Positions 1 to 64,000 of a DNA stretch of 64,000 nt are shown one piece after another. The DNA lies in NCBI RefSeq assembly GCF_000003815.2, contig NC_049986.1:18758946-18822945 (forward strand), in the 5' to 3' direction. The notes under the pieces are model-generated. The model was not told the DNA's origin. It made no database searches and saw only the letters and a list, made by a program, of their open reading frames with translations. Positions within the stretch are counted from its first letter, which is position 1; every line of letters starts with the position of its first letter. The DNA comes from Branchiostoma floridae (lineage: Eukaryota; Chordata; Leptocardii; Amphioxiformes; Branchiostomatidae). Position numbers and translations under genes: made by a program.

Positions 1-3000
1 GCATTGCCCATGTTGGTTAGTGATTGGGCAATGTCGGGGTGTGTCGTGTTTTCACCATAAATACTTTTCATCATTTGAAGTGATCGTTCATTATAGAAAA
101 CGGCCTTTCTGAAATTACCAAGATAGTTCCAGGCGTTGCCCAAGTTGTGAAGCGAAATGGCAATGTCCGAATGAGGGGTGTGATCACCGTAGATACTCCG
201 CATCATCTGAAGTGACTGTTCGTAGTAACTAACGGCCTTTTTGTGATCACCAAGGTCACCCCAGATGCCACCCAGGTTGCCGAGGGATTCAGCGATATCA
301 GGATGTGCAGTTCTCTCACCATGTCTAGATTGATCATTCTGTAGGGCCCTTTCAGCACATGTCTTCGATTTTTCGTAATCACACAGACTTTTGTATACCT
401 CTGCTTGTAGTCCTGGTGAATTGTCATACAGACTCAACGGCTCTACTGCCGGTGGATTAGCTCCATTAAGCTGTGAAATAAACGACTTAAGTGGTCGTGC
501 TGTGTAGTAGTACCTCATGATTTGTTTTGAATTTGAAATGTAAAATACCACCTTCACGTTCTCTCTGATATCTACACCTGTCGACAAGGACGACAACGCT
601 GACATGCTTTCAAATCGCCCACGGTTGTTCATGTATGTCCGCAGCCTCAGTTCTGCTGAGATACTGACTAGCACCTTCAAGTGATGTGCATTCTCACTTT
701 TAACGACTCCATTTCTGTTCATGTTCTGAATAGTCTCCCATATTGTTGTGGGTTGGATACCACATAGAAGTGCCCAACAAGACAATGCAAGGCTGGAAAA
801 TCGATAGATTTCTTTCTTGACATTTAGCAATCTGCCATTGAGAGTTTGGATCTTAAATGTCTGTGCATTTGTCTGCTCATTCAGCATAACAAATGCTTGC
901 ACGATAGAAGTAATATGGTTTGTCTGAAGCCTCTCAGTCCATAAGATGGAATAGACATCGACCAAGTCCTGTTCTCCTGTGATCAAGCTCACATTCCCCA
1001 ATATGCTGGCAAGATGGTAGCCTTTCTTCAAATGGAGCATCAGATCATCCTTTAATATGTTAGTCATGTTGCTTGGTGTATGAATGAGTTCGCATGATTT
1101 GCCACGACCTAGGGGCGTCTTGCTTGCATGTGGCATGGCTCCATCGAACGCAAACCCTCGGGGCGTTACAGAGTCATAGAACCAGTTGCCCAGTGGGTCG
1201 TCTGTGTGGAAATTATTGAGTGACTTAATACCCATGGCAGGGATAATGGTTTCTCCCAAATTGATCACTTTGAGATGCAGATAATGGGTGAGATTGCGGA
1301 AGTATCTAACATTAGCCGTTGTTTCGTTCTCTACCAAAATGGCAAACTCTAGATCAGAGTATGGTGTTACTAACCCGGTGGCTTGTGAACCCAAGCCTAT
1401 CATGGCGTACTTGCATGGAGGTGGTCCCATTATTTCTGTACATTCATCTACAAGGCCAGCTATGTACGTTTTTCGCTGATGAACGATTCTCTCAAACAGT
1501 GTTTTAATTTCTTCTGCTCTCATTTCTTCAACCTTCCTTAGCTTTGGGTCGTCATCATCAAGACTGTAAGGATCTACCTTCTGCTCGATTCTTTTGATCT
1601 CTTCATCTACATATTCTCGATGCTCGTTCAACATTGATTTGTGTTTCTCTACGTCGTCGATGTCTGCTTTATGTTCAACGTTAACACTCAGCACGCAGTT
1701 AACAAAAGATTGGGTTATTCTCAGGATTGTTTGTTTGATGCGGCTCTTGTCTTCTTTTGAAGCTCTTACCAATGCTGCATTGCACAGTGCCGCAGCTTTG
1801 GTGAAATCATACCCGTCTTTTGACTTCATTCCTCTCTTCAGGTAGACATGTCCCAACTTGTACAGAGGCTCTGCCTCTTTTCTGTATTGACCCGTGTGGG
1901 AATCTGTACGAAAGAACAGTTAAAGGCTATGTTCAAATTGTAACCATTTTGGTAGATTATGTAAGTATTTGTCTCGTTTGCAAGCTCCTAACTTCACATG
2001 ACTTCTTGTCCAGTACTAGTTTGGGCACTGCCGTAGCGTAGGTAATAGATATTAATTACAATTACCAATGTATCTGCTCATGAGGTACCTATTCTGGTAG
2101 TGTTAGCAATAAACTGTGTTAAAGCATGAGATCAAAAAATTTTGATTATGCATGAATGAAATATGGAACTGTTTAGACATTATACTCTAGACAGCCTTTA
2201 AGAATCAGCTTCGAAAATTGTGCTTGTTGATGACCTCGAGATCGCAGCACTGGACATTTAAGGACTAACCTTTCACATGAACGCACTTGAGCGTAGCAGC
2301 AAAGGCTTGTTCTGCGTTGTCTAGGTCTCCACTCTGCAGGGCCGAGCAGCCCTCCTGCAGGTGGTCTTGGTATGTACTGTACAGGAAAGATTGGTGATCA
2401 AATGATGGTGGAGCCTAGGGATTCTTATATTCAATACATTTTTGCTATCAAATTCGGAAGGTATACCGGTTACATTTTTTTCATGTTCGTTTTAGTACTG
2501 TAAGGGCTCCCTTGAAATCAGTGGAATAATTGAAGGTACTACGGTAAAGATTGGGTACATAAATGAATGAATTAACAAACTGTTTATAACGTACATGTAA
2601 CAGCAAGTGACGTTACCTACCCGCCGTCGTCATACTTGTTACTCAATGAAGGAAGTAGCTCAACCAACCTGTCAGTGTCCTCTCGTCTTTTGTCACTGCT
2701 GTCTATGAGTGCAGAGCTGCCTGGCATTATCCACATTCTGTAAAGAATAAACACCCTGTTATCAGCATATATCTTTTACAAGTGGCATAAAGAAATTATA
2801 AGTTTCAGAAATTACTGGATGGATGTAACATTACACACGCACCCCCGCGCTGCTTGACTTGAAGTAGGAGAAGATTGGAACACATCAGCTATTTTCCTGT
2901 TCTTGGGAAGTCCCATTTCTTGTCGCCTCTGGAATTAGAATGTAATGCAAGCATAAATTCCTATGAATGTCTGTGTGTATGTATGTAAGTACAATTTGTG

Positions 3001-3920
3001 CATGTTTGAAATATTTTATCCCAGACACCACTTTAGTATATAAATATACGACACATAACTTGAATCAGACGTAACCTGGCCTACATTGCCAGCATTTGAC
3101 TTCAATACCGTATTTTCAACACATCCAAGATAGAATCCCTTTGATAAAAACAGGTCGATGAAGTGACTTAACGTTAACACCAAAAAATAATCTTTAGGCC
3201 TTTCAGTAGTCTCTTAATAAGGAAGCAATGATACCTTATACATAAAAGATATATGAAAACATAGTAAAACAAACATATAACTATTTTTTTTATTATGTAT
3301 TCTTTTCCCTACCTTCACTTGTTCCTTGACATCCTCTGCGTACTTGATGCGATGTTTCAGTGTTTCTGTACCATCTGGATCTTTACAGCGGCCCAGCGCC
3401 GCTCGATACAGGCCAGCTGCTTTGTCAACTTCTGTGCCATCTTTGCCAACCCGTCCCCTTTCTAAGTACAGATCTGCAATGATCTTCATCGATTCTATTT
3501 CTAAAAGCTTATTTCTTCTCACGACTGCTGCCACAAAGCTTTTGGTATAAGCTTCAATTAGAGGCGTCACGCCATACCCTTTCAATTTCGTCTCCTCTTT
3601 CAATCTGTGAAGCTTCAAAGACACGGTCAATACAGTATTAGCTGAACTTCTAAAGTCTGCCTTCGTATGACTTTGACAGTGTACCAGCTGCAGTTTCGTA
3701 CATTTCTCTGCATATTTGATACGATGTTCGATGGCTTGCTTCTCCTCATTACTTGTGCAATATCGTGAGGCAGCTTCGTATAACGCACATGCCTTATTGA
3801 AACTTACCGTCTTATTTCTATTTGTCTTTGCCTTATGCAAATACAAATCCCCGAGACTTTTTAATGCCTCACACTCTAAAACCTCGTCTTCCTTACTTAT
3901 AGCGTGGACCAGCCGGGGAG
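1..3920 (-). CDS. DUF294-like nucleotidyltransferase / TPR protein, 3' part (continues off left edge; 5' part at 34104-34488)
   Basis: Exons read on the minus strand: 3920-3313, 2928-2843, 2737-2621, 2376-2270 and 1903-1. All boundaries follow AG/GT and the phases agree (0, 2, 2, 1). The first exon encodes TPR-like helical units with the recurring pattern E[10 protein letters not shown] and H-R-I-K-Y-A. Exon 1903-1 carries a nucleotidyltransferase core near residue 605, [16 protein letters not shown], which matches the G-S...S-D-x-E pattern of the DUF294/GlnE/PII-uridylyltransferase branch of the pol-beta superfamily. About 300 residues later come at least three kinesin-light-chain-type TPRs ([21 protein letters not shown], then [13 protein letters not shown]). 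Family knowledge suggests nucleotidyl transfer with TPR-mediated partner binding. Substrate and role are unknown. The gene is cut off at position 1, and its coding sequence is interrupted at 3920 by the 30 kb insertion. Confidence 0.82.
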
Positions 3921-4860
3921 GGTCTTTTTAGCGAATGCCCACAAACGCCCACTCTGGAGAAGTCCGCGCTGCACGAATCTCATTTTTTTTGCTTGGAATA
4001 TGTCCACGTTGTGCTCCCATATATTAATCCTGAGTTTCAAGTCAATCCATCCACCCAAAGTGACATAAATCAAAGTTTACGATTTTCGATGGTCTTTTTA
4101 GCGAACGCCCAACAAAATGTCTTTTTAGCGAATGCCCACTATATCCACAAAAATATCCGCCGTCGCGCAACGGCACCTAAACCTACCGCCACAAACTTGT
4201 TCAAGATGGTGTCCCATTAATGTGTACGGAGTTTCCGTGCTCTACAAGCATTTTAAGTCCCTGTTTTTGGTTAAAATGTGCGGCGCCGATACTACTATAC
4301 TTTAACTATTACAATTCAAGATGGCGGGCGCTAGTCACGTGACCTCATTGCGGGACTGTTCTATAAGTATCGCGGGAGGGACTGGTGTAGCATAGCTTAT
4401 CATACAACTATTTAGAGTGAATTCTGAACAAGTTTTTCAATTCATAGTGCTATAATCTGACTGATATTTACATTGTGGTCCTTTTTTTCTGTGTTCTTCT
4501 TCTGTTTGAGGAAATTAGTGCAAATATGGAACTTGATTTACCTCACCTCAGTGCCCAATTAATCAATAATAATTTAATGTAACAAACAAGGCTCAGACAC
4601 AAGTGTTATAAACCTGACTGGGGCCCAGTTAACCAATACTAGTAAAACATAGCTACTTATTATTAACAAAACTATTTACATTATAATAAAACTCTTCACC
4701 AAACTGCAGACTTTTCTTACATTTATTTATTACAGCAACATTGTTACAATGAGGAGTTGCTTAGATGAGTATCTGTTACAGTGTGTACAAACTTTTTTCA
4801 AATACAAACATTTATTTCATTTCACTTCCTAGATATTTTTTACAGTATTGTGTGCAGAAA
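3921..4860 (+). repeat. left terminal inverted repeat of the 30 kb element
   Basis: Matches the reverse complement of about 33130-34103 through many co-linear blocks. Examples are the terminal GGTCTTTTTAGCG, the internal CCGTCGCGCAACGGC region near 4160, AAGATGGCGG at 4318, GCTCAGACACAAGTG near 4590 and ACAGCAACATTGTTACAAT near 4733. Similarity decays inward with small indels. The motif GTCTTTTTAGCGAA recurs at about 4093 and 4120, so the outer 200 bp holds three copies of the terminal motif. Confidence 0.85.
4318..4343 (+). promoter_or_regulatory. YY1-like and E-box motifs in the left TIR
   Basis: AAGATGGCGG (4318-4327) fits the YY1 consensus, and the palindrome GTCACGTGAC (4334-4343) contains a CACGTG E-box. 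The same pair occurs inverted in the right TIR. This resembles a TIR-embedded promoter, but no transcript evidence is available. Confidence 0.4.
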
Positions 4861-6189
4861 AATGTGAACACATGCTATTAATAGCCTAATAAAATACTGA
4901 AATATGGCATGAGTGGGCTCCTCTTCAGTACAGAAATGAATTGTTTTATAACAAGTTATGATGTAGAAAATTTCAATTGTACAATGTATCCTTTATTAAC
5001 ATTTACAAACAAGTTGTTGTTTCTCTTCTTAATAAATTGACAACAAACTTACGTATGCCTATATATTCCTTAAATTCTTAATTGCTAGTGTGCCAATTAC
5101 TGTAATTCCTTCTTTTCTTCAATGTACTTTTATGTTCAAGGTTTTCACAGTGACATCATTATTCTTGGTGACTATATAAATTATGTATAACAAAGAATTC
5201 ATTTACCGTTAACATTTAGTTCCGAGAACACGTTGAATTTTCTCACACTGTTAAAGTTTGGTACCGAGAAGACAAAGTGAATTACAGTATCTACAATTAA
5301 GTTTTACGCTAGAGTCATTCATGCACAATGCAACTATACTGTACCACTAAGTACTATATAATGGCTAACATTACCAGACCAGGATGTTTTAACTAACTAT
5401 TTTAAGTTAACAAGTCTGTTTGTAAAAGACCGATTAACTGTCATCCAAATTTGCAATTGAAAGAATAATTACCATTACCTTTTCTTTTTCATGTTCAGAT
5501 GGATATACTATACATACACAACACACACAACAATTTATAAACTGTAACATTTTCAACTATGAAAATTCATAAATCTTATTCTTTAATTATGCAAATTCAT
5601 CACATAAAGCTGATTCTTAATATAATAGTTGCCAGTTAACATTGATAACTTTGGGAATTGTCATCCCAAACCACTGTCACCTTTATCACTACTTTTCTTG
5701 CTTCTTAACTAAAACACAGATCATTTCACATTACCCATCTCTACAAGCATAATGCCTTGAAACTTGTATGGTACATGCCAACTGTGAAAGTCCTGTCCTG
5801 GGCTTGCAGTATTAAAGAACAATACATTGAAATAGGCCTGAGGCCCATCGGTACTGTGTACATTAGGAAATGTTAGGATTGACGCTAAAAGAGCATTTTT
5901 GACATGTAATGCTATTCAGTAAGTGTGAGTTCAAATGTTTTTAAGTCATTAAACATGGACATTTGGATACAGATACATTACTTTTTCTGCACAAATATAC
6001 AGCTTTATCATTAACTTGTTTCATTAGAGTCTACTTGTATTGATACATTAAAGACTTGTCAGTAGTGTTTAACTATAAGTATAACAGATCTCTGTACAAC
6101 AAGTCATTGACCCAGAGCCTTTTCATCACCAAGACTTCCGATACTATCTTAATAATTTATCTATTTCATATACTACAGTAAGGCTAGGG
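4861..6189. other. AT-rich non-coding stretch inside the element
   Basis: AT-rich sequence with no convincing ORF, tandem repeat or RNA gene. Weak inverted resemblance to parts of 31-33 kb may be the decayed inner portion of the TIRs. Confidence 0.5.
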
Positions 6190-6281
6190 TCATTGGCACA
6201 GAGCTGCTGGAAAGTTGTTCACTTCTCCCATCGATGTCGTTGACATTGTTTCCCTTGTAGTTGTACGTCAACTTTATTCTC
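6190..6281 (-). pseudogene. AP1G1: gamma-adaptin last exon with a frameshift
   Basis: The minus strand reads RIKLTYNYKGNNVNDID, the end of the ear domain. One extra G in the run GATGGGAG then moves EVNNFPAALCQ-stop into another frame. The native-looking stop is at 6190-6192. Confidence 0.8.
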
Positions 6282-7002
6282 CTGATTGGTGCCTAAAAAA
6301 TAAAACATTAGAAACAAGTAAGAACCACAAAGAGAAAGTGTTACTGAAATGTTGCAAGAACCGTCTTTTTTTGCCAAGGACTTGTCCATGGTCAACACAG
6401 GATTTCAGTTTCAATTTCATTGAAATGGTCTGACAAATGTCAAAGACACAAAAAGTCTAGTAGACTTCAGAATATGTTATTGTGACAGCTTTTTGATGAG
6501 CTGTTCATAATCTTTGGTGATAGTCCTGCTTTTCCATGATCCCAAGATCACTTTGAGGCCTTGTTGATAGGGAATTATACATACAATAAAACCTGACTCA
6601 CTTTCTGTGGGTTGAGGATCTTGATGACCTGTGTGACCACTCTTATGTTGGATGCGGGAACCACACTACCAGATGGTGACTGGAGCTGAAGCTGGAATGT
6701 CTATGGGAAGCAATACAGGACAAAGTTAGCATAACAATTTCCTCCCATTTTTATCCTTTTTCATATTTCTGCAGCTGAATTAACAAACTTCAGAGTTGCA
6801 GTTTGAGAGGATTTAGCTACAAGAAGTTAGACCACCTTCATTAAGTCTCCTGGAAAAAAAATTGTGTACAGCAGTATGACAAGTTGCTCAAACATATGAC
6901 TGCCTACAAAACAATCATCAAAATCGGTTTGATATGTTGCAAGATACATTAGAAACTGTTTCTGAAAAAATAACACCTTTCAGCAAAGGTAGTGTCACAT
7001 AC

Positions 7003-7123
7003 CTTTGGAACTGCAGCCTGGAACACAAACTCATGCATGGGTGTATCTGTGCTGTTGGTGGCCGTCAGTGTGATGATGACTACGTTATCATTGCTGTTGT
7101 CCTTCTGGAAGCTGAACTCGATC
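7003..7123 (-). pseudogene. AP1G1: gamma-adaptin ear (GAE) domain exon, frame still open
   Basis: AG-flanked on the 5' side and GT-flanked on the 3' side. The exon encodes the first beta strands of the ear, with the conserved T-x-A-T-N-S-T and EFVFQAAVPK segments. Its reading frame is intact although neighbouring exons are broken, so the copy is probably not very old. Confidence 0.8.
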
Positions 7124-7884
7124 CTGGAAACACAATACACAGACTGGTCAGTATCCCATTAGCTTCTTTCCCTCAACCTGTGTAAAACTGTTTAAGATCA
7201 GATGATATCCACACTAGTTGCACACTGCAGAGCACGATGAAAAGAAGAAGACATGTAACAACATTTTAATAGATTAATTTGCAGTAGTACCAGTCCTTAT
7301 TGCTTTGAAAAAGGTGGCAGTCACCAACACGTCCACTGATGTTAATCCAATGGTTGTCAATGGAAAACTTTGTCCTTTATTCATTAGAGTATGTGAGAAA
7401 GGACAACTTTAAGCCTACTGCACACTCTGACGCCGCATCTTCAGAAAAGATGCTGGAGCCGCATATTCTACATTTTGAAGCTTTATTCGAGCCAACGTGC
7501 AAAAACGTTTCACTGTGTGGCTTCTTCAGTGCTTTGCTCTCGAATCATTCACTTCTTCATGTTATAGATGTGTCCAACAAAATGAGCAGATGAACCAATG
7601 AGAGAGTATCTGTTGTTGTAATAGTTACCTAGGTTGTTGGCAGACATTTGCATGGCTGGTTGTGGAGTGACACCATCCATCAGGGCTCCCAACATGTCCA
7701 CCTGAGGCTGGGGGGCGCTCATACCAGGCACCATGGGAGCTGGACCTGCAATGGCATAGATCGACTGCAAATTGAAGACTTGTAATGGAATTTGTTCATC
7801 CAATCACCCATATTTATACATCAATGGGCTATGTACAAAAGTGGCTATATCAGTACATGGTCTGAACAAGTTATGCCTGGTTGT

Positions 7885-8035
7885 TTGGCATCGTGTGGCA
7901 TAATGGTGAAGGTTTTTAGCCCCAAACCAAGAGGTCCTGACTTGTTCTGACATGCCTCTAGGTTGTGCCCTTTACACAAGTGGGATGACTGGGGCACAGG
8001 CTTTTAGCCAGGCACCTGTCAAGGCGTCATCTGGA
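7885..8035 (+). repeat. tRNA-derived SINE (same family as 47335-47460)
   Basis: Begins near GGCATCGTGTGGCATAATGG, whose TGGCATAATGG part is a good Pol III A box, and ends near TTTTAGCCAGGC. The copy at 47.4 kb (opposite strand) shares GGCATCGTGTGGC, GTGCCCTT and TTAGCCAGG. It lies in an intron of the gamma-adaptin fragment. Confidence 0.5.
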
Positions 8036-10134
8036 CGCCCTTTTCTTAGAATAACAAGAAATCTGATGTGCTGGACGCCCTTACACTGGGGAGCAGATTC
8101 TCTGACGAACATGAAATTCTGATTGACCAGGGATGCTACCAGGTCATCTGTGGTGACAGTCTTCTACTGTGACCTCCGTAACAGTATTTTTACCTCGTAA
8201 GATACCTTAGAATGCACTATTTTGACTTAAAATCATCAAAAACTCTGCACCATGGAAGGTGGATGCCCCAGACCCCCCTGCAATAGTCACTTACCACGAC
8301 TCACCAATAACTTTGGACACCCTGTAATAAAATCCTAGCTAAAAGCCTGCTGGGGCAGGGCTTGGCCCTCCCCCTAAGAAGTCCAGCAATGCATTACCCT
8401 GTAGGGCAGGCAAACAGCAATCTTAGGATTTGTTGGCAAACAGCAATCGTTAGGATTTGTTGTACTGTTCAAGGAAAATGAAAGTGGTCTCGATCCAGTT
8501 TTAGCTAACTGAAGAGCTAGTCTTCCACTGGTCGTGACAGAAAAGAAAGACACTATGTACAGGTTCATTGTTCCAGGGAAGTAATCCCCTAGCTCTTTTT
8601 TTGACAAGCACAATGGACAGTAGACTGCAACCCTTTCCAGTAGTGTGCATGTCTGGTGAGTGACACAGACGGAATCAAGCTCATGTCTTCTAGTTCCAAA
8701 GGCAGTGCCGCTATCCACCGGACTACGCATGCTACATGCCGTTACAAAAGAAGTTGTTAACTCATGTCCACAAGAACAAGCCTATAAAGCTACTTCAGAC
8801 CTTTACAGGAGTATAAATCTGACTCGATTGAACATTTGATGGTTAGAATACTGACCTCTTCCTGTTTGACAGCTGCTTAGGCCTTGCAGGAGGTGAAACT
8901 GTCGTGTTCTCTCCATTTGTGTTTGCTTCTCCCTCTCCTTTACTTCCTACCTTGGCATCTAGACCAGACCTAAGGGAAGAACAGCATGCTAGAGATTAAA
9001 ACATGAACAATCAAGAGAGCCACCAGCTGCCTTGTTAGTGTACTGCACCATTTCAGACATACAATGCGAAGAGAATATACGGGTTAGCTTGAACTACAAG
9101 GTCTGTAACTGTGAGCTTGTGATGCCCAGTTTTCTATTTCTTGCTTGCCAAAAGCCTCTCAAATTCCTTTGTAACCTAGACTCTCATACTTATTCAGACT
9201 TCTGAATGTGTTTTTATCATGACACTACATTGGTTCAATCCATGATGGTTAGCTGATATACCTGACAGTGTGTAACTTACGGTATATATTGTCTGTGTAA
9301 AGCATGTGCTGAGCTTCATCACTGCAGTCAGTGTGAAGGATTTTTTGACAGCTGTCGAACCAGAACTTTTTATAATTTTCTTCAGTATGTCTAAAACCTG
9401 ACAACTTCTGTCACCTGCATAGTGAGAAATCTTGGTCACTTCTGTTGTACATGTCACCAATATTACTTTAGTGCTATACACTCACATATGCAATAACTTC
9501 CATTACTAAACGCTTGTAAGGACAGTGGCACATTTGCATGAGAAAAACAGTTTTACACAAAATTACAGTGGTAAACATTATTCCAGTGGCAACCATATTT
9601 GCTCATCCTTCCACAATTACTCCATCACTGCTAGTTAAACATTCACTACTTATACCTATAATTAAAATGCCTTCTCAAAATAACGGTTGTTCAAAGCTTC
9701 ATCCCACCATACTTTAAGATGCTGGTGGGTCTTAAAGACACATTCCTGAAGGCAGGGACTCACCTGAAGAGGCTCTTCTTCTCCACCTGACCTGACATAA
9801 GAAGATATCCATACTCCCCAACACACCAGTAGGCCACCTGGACCAGGGGTTGCTGTACAGGGAGAAACTTTAGTAACAATTGGTTTCTTGTATTCACTTA
9901 AAACTGCACTTTCAAGGTATGACCAACATTAGGCTTCTGTATACCCAAAGCTTCTGTAGAAAAAAGGTTCCATGTGTAGTGGAGAGGGAGTGTATGATTC
10001 AGGGGTAAGTATGGAGTATTTGTTAACAGATTTGCAAAACTGCAACTAGTTTTAAATTGAATAAATGTACTAACTTATATCTAACTCATATAAACTATAT
10101 CTACTGAGTATTTAATTTAGCATTCTTCACTTAC

Positions 10135-10274
10135 ATGTCGGCAGCTATGCAGATGTTGGAAGTGCAGTCTACTTTAAAGATGGGGTCCGCCTTCTCCAAG
10201 AAGAAAATAAGCTTTTCATCATCCCTCGTACATTGTTGCTGTACATCAGTGCAAAGCTCAACTCCATTGATCTT
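10135..10274 (-). pseudogene. AP1G1: gamma-adaptin trunk exon with a one-base deletion
   Basis: ELSFALMYSNNVRGMMK is followed in the next frame by FFLEKADPIFKVDCTSN. The two pieces are contiguous in gamma-adaptins, so a single base has been lost. The 5' splice site GTAAGT is retained. Confidence 0.8.
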
Positions 10275-10389
10275 CTAATTATAGTGCACAATGAGAAACA
10301 ATAGATATTCAAGTAGTGGAACACACTAGAAAACACAAGTCTTGGGAGAAGAAGAGTTTACAAAGCAGGTTAGGACTTCCATGACTTTT

Positions 10390-10520
10390 GTTTCTGTGGC
10401 AAAGCGGTTAAGCAACCACCGCTGCCTGGCCAACTGTATCCAATTCCATGGATCCGAGTTCTATCCCAGTCGGCTCAACTCATACGTATTGTAAGGGTTT
10501 GCATTCGTCTTTTGGCAGGA
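10390..10520 (+). repeat. tRNA-derived SINE or tRNA pseudogene
   Basis: TGGCAAAGCGG (10397-10407) matches the A box and GAGTTCTATCC (10456-10466) matches the B box, 49 bases apart as in tRNA genes. No clean cloverleaf or acceptor stem was found, so a SINE head or pseudogene is more likely than a functional tRNA. Confidence 0.5.
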
Positions 10521-13060
10521 AAATACATGTAAAAGGGGGGTCCCGTGTCTAGCACGTTTAACAGCCTCATAACTCAGTTTGGGCACTTACTGGCTGCAAT
10601 AATACACCAAGGTGAATATGAAATTTTCCTGCCACTTACTTTCTAATGGAGATGTCAGACAGGAAAATGGGGCGGAAAGCCCTGTCCAATCTGAAAAGAG
10701 GGTCTACATAGGGGTTTCTGGCAATGCTTAGTTATTATTGAGCTTCACGTTATAGGTGGTGTCTGTATATCTATTCAACATTGGAAGGTTTGCAATAGCA
10801 GCTGTAACTTCACTGGATCTCTAAATGCAACCGTACAATGATATTAGGTTGTCTGACACTTAGGCCACATATACATGTACATCATGTGCACAGCTGAAAT
10901 AAACATAAGCTAAAATATACCTCTAACTTGGGAATTATTTACAGTATCGTATGAAATTAGACTAAGTAAGCAAAACGGTGTTACCAGTCTACGAACCTGT
11001 TGTGCTTAACTCATGGATCCAATTGAAACCACATCGCTCACTCACTGAGGTGGAAGCTGTATGGGGGCATCATGATGGACAATGGTGTGTGTCCAGAACT
11101 TCCTCTTCATAGCTGCACTGTTATCTGAGAATTAATTCAGATGTGTTAAGATCTCTCAATAACCAACAAAACTTTAAACATCATCAAACTCAGGAAAGAG
11201 CTTAGAAGTTGTAAATGTAACTAGACAAGTACCACACAGTGAACTAAACTCCAGAATAGTTGCCACGGACTGCATATTGCAATGGAAGGTATAAACACAC
11301 CCCTCTATAATGTAGACTTAATACTTGACTTGACTTTATTGATGATGAGAACAGTAGTGCCTACATATTATTAACTCATGCAGGGCTCGAAATACCTGCA
11401 CTGGTGCAAGAAACATTGAAAATTACCTGCACCTGTTCTCATCCATGTGAGCATGGTCCTGGATGAGCTTCATGAAAGACTCAAAATTGGCCTTGTTCTT
11501 TGTCACACCTCAGCACTTACAGACCTATGGAGGATGCTGTTGCCATACCCAATTCCACCTGTGGCGAAGGAGACAAACAGTTTAATATCAATACATCAAG
11601 CAAAAAACAGACCTACGAAGCTTTTCTTCTCGCAATGTAACCAATCCCACAGTCTAAGCCTTTAATAAGATTAAAGACCCAACTCCATCGATTTTACTGG
11701 TCATACACTTATACAGTTACAAGCCGCTTAATTGCAGACCCCATTTGCCAGTGCTTTTCGTGCAATTATTCGAATGGTGCAACAAGTTATTAACTTGAAC
11801 CGCACCACCCTTGGCTTTGGGGATTTCGTGCAATGAACCGAATTGTGCGATTTTCCGCGGTGCAATTAACTGGCTTCTACTGTGCAATGAAACATGCAAA
11901 ATGACTTAAGGTTTTACTATTTACTGCCTACAGCTCTACTTTGGCCACAGGAAATAAATTTTATAGATGACATCAGCGCGCTCATGATTTCAGAAAAATG
12001 CAATTTTTTTTTCTCTTCGGGGATGGTCATGTAGAACAAAATAGGCAAACATGTTGTTGTTCCACTAGTTCACTTCTATAAGACAAGAATGAAGTAGTTG
12101 TAATGCCACGTTGTGTCACTTCAAATCTTGGTACGGAGTTTATGGTGTTATATAGTGGTGTGCAGTATTGGCCTCACTCCCTACCTGACGTCAGCCTCTC
12201 ACGTCAGGTTGTACTGTTGGAGGGCTGCAGGATCTCCACTTTACTGAATTAGCGGCCCAGGTCCAGGCTCTTTGGGCCTGAGTCAGGAATGGCACACAAC
12301 TGTAACAGGAACTTCATTGCCACGGTGATCTGGACAAGGTGCAGCTTTTGGCAATCAGTCACCATCTCTGTTGAAAATAAAACAAAATGATCTATACACA
12401 ATCATTATACAGGTTATATATTCCCTGGAGTGTGCGCTGCATGCATTTTCACTGGAACGGACAGGCAAGCTATTGAAAATGCTGGCAATACTCTTCAATT
12501 GCTTAAAAATTGTGAATACTTTTACCTTTTACAGAAATACAATGTCCTTATCATCTTTATGGGATTTCCCATTAGGTACTAGTAGATTTGAAACAGCAAC
12601 TGAACCAGGCGCAAATGTTTTGGGTGCAAAATAATCATCCATAACCAGGCTACATGCTTACAACAGAACATATTCTGCTACTGTACCCACCTTAACCGAG
12701 TAGATGGGAATCCCTCTCAGATGAAAGCCTTAAGAGGCATCATGTCTTCATGTCTTGTTTTATCTTTTGTCTTGGATTATGCAAGTAAAATGTATCTACC
12801 ACAAGGTTTGCAAAGCTGAGCTTTTGCACCTAGATTACAAAAATTATACATATACACAAGTCTTTTGACTGAATGCAATGTTAAACTTTACATTTGATAA
12901 GTAATGTTACAAAGGAATTCTTACTTCTAACAGAGTGCACTTTTACCATAAATGACAAAGGTATTATGGCAACTGCAATTATGCAAATTATGTCCATAGA
13001 CAGACAAACACATAGACAGAAAAAACAAGACAGACACATTGGAAACAGACTACTTTTTGC
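10521..13060. other. non-coding interior of the element, repeat debris
   Basis: No convincing gene. It contains a CGAAATA-ended repeat fragment at about 11383, a TA-flanked MITE at 11714-11882, and exon-like pieces on the minus strand (near 11450 and 12330) that I could not assign to any family. Some may be further eroded host exons. Confidence 0.4.
11714..11882 (+). mobile_element. 169 bp MITE, TA target site, family A
   Basis: The left end (CAGTTACAAGCCGCTTAATTG) and the inverse of the right end (CAGTAGAAGCCAGTTAATTG) form TIRs. A TA precedes the left end. The interior repeats GTGCAATT/AATTGCAC motifs. A second copy is at 48645-48818. The TA target and CAG ends suggest mobilisation by a Tc1/mariner/pogo-type transposase. 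Confidence 0.7.
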
Positions 13061-13495
13061 AACATTTCCTTCACAGGTCCAGAACAACAAGGAAGTACTT
13101 GTTGCAAAATTTCCTTCACAAGTCCAGAAAGACAAGGAAGTACTTTTTGCAACATTTCCTTCACAAGTCTAGCCAAGGAAGTACTTGTTGCAATGTTTCC
13201 TTCACAAGTCCATGAAGACAAGGAAGTACTTTTTGCAACATTTCCTTCACAAGTCTAGCCAAGGAAGTACTTGTTGCAATGTTTCCTTCACAAGTCCATG
13301 AAGACAAGGAAGTACTTTTTGCAACATTTCCTTCACAAGTCTAGCCAAGGAAGTACTTGTTGCAATGTTTCCTTCACAAGTCCATGAAGACAAGGAAGTA
13401 CTTTTTGCATGATTTCCTTCACAAGTCTAGCCAAGGAAGTACTTGTTGCAATGTTTCCTTCACAAGTCCATGAAGACAAGGAAGTACTTTGGCAC
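13060..13495 (+). repeat. minisatellite of ~41-44 bp half-units (period ~85 bp)
   Basis: Alternating half-units share AAGGAAGTACTT..TTGCAA..TTTCCTTCACAAGTC and end either in TAGCC or in CATGAAGAC. About ten half-units are present and the central ones are nearly identical. The array overlaps the last ~25 codons of the transposase ORF at 13419. Confidence 0.9.
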
Positions 13496-16403
13496 AGCAG
13501 TTCCTTTTGTTCTGACCTGGTTTCTTGCCACCACGGGAATTTGGTGTGGTGACTCGTAACCTTCCATCAGTTGAAACTGAGGTACTTTTATCGACCTTGT
13601 ACTTCATGAACTGCGCAAAATGATCATTGCGTGAGTCTGTGTCCATTGTGGTCCAGACATCGATGGACTTATAGAAGCGAGCGTACGGTTGGCACAGTAC
13701 AAGGTCGCCCTGTCCCGCCAGTGCAAGTCGCAAGTCATCATACTGTGATTTGACAAGCTTTTCAAGCGTGACAACCAGGTCTGTCAGAGAAAGAGTTTTC
13801 CTGTCCACCGCCCGCTTCAGGACGCTGTTGATACTTTCGCAGTTATTGTTGGTCCAGTTGCCAAAGGAGGCTGTCCAGGGACATTTAACTCTTGTGTTGA
13901 AGTTGTCCTCCATTGGCTGTGCCACATAACGTTTGAAATACGTGTCAAACTGTGGTGCATGTTCCATGTAGTACGCTCTGCATTTGGCAATCCTGCTCCT
14001 GAATTGCTTTTCGTCATCAGAATGACTCACGCCTTCCTTTCCAAAGAGGGCCTTTTTGATATTTTTTACTTCAGCCTCAGGCACACCAATCTTTACAAGT
14101 TGGGCTTTAATGTTTTCCTTGAGATGCCGCGTACAGCAAAGACTGCATGACATTGGAAAGGCCTTCTTCATGCCATTCCGCAAGCCTCCTTCATCATCTG
14201 ACCCAAGCACAGGTGGAGAGGGTGCATCATGCAGTTTTGCCGACAACTCTGCAAAGAAATCGTAGTAGGTACCCATGTCAGAATTGTCATGCAGATACAT
14301 GGGTCCAATGAAGATGGGGTGGTTACCTGTTTTCCTTCTTTTCACAGCCAAGTGCTTGAAAACACCAACAGTTACATGAACTTTTGTCAGGTTGAAGGTC
14401 TTGTCAAATCCGAGCACTGCACCTTGTGCCGGCTGAGCTGCACAACAAAAGCGTTTCATGTCCTGGATTTGTTGGTCAGTGTACAAGGTTACAGTGGGGA
14501 CCTTGTTGCTCATAACCTTCACACTCCTTACAAAGTGGCCGTGTGTCTTTGTCATTGACTGCACATTTTGAATGTGGTCAGCAAAGTTTGCATAGCTCCC
14601 GTGGGTTTGCTGCTGTTTCTTGGTCTCACGGTGCTTGGCATTTACAATCTGCCTGGTAGAGCTTAGACCATCCAGCTTCATTTCCTTGTTATAGAGTTCC
14701 TGCCAAATCCGCTTGGGAGGCTGGAACTGTGCTTTGCTCTTGACCTTGTCGAGCAGAACTGGATCGGTGCGGAGGTACTCTCGAGGGTTGATGTTTCTGC
14801 TGCGTCCATGGGGCTTGCGACCAGGAAATCTGCCCAGGTACTCAGCAACAGCAATCTTTGGTAACTCTGTGTTGTCCTGGGTAATCCAGGAAATGCGGCG
14901 TTTGTACTCCTGGCTATTCGTGTGATAGGAATACGCACGGTGCAACACAAAAACCTGATCAGGCTGGGGCTGAGGCTGCAAGGCTGTAAAGATAGGAAGC
15001 CGACGGCCACCTCGGATACGTTTCCGATAGACAGTCCCGTACAGTCCATCCTCGAGCTTAACCTCAGTTGTTCGAGAACCTGCAACATGCACGAAGACGT
15101 GCCTGTTAGTTGGTCCACCACTTTTCCAAGCTCCACTATCATCGCATTTGCGAACCGTCTGGTGGCTTTCCTGGCGTTGTACGTTAGCTGTATTGTCAAA
15201 GACAAAGTAGCAATCCTGCTTTTGTCCTGGCGGGATGCACTCCAGAGGTGTGACTTCCACGTCTGTCAAGATGTCAAACAGGTCATCACTGGACAGGTAA
15301 GTACCTGGTTTTGGTAGGCTGTGGCCTCCAGCTGCAGTGGACACAGGTGTGTCATCTTCATCATCATCACTGCTGCCCTCCGAAGGCGTGGCAGGATAAT
15401 CTATGTCATACATGTCAAGATTGACACTTCCCTCAGAACCGTCACCCTCATCACCAACATTTGACATTACCTCTAGCAGGTCAGTGAGGGTAGTCGATTC
15501 ATCACTGATGGACTCTGGGGAGGGTAGCGGTGAAGGGTCAGAGTCTTGACTGCCTGGGGACAAGAATGACAAGCTGGGGGCTACCTCTGGCTCACTGCCT
15601 TCTTCATCTTCGGGGCCAGACACGAGGTTGTAACTGTCAATAGCATCCCGAGGTTTTAGCACAACAAAGTGGTCAGCATGGAAGTTGTGGCCTTTAGCAA
15701 ACCCAGCCTGAGTCCACATCACAGTCACAGCTGTATCACTTGTGGGACGAACTCCACGGCCATGGACCTTGCGGGTGTGGGGATCCGACGCAAGCTCCAT
15801 GTTCAATCCGGTTGGTGGCAGGTATGTTTGAATGGCAACTCCGAGTGCCGCACTGGCGGCATACACGGTTACCTGATAACTGTAACCACCATCAGAAACA
15901 CCTGTGACGGTCTTCAACAGTTTCTCGTAGTCAGGCTTCTCAACACGATCATCTTTGACAAGGTCGATGTTGTTGGGGTCCTTGAAGTCGTAGTATGCCT
16001 GGTAGGAGAAGATCTCCAGCGCCGTCAAAAGGCGGATGAGCACGTGGTAGTCCTCCTTACCGAACAATCCAAGTGACAGGGCACGAAACAGGCAGTTACC
16101 ATCGCCAGCAACACGCAAAGGCTCATGGCTACGGAGCATGACAGGATGGAACTCCTTCAGCACCTCTGTAGCTGTAATGTCAACATGGCTGTTGCTATGG
16201 TCAACGACAAGAGGACGTTCAGGCATGTAGACATTGTAAGTCTCCTGCAGCAGCAACTCGTTGGACACACCCTGCTTGAAGGCCACACTGGAAGGTGGGA
16301 AACCAGCCACAGTTCCCAATCTAGAAGACACAAAATGAGTAGGAATGTTAGAACGTTGGACCTTAGTTGAGAGAGTAGTATCAGTACAGTTGTTGAGAAA
16401 CAA
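13419..16403 (-). CDS. OTU-domain / Mutator-like DDE transposase
   Basis: An uninterrupted 994-codon frame. Residues ~95-250 are an OTU cysteine-protease-like domain, with GDGNCLF (D101, C104) and HADHFVV (putative H245). Residues ~262-375 are an acidic, Ser/Pro-rich linker. The C-terminal half carries a MULE-type catalytic core: GFDKTF (D667), GSDDEGGLRNGMKKAFP (D736) and NNCESINSVLKR (E856). The D-69-D-119-E spacing is reasonable for MULE transposases. C-x2-C and H residues follow the second Asp (CSLCCTRH). An acceptor-like TTCTAG just before LGTVAGFPPSS (about 16320) means the true N-terminus may come from an upstream exon. The last ~25 codons read into a minisatellite. It probably mobilises, or once mobilised, the surrounding element. 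Confidence 0.85.
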   Translation of the reverse strand: MFLNNCTDTTLSTKVQRSNIPTHFVSSRLGTVAGFPPSSVAFKQGVSNELLLQETYNVYMPERPLVVDHSNSHVDITATEVLKEFHPVMLRSHEPLRVAGDGNCLFRALSLGLFGKEDYHVLIRLLTALEIFSYQAYYDFKDPNNIDLVKDDRVEKPDYEKLLKTVTGVSDGGYSYQVTVYAASAALGVAIQTYLPPTGLNMELASDPHTRKVHGRGVRPTSDTAVTVMWTQAGFAKGHNFHADHFVVLKPRDAIDSYNLVSGPEDEEGSEPEVAPSLSFLSPGSQDSDPSPLPSPESISDESTTLTDLLEVMSNVGDEGDGSEGSVNLDMYDIDYPATPSEGSSDDDEDDTPVSTAAGGHSLPKPGTYLSSDDLFDILTDVEVTPLECIPPGQKQDCYFVFDNTANVQRQESHQTVRKCDDSGAWKSGGPTNRHVFVHVAGSRTTEVKLEDGLYGTVYRKRIRGGRRLPIFTALQPQPQPDQVFVLHRAYSYHTNSQEYKRRISWITQDNTELPKIAVAEYLGRFPGRKPHGRSRNINPREYLRTDPVLLDKVKSKAQFQPPKRIWQELYNKEMKLDGLSSTRQIVNAKHRETKKQQQTHGSYANFADHIQNVQSMTKTHGHFVRSVKVMSNKVPTVTLYTDQQIQDMKRFCCAAQPAQGAVLGFDKTFNLTKVHVTVGVFKHLAVKRRKTGNHPIFIGPMYLHDNSDMGTYYDFFAELSAKLHDAPSPPVLGSDDEGGLRNGMKKAFPMSCSLCCTRHLKENIKAQLVKIGVPEAEVKNIKKALFGKEGVSHSDDEKQFRSRIAKCRAYYMEHAPQFDTYFKRYVAQPMEDNFNTRVKCPWTASFGNWTNNNCESINSVLKRAVDRKTLSLTDLVVTLEKLVKSQYDDLRLALAGQGDLVLCQPYARFYKSIDVWTTMDTDSRNDHFAQFMKYKVDKSTSVSTDGRLRVTTPNSRGGKKPGQNKRNCCAKVLPCLHGLVKETLQQVLPWLDL

Positions 16404-17413
16404 TTGCTATTTTTTAATACTTAAACGTAAAACTGTTCTTTCTGTACCAGTAATACTCCATTACCCTGCTCTATAGAACACAGTACAGCGTAAAAGAGCG
16501 CGCCGCTTCCGGGTCCGCTCAGTTGTGCTCGGGACGCTGTGAGAGGCAAATGCGCTCCCGCAAGTTCGTTATCATACTCCTTCACTGATAAATGTCACAT
16601 ATCCTGCACTTTGAGGGACTATCTTATGGTGGAATCATTATGACCAGTGCTAAATAAAGGACTAATTTCTAATGTCATACATGCACCTATTATCATAATA
16701 GTCTATATGGAATAGATAAGTATACACGATATACATTGCGTCGTAACGTCATGGTGACATTATCAAAGGATGAGATCTGAAAAAAGATCAGACGGGCACT
16801 TTCCCCAAAGATGATACAGGGGTAACCTGACAAATTATTACAAATGTCCAGCGGCGGACCACAGAGACCAGCATTTTATCTCCTCAGACCCAGAGCTAAC
16901 GTTATAAAGATGATAGTTACAACATTTGTCCATGGAAGTAACATACATGCATGCGAGAATTGTAGTGTATATGTAGACATGGAAATCAATACAAAGAAAT
17001 AAAAACACTAGAAAAATAATGATCGATGCTAGGAAAAAAATTGTGCCCATAGTGAAAACTTATGCCCATAGTGAAAACTCAATTATTCGAACACACATGT
17101 CAACAAGGAGCTATAATTGTTCCACTGCTGTAAGTGCAAAGACACTTCACAAATGAATATTCATGTGCACTCTGAAAACATAGTGGTGACTGTTTTGTAC
17201 AATTGCTTTCAACTATCAAGGTCACTGGTCTACCCACCAAGACGGTCAGTGTCAAAATGAGAGGTTTCCCTCCTGGCAGGAAGGTTTAGGATATATATAG
17301 TAATTCTGAGCCCAGCCGTTGGTTCCATTCGCAGAAGTTTGGAAGGGTTCCGCCTTCTATGTACAGTTTTCCGTTAAATAGGTGGTAACAGTCAATGCAG
17401 CTAGTAACAATCC
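16404..17413. other. upstream region of the transposase, no gene seen
   Basis: Contains a short GC-rich patch at about 16490-16570 (GAGCGCGCCGCTTCCGGG) that could be a promoter or first exon for the minus-strand transposase. The rest is AT-rich, with no clear repeat or ORF. Confidence 0.4.
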
Positions 17414-17980
17414 CAGTGTTCGAAATACCCATCTGCAGTCTGCAATTTGCAGAAGGATTTTCAAGATTGCAGAAGAAAAATTAAACAATCTGCAATTTTG
17501 CAGAATGAAAAAAATCAGGCTTGGGATTCAATGGTTCTTAATATGCTAGCAAACTAGTGGCATTCTCACCCCTACAACACATTTTAATTTAGTACCTGTA
17601 TGTTGTCTTGACTTTGTCTTACTTTTGTTTCCTATTGTACTACCAAAAATTTGTCTTCATCTTCTTTGCATATCAATTCATGGTTAGTGTACTATGCAAA
17701 CTGTATAGTGGATGGTACCTGAAACATCTGATTGTTTCCAAAAATCATATCCTGTTGCTTATTTGGTGTACGGTTTATTAGCATGTTGTTTGGAAGTGGG
17801 TGTGATAATAACTAGACTAAGTACATTTATGAATTAATTGGTATACTTCAAGCTGTAGTAGCTCGTCGAGAAGAATATATGGAGGCTTCTGTATTTGCAG
17901 AAAATATTTCAAAATTGCAGAACAAAATTTTGACATTCTGCAATATTGCAGAACACTGGAAAAAAGTATTTCGACCACTG
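17414..17980 (+). mobile_element. MITE with CGAAATA ends and a TCTGCAA-rich interior
   Basis: Ends CAGTGTTCGAAATA and its inverse TATTTCGACCACTG. Both ends carry repeated TCTGCAA/TTGCAGA motifs. Related ends (CAGGGCTCGAAAT) occur at 11383, ~18140 and 46639. Confidence 0.55.
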
Positions 17981-18204
17981 AATCCACATACACTTACATG
18001 TTTTGTCCATCATCGGACAGCTAATAGTGATGTATAAAACCCAGTACATAGACCAGTGCAGGTTAGGTGCAGGTAGACACCAGAAATACCTGCACAGCTG
18101 AAATTTTACCTGCATTAACCTGCATATGTGGGTGATATTTCGAGCCCTGGAAGGCTATCAAGAATTACCTTGAGGACTATGCAAAAAAAACTTTAACCTG
18201 AGAG

Positions 18205-18844
18205 CAAAAGACATGGCAGTGACACGGAAATGGGATGACTTCAAGGGAAAAATGAAGCACACAATGACCCAAATTAAAAGCACATTCCTAGTAAAAATTC
18301 ATCAAGCATATACAACTTGCCCTGGTTTAACAGAAACTTAAGAAGACACTGCCAGAAGAAACAACGTCTTTACAATAAAAGTAAAAGAACGGGGCTTGAC
18401 GAAGACTGGAATAAGTACAAGCTTAAGGAAGTAAAGAAAAGAGTCCTAAAAACATAAGAACAGCACACTCATTGACTCAAAATATGTGGCAGTCATACTG
18501 GGAGAAGCTATAAATAACTGACAAACCCAAAATATTCTGGTCATACATATAATGCCTGAGGAGACACCTTGTTGGGGTAGCCACTCTAAAGGTGAGGAGA
18601 ACCATTGTAAGTGGCATTGAGAAAAAAGCAGAGGCACTCAGTTCACATTTTCAAAGTGTATTCACAGCAGAAGAAGGAACCCCTGCACCCCTCCTATGGA
18701 ACATATAGAAATTTCTACTTATGGTGTAGAAAAAATGTTGCAAGGCCAAAGCATGTGGGCTAGACCAAATATGTGGTTCATCAAAATGACAGTCAGTGAC
18801 ATCGCACCTGTGTTTACTATCATTTTCCAACAGTCGCTTGACAC
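18205..18844 (+). mobile_element. CR1-like LINE fragment (5' part of the RT region)
   Basis: Discontinuous translation typical of CR1/jockey-type ORF2: PWFNRNLRRHCQKKQRLYNK, FQSVFTAEEGTP, then GVEKMLQGQ, DIAPVFTIIFQQSLDT. Stops and frameshifts make it dead. It ends abruptly after QQSLDT at 18844, where the splice-signal minisatellite element begins. Confidence 0.8.
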
Positions 18845-19900
18845 GGTCAGTGATAGATTGTAACAGTCTGATGTTTAAATACCAGTAACCTCTGACCCGT
18901 GACGTATAACTGGTACGGTGTGAGCAGCACAGCCTTTCCGGTCTCTCAGACAACTTCCAGGCCGTTTCCTCATGAAAATAGGAGATAGAGCGACAGTTCA
19001 TCGCGGAACACACACTGTAGTAGTTTGTTAACACATTAAGCATTGTGTTGTAGTTTGAATGCCTGTAAACTTTTATAGCAGGCAAGGTAAGACACCGTAC
19101 AGGTGAGTAAGGTGTGTTTCTTTTTATAACAGACCAGGTATGACATCGTACAGGTGAGTAAGGTGTGTTTCCTTGACTACAGACTAGGTAAGACACCATA
19201 CAGGTGAGTAACCTGTGTTTCCTTTGATAACAGACACTAGGTAAGACACCATACAGGTGAGTAACGTGTATTTCCTTTGATTACTAACCAGGTAAGACAC
19301 CGTACAGGTGAGTAAGGTGTGTTTCCTTTGATTACAGACCAGGTAAGACACCATACAGGTGAGTAAGGTGTGTTTCCTTTTATAACAGGCCAGTTAAGAC
19401 ACCGTACAGGTGAGCAAGGTGTGTTTCCTTTTATAACAGGCCAGTTAAGACACCGTACAGGTGAGTAAGGTGTGTTTCCTTTTATAACAGGCCAGTTAAG
19501 ACACCATACAGGTGAGTAAGGTGTGTTTCCTTTTATAACAGGCCAGTTAAGACACCGTACAGGTGAGTAAGGTGTATTTCCTTTTATAACAGACCAGTTA
19601 AGACACCGTACAGGTGAGTAAGGTGTGTTTCCTTTTATAACAGGCCAGGTAATACACCGTACAGGTGAGTAACGTGTATTTCCTTTGATTAAAGACCAGG
19701 TAAGACACCGTACAGTTCAGTAACGTGTATTTCCTTTGATTACAGACCAGGTAAGACACCGTACAACTTTCCTTTGCCTATAGACCAGATAGGGTATTAT
19801 ACAGGTGAGTAAGGTGTCTTTCCTTTGCCTATGGACTAGACAGGGCATTATACAGGTAAGTAATGTGTCTTTCCTTTGCCTATAGACCAGATAGGGTATT
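18845..19900 (+). mobile_element. splice-signal minisatellite element, copy 1 (plus, right end missing)
   Basis: Begins GGTCAGTGATAGATTGTA, which equals the inverse of the right end of copy 2 at 29873. It has a ~230 bp leader and then ~16 tandem units of ~51 bp from about 19080. Each unit on this strand contains a 3' splice-site-like tract (TTTCCTTTGATTACAG), a 21 nt core and a 5' splice-site-like CAG/GTGAGT. Most also carry CAG/GTAAGA in the core. The first units are the CACCGTACAG variant and the last three the GGCATTATACAG variant. The right TIR is absent and LINE sequence resumes at once. Confidence 0.8.
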
Positions 19901-20100
19901 ATGTGAGGCCAGTACTGGAATATGCAGCCCCGGTTTGGAGTCTTGGACTAACAGTCATGGCAGCTCGAAACCACACAAAAGAGGGCCTGCAGAATCATCA
20001 TGGGGAAGGGGTAATAAAAACCAGAACTGAACGATTTAGAAACAGCACCGCCCCGTATATTGTACGACTACTGAACGAAAACAATATCCTCTCATGACGT
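19893..20100 (+). mobile_element. CR1-like LINE fragment (C-terminal end of the RT)
   Basis: YVRPVLEYAAPVWS and later KTRTERFRNSTAPYIVRLLNE are the usual C-terminal motifs of CR1-type ORF2. A stop follows at about 20094, with a 3' tail to ~20370. The catalytic part of the RT is missing between this piece and the fragment ending at 18844. Confidence 0.75.
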
Positions 20101-20374
20101 CATGACACAGCTACCTGTAAAGGCCACTTACCGGCGTACATTGCTTTTATGAAATCATGTGCAATATCGGTTTCAGATAATTGTTAAACTTTTTTATTAT
20201 ATATAATGTTTAACGGTAATTCGGCACAGCAATGTCATTCTTAACTGTATATATAGTATTTTTAACAATTGTTCCTGTATCTTTTTTAAATGTAACACGG
20301 CAGCAATTCAGGGTCTTACTGACCCTGCTACCTGTATCGTGCAGTTGGATAAGAAATAAACCATTATGATGACA

Positions 20375-21430
20375 CTAAACAATAAAAGACAGGTGGATCT
20401 ACTCATCTAGCAATACTTGATTTCACTAAAGCCTTCGACAAAGTCCAACATAGCAGACTCATATGAAAACTGAAGTACAGTCAAACTTGTATTCAAGAAC
20501 CACTCAAGAGACCAAGGAAATATGGTTGTTGACTGGAGTTGGTTGTTGGATAAAACTGGGGTCGGTTGGCTGGTTGGTATAAAAATTACCATAGGCATCT
20601 GCTTGTATATGTAATGTATTATTGTTACTTATAAAAAAGTCGTACTGATAAAGTTTTGACCCCCAAAGAGTATATTCAATTCAACTGAGCAAAGAAATAC
20701 AAAATAATAAAAAAATGTTACAAGAAAACATGCTGAATTGGTGTGTTTACAAGTAATGTTACATTCGTACTACAAGATGTCCAAATTATGCATTGACAAC
20801 TATTAGTCTCCATGTTGTTATGTAAACTAATTTCAAGAAACCATTGTTTAACAATCAGAGCTGTGTTTATCTGTCAATCAAACAAAAGTTGTCTGTTCCT
20901 TAAACAGCCAAAACAAGCTCTTTTAGTTTCTCTATCAGTATGTCAAAATTCCCACTGATGTGCACACTGATATGCTTCCCTGATTTTCACTGGCATGTTA
21001 GAGTTGAAAAACATTAAAAATCTGTTAACGACATTATTTCTAACAGATTTTTACTGATGTTTACATGGTGTTATTGTTGTGAGGTTTAGTGTGGATCAAA
21101 ATTGTTTCTGATGCAAATGTCAGAGCTTACAGAAGTACTCATTTTGAAATCGTTGCTGCTGGGATGGATCAGACACAGCGACTGTCTCTCAATCTTGGTT
21201 GTTGAGAGGGGTATGAAAGACCCCTAGGGACTGCAAAAATGTGGTTGCTGGTTGGGGTAAGCAGTTGCTTGTTTAAAAGAGGACCATCACCATGCAAAAT
21301 AGGACGGGACTGTCTCAGAGTGGTTGTTGACTGGAGTTGGTTGGTGGATGGAGTTGGTTGGTGGATGGAGTTGGTTGGATGGGCAGGTTTGACTGTACTA
21401 TGGAATTTATTCAATTTATCTTTTTAACAA
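20375..21430 (+). mobile_element. LINE RT fragment split by a MITE
   Basis: LDFTKAFDKVQHSRL is an RT motif block of CR1-type elements. It stops at KLK and resumes at 21396 as YYGI once the MITE at 20478-21395 is removed. The fragment lies after the C-terminal piece at 19893, so it is a separate or rearranged copy. Confidence 0.7.
20478..21395 (+). mobile_element. 918 bp TA-flanked MITE, family B
   Basis: Ends CAGTCAAACTTG and its inverse CAGGTTTGACTG, with TA on both sides. Removing the element and one TA restores the LINE codons L-K-Y-Y-G-I across the site. The right arm has GTTGGTTGGTGGATGGA sub-repeats. The TIR sequence is shared with 23117-23594. Confidence 0.8.
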
Positions 21431-21955
21431 CTTCAAGTGTATATAAATGCACAAAATTTGAGGTATAATATTGTCTGGTGATACAATCAAATTCTTAGAT
21501 TGAACCGTCGTTATATGAGATATAATGTCATTGAGTGAACATAAGGGTTTTTGTTTTCCAGATCATATGTTGAATGGGACAACATGATGAGGTTGTTGAA
21601 GACAGAATGAAATAAAGTAATGTAGTCAACGTATTGGGTGCATTTAGTAGCTCATAACTCAAAGCATTTATTTACTGTGCATGTTGCAAGTAGATTACAG
21701 TGTAATTCTGTTCTGTTCTGACAACACGAGCCACCGACAGATGGTTTTCGCATGGATCCAAGTCTAGTCCTCGTCCCTGGAACTTTGGCGCCAATTTTGG
21801 GGGCGTGTTATGAATCCTGCTCTCTGATTGGACACTTAACAAATCTGTCCTACCTCGCTTGCAATTCGAATGGTCAACGGCTTTTCATGAGTAAACGATG
21901 CGGTTGGCACTGAATATTTGTCACAGTAGGGCAAAAAGTTGTATCAAAGAATGAA
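21431..21955. other. no gene seen
   Basis: Non-coding sequence between the LINE debris and the zinc-finger gene. It may hold the 3' end of that minus-strand gene. Confidence 0.4.
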
Positions 21956-22397
21956 TTATTTTTCATACCTTGCCAAAGCATCACAAGCTTTGTAACGGTC
22001 GCAGTACCTGACGGGCTCTCCAGGGAAGGCAGTTTCCGGCCCCACACAGTTCGGGCAAAGGAAACACAGTCCTGTGTTCTTGGCCTTCCATGCCTTGAAG
22101 ACTCTGGTTGCAAAGCCCAGGCACTGCCTACGAAGACAAGAACAATCATTAGGTTGACAAAAAACATTTAAATGTTAAAATTGAAGCCATACTCATATAT
22201 ATCAAAGATATGTGGTAACCCTGTCACAACTTACACAAAATAAGTGTAACGTTACCAGGGGACATGCAAGAATTGAGTCGAAATTTTAAAATAATGACTT
22301 ACCCATGACTCCACAGATTACAATTTGTGCACTTAAGGCAGTCTTCCTTCAATGTACACTGCTTGGAGCACTTCGTGCAGGGATGTTTCGGTGCCAT
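21956..22397 (-). CDS. two-exon PHD-like zinc-finger protein
   Basis: Exon 1 is 22397-22303, starting AAAATGGCACC (MAPKHP..), and exon 2 is 22127-21956, with donor GTAAGT and acceptor TTCGTAG. The join keeps frame (..WSH-G-QCLGF..). The product, about 89 residues, has metal ligands in the order C-x2-C (CTKC), C-x2-C (CLKC), C, H-x2-C (HGQC) and C-x2-C (CFLCPNC), close to the C4-H-C3 plan of PHD-type fingers. A stop follows ..DALARYEK. Alternatively the GCAAG/GTATGA there could be another donor leading to further exons. The start codon is ~280 bp from that of the RGG gene on the opposite strand, so the two probably share a promoter. A function in chromatin binding, or for the element, is inference. 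Confidence 0.6.
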
Positions 22398-22678
22398 TTT
22401 GCAAGATTTTGGGGCGCGACCTTGGGAGGTATTCCTGCAACCGACCGAGTTGAGCAAGATTCGGCGGGAAAGAGAGAGACACACGCCGGAAGTCATGTGA
22501 CCAAAGGCGTTGTTTTTTTGTGTAAGGTACATGAATAAGTACATTCAAGTTTATGACTGGCGATTATTTATCCAAAATGAAACAATGCCACGTGTTTGTT
22601 ATGATTGGACTTGTATGTCATGAATATTATGATTTGTTCCTTGTCTCATTTACCGCGATCCTTTGCGGCTCCTTCAAA
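22398..22678. promoter_or_regulatory. candidate bidirectional promoter between the zinc-finger and RGG genes
   Basis: 281 bp separate two divergent, well-contextualised start codons. The sequence includes a CCACGTG E-box at about 22588 and a CAAAATGG start context on each side. There is no TATA box at a convincing position. Confidence 0.45.
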
Positions 22679-25600
22679 ATGGCCTCTACAAACGGCACAC
22701 AGGAGACAGACCCTGAGAAAATGGAACATGACTCCACGGCGGCGCAACAACAGGAACTTCTTGGTTCAGCAAAGTATGTATTTGTTAACGACTTCAGATA
22801 CTTCAGATGAAACAAAGACGTTTAAAGCTCTACTCGATTATAAGATACTTAAAAAAGTTGCGAGGAAGTCTGAAAGTCGTGACCAGTTGTAAGAGGGCCT
22901 GCATGCTCTTTTCAGTAAGGCAGCCTATTTCATTTCCCGTAATTCGTAGGGAAAACCATCTTATCTACGTAATTCTTAGCGAGGTGACCAAATTTAGCGT
23001 ACTTGCCTGCTTCGATTTAGCGTAAGACGCGTACGTAGGGTCCAGTTATTCTGAATTCACAGCGTAAATCGTTGTCGGGACCCCCCATGCAGACCCTCTT
23101 GTAAGTTATGTAACTACAGTCAAACCTGCCTGAGCGACCACCTCTTCTCAGCGACCACCTGGCCATTTCGACCACTTTTTCTCGGTCCCGATTTATTTTC
23201 CCATTGACGTAAGCATTAAGCGACCTTTTCTCAACGACCACCTGGCCAATGCGACCACGACCGGCCCAAATTGGGACCCATTACGACCGCATCATTTTCA
23301 AAATTGAGGTTTTCATCGATTTTTGATGATAACTAGCACGATTTTGTGCCGAAATCGGCCAGTTTTCGTCGGATTTCGGGGTTAAATTTACAGTTTACAG
23401 TGTGCCTGTTGTATTTGAGATTAAAGACCTCGCTTCTTTGCGTGCATGCAGTGTGCTTGCTTTATGCCATTAAGCACAATGGAAACCATTTATACTTTCC
23501 ATCGGGCATGTCGATACTCTCCTCAGCGACCACCTGTCCAAATCAACCGTTTTTTTCCGGTCCCCCGGGTGGTCGTCTTGGGCAGGTTTTACTGTACTTA
23601 AATTTGTTGTCATATGTCACCATCCGTCGTGCATGTAACAATGGGGTTCAAGCGTAAGGTGAAAGCCTGATCTGTAAAAAAAAACCAGGAAAATTACGTT
23701 TTTGAGATTGAGACTTTGAACGTTTTAGAGGCTTGTTGCTGTTGTCTGGACAAAGAAGGCTAAATAACTTTTTTTTGTATCATAGTCTCACGCTCTTATT
23801 GCGCCACATCTAGTAGATTTCTAGAGGGGAAGGCCTCAAAGTCGATTCTTTCACATGCAAAATAGCCAATTAACACTGACCTGGTGGCACGCGAGGGACT
23901 GCATTTGCAATTAAGTAACAAGTGTGAAACCTGACTTTGTTTGATCCATTGTTTGTATTGTTCAATACGTATTTTAGCTCCCCAAGTCATACATAGGACC
24001 CCAAAAAATTTTTATGTACTTGTCATCAGATTTAAGATGCTGTTTGTCACCTACAGAAACAATGAAGAAAAACCCAAAGACTCAGACACGGAATCTAAGA
24101 ACAAACAGTAAGTTGTTTGTAGTATTAAAAATTAACAACAATGACGCACAGTACCTGCTTGGTGTGAGTTTATGACATTTACGATAGGCAGGGTGCGAAT
24201 GGCTATTCACACCTTAGTAATTTTCTGTGACCTGTGAGCAGCAATATGATTGTTCCTCGCTAGAAAGTTACTGGATGTGGTATGTACACGAGGGGGCTGG
24301 TGCACCCAAACGCGAATGCAGATGTTACAATATAAGATATCACATTCTTAGGTCACTGTAATGATTACGTTGGCCATAATCGCCCTATGGTTGTTTTAGG
24401 TTAGTGGAGTTTAAAGTAAACCATATGAGATTGTTTAAATTGCAAAAAACTTTTTTTGGCTATGTTTCAGGGGAACAGAAGCTGATACCGTGACTGACAA
24501 GTAAGTATTTTTGTCCATCGTCCTCAAAAAAAGAATCCATATTTGGTAGTAGCTGTAAAGCAACCATTGTAACATCATTTTCAAGTAACAATTATGAAAC
24601 CTGACTGTGTTTGATCCTATGTCCATTGTTTGTATTGTTCAATTCATATTTTAGCTCCTCAAGTCATACATATACATGTCATAAGATGTAAGATGTTGTT
24701 TGTCGCCTACAGGAACAGTGAAGAGAAAGAAAAAGACTCCAAGTCCAAGAACAAACAGTAAGTTATTAAAAGTTAACAACAATGACGCAATTAATAATAC
24801 AAAATACGTTAGGAAGTATTGACGCAGATATGATTTATCAAAAGTTACATTACTTCCAGAGGAACTTTGTGTGAAATCTTTACACACCACACCTGATGAG
24901 ACCCTGGACTGACTTGCAAAGACCTTATGTCATGCTCTTGATACATTGCCTATGCAGACAACCAAACAAAATAGTAAAATTTATTTGCTAGTCATTTGCA
25001 ACCTATTCAACTTGTTTAAAGGAAAAGACGAGACCTGTCTTTCAAGTGCAATGTCATGAACACATTAGTTCAATGTAAGATGAACGCTCAGCATTTCAAA
25101 GATAAATGAAGCTTCGTATGACTTTGCATCTATGAGTTGACTTGAAATGCAGTATTCATAAATGGCCGTCCAAGCCAAAGATATTTGTAACAAATGATTT
25201 GTGAAGCACAGACTTGTCCAGAGTGGGCTATACTAGTATACGTGCTGTTGCACGGCCAATATGTTGTGCTGTTTTAAATCATACAATTTTTGTTCATGTG
25301 CCATGCTCCTCCACAGTGGCCTTTAATTAAATCCACGCCCCAGCGGCTCACTGAGCTTAGCGGGGCATTTGACCGCTGTGTTAACCAATAGATTGTAATA
25401 GCCTTAGGTTTAAATACCCGTGACCTCTGACCCGTGACGTGTGACTATCAGGTGTAGGCAAAGGAAAGACATCTTACTCACCTGTATAATGCCCTATCTG
25501 GTCTATAGGCAAAGGAAAGACACCTTACTCACCTGTATAATGCCCTATCTGGTGTATAGGCAAAGGAAAGACACCTGTCTCACCTGTATAATGCCCTATC

Positions 25601-28600
25601 TTGTCTGAAGGCAAAGGAAAGACACATTACTCACCTGTATAATACCCTATCTGGTCTATAGGCAAAGGAAAGACACCTTACTCACCTGTATAATGCCCTA
25701 TCTGGTCTATAGGCAAAGGAAAGACACCTTACTCACCTGTATAATGCCCTATCTGGTGTATAGGCAAAGGAAAGACACCTATCTCACCTGTATAATGCCC
25801 TATCTTGTCTGAAGGCAAAGGAAAGACACATTACTCACCTGTATAATACCCTATCTTGTCTATAGGCAAAGGAAAGACACCTTACTCACCTGTATAATGC
25901 CCTATCTGGTCTATAGGCAAAGGAAAGACACCTTACCTGTATAATGCCCTGTCTGGTCTATAGGCAAAGGAAAGACATCTAACTCACCTGTATATTGCCC
26001 TATCTTGTCTGAAGGCAAAGGAAAAACACCTTAGTCACCTGTATAATACCCTATCTGGTCTATAGGCAAAGGAAAGACACCTTACTCACCTGTATAATGC
26101 CCTATCTGGTGTATAGGCAAAGGAAAGACACCTATCTCACCTGTATAATGCCCTATCTTGTCTGAAGGCAAAGGAAAGACACATTACTCACCTGTATAAT
26201 ACCCTATCTGGTGTATAGGCAAAGGAAAGACACCTTACTCACCTGTATAATGCCCTATCTGGTGTATAGGCAAAGGAAAGACATCTAACTCACCTGTATA
26301 TTGCCCTATCTTGTCTGAAGGCAAAGGAAAAACACCTTAGTCACCTGTATAATACCCTATCTGGTGTATAGGAAAAGGAAAGATACCTTACTCACATGTA
26401 TAATGCCCTATCTTGTCTGAAGGCAGAGGAAAGACACCTTACTCACCTGTATAATGCCCTACATGGTCTATAGGCAAATAAAAGGCAACTTACTCACCTG
26501 TATAATGCCCTATCTTGTCTATAGTCAAAGGAAAGACACCTTACTCACCTGTGTAATGCCCTATCTGGTGTATAGGCAAAGGAAAGACACCTTAACCACC
26601 TGTATAATGCCCTACATGGTGTATAGGCAAAGGAAAGACACCTTACTCACCTGTATAATGCCCTATCTTGTCTATAGGCAAAGGAAAGACATCTTAACCA
26701 CCTGTGTAATGCCCTATCTGGTCTATAGGCAAATGAAAGACACCTTACTCACCTGTATAATGCCCTATCTGGTCTATAGGCAAAGGACAGACACCTTACT
26801 CACCTGTATAATGCCCTATCTTGTCTATAGGCAAAGGAAAGACATCTTAACCACCTGTGTAATGCCCTATCTTGTCTATGGGCAAAGGAAAGACACCGTT
26901 CTCACCTGTGTAATGCCCTATCTGGTCTATAGGCAAAGGAAAGACACCTTACTCACCTGTATAATGCCCTACATGGTCTATAGGCAAATAAAAGACAACT
27001 TACTCACCTGTATAATGCCCTATCTTGTCTATAGGCAAAGGAAAGACACCTTACTCACCTGTGTAATGCCCTATCTGGTGTATAGGCAAAGGAAAGACAC
27101 CTTACTCACCTGTATAATGCCCTATCTGGTCTATAGGCAAAGGAAAGACACCTTACTCACCTGTATAATGCCCTATCTGGTGTATAGGCAAAGGAAAGAC
27201 ACCTATCTCACCTGTATAATGCCCTATCTTGTCTGAAGGCAAAGGAAAGACACATTACTCACCTGTATAATACCCTATCTGGTCTATAGGCAAAGGAAAG
27301 ACACCTTACTCACCTGTATAATGCCCTATCTGGTGTATAGGCAAAGGAAAGACACCTATCTCACCTGTAAAATGCCCTATCTGGTCTATAGGCAAAGGAA
27401 AGACACCTTACTCACCTGTATAATGCCCTATCTGGTCTATAGGCAAAGGACAGACACCTTACTCACCTGTATAATGCCCTATCTTGTCTATAGGCAAAGG
27501 AAAGACATCTTAACCACCTGTGTAATGCCCTATCTTGTCTATGGGCAAAGGAAAGACACCGTACTCACCTGTGTAATGCCCTATCTGGTCTATAGGCAAA
27601 GGAAAGACACCTTACTCACCTGTATAATGCCCTATCTGGTGTATAGGCAAAGGAAAGACACCTATCTCACCTGTATAATGCCCTATCTTGTCTGAAGGCA
27701 AAGGAAAGACACCTTACTCACCTGTATAATACCCTATCTGGTCTATAGGCAAAGGAAAGACACCTTACTCACCTGTATAATGCCCTATCTGGTGTATAGG
27801 CAAAGGAAAGACACCTTACTCACCTGTATAATGCCCTATCTGGTCTATAGGCAAAGGAAAGACACCTTACTCACCTGTATAATGCCCTATCTGGTCTATA
27901 GGCAAAGGAAAGACACCTTACTCACCTGTATAATGCCCTATCTGGTCTATAGGCAAAGGAAAGACACCTTACTCACCTGTATAATGCCCTATCTTGTCTA
28001 TAGGCAAAGGAAAGACACCTTACTCACCTGTATAATGCCCTATCTGGTCTATAGGCAAAGGAAAGACACCTTACTCACCTGTATAATGCCCTATCTGGTC
28101 TATAGGCAAAGGAAAGACACCTTACTCACCTGTATAATGCCCTATCTGGTCTATAGGCAAAGGAAAGACACCTTACTCACCTGTATAATGCCCTATCTGG
28201 TCTATAGGCAAAGGAAAGACACCTTACTCACCTGTATAATGCCCTATCTGGTCTATAGGCAAAGGAAAGACACCTTACTCACCTGTATAATGCCCTATCT
28301 TGTCTATAGGCAAAGGAAAGACACCTTACTCACCTGTATAATGCCCTATCTGGTGTATAGGCAAAGGAAAGACACCTTACCCACCTGTATAATGCCCTAC
28401 ATGGTCTATAGGCAAAGGAAAGACACCTTACTCACCTGTATAATGCCCTATCTTGTCTATAGGCAAAGGAAAGACATCTTAACACCTGTGTAATGCCCTA
28501 TCTTGTCTATGGGCAAAGGAAAGACACCAGTACTCACCTGTGTAATGCCCTATCTGGTCTATAGGCAAAGGAAAGACACCTTACTCACCTGTATAATGCC

Positions 28601-30953
28601 CTACATGGTCTATAGGCAAATAAAAGGCAACTTACTCACCTGTATAATGCCCTATCTTGTCTATAGGCAAAGGAAAGACACCTTACTCACCTGTGTAATG
28701 CCCTGTCTGGTCTATAGGCAAAGGAAAGACATCTTACTCACCTCTATATTGCCCTATCTTGTCTGAAGGCAAAGGAAAGGCACCTTACTCACCTGTATAA
28801 TGCCCTACATGGTCTATAGGCAAAGGAAATCTACCTTACTCACTTGTACGGTGTCTTACCTGGTCTTAAGTCAAAGCAAACCTACCATACTCACCTGTAC
28901 GCTGTCTTACCTGGTCTGTAGTCAAAGAAACACAACTTACTCACCTGTACGGTGTCTTGCCTGGTCTGTAGTCAAAGAAACTCACCTTACTCACCTGTAC
29001 GGTGTTTTATCTGGTGTGTCGTCAAAGGAAACACACCTTATTTACCTGTAAGGTGTCTTAACTGGTGTGTCGTTAAAGGAAACACACCTTAATTACCTTT
29101 TACGTGTCTTACCTGGTGTGTCGTCAAAGGAAACACACCTTACTTACCTGTACGGTGTCTTACCTGGTCTGTAGTCAAAGAAACTCACCTTACACACCTG
29201 TACGGTGGCTTACCTGGTCTATAGTCGAATGAAACTCACCTTACTCACCTGTACGGTGTTTTTTCTGGTATGTCGTCAAAGGAAACACACCTTATTTACC
29301 TGTAAGGTGTCTTAACTGATGTGTCGTTAAAGGAAACACACCTTAATTACCTGTACAGTGTCTTACCTGGTCTGTAGTCAAAGGAGACAGAGATTACTGA
29401 CACCCGTATAAGTGCAAAAACTTTATTTTCCATTCGCACGCTCGCATTAGTTTTGGTGCTTTGTTGAACGTCATATTTCCAATGGTGGCAAAACTGGTAG
29501 AAGAAGTGCAGAGTAAACTATCACATAATCATTAACATACGAACGGTACGCTGTAGTTACCTCATGATAATTTGTAGTCCCTGGTCGTCGGGCTGACACT
29601 CTCATGGCCTCTGCCTCGTGATGCATATAACGTTACATTGTTGGGAGGGAAGCCGCTGTCATGTCGTGAAACGACAAGTTTGCAGACATAAAAACTACAA
29701 CACAATGCTTAATGTGCTTACAAACTAATGTATTTTCCTGCCGCTCTATCTCCTATTTTGATGAGAAAAACGGCCCGGTAGTCTCTGGGAGATCAGAAAG
29801 GCTGTGCTGCACACGTCACGGGTCAGAGGTCACGGGTATTTAAACCTGAGGCTTTTACAATCTATCACTGACCGTTTACCAAGTCTTTGTGTCCTGGGTA
29901 CCCTGGGTAAGAGAACGTCTTTTCCACGCAAAGCATGCTGGGGAAAGCAATATAAACCTGGGAAGGAGAGCTTCCGTGACATAACTCCCCTCTCGACAAT
30001 CTAGAAGGGTAATCTTAACACCCTCACACTCACAGCGCCACCAAATTAGGTACATTTTAAAATTCCCTTTGATGTAACGTATCAGCATTCTGGCAACATT
30101 TTAACTACGAATAGTAAACTTGTGTCTTCTTTTAGCCCCGTTAACTGTCAGATAAAATAATCTTACTAGCTAACTAGGGTACAGTCACACGTTGTATAGA
30201 AACGCACATAACTTAAAGGTAATTGAGACAAACGCAAAACAAAACAAAATGGGAGCTGTGGATTCCATGTAGTTTTATTTATAGATTAAGTAAGTCCACA
30301 ATCTAAACCTATGGCTTCTTCACGGCGCTGGGTACGAGCGTGTTCATGTGCTATGATAAATATTTGACATGATAAAGAACATTGATTTGGAAACTACTAG
30401 TATTTTTATGCCATGTTTTTAGCTGATCCTCTTCAAGATGGCCATCTGTCCAAAACAGCCAGTTTTAGCCAGATCTTTCTTTAACAGGTTTGACAATATT
30501 TTTGTAACAAACTGTGATGTAGACAAGATTATAAAAGTTATACATTACATCACTCCAAAAGCCTAATATCCTTCGATAAATGTATGATCTTGCAGAACTT
30601 AGGTTATCCTTTGGTAATACAGTAAAGACAACCACTTCAGTCCTGTTCTTTTACCTTTCAGGAAGAAACGTTGGAAACATGGATGGAAGAACCGTGGACA
30701 GAGAGGAGGAGGGAGAGGCGGGAGAGGAGGAGGGAGAGGCGGGAGAGGAGGAGGGAGAGGAGGAGGGAGAGGAGGAGGGAGAGGAGGAGGGAGAGGAGGG
30801 AGAGGCGGACAGAGGGGAGGAAGACGTGGAGGGAGAGGCGGAAAGAAAGGCAGCAACATTTTCGACAAGAACTTTTTCTATGACATGGTGCGGGAGGGGG
30901 GGACAGTTAATGTCAACTACAACTGTCGGGTCCAGTGCCCTCAGTGGTATTAA
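22679..30953 (+). CDS. five-exon RGG-box protein of 170 residues carried by the element
   Basis: Exons are 22679-22773, 24057-24107, 24471-24500, 24713-24757 and 30662-30953. Every junction has GT..AG and the phases agree, and the total is 513 nt including the stop. The product starts MASTNGTQETDPEKMEHD, continues with a Lys/Glu/Ser-rich segment of two homologous mini-exons (EEKPKDSD.. and EEKEKDSK.., each ending KSKNKQ or ESKNKQ), then KKRWKHGWKNRGQ, about 45 residues of RGG/RGGG repeats and a non-repetitive tail, NIFDKNFFYDMVREGG, ending QCPQWY. RGG boxes usually bind RNA or G-rich nucleic acid, so a nucleic-acid-binding role is likely. I do not recognise the family. The last intron (5.9 kb) contains the splice-signal minisatellite element in antisense. 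Confidence 0.65.
23117..23594 (+). mobile_element. 478 bp TA-flanked MITE, family B
   Basis: Ends CAGTCAAACCTGCC and its inverse CAGTAAAACCTGCC, with TA at both sides. The interior has repeated GCGACCACCT blocks in both orientations. It lies in intron 1 of the RGG gene. Confidence 0.75.
23935..24790 (+). repeat. tandem segmental duplication carrying RGG-gene exons 2 and 4
   Basis: The segment around 23935-24135 recurs at about 24598-24790. Shared landmarks are TTTGATCC..CCATTGTTTGTATTGTTCAAT, TTTTAGCTCC..CAAGTCATAC, the CTACAG acceptor, the mini-exon and AACAAACA/GTAAGTT. Offset is about 655 bp. Confidence 0.8.
24791..25380. other. intronic sequence, no gene seen
   Basis: Part of intron 4 of the RGG gene, left of the minisatellite element. 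No repeat or ORF of note. Confidence 0.4.
25381..29873 (-). mobile_element. splice-signal minisatellite element, copy 2 (complete, minus orientation)
   Basis: Right end ..TACAATCTATCACTGACC at 29873. The left end carries the inverse core (AGATTGTAATAGCC, then TTTAAATACCCGTGACCTCTGACCCGTGACGTGTG), so the array is bracketed by ~60 bp TIRs. From right to left it has a ~470 bp leader, ~10 older variant units (29390-28840) and ~66 homogeneous 51 bp units (28840-25450). Order and orientation match copy 1 inverted. No transposase is encoded, so it is probably a non-autonomous element whose interior has expanded. Confidence 0.8.
25446..29395 (-). repeat. ~76-unit, 51 bp minisatellite with intron-like units
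   Basis: On the minus strand each unit contains TTTCCTTTGCCTATAG (3' splice-site-like), a 21 nt core, then CAG/GTGAGTAAGGTGT (5' splice-site-like). The intron-like part is ~30 nt. Units differ by a few point changes that recur in higher-order groups, for example the pattern near 26440-26900 recurs at 26960-27560 and 28390-28700. On the plus strand the 51 bp period leaves a 17-codon frame open for up to 260 codons (MPYLVYRQRKDTLLTCI), which I treat as an array artefact. Confidence 0.9.
30662..30953 (+). CDS. RGG-repeat terminal exon
   Basis: The acceptor TTTACCTTTCAG is strong. In the frame set by the upstream exons the purine-rich repeat reads RGGGRGG and the tail is free of stops until TAA at 30951. 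The track-style frames starting at 30580 (EEGE repeats) and on the minus strand (LPPLPP) are the same repeat out of frame. Confidence 0.65.
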
Positions 30954-33129
30954 GGGGCACAGGGCCTGACTTACTTATCTTCTTGTATACGGGTTCAGGT
31001 TTTGTGCACGTGAAAGATATGCGCGCTTGTTAAAAATCTGTATTACAATATGCAATTAGCTGATTCTCAAGGGATGTAAAATTTTTTTTACTGTTTTAGT
31101 ACTGGTTTCACCTCCCCGAGGATGATCTGAACTGAACTGAACTGAGTACTGTTTTAAACTCAAACCCTTGAAAAAGATGGCACAAAATATTATTAAGTAT
31201 CATATGGATGCATTCTATTTAAAAAAATCTTGTCAATATTGTAATGATTTTAAAGGGAATTTTTCGTCTTAAAAAAGATTTGCCCGTGAAACAATCCTCT
31301 TGAAAAATGTTGAATGTTATATGATAGAGAAAAACTTTCAGTTTTTATATTTTACAATACAAAACCTCACACTAGTAACATGTGCTAAAAACTGTCTTTT
31401 TACGCGCAACTTTTTAAATCTTTCACGCAAATCAAACCCGTTCCCTTGTATATAAGTTACAAATTATTTGTCACAGGATCACTGTTAGCGCAACAATTGA
31501 GTTATCTATGGTACAACAGTTTACAAGAGAACACAATGAAATTGATGTTGACAATGTTGTAACCTTAACTTGAAAGTTCATCTGTGTTGGTACAATGTTG
31601 TAACCTATTGCAATACAGTAGAAATTATTCAGAAATTGAAATTAAATACATTGTATTTGAGAGTTTGTGTGACATGCCCTCTTCCCAGCCCATCTGTACT
31701 TGATTATCCTCATATCCCAACTTATCCTCTTATACCAGATACAAAATATATTTGAAAACGTTTGTGTGACTTGCCGTCTACCCAGCCCATTTGTACTTAA
31801 TTATCCTCTTATACCAGGTACAAAATATTGTTAGAGTGTCAATGTTAGAGCAACAACTGAGTAATGTATGCTACAACAGTTTAAACAAGAGCTTCTGAAA
31901 AAAGCTAGTCTTTCGCTTACTTATATTGTGTAGGTAAAATTGTTTGGCATAGTTTGGTCAAGCGTGGGTGCCAAGTCTGCAACGTTGGCAGCTCTGGCAC
32001 AGTTTGGTCAAGTGCTAGGTTATATAACTGTTTAGTAAGGTAGTGGTTCTCACAGAGTATATTTTACTGGAACTGTATAATAACACAACTGCATGAATGA
32101 TGTTAACTTTATTCGGATTGTTTCGCTGTTAAGAACGGCTCTGTTACAGTACAACAGGGTTTTATGAAAGTGCACTGTAGTAATCAAATTTATCAGTAGA
32201 TGTGTCCTGAATTTCTGCAAGAACAAACAAAGTATTGTCACCATAAACAACATAAAATATCAACATGGCATATACAGTAATGGAAATATTTTTTTTAATG
32301 GCAAGATCATGTGAAAGGTAGATATTTTAAACTAAAACAGGTCCGTGGTATGTTTAATGGAACGTTTCGTTTCTTTTAGTAACGCAATTATGCTTTTATT
32401 TGACGGAGTCGTGACGTCACGCGTCAGACTCACTCCGTCGAGCTCGGTCAGAATCTTCCCTTTCGAAATTATAAATTAAATGTGGGTAATTCTATTTTCA
32501 ACGCATCCGAGGGCTACTATTTTGCTGAAAGAAGTTTGTTACACGAAAATAGCCTGAAATTTCTTAGAGTAAGAAATTTCCGAATACGCCCCCCTCCCAC
32601 ACCATGTCAGATGCCACGCATGTTACACAATTCTAGATTTTGTAGCGGTGATTTTCCATAAAACAAAGTAAATGACATGTCAAACTGTTCTCTACAATGT
32701 CTGTTTTATTATAACCAAACAGCGAACATGTTAGTTTATAAATTGTATACAATCTTACGAAGAAATCCTCACCGTTCACATCCGTCTCTGCAAATTCCTG
32801 CTTATAAGCCATACAGAAACCAAGCAGCACATTCATGGTAGGCCGATACGTATGTCATAACGTTACATACCGTCGAATCTGCAGGGTAGAATATCTCGCT
32901 AGCACGATATGGCATGGACCGCAAACCAAGCAGCACATTCATGGTAGGCCGATACGTATGTCATAACGTTACGTACCGTCGAATCTGCAGGGTAGAATAT
33001 CTCGCTAGCACGGTATGGCATGGTCGACCCGGACGGACGGACGGACGGACAGACGGACAGAAATCTAATATCGGTCTGATTGCCTTTCGCCGCGGAAGCG
33101 CGGCGAAAGACAAAAAGAACAAAACTAAT
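30954..33129. other. non-coding right part of the element with local duplications
   Basis: Contains paired repeats at about 31490-31740 and 31745-31900 (TTATCCTCTTATACCAG and CAACAACTGAGT-type blocks), a 106 bp tandem duplication at 32817-33023 (CCAAGCAGCACATTCATGG..), and a CRE-like GTGACGTCAC at ~32411. No gene recognised. Confidence 0.5.
33029..33060 (+). repeat. GGAC microsatellite
   Basis: A run of GGAC/GGACA tetranucleotides, followed at 33086-33109 by a perfect hairpin (TTTCGCCGCG / CGCGGCGAAA). Confidence 0.85.
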
Positions 33130-34103
33130 TAAACTGATGTTGACAATCAGTAGAAAATAGTTAGAAAGTGAAATACAATGTATTTGAAAAAAGTTTGTAA
33201 CTCATCTCAACAACTCCGTATTACATTGTAACAATGTTGCTGTGATAAATAAAGATAAGAAAAGTCAGCAGTTTGGTGAAGAGTTTTTACTATAATGTAG
33301 ATATGCTTTTCTAGTATTGATTAACTGGTCCCAGAGGTTTATATCACTTGTGTCTGAGCCATGTTTGTACATTGGACACTGTCTGATGTGAGGTGAATTA
33401 AGAAATGACTATGAACATGGACTTGGGATGTTAAAATTTAAAGTTAATGTCCACTGTGCTCCATTCCATCCAGCCTTCCTCCATCTGCTAAGTTCCTCAA
33501 ACGAGTCTCTCAAACCTGGGTAATATAAATAGCAAAGAAAAAGGACCACAATGTAAATATCAGTCAGATCATAGCACTATGAATTGAAAATCTTGTTCAG
33601 AATTCACTCTAAATAGTTGTATGATAAGCTATGCTACACCAGTCCCCCCTGCGATACTTATAGAACAGTCCCGCAATGAGGTCACGTGACTAGCGCCCGC
33701 CATCTTGAATTGTAATAGTTAAAGTATAGTAGTATCGGCGCCGCACATTTTAACCAAAAACAGGGACTTAAAATGCTTGTAGAGCACGGAAACTCCGTAC
33801 ACATTAATGGGACACCATCTTGAACAAGTTTGTGGCGGTAGGTTTAGGTGCCGTTGCGCGACGGCGGATATTTTTGTGGATATAGTGGGCATTCGCTAAA
33901 AAGACATTTTGTTGGGCGTTCGCTAAAAAGACCATCGAAAATCGTAAACTTTGATTTATGTCACTTTGGGTGGATGGATTGACTTGAAACTCAGGATTAA
34001 TATATGGGAGCATAACGTGGACATATTCCAAGCAAAAAAATTGAGATTCGTGCAGCGCGGACTTCTCCAGAGTGGGCGTTTGTGGGCATTCGCTAAAAAG
34101 ACC
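33130..34103 (-). repeat. right terminal inverted repeat of the 30 kb element
   Basis: Reverse-complement partner of 3921-4860. It ends CGCTAAAAAGACC at 34103. The outer ~500 bp are nearly identical to the left copy, while the inner part has diverged. The open frames at 33804-34151 and 3993-4220 are the same TIR sequence read in one frame and are not treated as genes. Confidence 0.85.
33681..33706 (-). promoter_or_regulatory. E-box and YY1-like motifs in the right TIR
   Basis: GTCACGTGAC (33681-33690) followed by CCGCCATCTT (33697-33706), the mirror of the left TIR pair. Both motifs stay intact even though indels have accumulated elsewhere in the repeats. Confidence 0.4.
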
Positions 34104-34488
34104 ATGCGCAAAAGGGAAGCTTACGGCTGTATCCCCTCTCCACAGCATCAAGATTAGATCTACTTTTAAATATCAGGTCAAATTCACGAAAGTCCTCAGC
34201 AACAGTTGACAGTTTGGTCTTTGCCTTTTGGATGCCTGTTGTAACGGGTGACACATGCACATTCTTAGCTTTTCGGGTAGAAATTTGCTCCATGATCTTC
34301 TTTGCATATCCGATGCGATGGACAAGAACCTCTTGTTCATCCGCGTACTCACATCTGCCAAGGGCATCTTTATAGAAACCAATAGCATATGCCAAAAGAG
34401 TCGTGCTTCGAGTGAGCTTTCCTTTTCCCAGGCTGGCATCACCAATACTTTTTAGAGTAACAACTTCAATTAGTTTATTGCTAGTCAT
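34104..34488 (-). CDS. 5' coding part of the interrupted DUF294-like/TPR gene (first 128 codons)
   Basis: Starts at an ATG at 34488 (MTSNKLIEVVTLK). An in-frame TAG lies four codons upstream, so this start is well supported. The product has the same helical unit as the exon at 3920-3313: L-K-S-I-G-D-A-S-L-G-K, then GFYKDALGRCEYADEQEV and HRIGYAKKI. The reading frame runs into the inverted-repeat end at 34103, leaving one base of a codon. The exon at 3920 supplies the other two bases, and the frame continues as ..[18 protein letters not shown]... 385 + 608 nt equals exactly 331 codons. The two pieces are therefore one original exon. On this haplotype the gene would be truncated just inside the insertion (CAWSF, then stop). 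Confidence 0.85.
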
Positions 34489-35713
34489 TATGGAAAACGT
34501 CTATACGTCATTGCAGGGCAAATTCTACCGTATCTGGAACCTCAGAAAAGGGTTTTACTAGCCTACCATGACACACATGGGTTCCGGTGTGCACACTGTC
34601 CGGTGAGAGTTGCACAACGCATTGTTTTTGTAGCTTTTTCTAACCTGAACTTTGTCACAGCCTGAGTGAGTGGATGATGCAATCGCTTGGACGTTGCTTT
34701 ATAATCACGCTGTGAATATTTAACTTCAGCTTTATCACCCTAGCAGTGGTCTAGAACATTCGTGGAGTGACGTGTTGTTGGCCACATAGTCCTGTTGGGA
34801 TGAAATAGCCACGTGATATTATCATAACCCCAATCGTGTCTTTTCACATAGCTAAGTAGATTAGATTCGTCATTTACTGTCCCCATGACTGACACTTAGG
34901 ACCTAAAATATGCTCATGATCACTGAGTCTGTCTCCGGCAGTTTCCAAAACTGGCTACATTTACTGTATAATCTAACGTTATGTACATTGTAACATACAT
35001 GGCACTCCGGATCCATACAGGGGCCTTCGTAGAAAATATTACACACCTGTTCCGTCTTGTCAAGTCTTCGATGGTCTTTGTATGATCTCATATATATATA
35101 TGTTGGAGGTAAAAAAAGGGACGGTCGCACCACTACCACTGGTACGAGAGAAAGAGGGAGTCAAAGGCGTGGACTCACTCTTTGCACTGACTGGGGCTTC
35201 TGGGAAGGGGGTTGCCCCTCTGCCTTATACGCTGGACAGAACAACAAAATGTACTCTCCTGGCAAATGGGGAGTGCAATTAAACGGCTTCTGGTGCTACT
35301 GTACAAACAAATAAACAAACAAACATTTCTTGTCATGAAATCTTTAAAAAAGGATTTTCACTCGTAGTAACTTCAGAGTAATATCTTTTTTTTAAATCGT
35401 GTGTTGGCCGTTTACACAATTATCAAATCATATTTCCCAAACTATTTGCATTTCCTAGTTTCCTCGCTAGAAGCGCTGCTGACACAGGATATGGGACGAG
35501 CCACTTCATTAGCAACATACTTAAATTAAAAATCAATAGAATTAAAAGAAATTCTACAGTAGAATATTATCAACAAACAATATTCTAATAGTCTTGTATT
35601 TTAACAAAGTTTAATTATCGATGGAAAACTTCGGCAAAAGCCGCAGAACACTTTAGCCGCACCCCTCTGTTACAAGAGCCTCTGTAATACGAACCCCCCC
35701 TGTCACGTGACTT
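34489..35713. other. intergenic region between two divergent host genes
   Basis: Lies between the minus-strand nucleotidyltransferase gene (start 34488) and the plus-strand RGS3-like gene (start 35714), and presumably holds both promoters. A fragment related to MITE family A is at ~35265-35325 (AGTGCAATTAAACGGCTTCTG). GTCACGTGAC at 35702-35711 sits directly before the RGS3-like start codon. Confidence 0.5.
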
Positions 35714-35766
35714 ATGTACACTTTGCCCAACGACCAAACAAGCCGAATGGAGGCAGATTTGAAACG
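35714..35766 (+). CDS. candidate first coding exon of the RGS3-like gene
   Basis: ATG at 35714 opens MYTLPNDQTSRMEADLK and ends CG/GTAAGTTGG, a strong donor. Its phase fits the acceptor CCCAG at 37535, giving ..LKR-MDVPQSP. It is short and supported only by splice consensus and phase. Confidence 0.5.
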
Positions 35767-38700
35767 GTAAGTTGGAAACCAAACTCGTTTCTTCTTTCTA
35801 ACTCATTTCTGTGGCTTCTAGTCAGGATGAAGCTAACGTCAACACATTGTTACGGTACTGTTCAATTTGTCGAGGGCGATCCGGGTCGTTTTAGGCTGAA
35901 ATACGTACCGTGAAATTTCGCTGAATGGTGGGTGGGAGGGGGGCAAATATGGCGGGACATTTTTCGAACAACGGGACCTGACAGCTTCTCGTGTCTATAT
36001 TACCTTTGTTTCCTGGGGAAAGCCTGTTTGGACTCAGGTTGTCATGGTTGTAGAAGATTTGAATGCTCAATGATTAGAATGCCGTGCAAAGTTTTGCGCT
36101 TTGGAAAAGTACAATCCTTTGTTTTGAACTGCACGGTTCGAAAATGAAGTGTTCGGAACTGTTCCGCATATTTAGTGGATAGTGCCAGGACACCAAAACT
36201 AAAACCGCATGTTTATAACTTCATGCAAAACAGAAGACTTGGTTACTCAATTTGCTGATTTCGTATAGTTATAGTTGATAATTGATTTCTGCATTTTTTT
36301 TTACTAAATGATTATGTGTTTGTTGTACAGATGAGGGTAATTACCAATATAAACATCCGAAACGGTTGTGCTGTCTCTTTTGATGTTCCCCATTGCCATT
36401 GGTGTGCCTTTCTTGACGTAGTTACAACAATATCCAAGAAAAGGATATTATATATGATATATGAAAACCTGCTAGAATTAGATGGTTATGAATTTGCACT
36501 CTCCCATTATGAAATTATGACACTGGTGGCATTATAAAAACTATAATGGCAATCATAGCCCGTATAAAAAAACCTCCACTTGCTTTTACTAGTCTGTTAC
36601 TTTCATCTCACACTCTCCACCAATAAAGATAGCTGATCTTTCAATACTTTCTAATCAGAGGTAGGATGGTGCTGCTAGCTATCTTCTTTTGACAGCTGCC
36701 CATGTATCCAACAGCAATTCAGAAGAAGTTTAGTTATCTCCACTTTCAACTTATGCTTGAAGAGTTGTTCCCAAGTGGTGTGTTACGCTGAAGGGCGGTT
36801 ATACTGGCTATACAGATACTAGTACAGATACGAATACGGAAACAAATTTGTACAGATACAGATCCACTCTGTCATTTTTTCAGACTCAACTGCCTGGAAG
36901 TAATGAGTCTGCAGCTGCTATGTGTACTGGTTTGCTGACAACAAATGTCTCTTTGTTGAACTGTGTGCACACAGACTGACAGAGTAAGGTCTGTTATTAT
37001 AAAGCTGTTTGAGAGAGACAGACTGTACTGGTCAGTTTGCAGTTCCACTCTATAATGGGGCTCAAAACGTGTGTTTTTCACACCTCTGCTCAACGGTTTT
37101 CACAAGTCATCATTTAACAGTGGTCTGACTCTTACCCTTGTCACTGGTTGGTGAGAGATTTACCGGTAAACAGAAAAGTAAAAATGAAAAGTAGACAAAG
37201 TTTGGTAAATCAACAGGAGTGAATTTTCTTAGTTGTCTCCAAGCAGATAGATAAATGGTGTTGTGCTCTTTTTGCTCTTTTGGTAGTGATGTTTACATGG
37301 CACCTTTTCCACTTGTCACCTTACCACATGTTCACGTAAGCGTGAAAGCGTATTATGTTTTTGTAAGTTGGAAACCTAAATTAGCTCCAAGGTGGATAGA
37401 AAGTTGAATATACAACTTCTAAGTTGTTCCATTACTTTAGATCGTGCAATTGACAGTTGTTTTTTCTCTATGCTCCTGTAGCCTCAGCTTTTAAGTTGTT
37501 AGTGCTCACCAAGTCTGAACCAGAAGTGTTCCCAGGATGGACGTGCCACAGAGTCCTGCCAAACGACCTCGGAGAGAACCACCTCCGTCTCGACCCAAAC
37601 AGCGTAGAGCCTCTGGCAGGAGAAGCATCGGGCCATCAACTAGTGCCAGCGCGAGGAAAAAGGTCATCGCTTCAAAGGTCGTCCACGCTTCAAGAGTTGT
37701 CCATGCGCGAAAGACACGAACCGCGCTGTTCAAATCTGCTGGTAACAAGAGGAAAAGGAGCGTGGTGAATGAGGATCAGATCAAAGGCAAAGGTGAGATG
37801 AACATTTTGTTTTTACTGCACACCCTGACAAACCCCCTCGTGGCATAGGGCCTGGAGAAAAAAAAGGCTCTGGTGTAAATGAGTACTCGCAAGGAAATTT
37901 TTGTCTGATAATTGTAATATGTGTAAACAACTTGATCAAGTTATAGGTTAGATGGGTTAGATGTGCATGGTGTCCCAAAAACAGTAAAAAAAAAAAACAC
38001 AGTAAAAAGAAACATGCTGCTTTTGCTCCAGCTTATAATATTTATTGTTCCCAGATACATGTTTGTACATGTCTTGACTTTGCCATGTTTGTTGTTTAGG
38101 ACTGCTGAAGCTCGCAATCTACAAGAACTCTGGATTTGTGACAGTTCACAGTAAGTAGATAAATATCAACATGATTTTACATGGAACTGTTCTGTACACA
38201 AATCTTCTGTAATTGTATTTTACCCCTGAATACACTTTTCACATGAAAACAAAATATTAAAGATGGTAAACTGCTAACATTTTCATTTTAGCCATTCAGT
38301 TTCATTGTCTTGTTACAACATTGAACGGTATAGTTTGGTCTCCGTTTGTGTGTGTGTGTCTGCAGAAGAAACCTTTTTGTTTTGGATGGATTTTGATTAT
38401 ATTTGGAATAGAGGTATGTGTTGAGAGCACCAAGGTCAGGTTAGAGCCTCCTGGTTGCTATCATTGGTACTGCAGCAGAATATCTTGTGTTTGTATCTTT
38501 TCTCCATGTAACTGTTTGTATGTGCTTGTGTTGTAGTCATGCAGGGGAAAGGACTGATGCCCAGAGAGAGAAAAGTCTGTGACTCCTATGTCAAGGTAAA
38601 TACGATCAGCAATCTGTCTAGAAAAAATCTTGTTTTCTGTGTAAAAATTTTTTGGGGGGGGGGGGCAATATTGTGTATAATTTACACAGGTACACTTTAG

Positions 38701-41700
38701 ACGAGGGCTGTATCCAGGGCCCGGTGTTCCACGCTAGATTGGAATTTGCTTGTTTTGACGGACAATTTTTTTTTAGATATGAACTTCATGACATGAAATT
38801 GTATTTTCGTAAGCTGAAAAAGATGACAGTTTCAATGACAAAAATTAACAACACCATCTCCCAAACAGTGGGAATTGGGATTGGGAAGGAAAACATTTAA
38901 GATGCAAACAGCTCAATATGGTAGACACCGTAACCTAATATGTACCATTGCTGTCTGTCTTAATATTTTGTATGTGTTGGCATTCAGAAAAGCTATTGTC
39001 TGATACTGATAAGAGTTCTAGACACCACTGTTTGAAATTTTCCACATTCCCCTGTTCCCCCCAGCTGTCCCTGGTGCCAGACTGTGGTAGGAAGACCAGG
39101 TGTAAGACTGAGATAATCCATGACACCAGGAAACCTAACTACCAGGAAACTTTCTCACTGTAAGTATATCGTATATGTTTAACCAAATACCATTGTAAAA
39201 TTGAACTTGTCATTTTGTGTAATAGATTCTGATTGCTCGCAATTATTCGTGTGAATTACATTTTGTAATCATGCAAAGCGTTAAGGGCAAGGCTTGAAAT
39301 GCTAACCTGCAGTATGTCGGGAAAAGAACTTTAGATTTCATGAAAGATATATGGCAACTTGCTAATAGTTTTATAGGAATGCAAAGTTGATTTTCTGCTG
39401 TTATTTTCTGTTGGGATTGTTAACATGTGTATTTCAAGTGTAACATTCCATCCCTGCTGAGGCTATGCTAAAGTTTGACATTTCTATAACCCAGGGAGAT
39501 CAGCGATGAAGATGTTGGCAGACGCCTGCAGATCGCTGTGTGGAACAGAGACAAGCAGAAGAAGTAAGGGTTTGTTTGATATTGATAAAGATAAAAATTC
39601 ATACAAATGTTTTATAACTTAGTCATGTTTCAACCAACAAACAGGAAGCTATAAAAAAGTATTCAATAAAATAAAACAGTTGTAACTAGTCTAGCCTGGG
39701 TAACTGTTATAAACTCTGCCTCAATCTTTTCCCTGGCCAATGAAAACACATTGAGGCAGCAACTTCTATGAAGGATGGTACTGAGACAAAGCTGTGACAA
39801 TTTCTAGATTTGGTCCAATTTTTTCTCCTCAGACTAGAATAGAAAGCCCTATTTTCTTCAGAATAGTATGTTTTGATTCTTTCTGCCTTTAAGCTAAGTT
39901 TAAGCTAAGTTTAAGCTAATCTTCAGTTGACATTTTAAAAATCAATCACTTTTGTGGGAAAAAAAAAAAAGATATGTAAAAACTTGCCTCCCACCCAGGT
40001 GCAGTGAGTTACTGGGCTGCATGTCCTTCGGAGTGGACAGGATGCTGGATCAGACTAAGGTGAGTACATCACAAAAATATACTAATTATGCTCATTATTT
40101 CATTACCTTGGCTAAGTACACTACAGTTTTCCAAGTCACAATGCCAACAATACACAAATCGTTAGAAAAACCTATTCAACTACACTATAAGGAAACTAAA
40201 GATTAAGCTAGTACTCAGGACAAAATGCTTGTGATGAGAAGCTTTCACCTTGCATCCACCATGGTTTCTTTAGCTCTGAATTTTCACGTGACCAGAGGGT
40301 TGCAGGTCTGACTTTTTCCAAAATCATATCCAGTTGCTGGTCAATGTATAAAGTAGAGTAGATTCATCCCTCAAGCTACCGACATCTTGCACACTGCAGT
40401 CGTCCCTCAGAAAGACATCTGGAGCAGCATAGTTCAAGTTTTGAACTTTTATTCAGCCTGTCGGCCAAGTTTCTTGTCAATGAGTACAAATGTAACTGCT
40501 TTATGGCATGCTGATTGAACAAATAGTATTTTCACAAGTGTAGATGCTTTAAGGATTTCAAGCATTCCAGAGACATACTGACAATAATCTTGGACAGTGT
40601 TTTAAGGATTACCCTTTGATTTAAATCGAAATTCCCGTCCCTGACCCTGCACTACGAAAAAGCCAGAATATTCTTCACTACTCTAAGGATGTGAGCTTTA
40701 TCCGGAAGAAGAAGATAATCTGGCGACCTGATTTCGCTTCATTTACAATCAGGGTTGTTGGGCTTTTAGGCAAGTATATTAGATTACATGCATGCATGTA
40801 CTTTACTTGTAGATACATTCATTGTTTGTAGTATTCAGATGACATGTGATCAGCTACGTGCTGCCATGCACATGTGTCTGTAATGAATCCAGAATGATCT
40901 ATCTGTGCCTGGGTCTCATTTCAACTTGTGAATACCAGGGAAAGGCAGGACTCAAATTGTTTTAGGTCTTAGACACAAGAAGACCACTGTGATGTTCAGG
41001 TATTTGTTGTACATTAGTCTGAATATTGTTGTATTTTACATCTAAGATTATGTGCAGATAGAAATATTGCAGGAAAACCTTTTTTTACATATGATTAATG
41101 GCAAGACAGATATCTGTATTTTGGTGATGTTTGGTAATTTCAAAAGCTCTTTTCTGAGTGTATTGCCTGATGCTTATGATCACCCTCTGACTTTCTGACT
41201 GAGTCTCAGTGATATTTATTAAATTGTTGATGATAAATTTGGTTGACTGAAGGATGAGCACTTTGAAAGATCGTACTATAGTATTTGGGCATATGGTACA
41301 TTGCAGAAAATGGTTAACTGCAACAGGGTGTCATTATGAATGTAGAAGACTTGCATTTTTCCTTATCTTACCACCTTGAATGGAATCAACTCTGTCACGG
41401 AGTCCTGTAGCTTATTCGTGTCTAACAGAATGGATTAAGGTCACGCTAACGTAAAAGTCCTTTTCCCATTTCACATGTTTTGCATGTCATCAAGCGAAAT
41501 GTCCTCTCACCACTAGAGCTCCAAAGAGCCAGTACTCCAAATCCCATCCGTTCATTACATGACACACACAGGTACCATGGACCTGGTGCTCCAATCTGCA
41601 TAAAAGGCCATTTCCTCTCCCTGTAATGACATGGCCGTCCTTTCCTGATTTGCACCCATTTGTGTTAAGAGCTCTTTAATAGCCTTATGCATGTTCCACG

Positions 41701-44700
41701 TGCCTGTATGAGATGCGGTGGAGAAAAAACCAATTTTTCCTGCTCTGGAGCTTAGGAAGTGGTAGCTTTTTGGATCAAGCTTTGGGCCTAGAAGGAGAAA
41801 GTCATTGTGCTTGGAACTTCTTATGTCAAGACTGAGTTGATCTCAGAATCAGTTGGATCCCAAAGTTGGATTTGCCTCAGCTGTTCTGCACTTTGGCTGG
41901 AGTGGCATCTTTGGCATTTGCTAATCTGGGACTACCAGCTGCAAGTGGATTTAGTGAATGTTTCAGTGGGCAGTGGAATTCTCTTGGATCGAAGCTTGAG
42001 CAGCCTCTTCTTTGGGGTGTTCGCTGGAGAGAAGACTAGACATTTTTTCATCCTTTTCAGTCGGTAGCAAGGTTTGATGACTGAAAAACAGCGTACTGTG
42101 CAGTTTCAGGGACACATACTTTTGTGACTAATGTTGGTACTGTACATATGTATATCTTTTTAAGCATATGAAAATCTGACAACAATTGTTGTTGAGATTC
42201 ATATCAATATTGTCATCTTTGTTTGGCTGGAGCATTTTCTGAAGAATTGTGCCATCCTACAATGTACATTGGATCTCGGAAGGTATATCAATTGTTATCC
42301 ATGATAGCAGTTCATTTGTTTTGTCTAGGGATTGTACAGATTTAAACAACCAAACGTAACACAAAATTTCTGTGTGTCATCGTCCTCCTAAAGCACTGTA
42401 AACTACAGCTATACTGTTACAATCAGAGCTGCTCATATGACATTACAGCATCTGCTCATTAGTGATCTCCAGATGGGTGCGAGAAAACACTTTAGATTCT
42501 TGCATTTCACATCTCACACCTGTTTGTAACTTCTGTATCAGATTTCCCCATTTAGTTCAACATTTGTTGTCCAAAAATCACGATAGAGGGATGTTACATC
42601 TGGGCATGGTGCCTTGGGCTGCTGTGAACAGGATGCGGTGTGTATTTTAAAGCTCCGAACAGGACAGAACTCAGCTGTAGAAACATTAGCATGTCAGCCC
42701 GCAGTATTCAAATATCTGTATTGTTATTGTGAGTATAACGATAGCCATCTTTGTGGCTAACTGTAATCATTCATCCAAAATAGTGAGCAGGGCAGACCGT
42801 CTAGAGATTGTACAAATGTAAAATGACCAAAAGAAGCACATGCTTTTGACGACTGTGTTAAACCCTACTGTGAAATCATTCGTTCAAAATACTGAGCAGG
42901 ATACATGTGCACCATTGCTGGCCAGACTATTAGCTGTATCAGTTTATTGATCAATTGTGGTATGACCCATGCTGTAAGTAAGTGTAACACCCAGACGTCC
43001 TTGTTTGTTGTTATTAATAAGTCTTGTTACTGTTAATGCTTCAGCCTTGTACCTACTGTACATGCTCTTCCTTTGAAAGATCTTAGTTAAAACACATGTA
43101 ACAGAACAGTTGCTAATTGCATGAAAGCTTGTCAATGAATGATTTGTGAATGTAAACATAGTTTTGTCTCAAAACAGGACATTCTCAGTTCAAAAATCCA
43201 TACAGACCAGAGCCAAGTTTTGTTGTAGAAACAAGCACATGTGCGTCAAACTGTGACGCACGTCACTGCAATTCATATATTGTAAGATATATATATAAAT
43301 CAGGGCGCAAAGTACCCTTACTGCATCTTGCTATTTGCAAAAAGACTGTAAGATTTCAGGAAAAAACTGTTAAATATAAGATTCTGTACTTCCAATTGGC
43401 ATTAACTGAAGCAATACGTACAGACTTTGTATTATAAACCAAACATTGCAGAAAATAGTATTACAAGCCCTTTTAATTATGCCAATGTTCTGACATATAC
43501 ACCGAACAGGATGCAGCGTTAATATCAAAGACTGTTGCAGGTCTGTACCCATATTGATTAGTCAGTACAACAGTTATTCCTGTCCATTGCAATAACACCT
43601 CAGATACACATCTCTGTTGTTGTGTGAGGCTATAATTCATAAATCATGCCGGTGTACTACCTGCTGGTGTTGGCGCCTCTGGTCGGCCTGATCGTGTTTC
43701 TGCTGTTGCCCCACCTGTTCCCGAGACAGGTGGTGAACGGATGGTACTACCTGCTGGACGAGAAGGTGGGCATCCACAAGCACCTGAAGGCCGTCAACAA
43801 GAAAGACAATAAGAAGACAGGTGAGAGATCTCTAAGTCACATTCAGTGTTCAAATACCAGTTTTCCACTAGATGGCTTAAATCTAAGGCTTCATTTACAA
43901 TTCAGTTACATAACTTACATGTATCAGGACTTGCATCTACATTTTCTATGATTCCTGAAGGCCGTCAACAAGAAAGACAATAAGAAGACAGGTGAGAGAT
44001 CTCTGATTCTAAGTCACATCCAGTTTTTAGTGTTCATGAGACCAATTTTCCACTTGATGGCCACCCTTGTTCTACGAGATGTCTTGTCTGAGCCTAAATG
44101 TTTATATTCTGTTGTTGACTGGCAATGTTTACGTGTGACTTGTTAGCTACATGTTTGTTTCAGGAACTGCTAAGTGCTTGAACATTTTATCTCTTTATTT
44201 TTCATGCAAAACATTCCATGGATGACATGCAAAGGTTAACATGAAAAACACAAAATCTTTTAGTCTCCATTGAAGATTGCCTATTGCAAGAATGCAGACT
44301 GACCCAAAGGTGTATTTTGTCATTTTTAGTCCTGGAAAGTTTACATGTACATGATTGTGTGCTACAGTAGCCGGTAGAGGTGGGTACCGGTATAGAAAAT
44401 TCAGGTCCAGGTATGGTCCAGGTCCAGAGGATCATGTCCAGGTACGGACCTGAACCTGGACCTAATTATCTGTCAAAACTTGTGAATGGGCAATGCTCAA
44501 AACAATGGTCCATTTTGCTACAAAGGATGCTGTTTCGTGGCATACTAGTTTCCAACGTTCATCAACAATTGAAAATCCTATTATGAAAACAACACTAACT
44601 GCCTCTGTTTCAGACCAAATTTGACTGTAGAAGCCTGGTAAAAATGACTATAAACTCTAATCTACTTCGCTTGTGTTCTTTTCTTGGATCTTTAAGCCCC

Positions 44701-47700
44701 AAAACACTCGAACGCCTGCCAGAATAATCTGTTCATTTCCAAATCAGTCCTGCATCCAGTCCACTGATTTTTTTCAGGTCCAGTTTTTCTAAATTGGTGC
44801 AACAAGAAAAAAACGGCTTTGGATCGGTACATCCTACATGTACGGGTACCCACCAGTAGTAACCAGCATGTGTATGTGTAGCAGTGCAAATTTTCAAATC
44901 TGTCCAGCATCCGGTCCACTGATTTTTTTCAGGTCCAGTTTTTCTAAATTGGTGCAACAAGAAAGAAACGTTGTTTTATCGGTACACCTACTGGTACCCA
45001 CCAGTATTAACCGGCATGTGTATGTATAGTAGTACAGGTGCATGTGTCAGGACCATCTGCTGCTGTACACCACACTGCACTAAAGACTTCTCCTTGATTA
45101 CTTGGAACCTGATCGTGCGCACCTTATATATATATATATATATAGTATAGACGTCATATAGCCTGGGTACCATAGGGATAGTAGTTCTCTCCTATGTTCG
45201 CTTCTGCTATCCGTCTGGAGACTTGCGCATTCAAACCTTTTGGTGGTAACGACAGTTAATAAGCGAAGTAAGGAATGAGTTCTAGAGCACTCGTTCCGTT
45301 CGATGACAACAGCCCGGCGCCTGCATGCGCAGGGGGACGCAGGGCTTTTCCGGTGTTGGAACACCTGTTCGAACGAGCGTTTGAACCCATTCCATAATTC
45401 GCTCATGAGTAGGGACCAATCAGCGCCTGCTTCCGAAATTTGGACAATTCAAGACGTTAAGATGGTCCGCGTTCCCAGACGGAAACACAGAGAAGCGACA
45501 ATGAACAGTGTACAATGAATGTCAGAGCTAGAAGCGACTGTTTATAGTGTATAATGAACGCCGGAGCGAACTACATTTGTACTTTCCGGATGGTACCCAG
45601 GCTAGACGTCATATAGATAAGGTGTGCATGATGACCATAAATGGCAAGGCAATTATGTTTTTCTATCCCTTTTTTGTCGCTGATAGCTGCCAGGAGACCT
45701 ACTTTAGCATCTGCAGCCTCCGGCTCCACAGTAGGGAGTTTTCCCGAGTCAGGAGGGGAGGTGTTTAACCTGCCACCACCCAAGATCAACCGAGAGGTGC
45801 AGTGGGAACAGCCACAGCAGGTTTGTACTGGACATTTTGTTTGTTACCTTCATCAAAAATGGAGGTATAGATTTTGGTGTGCCTGCATGTTTGTCTGTGT
45901 TTCTGGATATTTGTGGTAGCAGAACTTTTTTGTACCTTTTGACCTGGACATGCTATGGTCTTTATTTTTTGGGGGGCAGATAGCTTTTGATATAAAGGAG
46001 AAGTTATGAATGTATTGGCCCCCTAGGAGCTTGCTCTAGAACTGCAGGCGTATTTTTTGTCTGTTTTGTCTGCTAAGTGCAAGGCCAGTGACCACTTCTA
46101 GGCACTGAACTACGCTCAATGTGGCAGCATCTCTTCTCCCTAAGTCAGAAATGTAGAATTTAGACAAGTTTTGCTAACTGACTCAATGGGCGAAGCAGGG
46201 GTTACGAGGCTGCTCGGGAGAGGTATGGGCTTAGTTACAATACAGAGCCCTTTAAGACAGTGGATAACAACCCACAGCACCTATGGCTTACCTATTTTTA
46301 CCCGTTATGTCAATCCTTCCACAAATGTGGTAAATCTTAGATTGGAAAATAAATAGATGGCACTTTTATGTATGAGAGAGCATTGCAGTTTAAGCTAAAT
46401 AACACAATGTCACACTGCTACTAGCAGACAAGCCTCCATGCTGGAGTGCTTGTGTGCGCCGGCCTATAAACCCCAAAGTGTTGGAAGTAATTTAACATGT
46501 AGAGTGTGATGTAGCCTGTGTTTACACAATCTCTGGCTTGCTGGGGTTAATGACCTCCTCCTTGAGTGGGCGGTAACTATGGGACCAGCATCTAGGATTG
46601 CAGCTTGATTAGGCTAACGTGTCATGCATAAGCCAACTCAGGGCTCGAAATTCGTTTTTGTTATTAGGTGCACTGGTGCACCTAACCTAAAAATTGGGTG
46701 CACCATATAATTTTTTGGTGCACCACATAAAATAAAGTAGAATTAGGTAGAAAAACCTAATTACAAACCTTACTGCTCCTCTTCTGAGCACCTAAAATTT
46801 TGATGGACCCAACTTCAAATTCTTAAACACGTACTATGACAAACATTTTATTACATTTCTAACACTTGGATATCAATGATATTGTGCATAATAGTATGTT
46901 TACATAGATAAACCTACAAAAATATTTGGGTGCACCCTGTGCGCCCACATAAAAAAATTGGGTGCACAGCTCCAATTTTGGGTGCACCTGGGTGCACATG
47001 CACCCAGTATTTCAAGCCCTGCAACTTGTACAGGACTGTGGTGGAAAGGTAAAAGCAGGCCTGTAGCCTTTTAAGGCCATAGAGGCAGTGGGTTGTTATA
47101 CACTGTGTCTATAGGGCACAGACTAATGTGTGATGTATGAACCAAAATGTACAGAATTGCTGTGGTGGAACGGTAAAGGACTGGTTGGTTGTCCCATAGC
47201 CTTTTTAGGCCTTAGTGGCAGTGGGTTGTTATACACTGTGTCTATAGGTCTTGGTATCGGAAGGCAGAGCCAAACCCTCTCCTCCCACTGCTTACATGTA
47301 CCCCCCAAGTAGAATTCAGGTAACCATTTTTGCACCTGGCTAAAGTAAGAAAAGTCGTGTTAAGCACATTTTCCAAGGGCACATGATCGATAGCATTTTA
47401 AACCCGGGACTTATTATTCTGGGCCAAACGCACTGCAGCCACACGATGCCACTAGGAAAGGCAATTCACCAATCCTGTCATTGAGATGAACTTCAGAGAG
47501 GCTTGATGTTTGATTCATTGGTCTAGGCAGTGTCATGATATTCCTCTGCACTTCCATTCCAGATCACGATTCTGAAACAGTCTGGGAGCTACGGCTTCAC
47601 CATCTGCAGTGCCAACCCTGTGTGTGTCAAGTCTGTGGATAAAGGTAGGCATATCAAGTGACCAGCTAAGGCTTGGACCTACAATTGTTAATGTAGGGCA

Positions 47701-50700
47701 GGAATTTGGGCAGTATGCATGTTTGAAACTGCATTTTGGGTGTACAAAAGTGCCTATTTATGCATTTTTTTTAGACCTGGGTACAGTTTAACTATATCCT
47801 TGTCCCTGATAATTTTGCTTACTCAATGGTTTATCAAATGGTTATAGAAAACTACACAACACTCTGTTTTTAGTGATTTTGCTCTTTCAGTCAATTATTC
47901 AAGGCTTAAACAGTTAGAGCACTGTCCTTGGTGCTGAACACAATAACCAACAGACAATGCCCTGTTCCTTGTTGCTTTGCTCACTCAGTGGTTTATTCAA
48001 AGCTTACTGAAACAGTCACTCTGAGCCTGTCCACGGTGCTGAACACAATAGCCAACATGACACAGCACCCTTTCCCTGATTGCTTTGCTCACTCAGTGGT
48101 TTATTCAAAGCTTCTTGATACTGTCCAAGCCCTGCCCTTGGTGCTGAACACAGTAGCCAACATAATACATATGTTGCTGGTCACTTTGCTCACACAGTAG
48201 TTTACTCAAAGCTTACAGAAACAGTCCAGATCCTTCACCTGGTACATATTCTACATAACACCACACCTCTTTTCTGGTCATTTTGCTTCTTTCAACAGTT
48301 TATTCAAAGCTTAGAAGAGCAGTCCAGGGCCTGTCCTTGGTGCTGAACACATAAACCAAAATAACACCCTGTCACTTTGCTCATTTAGTGGTGTATTCAA
48401 AGCTTACAGAAACATAATCAGGCTAATAGAAACAGTCCAGGGCCTGTCCTTGGTGCTGAACATAACACCATTCCCAATATACGAGTTCCCTGCGGTTTCC
48501 CGTCCCACAGAAGGAGCTGCAGCCCGTACATGCGTGATGGAGTGTGACAGTGGGACACAGTGGTACATTCAAAGCTACAGAAACATAATCACGCTAACAG
48601 GAACAGTCTAGGGCCTGTCCTTGGTGCTGAACACAACAACAGTACAGTAGAAGCCGCTTAATTGCACGGTCTATTTGCTAGTGAATTTCGTGCAATTATC
48701 CGGCTGGTGCCATAATGCGAAGTTATCTAGCTGGACCGCACCGATTTGGGATTTCGGGATTCCATGCAGTAAACAGAAGTGTGCGTTAATCCGTTGTGCA
48801 ATGAACTGGCTTTGACTGTATTCCCACTATATGAGTTTTCTGCTATTTCCCTTCCCACAGAAGGAGCTGCAGCCCGTACATGTCTGATGGAGGGGGACAG
48901 CATCCTGCGCCTCAACGGCATCAACGTCACCATGGTTACTGCTGACCAACTGGCTGCACAAATAAGGCAAGAAAACAACCATTTTGTATATGAGGGCTTC
49001 AATAGTTACCTGCAGTGAGCATGTATATTTGTCATGATATCTCTGTCACAAGGCCTTCTCATGACACTTCTGCCCCCCCCCTCCTTATTTTCTTCTGTAC
49101 TATCATTTGTTTTTGATTGTTGTAAATGTGCGAATAAACAAACATTGTAACTTCATCTGTGACTTGTTTGCAAAATGACGTATACATGACAATGATAAGC
49201 TGCACATTGCTCAATGAGCAAGGAAATTGTGATAGATTGCTGTTTTGAAAATATTTTGTTATGCTAAATCAAGATTTTTTTCCTCATTCAATCATTTGTT
49301 TATAAAAAGGTTTAAAGCGATAAGATGTTGTGAAACTTGTTTTGTTCTCAGGAGCTGTGAGGGCCCCGTCACCCTGCTGGTGCAGAGATGCAAGCAGAGG
49401 TCAGAAGATGACAGCAGTGGGAGAAATGCTTCATGTGCTTACAGTCAAGGGGATGACAATGTCTTTGTAAGTACACATTTTTAAGTTCTTTGTTGTGTAG
49501 ACTTGATCCAAAATACATATCAGGTCAGTTTGGAGATGTGTCAGTGTAGAGATGACACGACGAAGAAGAAGAAGTTTGGAGATTTTAGCTTTTTGTTTTT
49601 AACAGTGTCTGCAAATGCATGTAAAGCTGCAATGTAAAATAACATGGCCTAACCAGCAATATATGCAAGTTGACCTTCTTCAAGGCAGTTTCACATGTTT
49701 ACTTATGTTTGAAAGTACATGTAATTCAAGCTTTCAGATACATTGCCATACGTGTACAGTATACATCTCTACAAACTGTTTGCAAGCTTCGAAATCAAAA
49801 CCATGAACACAGTACCCAGTTGACTCACACTGGCATTGCAAGAAATGGCATTAATGCAGCACTAATTGGTTCAAGGCTTTGCCAGGTTGACATTTAAAGT
49901 ATGAAAACTTGCACAGCAATAATTACTGTAAAATTACTGTGGCAGTTGGTATCAATGCTGCCTTAAACCAGCATGAAAGCTTTGAGCATCAGTGTAGCAA
50001 TGAGCACCAGTTTTGCTAGTACGATTAACTACCAAAACTTCAATGCTTGATTTGCTAACACAGCATGAAGAAGCATCAGCTACAGCTAGCACCACAGCAG
50101 GCTCAGCAGATAGCACCCAGTTCTCTCACACTGCGACTGGCGGCTCCCTTCTTGCGGACAGCACAACAGAACGGCTGGAGACTCCAGACTTCACATGCAC
50201 TCTGGATCCACTGATATCTGACACAAGTTTCACTGCTGAGATCATAGCCAATCTTAATAAGATCACCATGGATACACCTACCAAGGTTTGTTGGGAGGAG
50301 TGAAGGGACTACAGTGGAAGCCAGCTATTTGCAATACGAAATCCAAAACCATTTCCCATTGGCGCTATTGTTTACAGCACCCCATATTTGCAAAGCCCTA
50401 AGGCCATGTTGATTTGATTATATGGATGACATCCTCTGGGAACTCCAAAACTGATGCGAGCGAGCGAATAAAAAAAAAGTTTGGCAAAAAAAAAAAAGTT
50501 GCCTTCAGTATGAAATCAAAGTGGCCAGGAAGGTTGAACATAGGACTAAACACACATAGTATAGTTTACCAACAGTTAGGTGTAGGGACCAGTACATCAT
50601 ACGGGTGCAAAGCATTTTTTTCTTGGACCATTCCGAAAAAAATCAGAGGAACAGGTTTCGCCAATTACAAAATGGACACACTATGTCGGCAGCCATTTGG

Positions 50701-53700
50701 GGTCTTACCGGGGGCCAAGAAGACAACAAGAGCGAAGTCATGTAGAGTTTATAGTCATTTGTACCAGGTTTCTACAATCAAAGGCACAGAGACAGTTAGC
50801 CTTTATTATATGGAGATGGGATTTTAAAATGCCAGTGGGAGTCCAATAATCCACCAAACAGATTCCTTTGTAGCAAAATTGACCAATTACCATTGTTTTG
50901 AGTATTGCCAGTTCTCAAGTTTCCACAGACAATTGAATAAGGTTCAGGTTGAAATGATCCTCTGGACCTGAATTTTCTGTACTGGTACCTCCCCCTACCA
51001 ACAATAGATTTTTTTTTCTTTCTGTCCTTTCACATCTTATTCTTTGAATTTAGATTTATTTTGGCATTCTATGGCATTAACGTTAGTTATCTGTTTTCTG
51101 ATACTTTTTTTCATTCTACGGAATGTTTGTGCTCATTTTACAGCGGCTTTGCACGATTTATTGTGTGGTTGAAAACTTTTTTTTTTTTTGGAAACGGCCG
51201 AAAATTGGTGCGAGCGCGGATGTCATCCATATAATCAAATCAACATGGCCTAATCGGGAAAAAAAATTCAAGTTACAACGCATGTTAGCCCCGAAATATG
51301 CCAAACAAATCACCAGAATCAGCAGGAATGAACCAAAATTTTCCCGTATAAAGATATCAGATCGCCAAAAGTATCAAAACTGCCTGTTTTGAGTCCGAAA
51401 AGGCCGCAATTTCTATTCAATTTACGTCGCTAGCGAGCGGCCCGGCGGTTGCCGCAGGGAATCATGGGATACTACACATGACGCCGCGTCCGCCATCTTT
51501 GTTTTCGTGATGGAAATGTTTTGAAAATGACGCTGTCGACTGTTGCAAAATTTCAGTGTAATCTGTGGACATCGTAACTGGAAAATTTGTAGATATGAAG
51601 ATTAACAGTTTATTTATGCGTTAGTCATGAGTATTTTCGCCTAGTACATAAAGTTTGTCTGAAAACCAAGAGCGTTTTCGTCCTACAACGTAGCGATGTT
51701 TTTCGTCTGTGTATCACATGTCGACAAATCTTACATAGTAAGCGCGTGCACTTTACCCTTGATCAGTCCTCTATTAATCAAAACACTTGTTCATTTGGCA
51801 AATTTAGAATACGTTTGCATATGTACCTCGTTTTTTCGGTAGCTTAACGTGTTTTAGCAGTGTTAATTTCTTTGTTTTCTTCAAGCCGATACTATAGACG
51901 AGACGTAACAGATCTTTTGATGCATCTCGATTCGTTCTTCGACACTAAAATGTGATAACAATATCACAATTACCGATAAAAGATAAATTTGCCGCTGAAA
52001 GTGGCTAATAAGTATATTTGTGGAGTTTGATGAAATTATGGACTTGATTATTTGTGGTAGAAATGATTGTGTTGTATTCTTTGTGTCAATGCGTGCGATG
52101 CGCGTTCACCGATGCCCCCATCCCCACTCGGGTCATTTCGAGCAACATCTTTTAATCGGGAACGCCGGTTAGTCGGGAAAATTTAGCTGGCAAATGGCCT
52201 TCCCTAATAAGCGGCTTCCACTGTACTTTCGTAGTGATTATGTTTACCTTCATGGAAAGTAAACATATTGTTTTTGCTCTTTGTCTTCTTCTCCAAACAA
52301 ATAGGGTCAATGACCTGGACCAGATGCTTATCACCATGGATACTGGTAAAGTAGCAGGTACCTTGTGGTGTTTGGTTACATAATGTAGCAAATGGCTTAT
52401 TAGCACAGAGCTGGAGGGGTTCATGTCACTAAATGTGTTGGGGTAAGAATAAACATAACTGTAGTCAGTGTTAGACTACGGCATGTGAAGGTAAACATTT
52501 ATTTGCTTGCTAATGTTACCTTTCTATAGTTTGTTTGTTTTCATCCATTACAACAGGATGGAGCTCCAGGCAAAGACGACAGCCAGTCAGAAAAGATGGA
52601 GGAACAGGTTCTGTGCCAGGAGAACCAGACAGCTTGTGTAGTCGACGTCCTGAGAAGCAACACCACGCTTTCTGACTGTAGTAATGTCACCACCAGAGGA
52701 GAGAGGTCTGTCAAAAACTACAAGGTAAAAACTGTCTCACTTAACACTCTCAATATGAGGAAATAATAACAATTTTGAATGCATAACTCGAATTGTTATA
52801 ATGATAGACATAAGTCAATGATTTTACAATGTATGCCAATCAACACTATGAAGCTTTGGTGTTAATGTATCTTAAGTTGGCATGTCAAATACTACAAGAT
52901 GTAAAGACCTTGAATCACATTCACAACAGATATCTAATGTGAATGAAGTAGCATAGTGTTGATGGTATCATAGTGCTGTATACTGGTCTTGAACTTTCAA
53001 CAATTGTTTATGTGAAATATCTGTGTGTTATGTAAGAGGTAGGAGACTAAAACTTAGCAAAAACTTAGTAAAAGAATCATGCCTTTTCAACTGACTCGGC
53101 AACGCTTACCTCCAAGTCCAGTAACAAAAAGAACATAGGGCTTTAAACATGGTGCCACTAAAAGTTGAAAAGTTACCTAGTGGCTAGTGTTAAGTCTGAT
53201 TAATCAGTTGGACAGCGTTGGTGAATGTTGAGATGGGTGTAGTCTGAAGTCAAATGAGGACAAATGTGTGTCTACAGACTGATGTATTACTTTAGGCAAG
53301 GGTTGGATTAAATACAGGATGTGCTATCTGTCATGATTGACACAGGAATACAGAACAGGCTGTTACTGTATAGACATGTATGATGTAGCTAAGGGCAACG
53401 TTTGGCATTTCATTGTTGGCAAGGTTAAGTTTATGTGACAGGGTCTTACCGGTATGTAACAATGGATGTGTGTGCTGTTTATAACTAAGCAGGGTCAGAG
53501 CTTACAATCTGTCATTGTAGACAGGGCTTATGTTAGAAGATTTAGGCTACAGATCTATCACTTAAGACATGATATGGTGTTCAGCACCAACTTGCAAGTG
53601 CATGGTCTGTTACTGTAAGCTTTGAATACTGAAAAACTACTGAGTTAGCAAAGCGACCAGGTACAGGGTGGTTGTGTTATGTTGGTTCTTGAGTTCAGCA

Positions 53701-56700
53701 TCGAGGACAGGGCTTGAACAGTTTCTGTAAGTTGAATAAAACCGTGAAATGAAGGGGAAAAATTATATGGATATGGTGTTGTATGGCATAGGATATGGTG
53801 TTCTATGGCATAACAAGTGGTGTTCAGCATCAAGGTCAGAGCTGTTTCTGTAAGCTTTGTATAAACCAATGAGTTAGCAAAGCTCAGAGACAAGGACGGT
53901 GTAATGTAGACTATTGTGTTCAGCACCATGGACAGGGCCTAAACAGTTTCTTCAAAGTGACCAGGTATACAGGGTGTTTTGATATGTCGGTTCTTAAGTT
54001 CAGCACCAAGGACAGGGCCTGAACAGTTTCTGTAAGTTGAAAACAACCACTGAATTACTAAAGACACATTGCTGTAAAATATAGGATGTAGTGTTCAGCA
54101 CCAAGGTCAGGACCAGAACTGTTTCTGTAAGCTTTGAATAAACCGCTGAGTTAGCAAAGCTCAGAGACAAGGATGGTGTTATGTAGGATTTGGTGTTCAG
54201 CACCAAGGACAGGACTTACATAATGTTTAAACATACTAGTTAGTACTGCAATCAGTGTACATTTCTGAAGTTATTAGTAAAACCTGCCAAATAAGAGTTA
54301 CTCAAGCATCTGGATCTTTTGTCACTTACTGTCTCCAATAACTGACAAAAGACAGCAGATAATGTCTGAAACAAGTGACCATATTCAAACTCATATCTAG
54401 TTAGTTGCTTGAGTAACTATTATTTGGAATATCTTATTACCTAATGTTCCTCTACGAAAGTACATTTGTCTGTTTTCTCCAGACCCTGTGCCAGTCGGAC
54501 CAGGCCAGACAGAAGGCCATCCACTCTATCCTGAAGTCAGAGGAACATTTTGCAGCAGCTCTCAGGAGTGGCATGCAGGTGGGGATACAAACTCAAGCGT
54601 TTTGCAAACTGGACATTTCCCTTTTGCTGCAAATGTATCAAGAGCAAAGCCATATGTTAAAACTTGGAGTGTGACTCTTTTGAAAATGGTTCTTCAGATT
54701 GTCACTTACGATTGTTTGTGAACTTGGGGTGTTTGCAAGACTTAATTTCAAATTCAGTTTTGACCAGTCATACAGTGCAGTAGCACCAGCTGACTGAGAC
54801 TGGGAAACTGGTGTGTTATGCCAAAGAGTGGATATACCAACTATTTAGAATTAAGACTAGCTATATTTTTATCATTTTGAAATGATATTGTACAGTCATG
54901 TATATGTCAAATCTTCTTGGTGCATAGGTCAACACTCTACACAAACATTTATATCATATACATGTGTAACACCTTGTTGTACCTATATGCCATATTTTAG
55001 CTGTCTCTTGAACAAATTCAGTAGATGTAGCAAATACCTAATCACCATTTCACAGTAACGCTTTCCTTGTTTTGACAAACAATTTGCCTTTTTTTCACAA
55101 TCACAGCTTCTTATAGCAAGTTACCACTTACAATGGGTAAGATTGTAATTCACACAGCACTCTGGTGGTAAAGGTGTCAAAATCAGCACGTGAAGACGAT
55201 AAGGGACAGAGGTCAAACTTGGACCTGTTGTTGTGGTTCACCTCTACTTTTCCAGGCAGCGTTTCCACTTTGGGGTTGTGGCCAAAAACTAATCAAGCCA
55301 TCATCAAATACAGACCAAAAACACATTTTGCCACCATACACATCTGCCATATTAGAAGTTTGAAATCTGGGCACTATTGGCTTCTGAAGGCAAGCTAATT
55401 ATGTTAACTTTATAATTAAGATTCCCCAAAAGTGTGAAAAACTGCCAAGTATTGGAAAAGCATGCAGAGGTGAATCCAAGGAGTTCTTGGATGCAGGTTC
55501 AACTCTGCATATGAGAATGTGCATTTGGTGGTGAAAGTTTCAAAGTAATGATTTATAAAGACTGGTCACCAGCCTTGTCAGAAACTTTTAAAGTAGTAGG
55601 CTAATATCTGAAAGTAGCAGGCAAGCCGCAAAGCGGCTTGCAGCGAGCCACAAAGTGGCGAGCCTCCCCCAGGAGCCTCCCCCAGGAAAAATTTGTAAAT
55701 TTAGACCCCTAAACATGGTTTTTGGTGTATTCTGGGCAACTTTTCTTGTCAGCTTATATCTTTAAGAGTTTACATCTTGGAATTAATTATAACCTCTACC
55801 ATTTTGTGAAAGAATCCATCCACAATCAGGCATGTTGTGTTTCTAGTTATAGTCCAGAAAATAGTCACAGGCACACAGAGCTAGGCCCATGCACTCAAAG
55901 GTCCAGATATTAGAACTCCGCCTCCTTGGAGGTGTGGTGGCAGTGTCTGCTGCAAGCTCAGATAATGTAAACAACAGAGAAAACCTAATACACGTGTGGG
56001 ACGTTCGTCAAAATGACAGTTTTCAGATCCCCGAAGACCCAGTAAGCTATCAGAAAACTGCCAGAGGTTTATCAAGACAAATTGCTGGGGGATTTTGTAA
56101 CAAAAGTAGGCGGCTGAAAAATGTAAAGTAGGCGGGGAAAATAGCCGGCTGCCGGCTTAATTTGACAAGGCTGGTCACTTAGATGGGGCATGAGGACTGA
56201 AACATACTTTAGCATGCTGGTGTTGAGTCTGTAATATGAGAATCAACTACCGGGTAAAATCAGTGAGGAGGTAGCAGTCACTAATTTCATTCCCTGTACT
56301 TCGCAGATGTACCTGCCGTCTGTCAAAAAACAGCTTCTCCCAAAGGAGCATTATGGAAAATTAGTGGCTAACATGGAAAAGGTAAGGTTTTCAGTATAAT
56401 TGTCCAATGCAATAACCAATAAAATCGTTACAGGTTCTGTATGATGTTAACGTTTACCTTTATATGTTGAGTTTGTTTGCTCTGTTTGTTTTTCTTCTGC
56501 TTCTTTATTTCATGTTCCAAACAAACAATGTCAACAACCTGGACCAGACAACTGTCACCATGGTTACTGGAGGTGTCAGTAGCAGACACCCTGTAGTGTT
56601 CAATTATATACTTTGTAATGCATTTGAGTAAGAATAAATGTAGCAATGGTCTGTTACACTAGACCATGCAAAGGTAAACATGACGTATTTGCCCCATGTC

Positions 56701-56982
56701 CAGCCTTGATAGCTTTGGCCTGCGGTAGCAACCGTTTGGAGTGGGCCAAATCTAACAAGGCTGGGCTCGAGGCTATTATTTGCTGTCAAATGTTGCCTTT
56801 CTAGTTTTTTTAATAACTTTTCATATTGCAAACCACATGTGTAATATTTTTCCCACCCTCAGCTGGAGGCCCTGAGTCGTTACTTAGCCTCCCAGATCGG
56901 AACCTCGGCAGAAAGCTGCCTGTGTGCCCCTCCTGAGGCACCTGTGTACGTGGAGTCTGTGGGACACATCTACCTGGGAAAG
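35714..56982 (+). CDS. RGS3-like C2-PDZ-DH (RhoGEF) protein, 5' part; continues beyond the right edge
   Basis: Exons, all phase-consistent: 35714-35766, 37536-37792, 38100-38150, 38537-38595, 39065-39159, 39495-39563, 39999-40059, 43730-43820, 45687-45820, 47563-47644, 48861-48966, 49352-49466, 50064-50285, 52557-52724, 54483-54578, 56307-56381 and 56863-56982. The first two exons are tentative as a start, the alternative being ATG at 37537. Domain order is a basic N-terminus (KRPRREPP), C2 (LLKLAIYKNSGFVTVH.. CMSFGVDRMLD), the GWYYLLDEKVG block, PDZ (ITILKQSGSYGFTIC.. GDSILRLNGINV.. EGPVTLLVQR), an acidic/Thr-rich linker, and the start of a DH domain (QKAIHSILKSEEHFAAAL.. YLPSVKKQLL.. LEALSRYLASQIG). 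C2, WYYLL and PDZ match vertebrate RGS3. Inferred role: a membrane-linked scaffold that activates Rho GTPases. Confidence 0.85.
38100..40059 (+). CDS. C2 domain exons of the RGS3-like gene
   Basis: Five exons (38100-38150, 38537-38595, 39065-39159, 39495-39563, 39999-40059) encode one C2 fold. It begins LKLAIYKNSGFVTVHIMQGKG, followed by CDSYVKLSLVPD, KTEIIHDTRKPNYQETFSLEI and LQIAVWNRDKQKK, and ends GCMSFGVDRML. Calcium-binding Asp residues look incomplete, as in RGS3, so lipid or protein binding may be calcium-independent. Confidence 0.85.
43646..43820 (+). CDS. WYYLL exon with a possible alternative transmembrane first exon
   Basis: As an internal exon it starts at 43730 after CCGAGACAG and encodes VVNGWYYLLDEKVGIHKHLK, which fits phase 0 from the C2 exons and matches RGS3 after its C2 domain. 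The same frame is open upstream to an ATG at 43646 giving MPVYYLLVLAPLVGLIVFLL, a strongly hydrophobic segment with GTG/CTG-rich codons unlike the surrounding intron. This could be an alternative first exon that makes a membrane-anchored isoform without C2. Confidence 0.6.
43782..44060 (+). repeat. partial exon duplication at an exon/intron boundary
   Basis: The last ~38 bp of the WYYLL exon plus ~50 bp of the following intron recur at 43953, offset 171 bp, including the donor ACAG/GTGAGAGATCTCT. The second copy has no acceptor of its own nearby and is probably a decoy donor. Confidence 0.85.
44374..45010 (+). repeat. interspersed repeat with GGTGGGTACCGGTA / GGTACCCACCA ends, inner part duplicated
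   Basis: Starts AGGTGGGTACCGGTAT and ends GGTACCCACCAGTA. Related copies are at 60575-60945, 61553-61860 (plus) and 50858-51000 (minus). The 3' ~140 bp is tandemly repeated (44738 and 44888). Confidence 0.65.
45126..45144 (+). repeat. TA dinucleotide microsatellite
   Basis: About nine TA units directly left of the MITE target duplication at 45148. Confidence 0.9.
45161..45602 (+). mobile_element. 442 bp MITE with a 13 bp flanking direct repeat
   Basis: TIRs are GCCTGGGTACCAT at the left and the inverse at the right. TAGACGTCATATA occurs on both sides (45148-45160 and 45603-45615). The length of the direct repeat is unusual for a MITE, and part of it may be coincidental. Confidence 0.7.
46639..47022 (+). 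mobile_element. MITE-like repeat rich in GGTGCACC, CAGGGCTCGAAAT ends
   Basis: Starts CAGGGCTCGAAATTCG and ends with the near-inverse TATTTCAAGCCCTG. Both arms carry many GGGTGCAC blocks that can pair with one another. Confidence 0.6.
47335..47460 (-). repeat. tRNA-derived SINE
   Basis: On the minus strand it reads GTGGCATCGTGTGGCTGCAGTG (A-box region) and then GTCCCGGGTTTAAAATGC (B-box region). Same family as 7885-8035. Confidence 0.55.
47563..49466 (+). CDS. PDZ domain exons of the RGS3-like gene
   Basis: Exons 47563-47644, 48861-48966 and 49352-49466. The carboxylate-binding loop is SYGFTI (in place of GLGF), and the domain ends IRSCEGPVTLLVQR. The middle exon ends AATAAG/GCAAGA, a GC-AG intron. 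Order and junctions match the PDZ of RGS3/RGS12-type proteins. Confidence 0.85.
47876..48640 (+). repeat. ~100 bp tandem repeat in the PDZ intron
   Basis: About seven diverged units share TTTGCTCACTCAGTGGTTTA, TTCAAAGCTTAC, AACAGTCCAG and CTTGGTGCTGAACACA. The same family occurs inverted at 53578-54222. Confidence 0.85.
48478..48555 (+). pseudogene. truncated duplicate of the second PDZ exon with its acceptor
   Basis: The sequence TTCCC..ATATACGAGTT.., CCCACAG acceptor, AAGGAGCTGCAGCCCGTACA and GATGGAG repeats the true exon start at 48861. Here it breaks off after ~35 bp into minisatellite sequence, and its frame lacks a donor. It is a decoy 3' splice site. Confidence 0.8.
48645..48818 (+). 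mobile_element. 174 bp MITE, TA target site, family A
   Basis: Ends CAGTAGAAGCCGCTTAATTG and the inverse CAGTCAAAGCCAGTTCATTG, with TA on both sides (48643-48644, 48819-48820). It ends ~42 bp before the PDZ exon at 48861, close to that exon's branch-point region. Confidence 0.75.
50312..52223 (+). mobile_element. 1.9 kb TA-flanked non-autonomous DNA transposon
   Basis: Ends CAGTGGAAGCC in inverted orientation and TA at both sides (50310, 52224). Longer inner inverted repeats at ~50404-50480 and ~51190-51265 share CCATGTTGATTTGATTATAT and GGATGACATCC. An unbroken 137-codon frame at 50414 has no recognisable transposase motif. Inserted 26 bp downstream of the donor at 50285. Confidence 0.75.
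52240..52498 (+). mobile_element. MITE with ATGTTTACCTTC ends
   Basis: Ends ATGTTTACCTTCATG and the near-inverse CATGTGAAGGTAAACAT. A related copy is at 56450-56682. Confidence 0.65.
53578..54222 (-). repeat. ~100 bp tandem repeat, inverse of the array at 47876-48640
   Basis: Units read GTGTTCAGCACCAAGG, ACAGTTTCTGTAAGCTTTGAA and TGAGTTAGCAAAGC, the reverse complements of the blocks at 48 kb. Confidence 0.85.
54483..56982 (+). CDS. DH (RhoGEF) domain, N-terminal exons
   Basis: Exons 54483-54578, 56307-56381 and 56863-56982 keep phase 0. The sequence QKAIHSILKSEEHFAAALRS corresponds to conserved region 1 of DH domains (R-x2-V-I-x-E-L-x2-T-E-x2-Y), followed by YLPSVKKQLL and LEALSRYLASQIG. 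Vertebrate RGS3 is not usually described as having an intact DH. Conserved regions 2 and 3 lie outside the window. Confidence 0.7.
55569..56174 (+). mobile_element. 606 bp MITE with CCAGCCTTGTCA TIRs
   Basis: CCAGCCTTGTCA at 55569-55580 and its inverse at 56163-56174. It contains a perfect hairpin at 55621-55641 (GCAAGCCGC / GCGGCTTGC). Confidence 0.65.
56450..56682 (+). mobile_element. MITE with CGTTTACCTT ends
   Basis: Second copy of the family at 52240. Shared internal blocks are CAACCTGGACCAGA and CACCATGG..TACTGG. Confidence 0.6.
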
Positions 56983-58229
56983 GTAAATTATTTCATGTCC
57001 CTTATCATTTAGATGTTTGTAAATATATTTTTGAACTGCATAACTGATAGACTGTTGTCGTGACCTGTCTCTCTAGTGCTAATTACTTTTAGTTGGTGAA
57101 TATAAACTCTGTGATGAACTGAGTGATTTGAGCCATTGTGCACTCTATTCTGAATGAGACATGTTCTTCAATATGCTCAAGATGGTTCAACTACTCAAGG
57201 GAATAACTGTTTACACACACACAATACAACCTGTACAATTGCCTTCATATTTTTGTTCGGAGAATCTATGATTTAGGAGAATCTATGATTTGGAAACCTA
57301 CAATTTAGTACTGAAGTTTTCCTGCCTAAAAATGCAGTTCTTGCTGTACCCACAAGAGGTCACTGTTTCACACATTTGCAACACAAACCCTGACTGTGCA
57401 TTGTTATGTAGACTGGATTTCAAAACAATCCATCTACAAATATACTACTAATAGGTAAAGCTCAATGAAGACATCATGGTACAATCAAATCAGACAAAGA
57501 TGATGCTGTTAAAATTTTATTGTAGAAACCTTCAGAACGAAACAAATTTCGAAGGTTCGAAAATACATGTAATGTGTTGACATGCTCACATATTTTCAGT
57601 CCTCACTTTTTAAGATACAAGTATATTTTAAATTGTGTTTGTACCTTAGAAATTAAGCAAAAGTCTAACGTTATTTTATTTTTATTCATAGCATTACGCT
57701 TTTACGCTCAAAGCTTTAAGCAAAAGACGGGTGATTTTTCAGTCTCTCTATAATCAGTCTATCACGATGTGAAAATGTTCTTACCGCACCATAATCACCA
57801 CGAGCAGCCTAAGCTCCCCGCCTGACGTTACAGATTATTCACCATGTAAGTAGATCCTGTGGATTCACAGGCCTTAAGCCTGACATTAGGAACTCTAAAT
57901 AAGATGGAAGGAAGTGATACTGACATGGGGCTCTCTCCATGCAGCCTGGGATTTTTAATTTTTTTTTAAAATTTACTTAGAGTCAGACACCGCAAAACAA
58001 GGCTCGTGGAGCCACTCAAGCGTTTTGGGTTATGTTACTGTATTGTGAAGAGAGATGTCTGTTAACCCTTAACTTAAACAGTTTCAGATTGTACCCTGTG
58101 GGGAAGCAAGTCCGTGGAAGCTTGTTCCATAGCGATGTTTTCTAGGAAAAAAGCTCTGAGCGTGGAACTTTCTCCTGTTATGAGGATTGTGGAGGAAAAA
58201 AGGATGATTTGCTTCAGTGGAAGGATGGA

Positions 58230-58450
58230 AATAAGATTCTTATAACAAAGATTTCACCCCAGAATTGAGAACTTATGACAAAGATTTCACCCCAGAATTG
58301 AGAACTAATATGACAAAGATTTCACCCCAGAATTGAGAACTAATATTATATGTCTATTGACAAAGATTTCACCCCAGAATTGAGAACTAATATTATATGA
58401 CAAAGATTTCACCCCAGAATTGAGAACGTATGACAAAGATTTCACCCCAG
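58230..58450 (+). repeat. ~30-48 bp tandem repeat, about six units
   Basis: Units share ACAAAGATTTCACCCCAGAA and TTGAGAACTAATAT with variable spacers. Confidence 0.85.
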
Positions 58451-58484
58451 AACCGTTACATACATCTTAACTTCATAACAAGAC

Positions 58485-59385
58485 ATTGATGAAAAAATTG
58501 TTATAATCTTAATGTCACAAATGACAGAATTTACAAGGAAAGTCAGGATTCTTACATAATTAGTTCCAGTGTCAATTAAAATAATTATGTAAGAGGTCAC
58601 GTTGACCGGGCTATCCTTCTATAGAGGTCACCGCCAGGCCACTTGTACAGGTTTTAATTGTACATGAAATCATGGCATTAATGACAAATGTTTTTATTTG
58701 TCCTTGCCCCTAATCCATCCTCATTTCCGTGCATGCTCAGTTGAGTTGTTTTACGTCATAATTAAGGTATGACTTCCATATTGGTTTGCCATAAAAGGAA
58801 GAAGGGAAGAAATTCTTTAAGGAAGGAATTATTGATTGTTGCGTGGTCTTGATTATGTAGACAAGGAGGGGGATTTCCCTTGACTGAAGACTCTTTCGTC
58901 AGGGACAGTATGGCGTCTTTGTCACGAAATTGATGAAAATATAACAGTCATAAGCTTAATGTCATAAATGACCTATTTAACAAGGATAGGCAGGACTCGT
59001 ACTTCTACTACAAGCTCACATATCAATCGAAAAAATTCTGTAAGAGGTCACATTGGCCTGATTATTCCTTCAATCTGTAGAGGTGGCCACTTACACAAGT
59101 TTGATTGTGCATGAAATTATGACATTACTGACAAATGTTTTCTTATAATGTCATTGACCCTTCCGTATTCATTTCCTTGCTTGCTCAGTTGAGCTGTTTT
59201 ACGTCATAATAAAGGCATGGCTTTTTCCATGTTGGTTTTGCCATAAAAGGAAGAAGGGGTCCGGAGAAATTCTTTAAGAAAGGAATTATTGATTTTAGCG
59301 TGGTCTTAATTATCCAGACAAGGAGGCGGATTTCCCATGACAGAAGACTCTTTCGTCAGGGACAGTATGACGTCTTTGTCATAAT
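58485..59385 (+). repeat. ~440 bp tandem duplication
   Basis: Landmarks recur with ~440 bp offset: GTAAGAGGTCAC, TGACAAATGTTTT, GAGTTGTTTTACGTCATAAT, GGAATTATTGATT and GACTCTTTCGTCAGGGACAG. Confidence 0.85.
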
Positions 59386-60574
59386 TGCTCAGTTCCTCAG
59401 TCTTCAATCACTCTCCTGTAGCTAAGCGATGACATGTTGTGGGAGGTGCGTACTGTGTGAATCATGCAATGCCTGGAGTACCCTTTACTTGTGATAAGAG
59501 AAATGTCAATGTCCTTATAGATGCAAACTACAAACTCAATTCTCTCAATTTGAAAACTTCTTTTGGCAAGATTGAAATTGTTGGAAAGGGATAATGTATG
59601 GTAAACAATCCATAATTGTTCATATCTCTAATTTTTTTTATAAATTGCCTATAGACCTATTGAGGTTGTAGATTTTTTGACACTGTATATGACATGTAAT
59701 GGCAAGATGATGTGACAATATGATATGAATTTTAGAGTTTTTGGCATTTGATTTTTACATAATGATTGTAAATGTAGCTACATATGGGCTACATTTTCAA
59801 TAAAATGGGTACCGTGGACATACATACATAGAGAGGAAATATCCTTTGCTGTCACAAATTGTGTAAAGGTTGTACATGTACATAGTTGTGGAGAAGGTGA
59901 CATTCAAAAGTTTAAATGACTAATAGATGTGTGAACAGAGTTCTGTTAAACAAATACATCAGTCTTGGTACAAAGATATGTTTTTTTTTTCCTTCATACT
60001 GGCTGAATGGAGATTTAACTTAGCATGTGAAATGACGTCAACAGCAGAAGAAAGGTGTAATTTTTGCAAGTGAAACACCAGCATTGTGGAGTCACTTTTC
60101 AGCCATCCTTCTTTGAAACAAGCTGTGTTGAACAAATACCCATGGTTAGAGTTTCCTGCTCCCTTAGGGCTGCCCTATGATTCAGTAGCATGGATATTAC
60201 TGATATGCCAGCCTCCCACAAGAAAGGCATCACCCTAAGTAGAAAATGCCTTTGATAGTGAGTATGACAAACCAGCTGGGGCTAGAGACAAGGGGAGTTT
60301 GCGTCACGAGTTGTAATGATTTCCTCTCGGGTTGTGTGTCCACCTGTAGTTTCACACGTCGGGGAGGTAAGGCCGTGGGGGCGGCGTGATTTCTGCACAC
60401 CTGCGTCATTGTGATATCGCAGGTCTGTATCGCTAGCAGCACGTATTCCTTTAGTTAATTCAAGTATAAATCCCCTTGGGTTTTTCATATCTCTGACGAG
60501 TGTGTGTGTGACCTGTGCTTGGTTGTTACAAACTTTGGTTATGATAGGATTTAGAGCTTTTCAATGACGTCAGA

Positions 60575-62200
60575 GGTTGGTATAGCGGTACAGAAAATTC
60601 AGGTACAGGTATAGTTCATGCAGGTTCAGAGGATTCGTCTTTGAAAATTTGTGAATGGGTGAAGCTCAAAACAATGATCCAATTTCCTACAATTAAAAAG
60701 TACAAAGGAATCTGTTTGGCAGAGTATCTGACTCCCGCTGTTGTTTTAAAATCCTGTCTTCATGTAAGCTCTGTAACTTTGACTGTAGAAACGTGGTAGA
60801 AAGGACAATAAGCTCAACTTTACTTAGCTCTTGTTATTTACTTTATGTACTTTTTTTTTAATGTTCTTTAGGTCCAACAAGAAAAAAATGCATATGGTTT
60901 GTAGTCTGGTACTAGTATGTCATACAGGTACCCACCCCTACATTAATTTTGTAGATGACGTTAAATGTGTTTTGACCCTTGAACATTTTTTCTTAAGACA
61001 ACTCAAGAACTTTGTTTGGCAGACTAAAAAATAAAGACAGAGTACTCCAGACAGTTAAAGACAAGTTAGTTCAAGTTCAAGACAGCCACAGAGTCTCCAG
61101 ACGTTAAACTACACTGAGATGATACCATATATGGCATTGGCAGAAGACAGCACTTAGCGGAGCTGCGTTTTTGTACCTCAGTGTGCGTCACAGGACTTCA
61201 TGATCAGTGCGTCGTCGCTGATAAAAAACATTTTTAGCCAGTGGCAGGGCAACCATTACGGAGGTCTCTTTGGAACTCTTTGATCAGTATCTGTTTTATC
61301 TGTGTGACAAAATGATGTAAAACATCCCTGCGGGAAAACACAGCACGTGTGCATGTGGGGACAGCTTGTTATATTAGATTGGCTGACTTGTGTCACTGTG
61401 CCCCAAGACTGCACATACATGTAACACGGTGTAACTGTAAATGCTGACATTTTGGGGGTGGTTTTATGATTGTTGTACTTTTTGCCATGACTTAATGAGA
61501 CTGGCTAATTTTTCTGTCTGTTTTCTGCCAATCTACCCCCTTGTCTAAGCATAGGTACAGGTTCAGGTCCAGGGGATCTGGACCAAATTGTTTGTGAAAC
61601 TTGTGGATGGTTGATGCTCATGCTCAAAACAATCTAATCTCCAATCTAATTTCCTACAAATTAATGTATTTTGCAATATGTATGTATCTGACTCCCAGAG
61701 ACTGTTGTTTAAAAATCCTGTCCTCATGTACTGAGCTCTGTAACTTTGACTGTAGAAACTTGGTAGAAACTACTATAAGCTGAACTCTACTGCAGTTGCT
61801 CTTGTTATTTTCTTTATGTATTTTTCTTTCGGTCCAACACAAAAAAACGGTCTGAGATAATGCCATATATGGAATCGGCACTTGCGTTTTTGTACCTCAG
61901 TGTGCGTCACAGGACTTCATGATCAGTGCTTCGTCGCTGATAAAAACATTTTTAGCCAGTAGCAGGGTAACCATAACAGACAGGTCTCTTTGAGACTTTT
62001 TGATCAGTATCTGTTTTATCTGTGTTACGAAATATGATTATATAACATCCCTACGGGAAAACACAGCAATTGTGCATGCGAGGGCAGCTTGTTATATTAG
62101 TTTGGCTGAGTTGTCACTGCGCCCCAAGACTGCACATACATGACATACCGGTACTGTAAATGCTGACATTTTGCAGTCAGTGGTTTTATGATAACTATAC
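60575..62200 (+). repeat. duplicated repeat block of ~0.8-1 kb
   Basis: The sequence with TTTTTGTACCTCAGTGTGCG and CACAGGACTTCATGATCAGTG, and the downstream CGTCGCTGATAAAAA.., at 61160-61450 recurs at 61880-62180. Each copy is preceded by a repeat related to 44374-45010. Confidence 0.8.
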
Positions 62201-63924
62201 TTTTGCCATGAATTCAAGCGACTGCAAATTTTGTTTTTTGTCTTCTGCCTGTAGACCCCCTTTTCTAAGCACTCAAATGCCATTATAATAATTATAATCG
62301 CTACACTGTACAGCACTATGATGTGTTGGAAGCTCCTGTAATGGTGAACAAGGCAATTGCTAGGACAAGAATTCATTGCCAAAAAGCTGGTATTATAAAG
62401 TTCATGACGTTCATCATGTTGTATTTATTATAGCAACGTTGTACTTGTATAATTATGAGACAACCCTTCAACAATAATAACTGCTATGGTACATGTGTTC
62501 AGAGAGAGGAAATGACATTTCTCACAATCATGTCCAAACTCTCAGATACGGAAAACAGTATTATTCTTACCTTGCTTTGTTAGATAACTGACATTTAGTA
62601 GCTTTAGATATCCTTTTTGATGATTGCCTGTTTAAGTTAGAGATAACCTAGGGTTAGCAAAATATCTTGACATTTTATTTGAGCATCTATCAAGGCAGGA
62701 TTTTGAGATAATTACCATTTCAAGATCAAAGACAGTGTGAAAATGTCAAAAACACGATAACTGTTGCATAATAAGTAGCCTGCTAAAGGTTATTTGACAA
62801 ATTTACGCCAACACGCCATAAGGAAACGATTTCGTGTAATCAACTCCTCTGCGCACCCACCCCCGTGCCGATCAGAAATGGTTTAGCCCAGTCGTTATTG
62901 AAGCCTCAGGGCGAAACGACGCACGTCAGGTTGCTTAGCAACGCTCTTGGCAGGCTTAGTTTTTATGTGAATAGAGATGATAGAAGATACAGAGGGGCAT
63001 TTTCAATAGAGTTTTGGGGACCTAATCACTGATTCCATCTTCAGCATGAAAATATTATTTATAGTAACTTTGTCCAGGTTGATTGTTTAATTGGAGCTGC
63101 ACCTAATTTTTTACTGCGGGTGCAGCGGTATGCCTAATAGTTTTGTACATCAGTAATCTAAAGGTACTATATATTACATGAACCATGCACACTAATATAC
63201 ACAGTCAGACAGCATTTTCCTCACATTCCAGGCACTAGTGTCATGAAAATTTGATAACATTGTTTACAAACTCACTGCCCCTACAGTCTCAAATTTGCAA
63301 AATGGCTATGGGACTACTGTTTACTTTTACTACATTTTTACTACATTAAGTCTTGTCCATGCTACTAGTAATGGCATTGTAAAAAACAGTTGAGCGGGAC
63401 CTTGCAGAGATGGGCTGCAGCTGAGATAGGTCTCAGCAGACAGCATTAAACAAAAAGCTGTGGAGAATAATGACACAGCTGCCTGCCTCAGTAAATGCAC
63501 TCAAAATGCAGTGAAGAATTCTGGCATTGTCTAATGTATACTTGTAAGTGTGATGGGGTCAATCGTGATGTACATGTACCGTATTTATGACTTCCTGCAT
63601 CAGAAACATAAATCTTACTAAACTATACAATGTACATGTTGAACATTGTTGTACAATGTACAGTTTGTACTAAATGTGTCAAATTGAATGACCCGTGGCC
63701 TACATTGTTTCATACAAGGAACAACAGCTGCGACTGAGTGCTTTTTCCCCTGTGTGACAGTCAACAGCAAATCAATTGTACAGTCTCAGGGTGCTAGTCA
63801 GGATTTTATTTTAGCATAACGGCAATGGCAATTAAGGTAGTGAAGCAAACAATCAGGAGGATGGTGTAGCTTTATCCCCTCCAGTGTGCAGAAATTTTGC
63901 AAATTTAAGATCAAAGTTCAAAGA

Positions 63925-64000
63925 NNNNNNNNNNNNNNNNNNNNNNNNNNNNNNNNNNNNNNNNNNNNNNNNNNNNNNNNNNNNNNNNNNNNNNNNNNNN
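63925..64000. other. assembly gap
   Basis: All N. Confidence 1.

Follow-up and report, generated by a model that had tools for sequence, protein, structure and literature searches.

A probable oversized Mutator-superfamily element of 30 kb within a host exon of Branchiostoma floridae

The analysed window, a stretch of 64,000 nucleotides of Branchiostoma floridae, contains long terminal inverted repeats (TIRs) about 30 kb apart within an apparent coding exon, which raises the question of what this insert is and how it came to lie there. The reading that we favour, with a probability of roughly 0.7, assigns the insert to a transposon family of the Mutator superfamily (MULE), in which it would be an oversized member. 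Its long open frame would encode a cut-and-paste enzyme that acts on the tips of the TIRs and on their subterminal repeats, and the window copy would have entered the exon, or been mended there, through an abnormal end-joining event. The features of the locus are listed in Table 1.

Table 1. Coordinates of the features identified in the window.
Feature	Position	Strand	Remarks
Whole element	3916..34108	.	Tips GGGAG (left), ATGCG (right); basis TIR pair and family copies
Left end	3916..5046	+	Tip, core TIR 566 bp (3921-4486), subterminal part common to small copies until 5046
Right end	33200..34108	-	Core TIR 33538-34103, tip ATGCG 34104-34108, degenerate subterminal part until ~33200
Captured 3' part of AP1G1 (gamma-adaptin)	6168..10658	-	Introns retained, decayed; Pfam, PDB, parent alignment
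995-aa open frame, probable transposase	13422..16406	-	First Met at residue 61; OTU-like and MULE DDE motifs
45/86-bp tandem array	13051..13490	.	Overlaps end of transposase frame
51-bp minisatellite array, left orientation	19070..19902	.	Found in small family members too
51-bp minisatellite array, opposite orientation	25455..29385	.	~77 units
Nested high-copy repeat, ~350 bp	7996..8349	.	89-93%
Nested high-copy repeat, ~175 bp	11709..11883	.	82-88%
Nested repeat	16421..17229	.	Piecewise matches at 7 other scored places; longest pieces 83-85%
Nested multi-copy repeat, ~690 bp	18153..18844	.	79-82%
Nested repeat, ~890 bp	20473..21361	.	5 other near full-length places, 86-94%
Nested high-copy repeat, ~480 bp	23115..23596	.	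93-96%
Nested 1.2-kb repeat	31884..33116	.	98-100% to all 39 other places among 40 scored of 548 candidates (one partial)
Host exon, upstream part	34109..34488	-	Possible initiator ATG at start
Host exon, downstream part	3313..3915	-	Ends at GT donor
Downstream exon, same gene assumed	1..1919	-	DUF294-type nucleotidyltransferase and TPR repeats; 639 aa without stop; continues past window edge

The element measures 30,193 bp. Its core TIRs are identical at 560 of 566 positions (99%), with gapped similarity further inward, ~0.9-1 kb in all. The terminal 20-mer (up to three mismatches) occurs six times in the window, always within the two TIRs, against a mean of 0.00 in 100 shuffles. The original prediction had described TIRs of ~0.9-1 kb with inverted ends at 3921 and 34103; the TIRs were confirmed, whereas these end positions were ruled out, as the tips of other copies show five extra bp per side. 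GGGAG or CGCAT (or their complements) adjoins the TIR in 29 of the 30 TIR loci fetched, two of which are the window's own ends, and the sole exception, L019, has TCGAT at the tip position. All nine other complete pairs carry one tip at each end and two different tips per element. The search with the left TIR returned 355 candidates in the genome, 40 of which were scored. This TIR is 99% identical to the right TIR of the window and 94-95% to the 38 other scored matches, so the two form a true pair. They differ at 6 of 566 positions (1.06%), compared to 0-2 in the nine other pairs; by this measure the window element is the oldest of the ten, and the claim of a recent insertion was not supported as worded.

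Exact target duplications flank all nine other complete pairs, of 9 bp in eight and of 10 bp in one, within the 8-11 bp range given for MULEs (PMC6446971). Small copies of 3.5-5.5 kb, with the layout TIR-minisatellite-TIR, would be non-autonomous relatives of the 30-kb element. A 20.8-kb copy on C148 also has an exact 9-bp duplication. It was rejected as proof that giant members jump and may have grown in place, since it contains 5.2 kb of N, shows neither a Pfam match (L051:700-10000 and L052:1-3090) nor a transposase match, and its insert is flanked by a ~180-bp repeat of TIR sequence.

The flanks of the window element belong to one exon, which is uninterrupted across the site in the three paralogues examined (L055, L056, and L057), where pieces of the subsequent exons come after the site in the same order. 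This bears out the prediction that a large gene-carrying TIR transposon interrupts an exon of an apparent TPR/DUF294-nucleotidyltransferase gene; that label derives from the downstream exon, and the split exon itself had no Pfam match at E 0.1. The restorable frame of 331 codons, predicted for the joined flanks, did not hold. The strict host join (34488-34109 plus 3915-3313) gives 983 bases, not a multiple of three, and runs into a stop after LPFCGWSTL, while the 993 bases behind the 331 codons comprise these 983 and 10 bases of element tips. The frame is therefore an artefact of counting tip bases as host codons, and a frame-restoring empty site is ruled out. As a caution, a frame that seems to reopen where flanks are joined may consist of transposon bases. 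Neither flank search found an empty allele in the same assembly: the right flank matched itself and three paralogues at 80-83% (4/4 candidates scored), and the left flank itself and 22 others at up to 76% (23/23 scored).

Inside the element, the captured AP1G1 piece (~4.5 kb) was recognised by Pfam (Alpha_adaptinC2, 1.3e-7) and by a PDB match to gamma-1 adaptin. Its parent is located on another contig (C6:10571513-10576723) and is colinear with the piece, introns included. Identities by block were 74-90% in the genome search, and a finer local alignment gave 84.7-93.0%. Frameshifts relative to the parent in three exons rule out a functional adaptin cargo. The 1.2-kb repeat next to the right end is a late insertion, given its identity to the other scored places, and one fetched copy of the 18153-18844 repeat had no tandem array reported that would correspond to the 51-bp array.

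This composition bears on whether the element ever moved as a 30-kb unit. A small TIR element may instead have inserted first and grown in place by gap filling (the AP1G1 capture), nested insertions, and array expansion, which competes with a 30-kb jump and not with the MULE identity. We consider such growth possible, though short of probable. The cargo (AP1G1 piece and transposase frame) was found at a single place only among scored candidates, seven nested repeat blocks lie inside the element, and most single-copy animal Pack-TIRs are attributed to transposition-independent gap filling in the account of Tan et al. 2021 (PMC8277862). However, the AP1G1 copy departs from its parent by 7-15% by block in the local alignment, and by more in the genome search, compared to 1.06% between the TIRs; provided that the divergence of the TIRs dates the insertion, the element already contained the cargo at that time. 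The location of the parent on another contig also contrasts with the 56.9% of cases within 15 kb of the parent given by Tan et al. (PMC8277862).

The 995-aa frame possesses the OTU-like motifs GDGNC (101) and HADHFVVL (243), and the MULE DDE motifs DKTF (668), GSDDE (735), CTRH (758), and NNNCES (853), CTRH having the C-x2-H form of MULE-type DDE transposases. Pfam MULE (PF10551) matched over the full model at 8.2e-5, with a score of 23.4 below the curated cut-off of 27.6, and OTU at 0.037, likewise below its cut-off. Relatives pass both cut-offs, one scoring 34.4 for PF10551, and were aligned with the frame. Zinc fingers (SWIM, FLYWCH, and others), which not all MULEs have, were not detected at Pfam E 0.1. 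The PDB search returned only weak OTU-type and unrelated matches (E 0.06 or worse), and no viral contig matched the peptide patterns of the transposase. We infer that the frame encodes the transposase of the family, in a one-protein autonomous element.

Alternatively, the frame could be an unrelated or captured MULE gene, with another transposase moving the TIR family, which we hold to be rather unlikely. At full length the frame occurs at one genomic place only, the nine other pairs, six of which contain N gaps, yielded no match to it, and the family terminal motif is absent within 1.5 kb of flank at 11 relative loci (L032-L042, some overlapping). Nevertheless, long TIRs with 9-bp duplications, as found in this family, are described as products of MULE transposases (PMC6446971), and the outer TIRs are the only inverted pair found around the frame (E 1e-4, arrays masked).

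Polinton/Maverick elements are characterised by DNA polymerase B, integrase, ATPase, and capsid genes. Six-frame Pfam analysis (E 0.05) of 3921-13400, 16407-25454, and 29386-34103 detected only adaptin and one sub-threshold RVT_1; the 995-aa main frame was scanned separately. In the regions covered, Pfam gave no support for Polinton or virus-like content. Rfam and tRNA scans gave nothing at the thresholds used.

Regarding the entry into the exon, the window copy differs from the rest of its family. It lacks a target duplication: the 9-mers flanking the tips match at 3 of 9 positions, and an exact repeat of 5-11 bp was not found at offsets up to 6 bp from the tips. Compared to the paralogues, both junctions show apparent filler, with ~9 non-host bases at one tip and 2-3 at the opposite one, and the two host flanks share 2-3 bp (CT/GCT) where a 9-bp duplication would be expected; the reference for this estimate is not an empty allele but the paralogues, whose protein identity across the left-flank part is 58-62%. 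In the three paralogues, nothing corresponds to the final 9 bases of the upstream host part, next to the tip. In the left-flank searches, the 25 best protein matches after the window itself begin at residue 5 or 6, past the element bases, and the 22 non-self DNA matches begin at host base 3 or later. Given the missing duplication and the filler, abnormal end-joining is the probable route by which the copy came into the exon or was mended within it. With filler and a 2-3 bp overlap instead of a 9-bp duplication, excision would not be expected to restore the host reading frame.

The absent duplication and the two intact tips would also agree with ends from two separate insertions in one gene, recombination having deleted the sequence between them, so that the flanking 9-mers differ. 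This origin is improbable, as the TIRs are ~5-6% from other scored copies and 1% from each other, and the overlapping host flanks leave no sequence missing relative to the paralogues. An assembly artefact, with unrelated contigs joined at inverted repeats, is very improbable: six of the nine other pairs contain N gaps, but the element has no N, the only N run of the window is 63925-64000, and its TIRs are far closer mutually than to other copies.

The long TIRs (566 bp at 99%, ~1 kb in all) and the 8-11 bp duplications of the family, though not of the window copy itself, correspond to Mutator elements. Host gene sequence between the TIRs with a parent copy elsewhere (AP1G1, C6) corresponds to Pack-MULEs or Pack-TIRs. 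Non-autonomy is a further trait of that class; the window element carries an open transposase-like frame. It is most likely both a Pack-TIR and a MULE of excessive size, probably an autonomous one. The stronger version, in which a self-contained animal Mutator of giant size, equipped with an OTU-protease transposase, can move ~30 kb along with host gene segments and entered the exon by end-joining without target duplication, is unlikely. The element nonetheless offers a testable case of whether animal MULEs can carry 20-30 kb.

MULEs in lancelet have already been reported, and an OTU-MULE is already known from Hydra (PMC6446971). Earlier lancelet Mutator elements, from the same host group, include one bearing Ulp1 (cited in PMC2836005; others cited in PMC6446971), which shares a ubiquitin-type protease with the window frame, although of Ulp1 and not OTU type (PMC2836005). 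According to the 2019 survey, there is little evidence of chordate MULEs, and the transposases of earlier Branchiostoma floridae MULE sequences could not be confirmed (PMC6446971); the OTU-MULE frame and the 9-bp duplications of its family supply evidence of this kind. Similar to the window frame, Hydra MuDR-6_HM (MULE group 14, Dupeyron et al. 2019, PMC6446971) is listed with an OTU (ovarian-tumour) motif, in a table without TIR or duplication data, both of which are seen here; the comparison is by description only. The architecture listed for this one Hydra group (PMC6446971) is thereby linked to a TIR family that matches at many places in the genome.

Among elements with captured genes, Pack-MULEs and animal Pack-TIRs (Tan et al. 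2021, PMC8277862) likewise hold intron-bearing gene fragments within TIRs, with the parent located; the window element adds an open transposase frame, and its parent lies on a different contig. Its size is well beyond that of the Pack-MULEs in Jiang et al. 2004, which, as reported in PMC6431247, all stayed within the 7 kb of the full-length element. Ginger1 and Helitron/Helentron (PMC2836005, PMC6431247) are also DNA transposons carrying an OTU protease, but their enzymes are gypsy-integrase-like or Rep/helicase, in contrast to the MULE DDE found here; the one Ginger1 listed there from Branchiostoma floridae is without OTU. Phantom and Rehavkus, MULE-like elements with TIRs up to several hundred bp and 8-10 bp duplications (PMC6446971), differ, as compared by description only, in that the window frame has OTU and no FLYWCH, SWIM, or PHD (E 0.1). 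Some of their members contain an internal minisatellite (PMC6446971), as does the element described here.

The transposon splits a host exon, as the original prediction had proposed, and both flanks form one open exon in three of three paralogues, the best of which reads across the site as ..[23 protein letters not shown].. The search with the right flank returned the window and three paralogues at 80-83% (4/4 candidates scored). At the DNA level, the left flank matched the window and 22 other places, none above 76%. The left-flank protein search gave 200 matches (150 of 613 candidates scored), and the 25 best after the window begin at residue 5 or 6, past the element bases. An empty allele of the insertion site was not found in the right-flank or left-flank searches of this genome. 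The predicted identity of the host, a nucleotidyltransferase/TPR gene, was partly borne out: a large exon further downstream, also within the window and assumed here to belong to the same gene, has 639 codons free of stops and carries TPR repeats and a DUF294-type nucleotidyltransferase, but the split exon itself has no Pfam match. The host gene's exon belongs to a hugely expanded family, and the 200 protein matches include clusters of neighbouring matches on contigs C156, C174, C7 and C4.

Inverted repeats are present at 3921 and 34103, where the ends had been placed, but the element extends to 3916-34108, because the tips and direct repeats of other copies fix its outer limits. The pair 3921-4491 and 33533-34103 is 99% identical by the tool's count; in an ungapped alignment the core terminal inverted repeats (TIRs) agree at 560 of 566 sites, with weaker likeness inward to about 1 kb. 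The 571-bp TIR query against the genome (513 Mb, 431 contigs) gave 355 candidates, of which the best 40 were scored; all 40 match, two of them being the window's own ends. GGGAG or CGCAT (or their complements), the five outermost bases, were found outward of the TIR in 29 of the 30 loci fetched; locus L019, which may be an internal repeat or a true end, has a TCGAT tip. Besides the window, nine complete pairs were visible among the best 40 candidates, and all were fetched (L043-L050 and a copy on contig C148). In all nine the tips are asymmetric, one at each end. The outermost 20-mer, allowing up to three mismatches, occurs at six sites in the window, three per TIR and none elsewhere; these triplets are possible subterminal sites for the transposase.

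Exact direct repeats lie just outside the element in the other pairs, 9 bp in eight and 10 bp in one, and maize Mu makes a 9-bp duplication (PMC2774946). No target duplication is present at the window copy, where the nine bases on either side agree at three positions. The restorable frame of 331 codons (993 bases) did not hold, as this count takes in the ten bases of the tips, the source of most of 'C-A-S-P' in the joined peptide of the original prediction. The host bases 34488-34109 and 3915-3313 sum to 983, and their strict join is out of frame and runs into a stop. Relative to the paralogues, the window has nine extra bases beside the tip in the right flank and two or three on the left, with an overlap of 2-3 bp. 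By this comparison, which is with paralogues and not alleles, the junctions look like end joining rather than normal Mutator insertion.

The TIRs of the window copy differ at 6 of 566 sites, those of the nine other pairs at 0-2. On the assumption that both TIRs of a copy are equal when it inserts, the window copy would be older than those pairs, and its AP1G1 piece would have been captured before it inserted; TIR gene conversion would undo both age estimates. Complete MULEs of 1.4-10.0 kb are given in an arthropod survey (PMC13359780), and against that range a 30-kb element would therefore be an outlier. Growth in place, following the gap-filling model (Tan et al., PMC8277862), is still the chief alternative to a jump of 30 kb.

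Features within the transposon
Feature	Position	Strand	Remarks
Terminal 20-mer repeats, left TIR	starts 3921, 4091, 4118		three copies within 3921-4137; three also in the right TIR, within 33887-34103
AP1G1 fragment	6168-10658		colinear, including introns, with C6:10571513-10576723
995-aa open frame	13422-16406	(-)	MULE transposase domain over full length, Pfam 8.2e-5; OTU weak, 0.037
Inverted pair, 76%	18843-19069 and 29679-29875		just outer side of both 51-bp arrays
51-bp minisatellite arrays	19070-19902 and 25455-29385		opposite orientations, one per element half; internal part common to family
RVT_1 (reverse transcriptase), weak	20371-20490		Pfam E 0.01, under cut-off

The 995-aa frame probably encodes the transposase, with MULE and OTU scores both under the Pfam cut-offs. 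Its relative on contig C17, an open frame at 37-39%, reaches 35.2 bits for OTU (cut-off 23.3) and 22.3 for MULE, under 27.6. The C6 relative scores 34.4 for MULE, and 24.9 for OTU in a separate frame; a fourth piece has a sub-threshold MULE match alone. In the alignment, GDGNC and HF-x-VL of the OTU part, and DKTF, S-D-D/N-E, C-x-RH and NNN-x-ES of the DDE part, are kept with some changes in the rows covering them. The search of the genome revealed 45 matches (46 of 86 candidates scored); the window alone matches at full length, and among the others are short pieces (58-80%), several of them interrupted by stops. With tblastn, nothing of the frame was detected in the nine other complete pairs, six of which contain N gaps. 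Contigs C6 (12-28 Mb) and C9 (0.3-1.7 Mb) hold many of the transposase relatives and fragments. Two relatives on different contigs, L033 (C6:12535511) and L034 (C11:13913389), have identical 360-aa frames and scores, and may represent a recent duplicate, a transposition or an assembly copy.

A MULE with an OTU feature has been listed before: Table 1 of PMC6446971 gives Hydra MuDR-6_HM an ovarian-tumour gene motif. In contrast, the lancelet Mutators cited in PMC2836005 bear Ulp1. An earlier report of Branchiostoma floridae MULEs is cited in PMC6446971, where their transposases could not be confirmed. No further paper naming a chordate OTU-MULE was among the top matches of a spelling-sensitive search of the open-licence literature.

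Seven further blocks of nested repeats are present in the window element. In eight of the other pairs, 3.5-5.5 kb long, the sequenced parts are made up of TIRs with inverted 51-bp arrays. The C148 copy (L051-L053, G000:C148:246298-267728) belongs to the same TIR family, measures 20.8 kb and has an exact 9-bp duplication; its interior holds an insert of about 16 kb, with N gaps, flanked by a repeat of TIR sequence of ~180 bp.

The AP1G1 fragment holds the hinge/ear end, and its blocks match the parent at 74-90% in the genome search and 84.7-93.0% in finer local alignment. Three of its exons are frameshifted relative to the parent, and the copy is therefore dead as a protein gene. A second genomic place with this fragment did not appear among the 40 of 6111 candidates scored. 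A stretch of 112 bp at 17868-17979 is 89% identical to C6:10580361-10580472, close to the AP1G1 parent, in opposite orientation.
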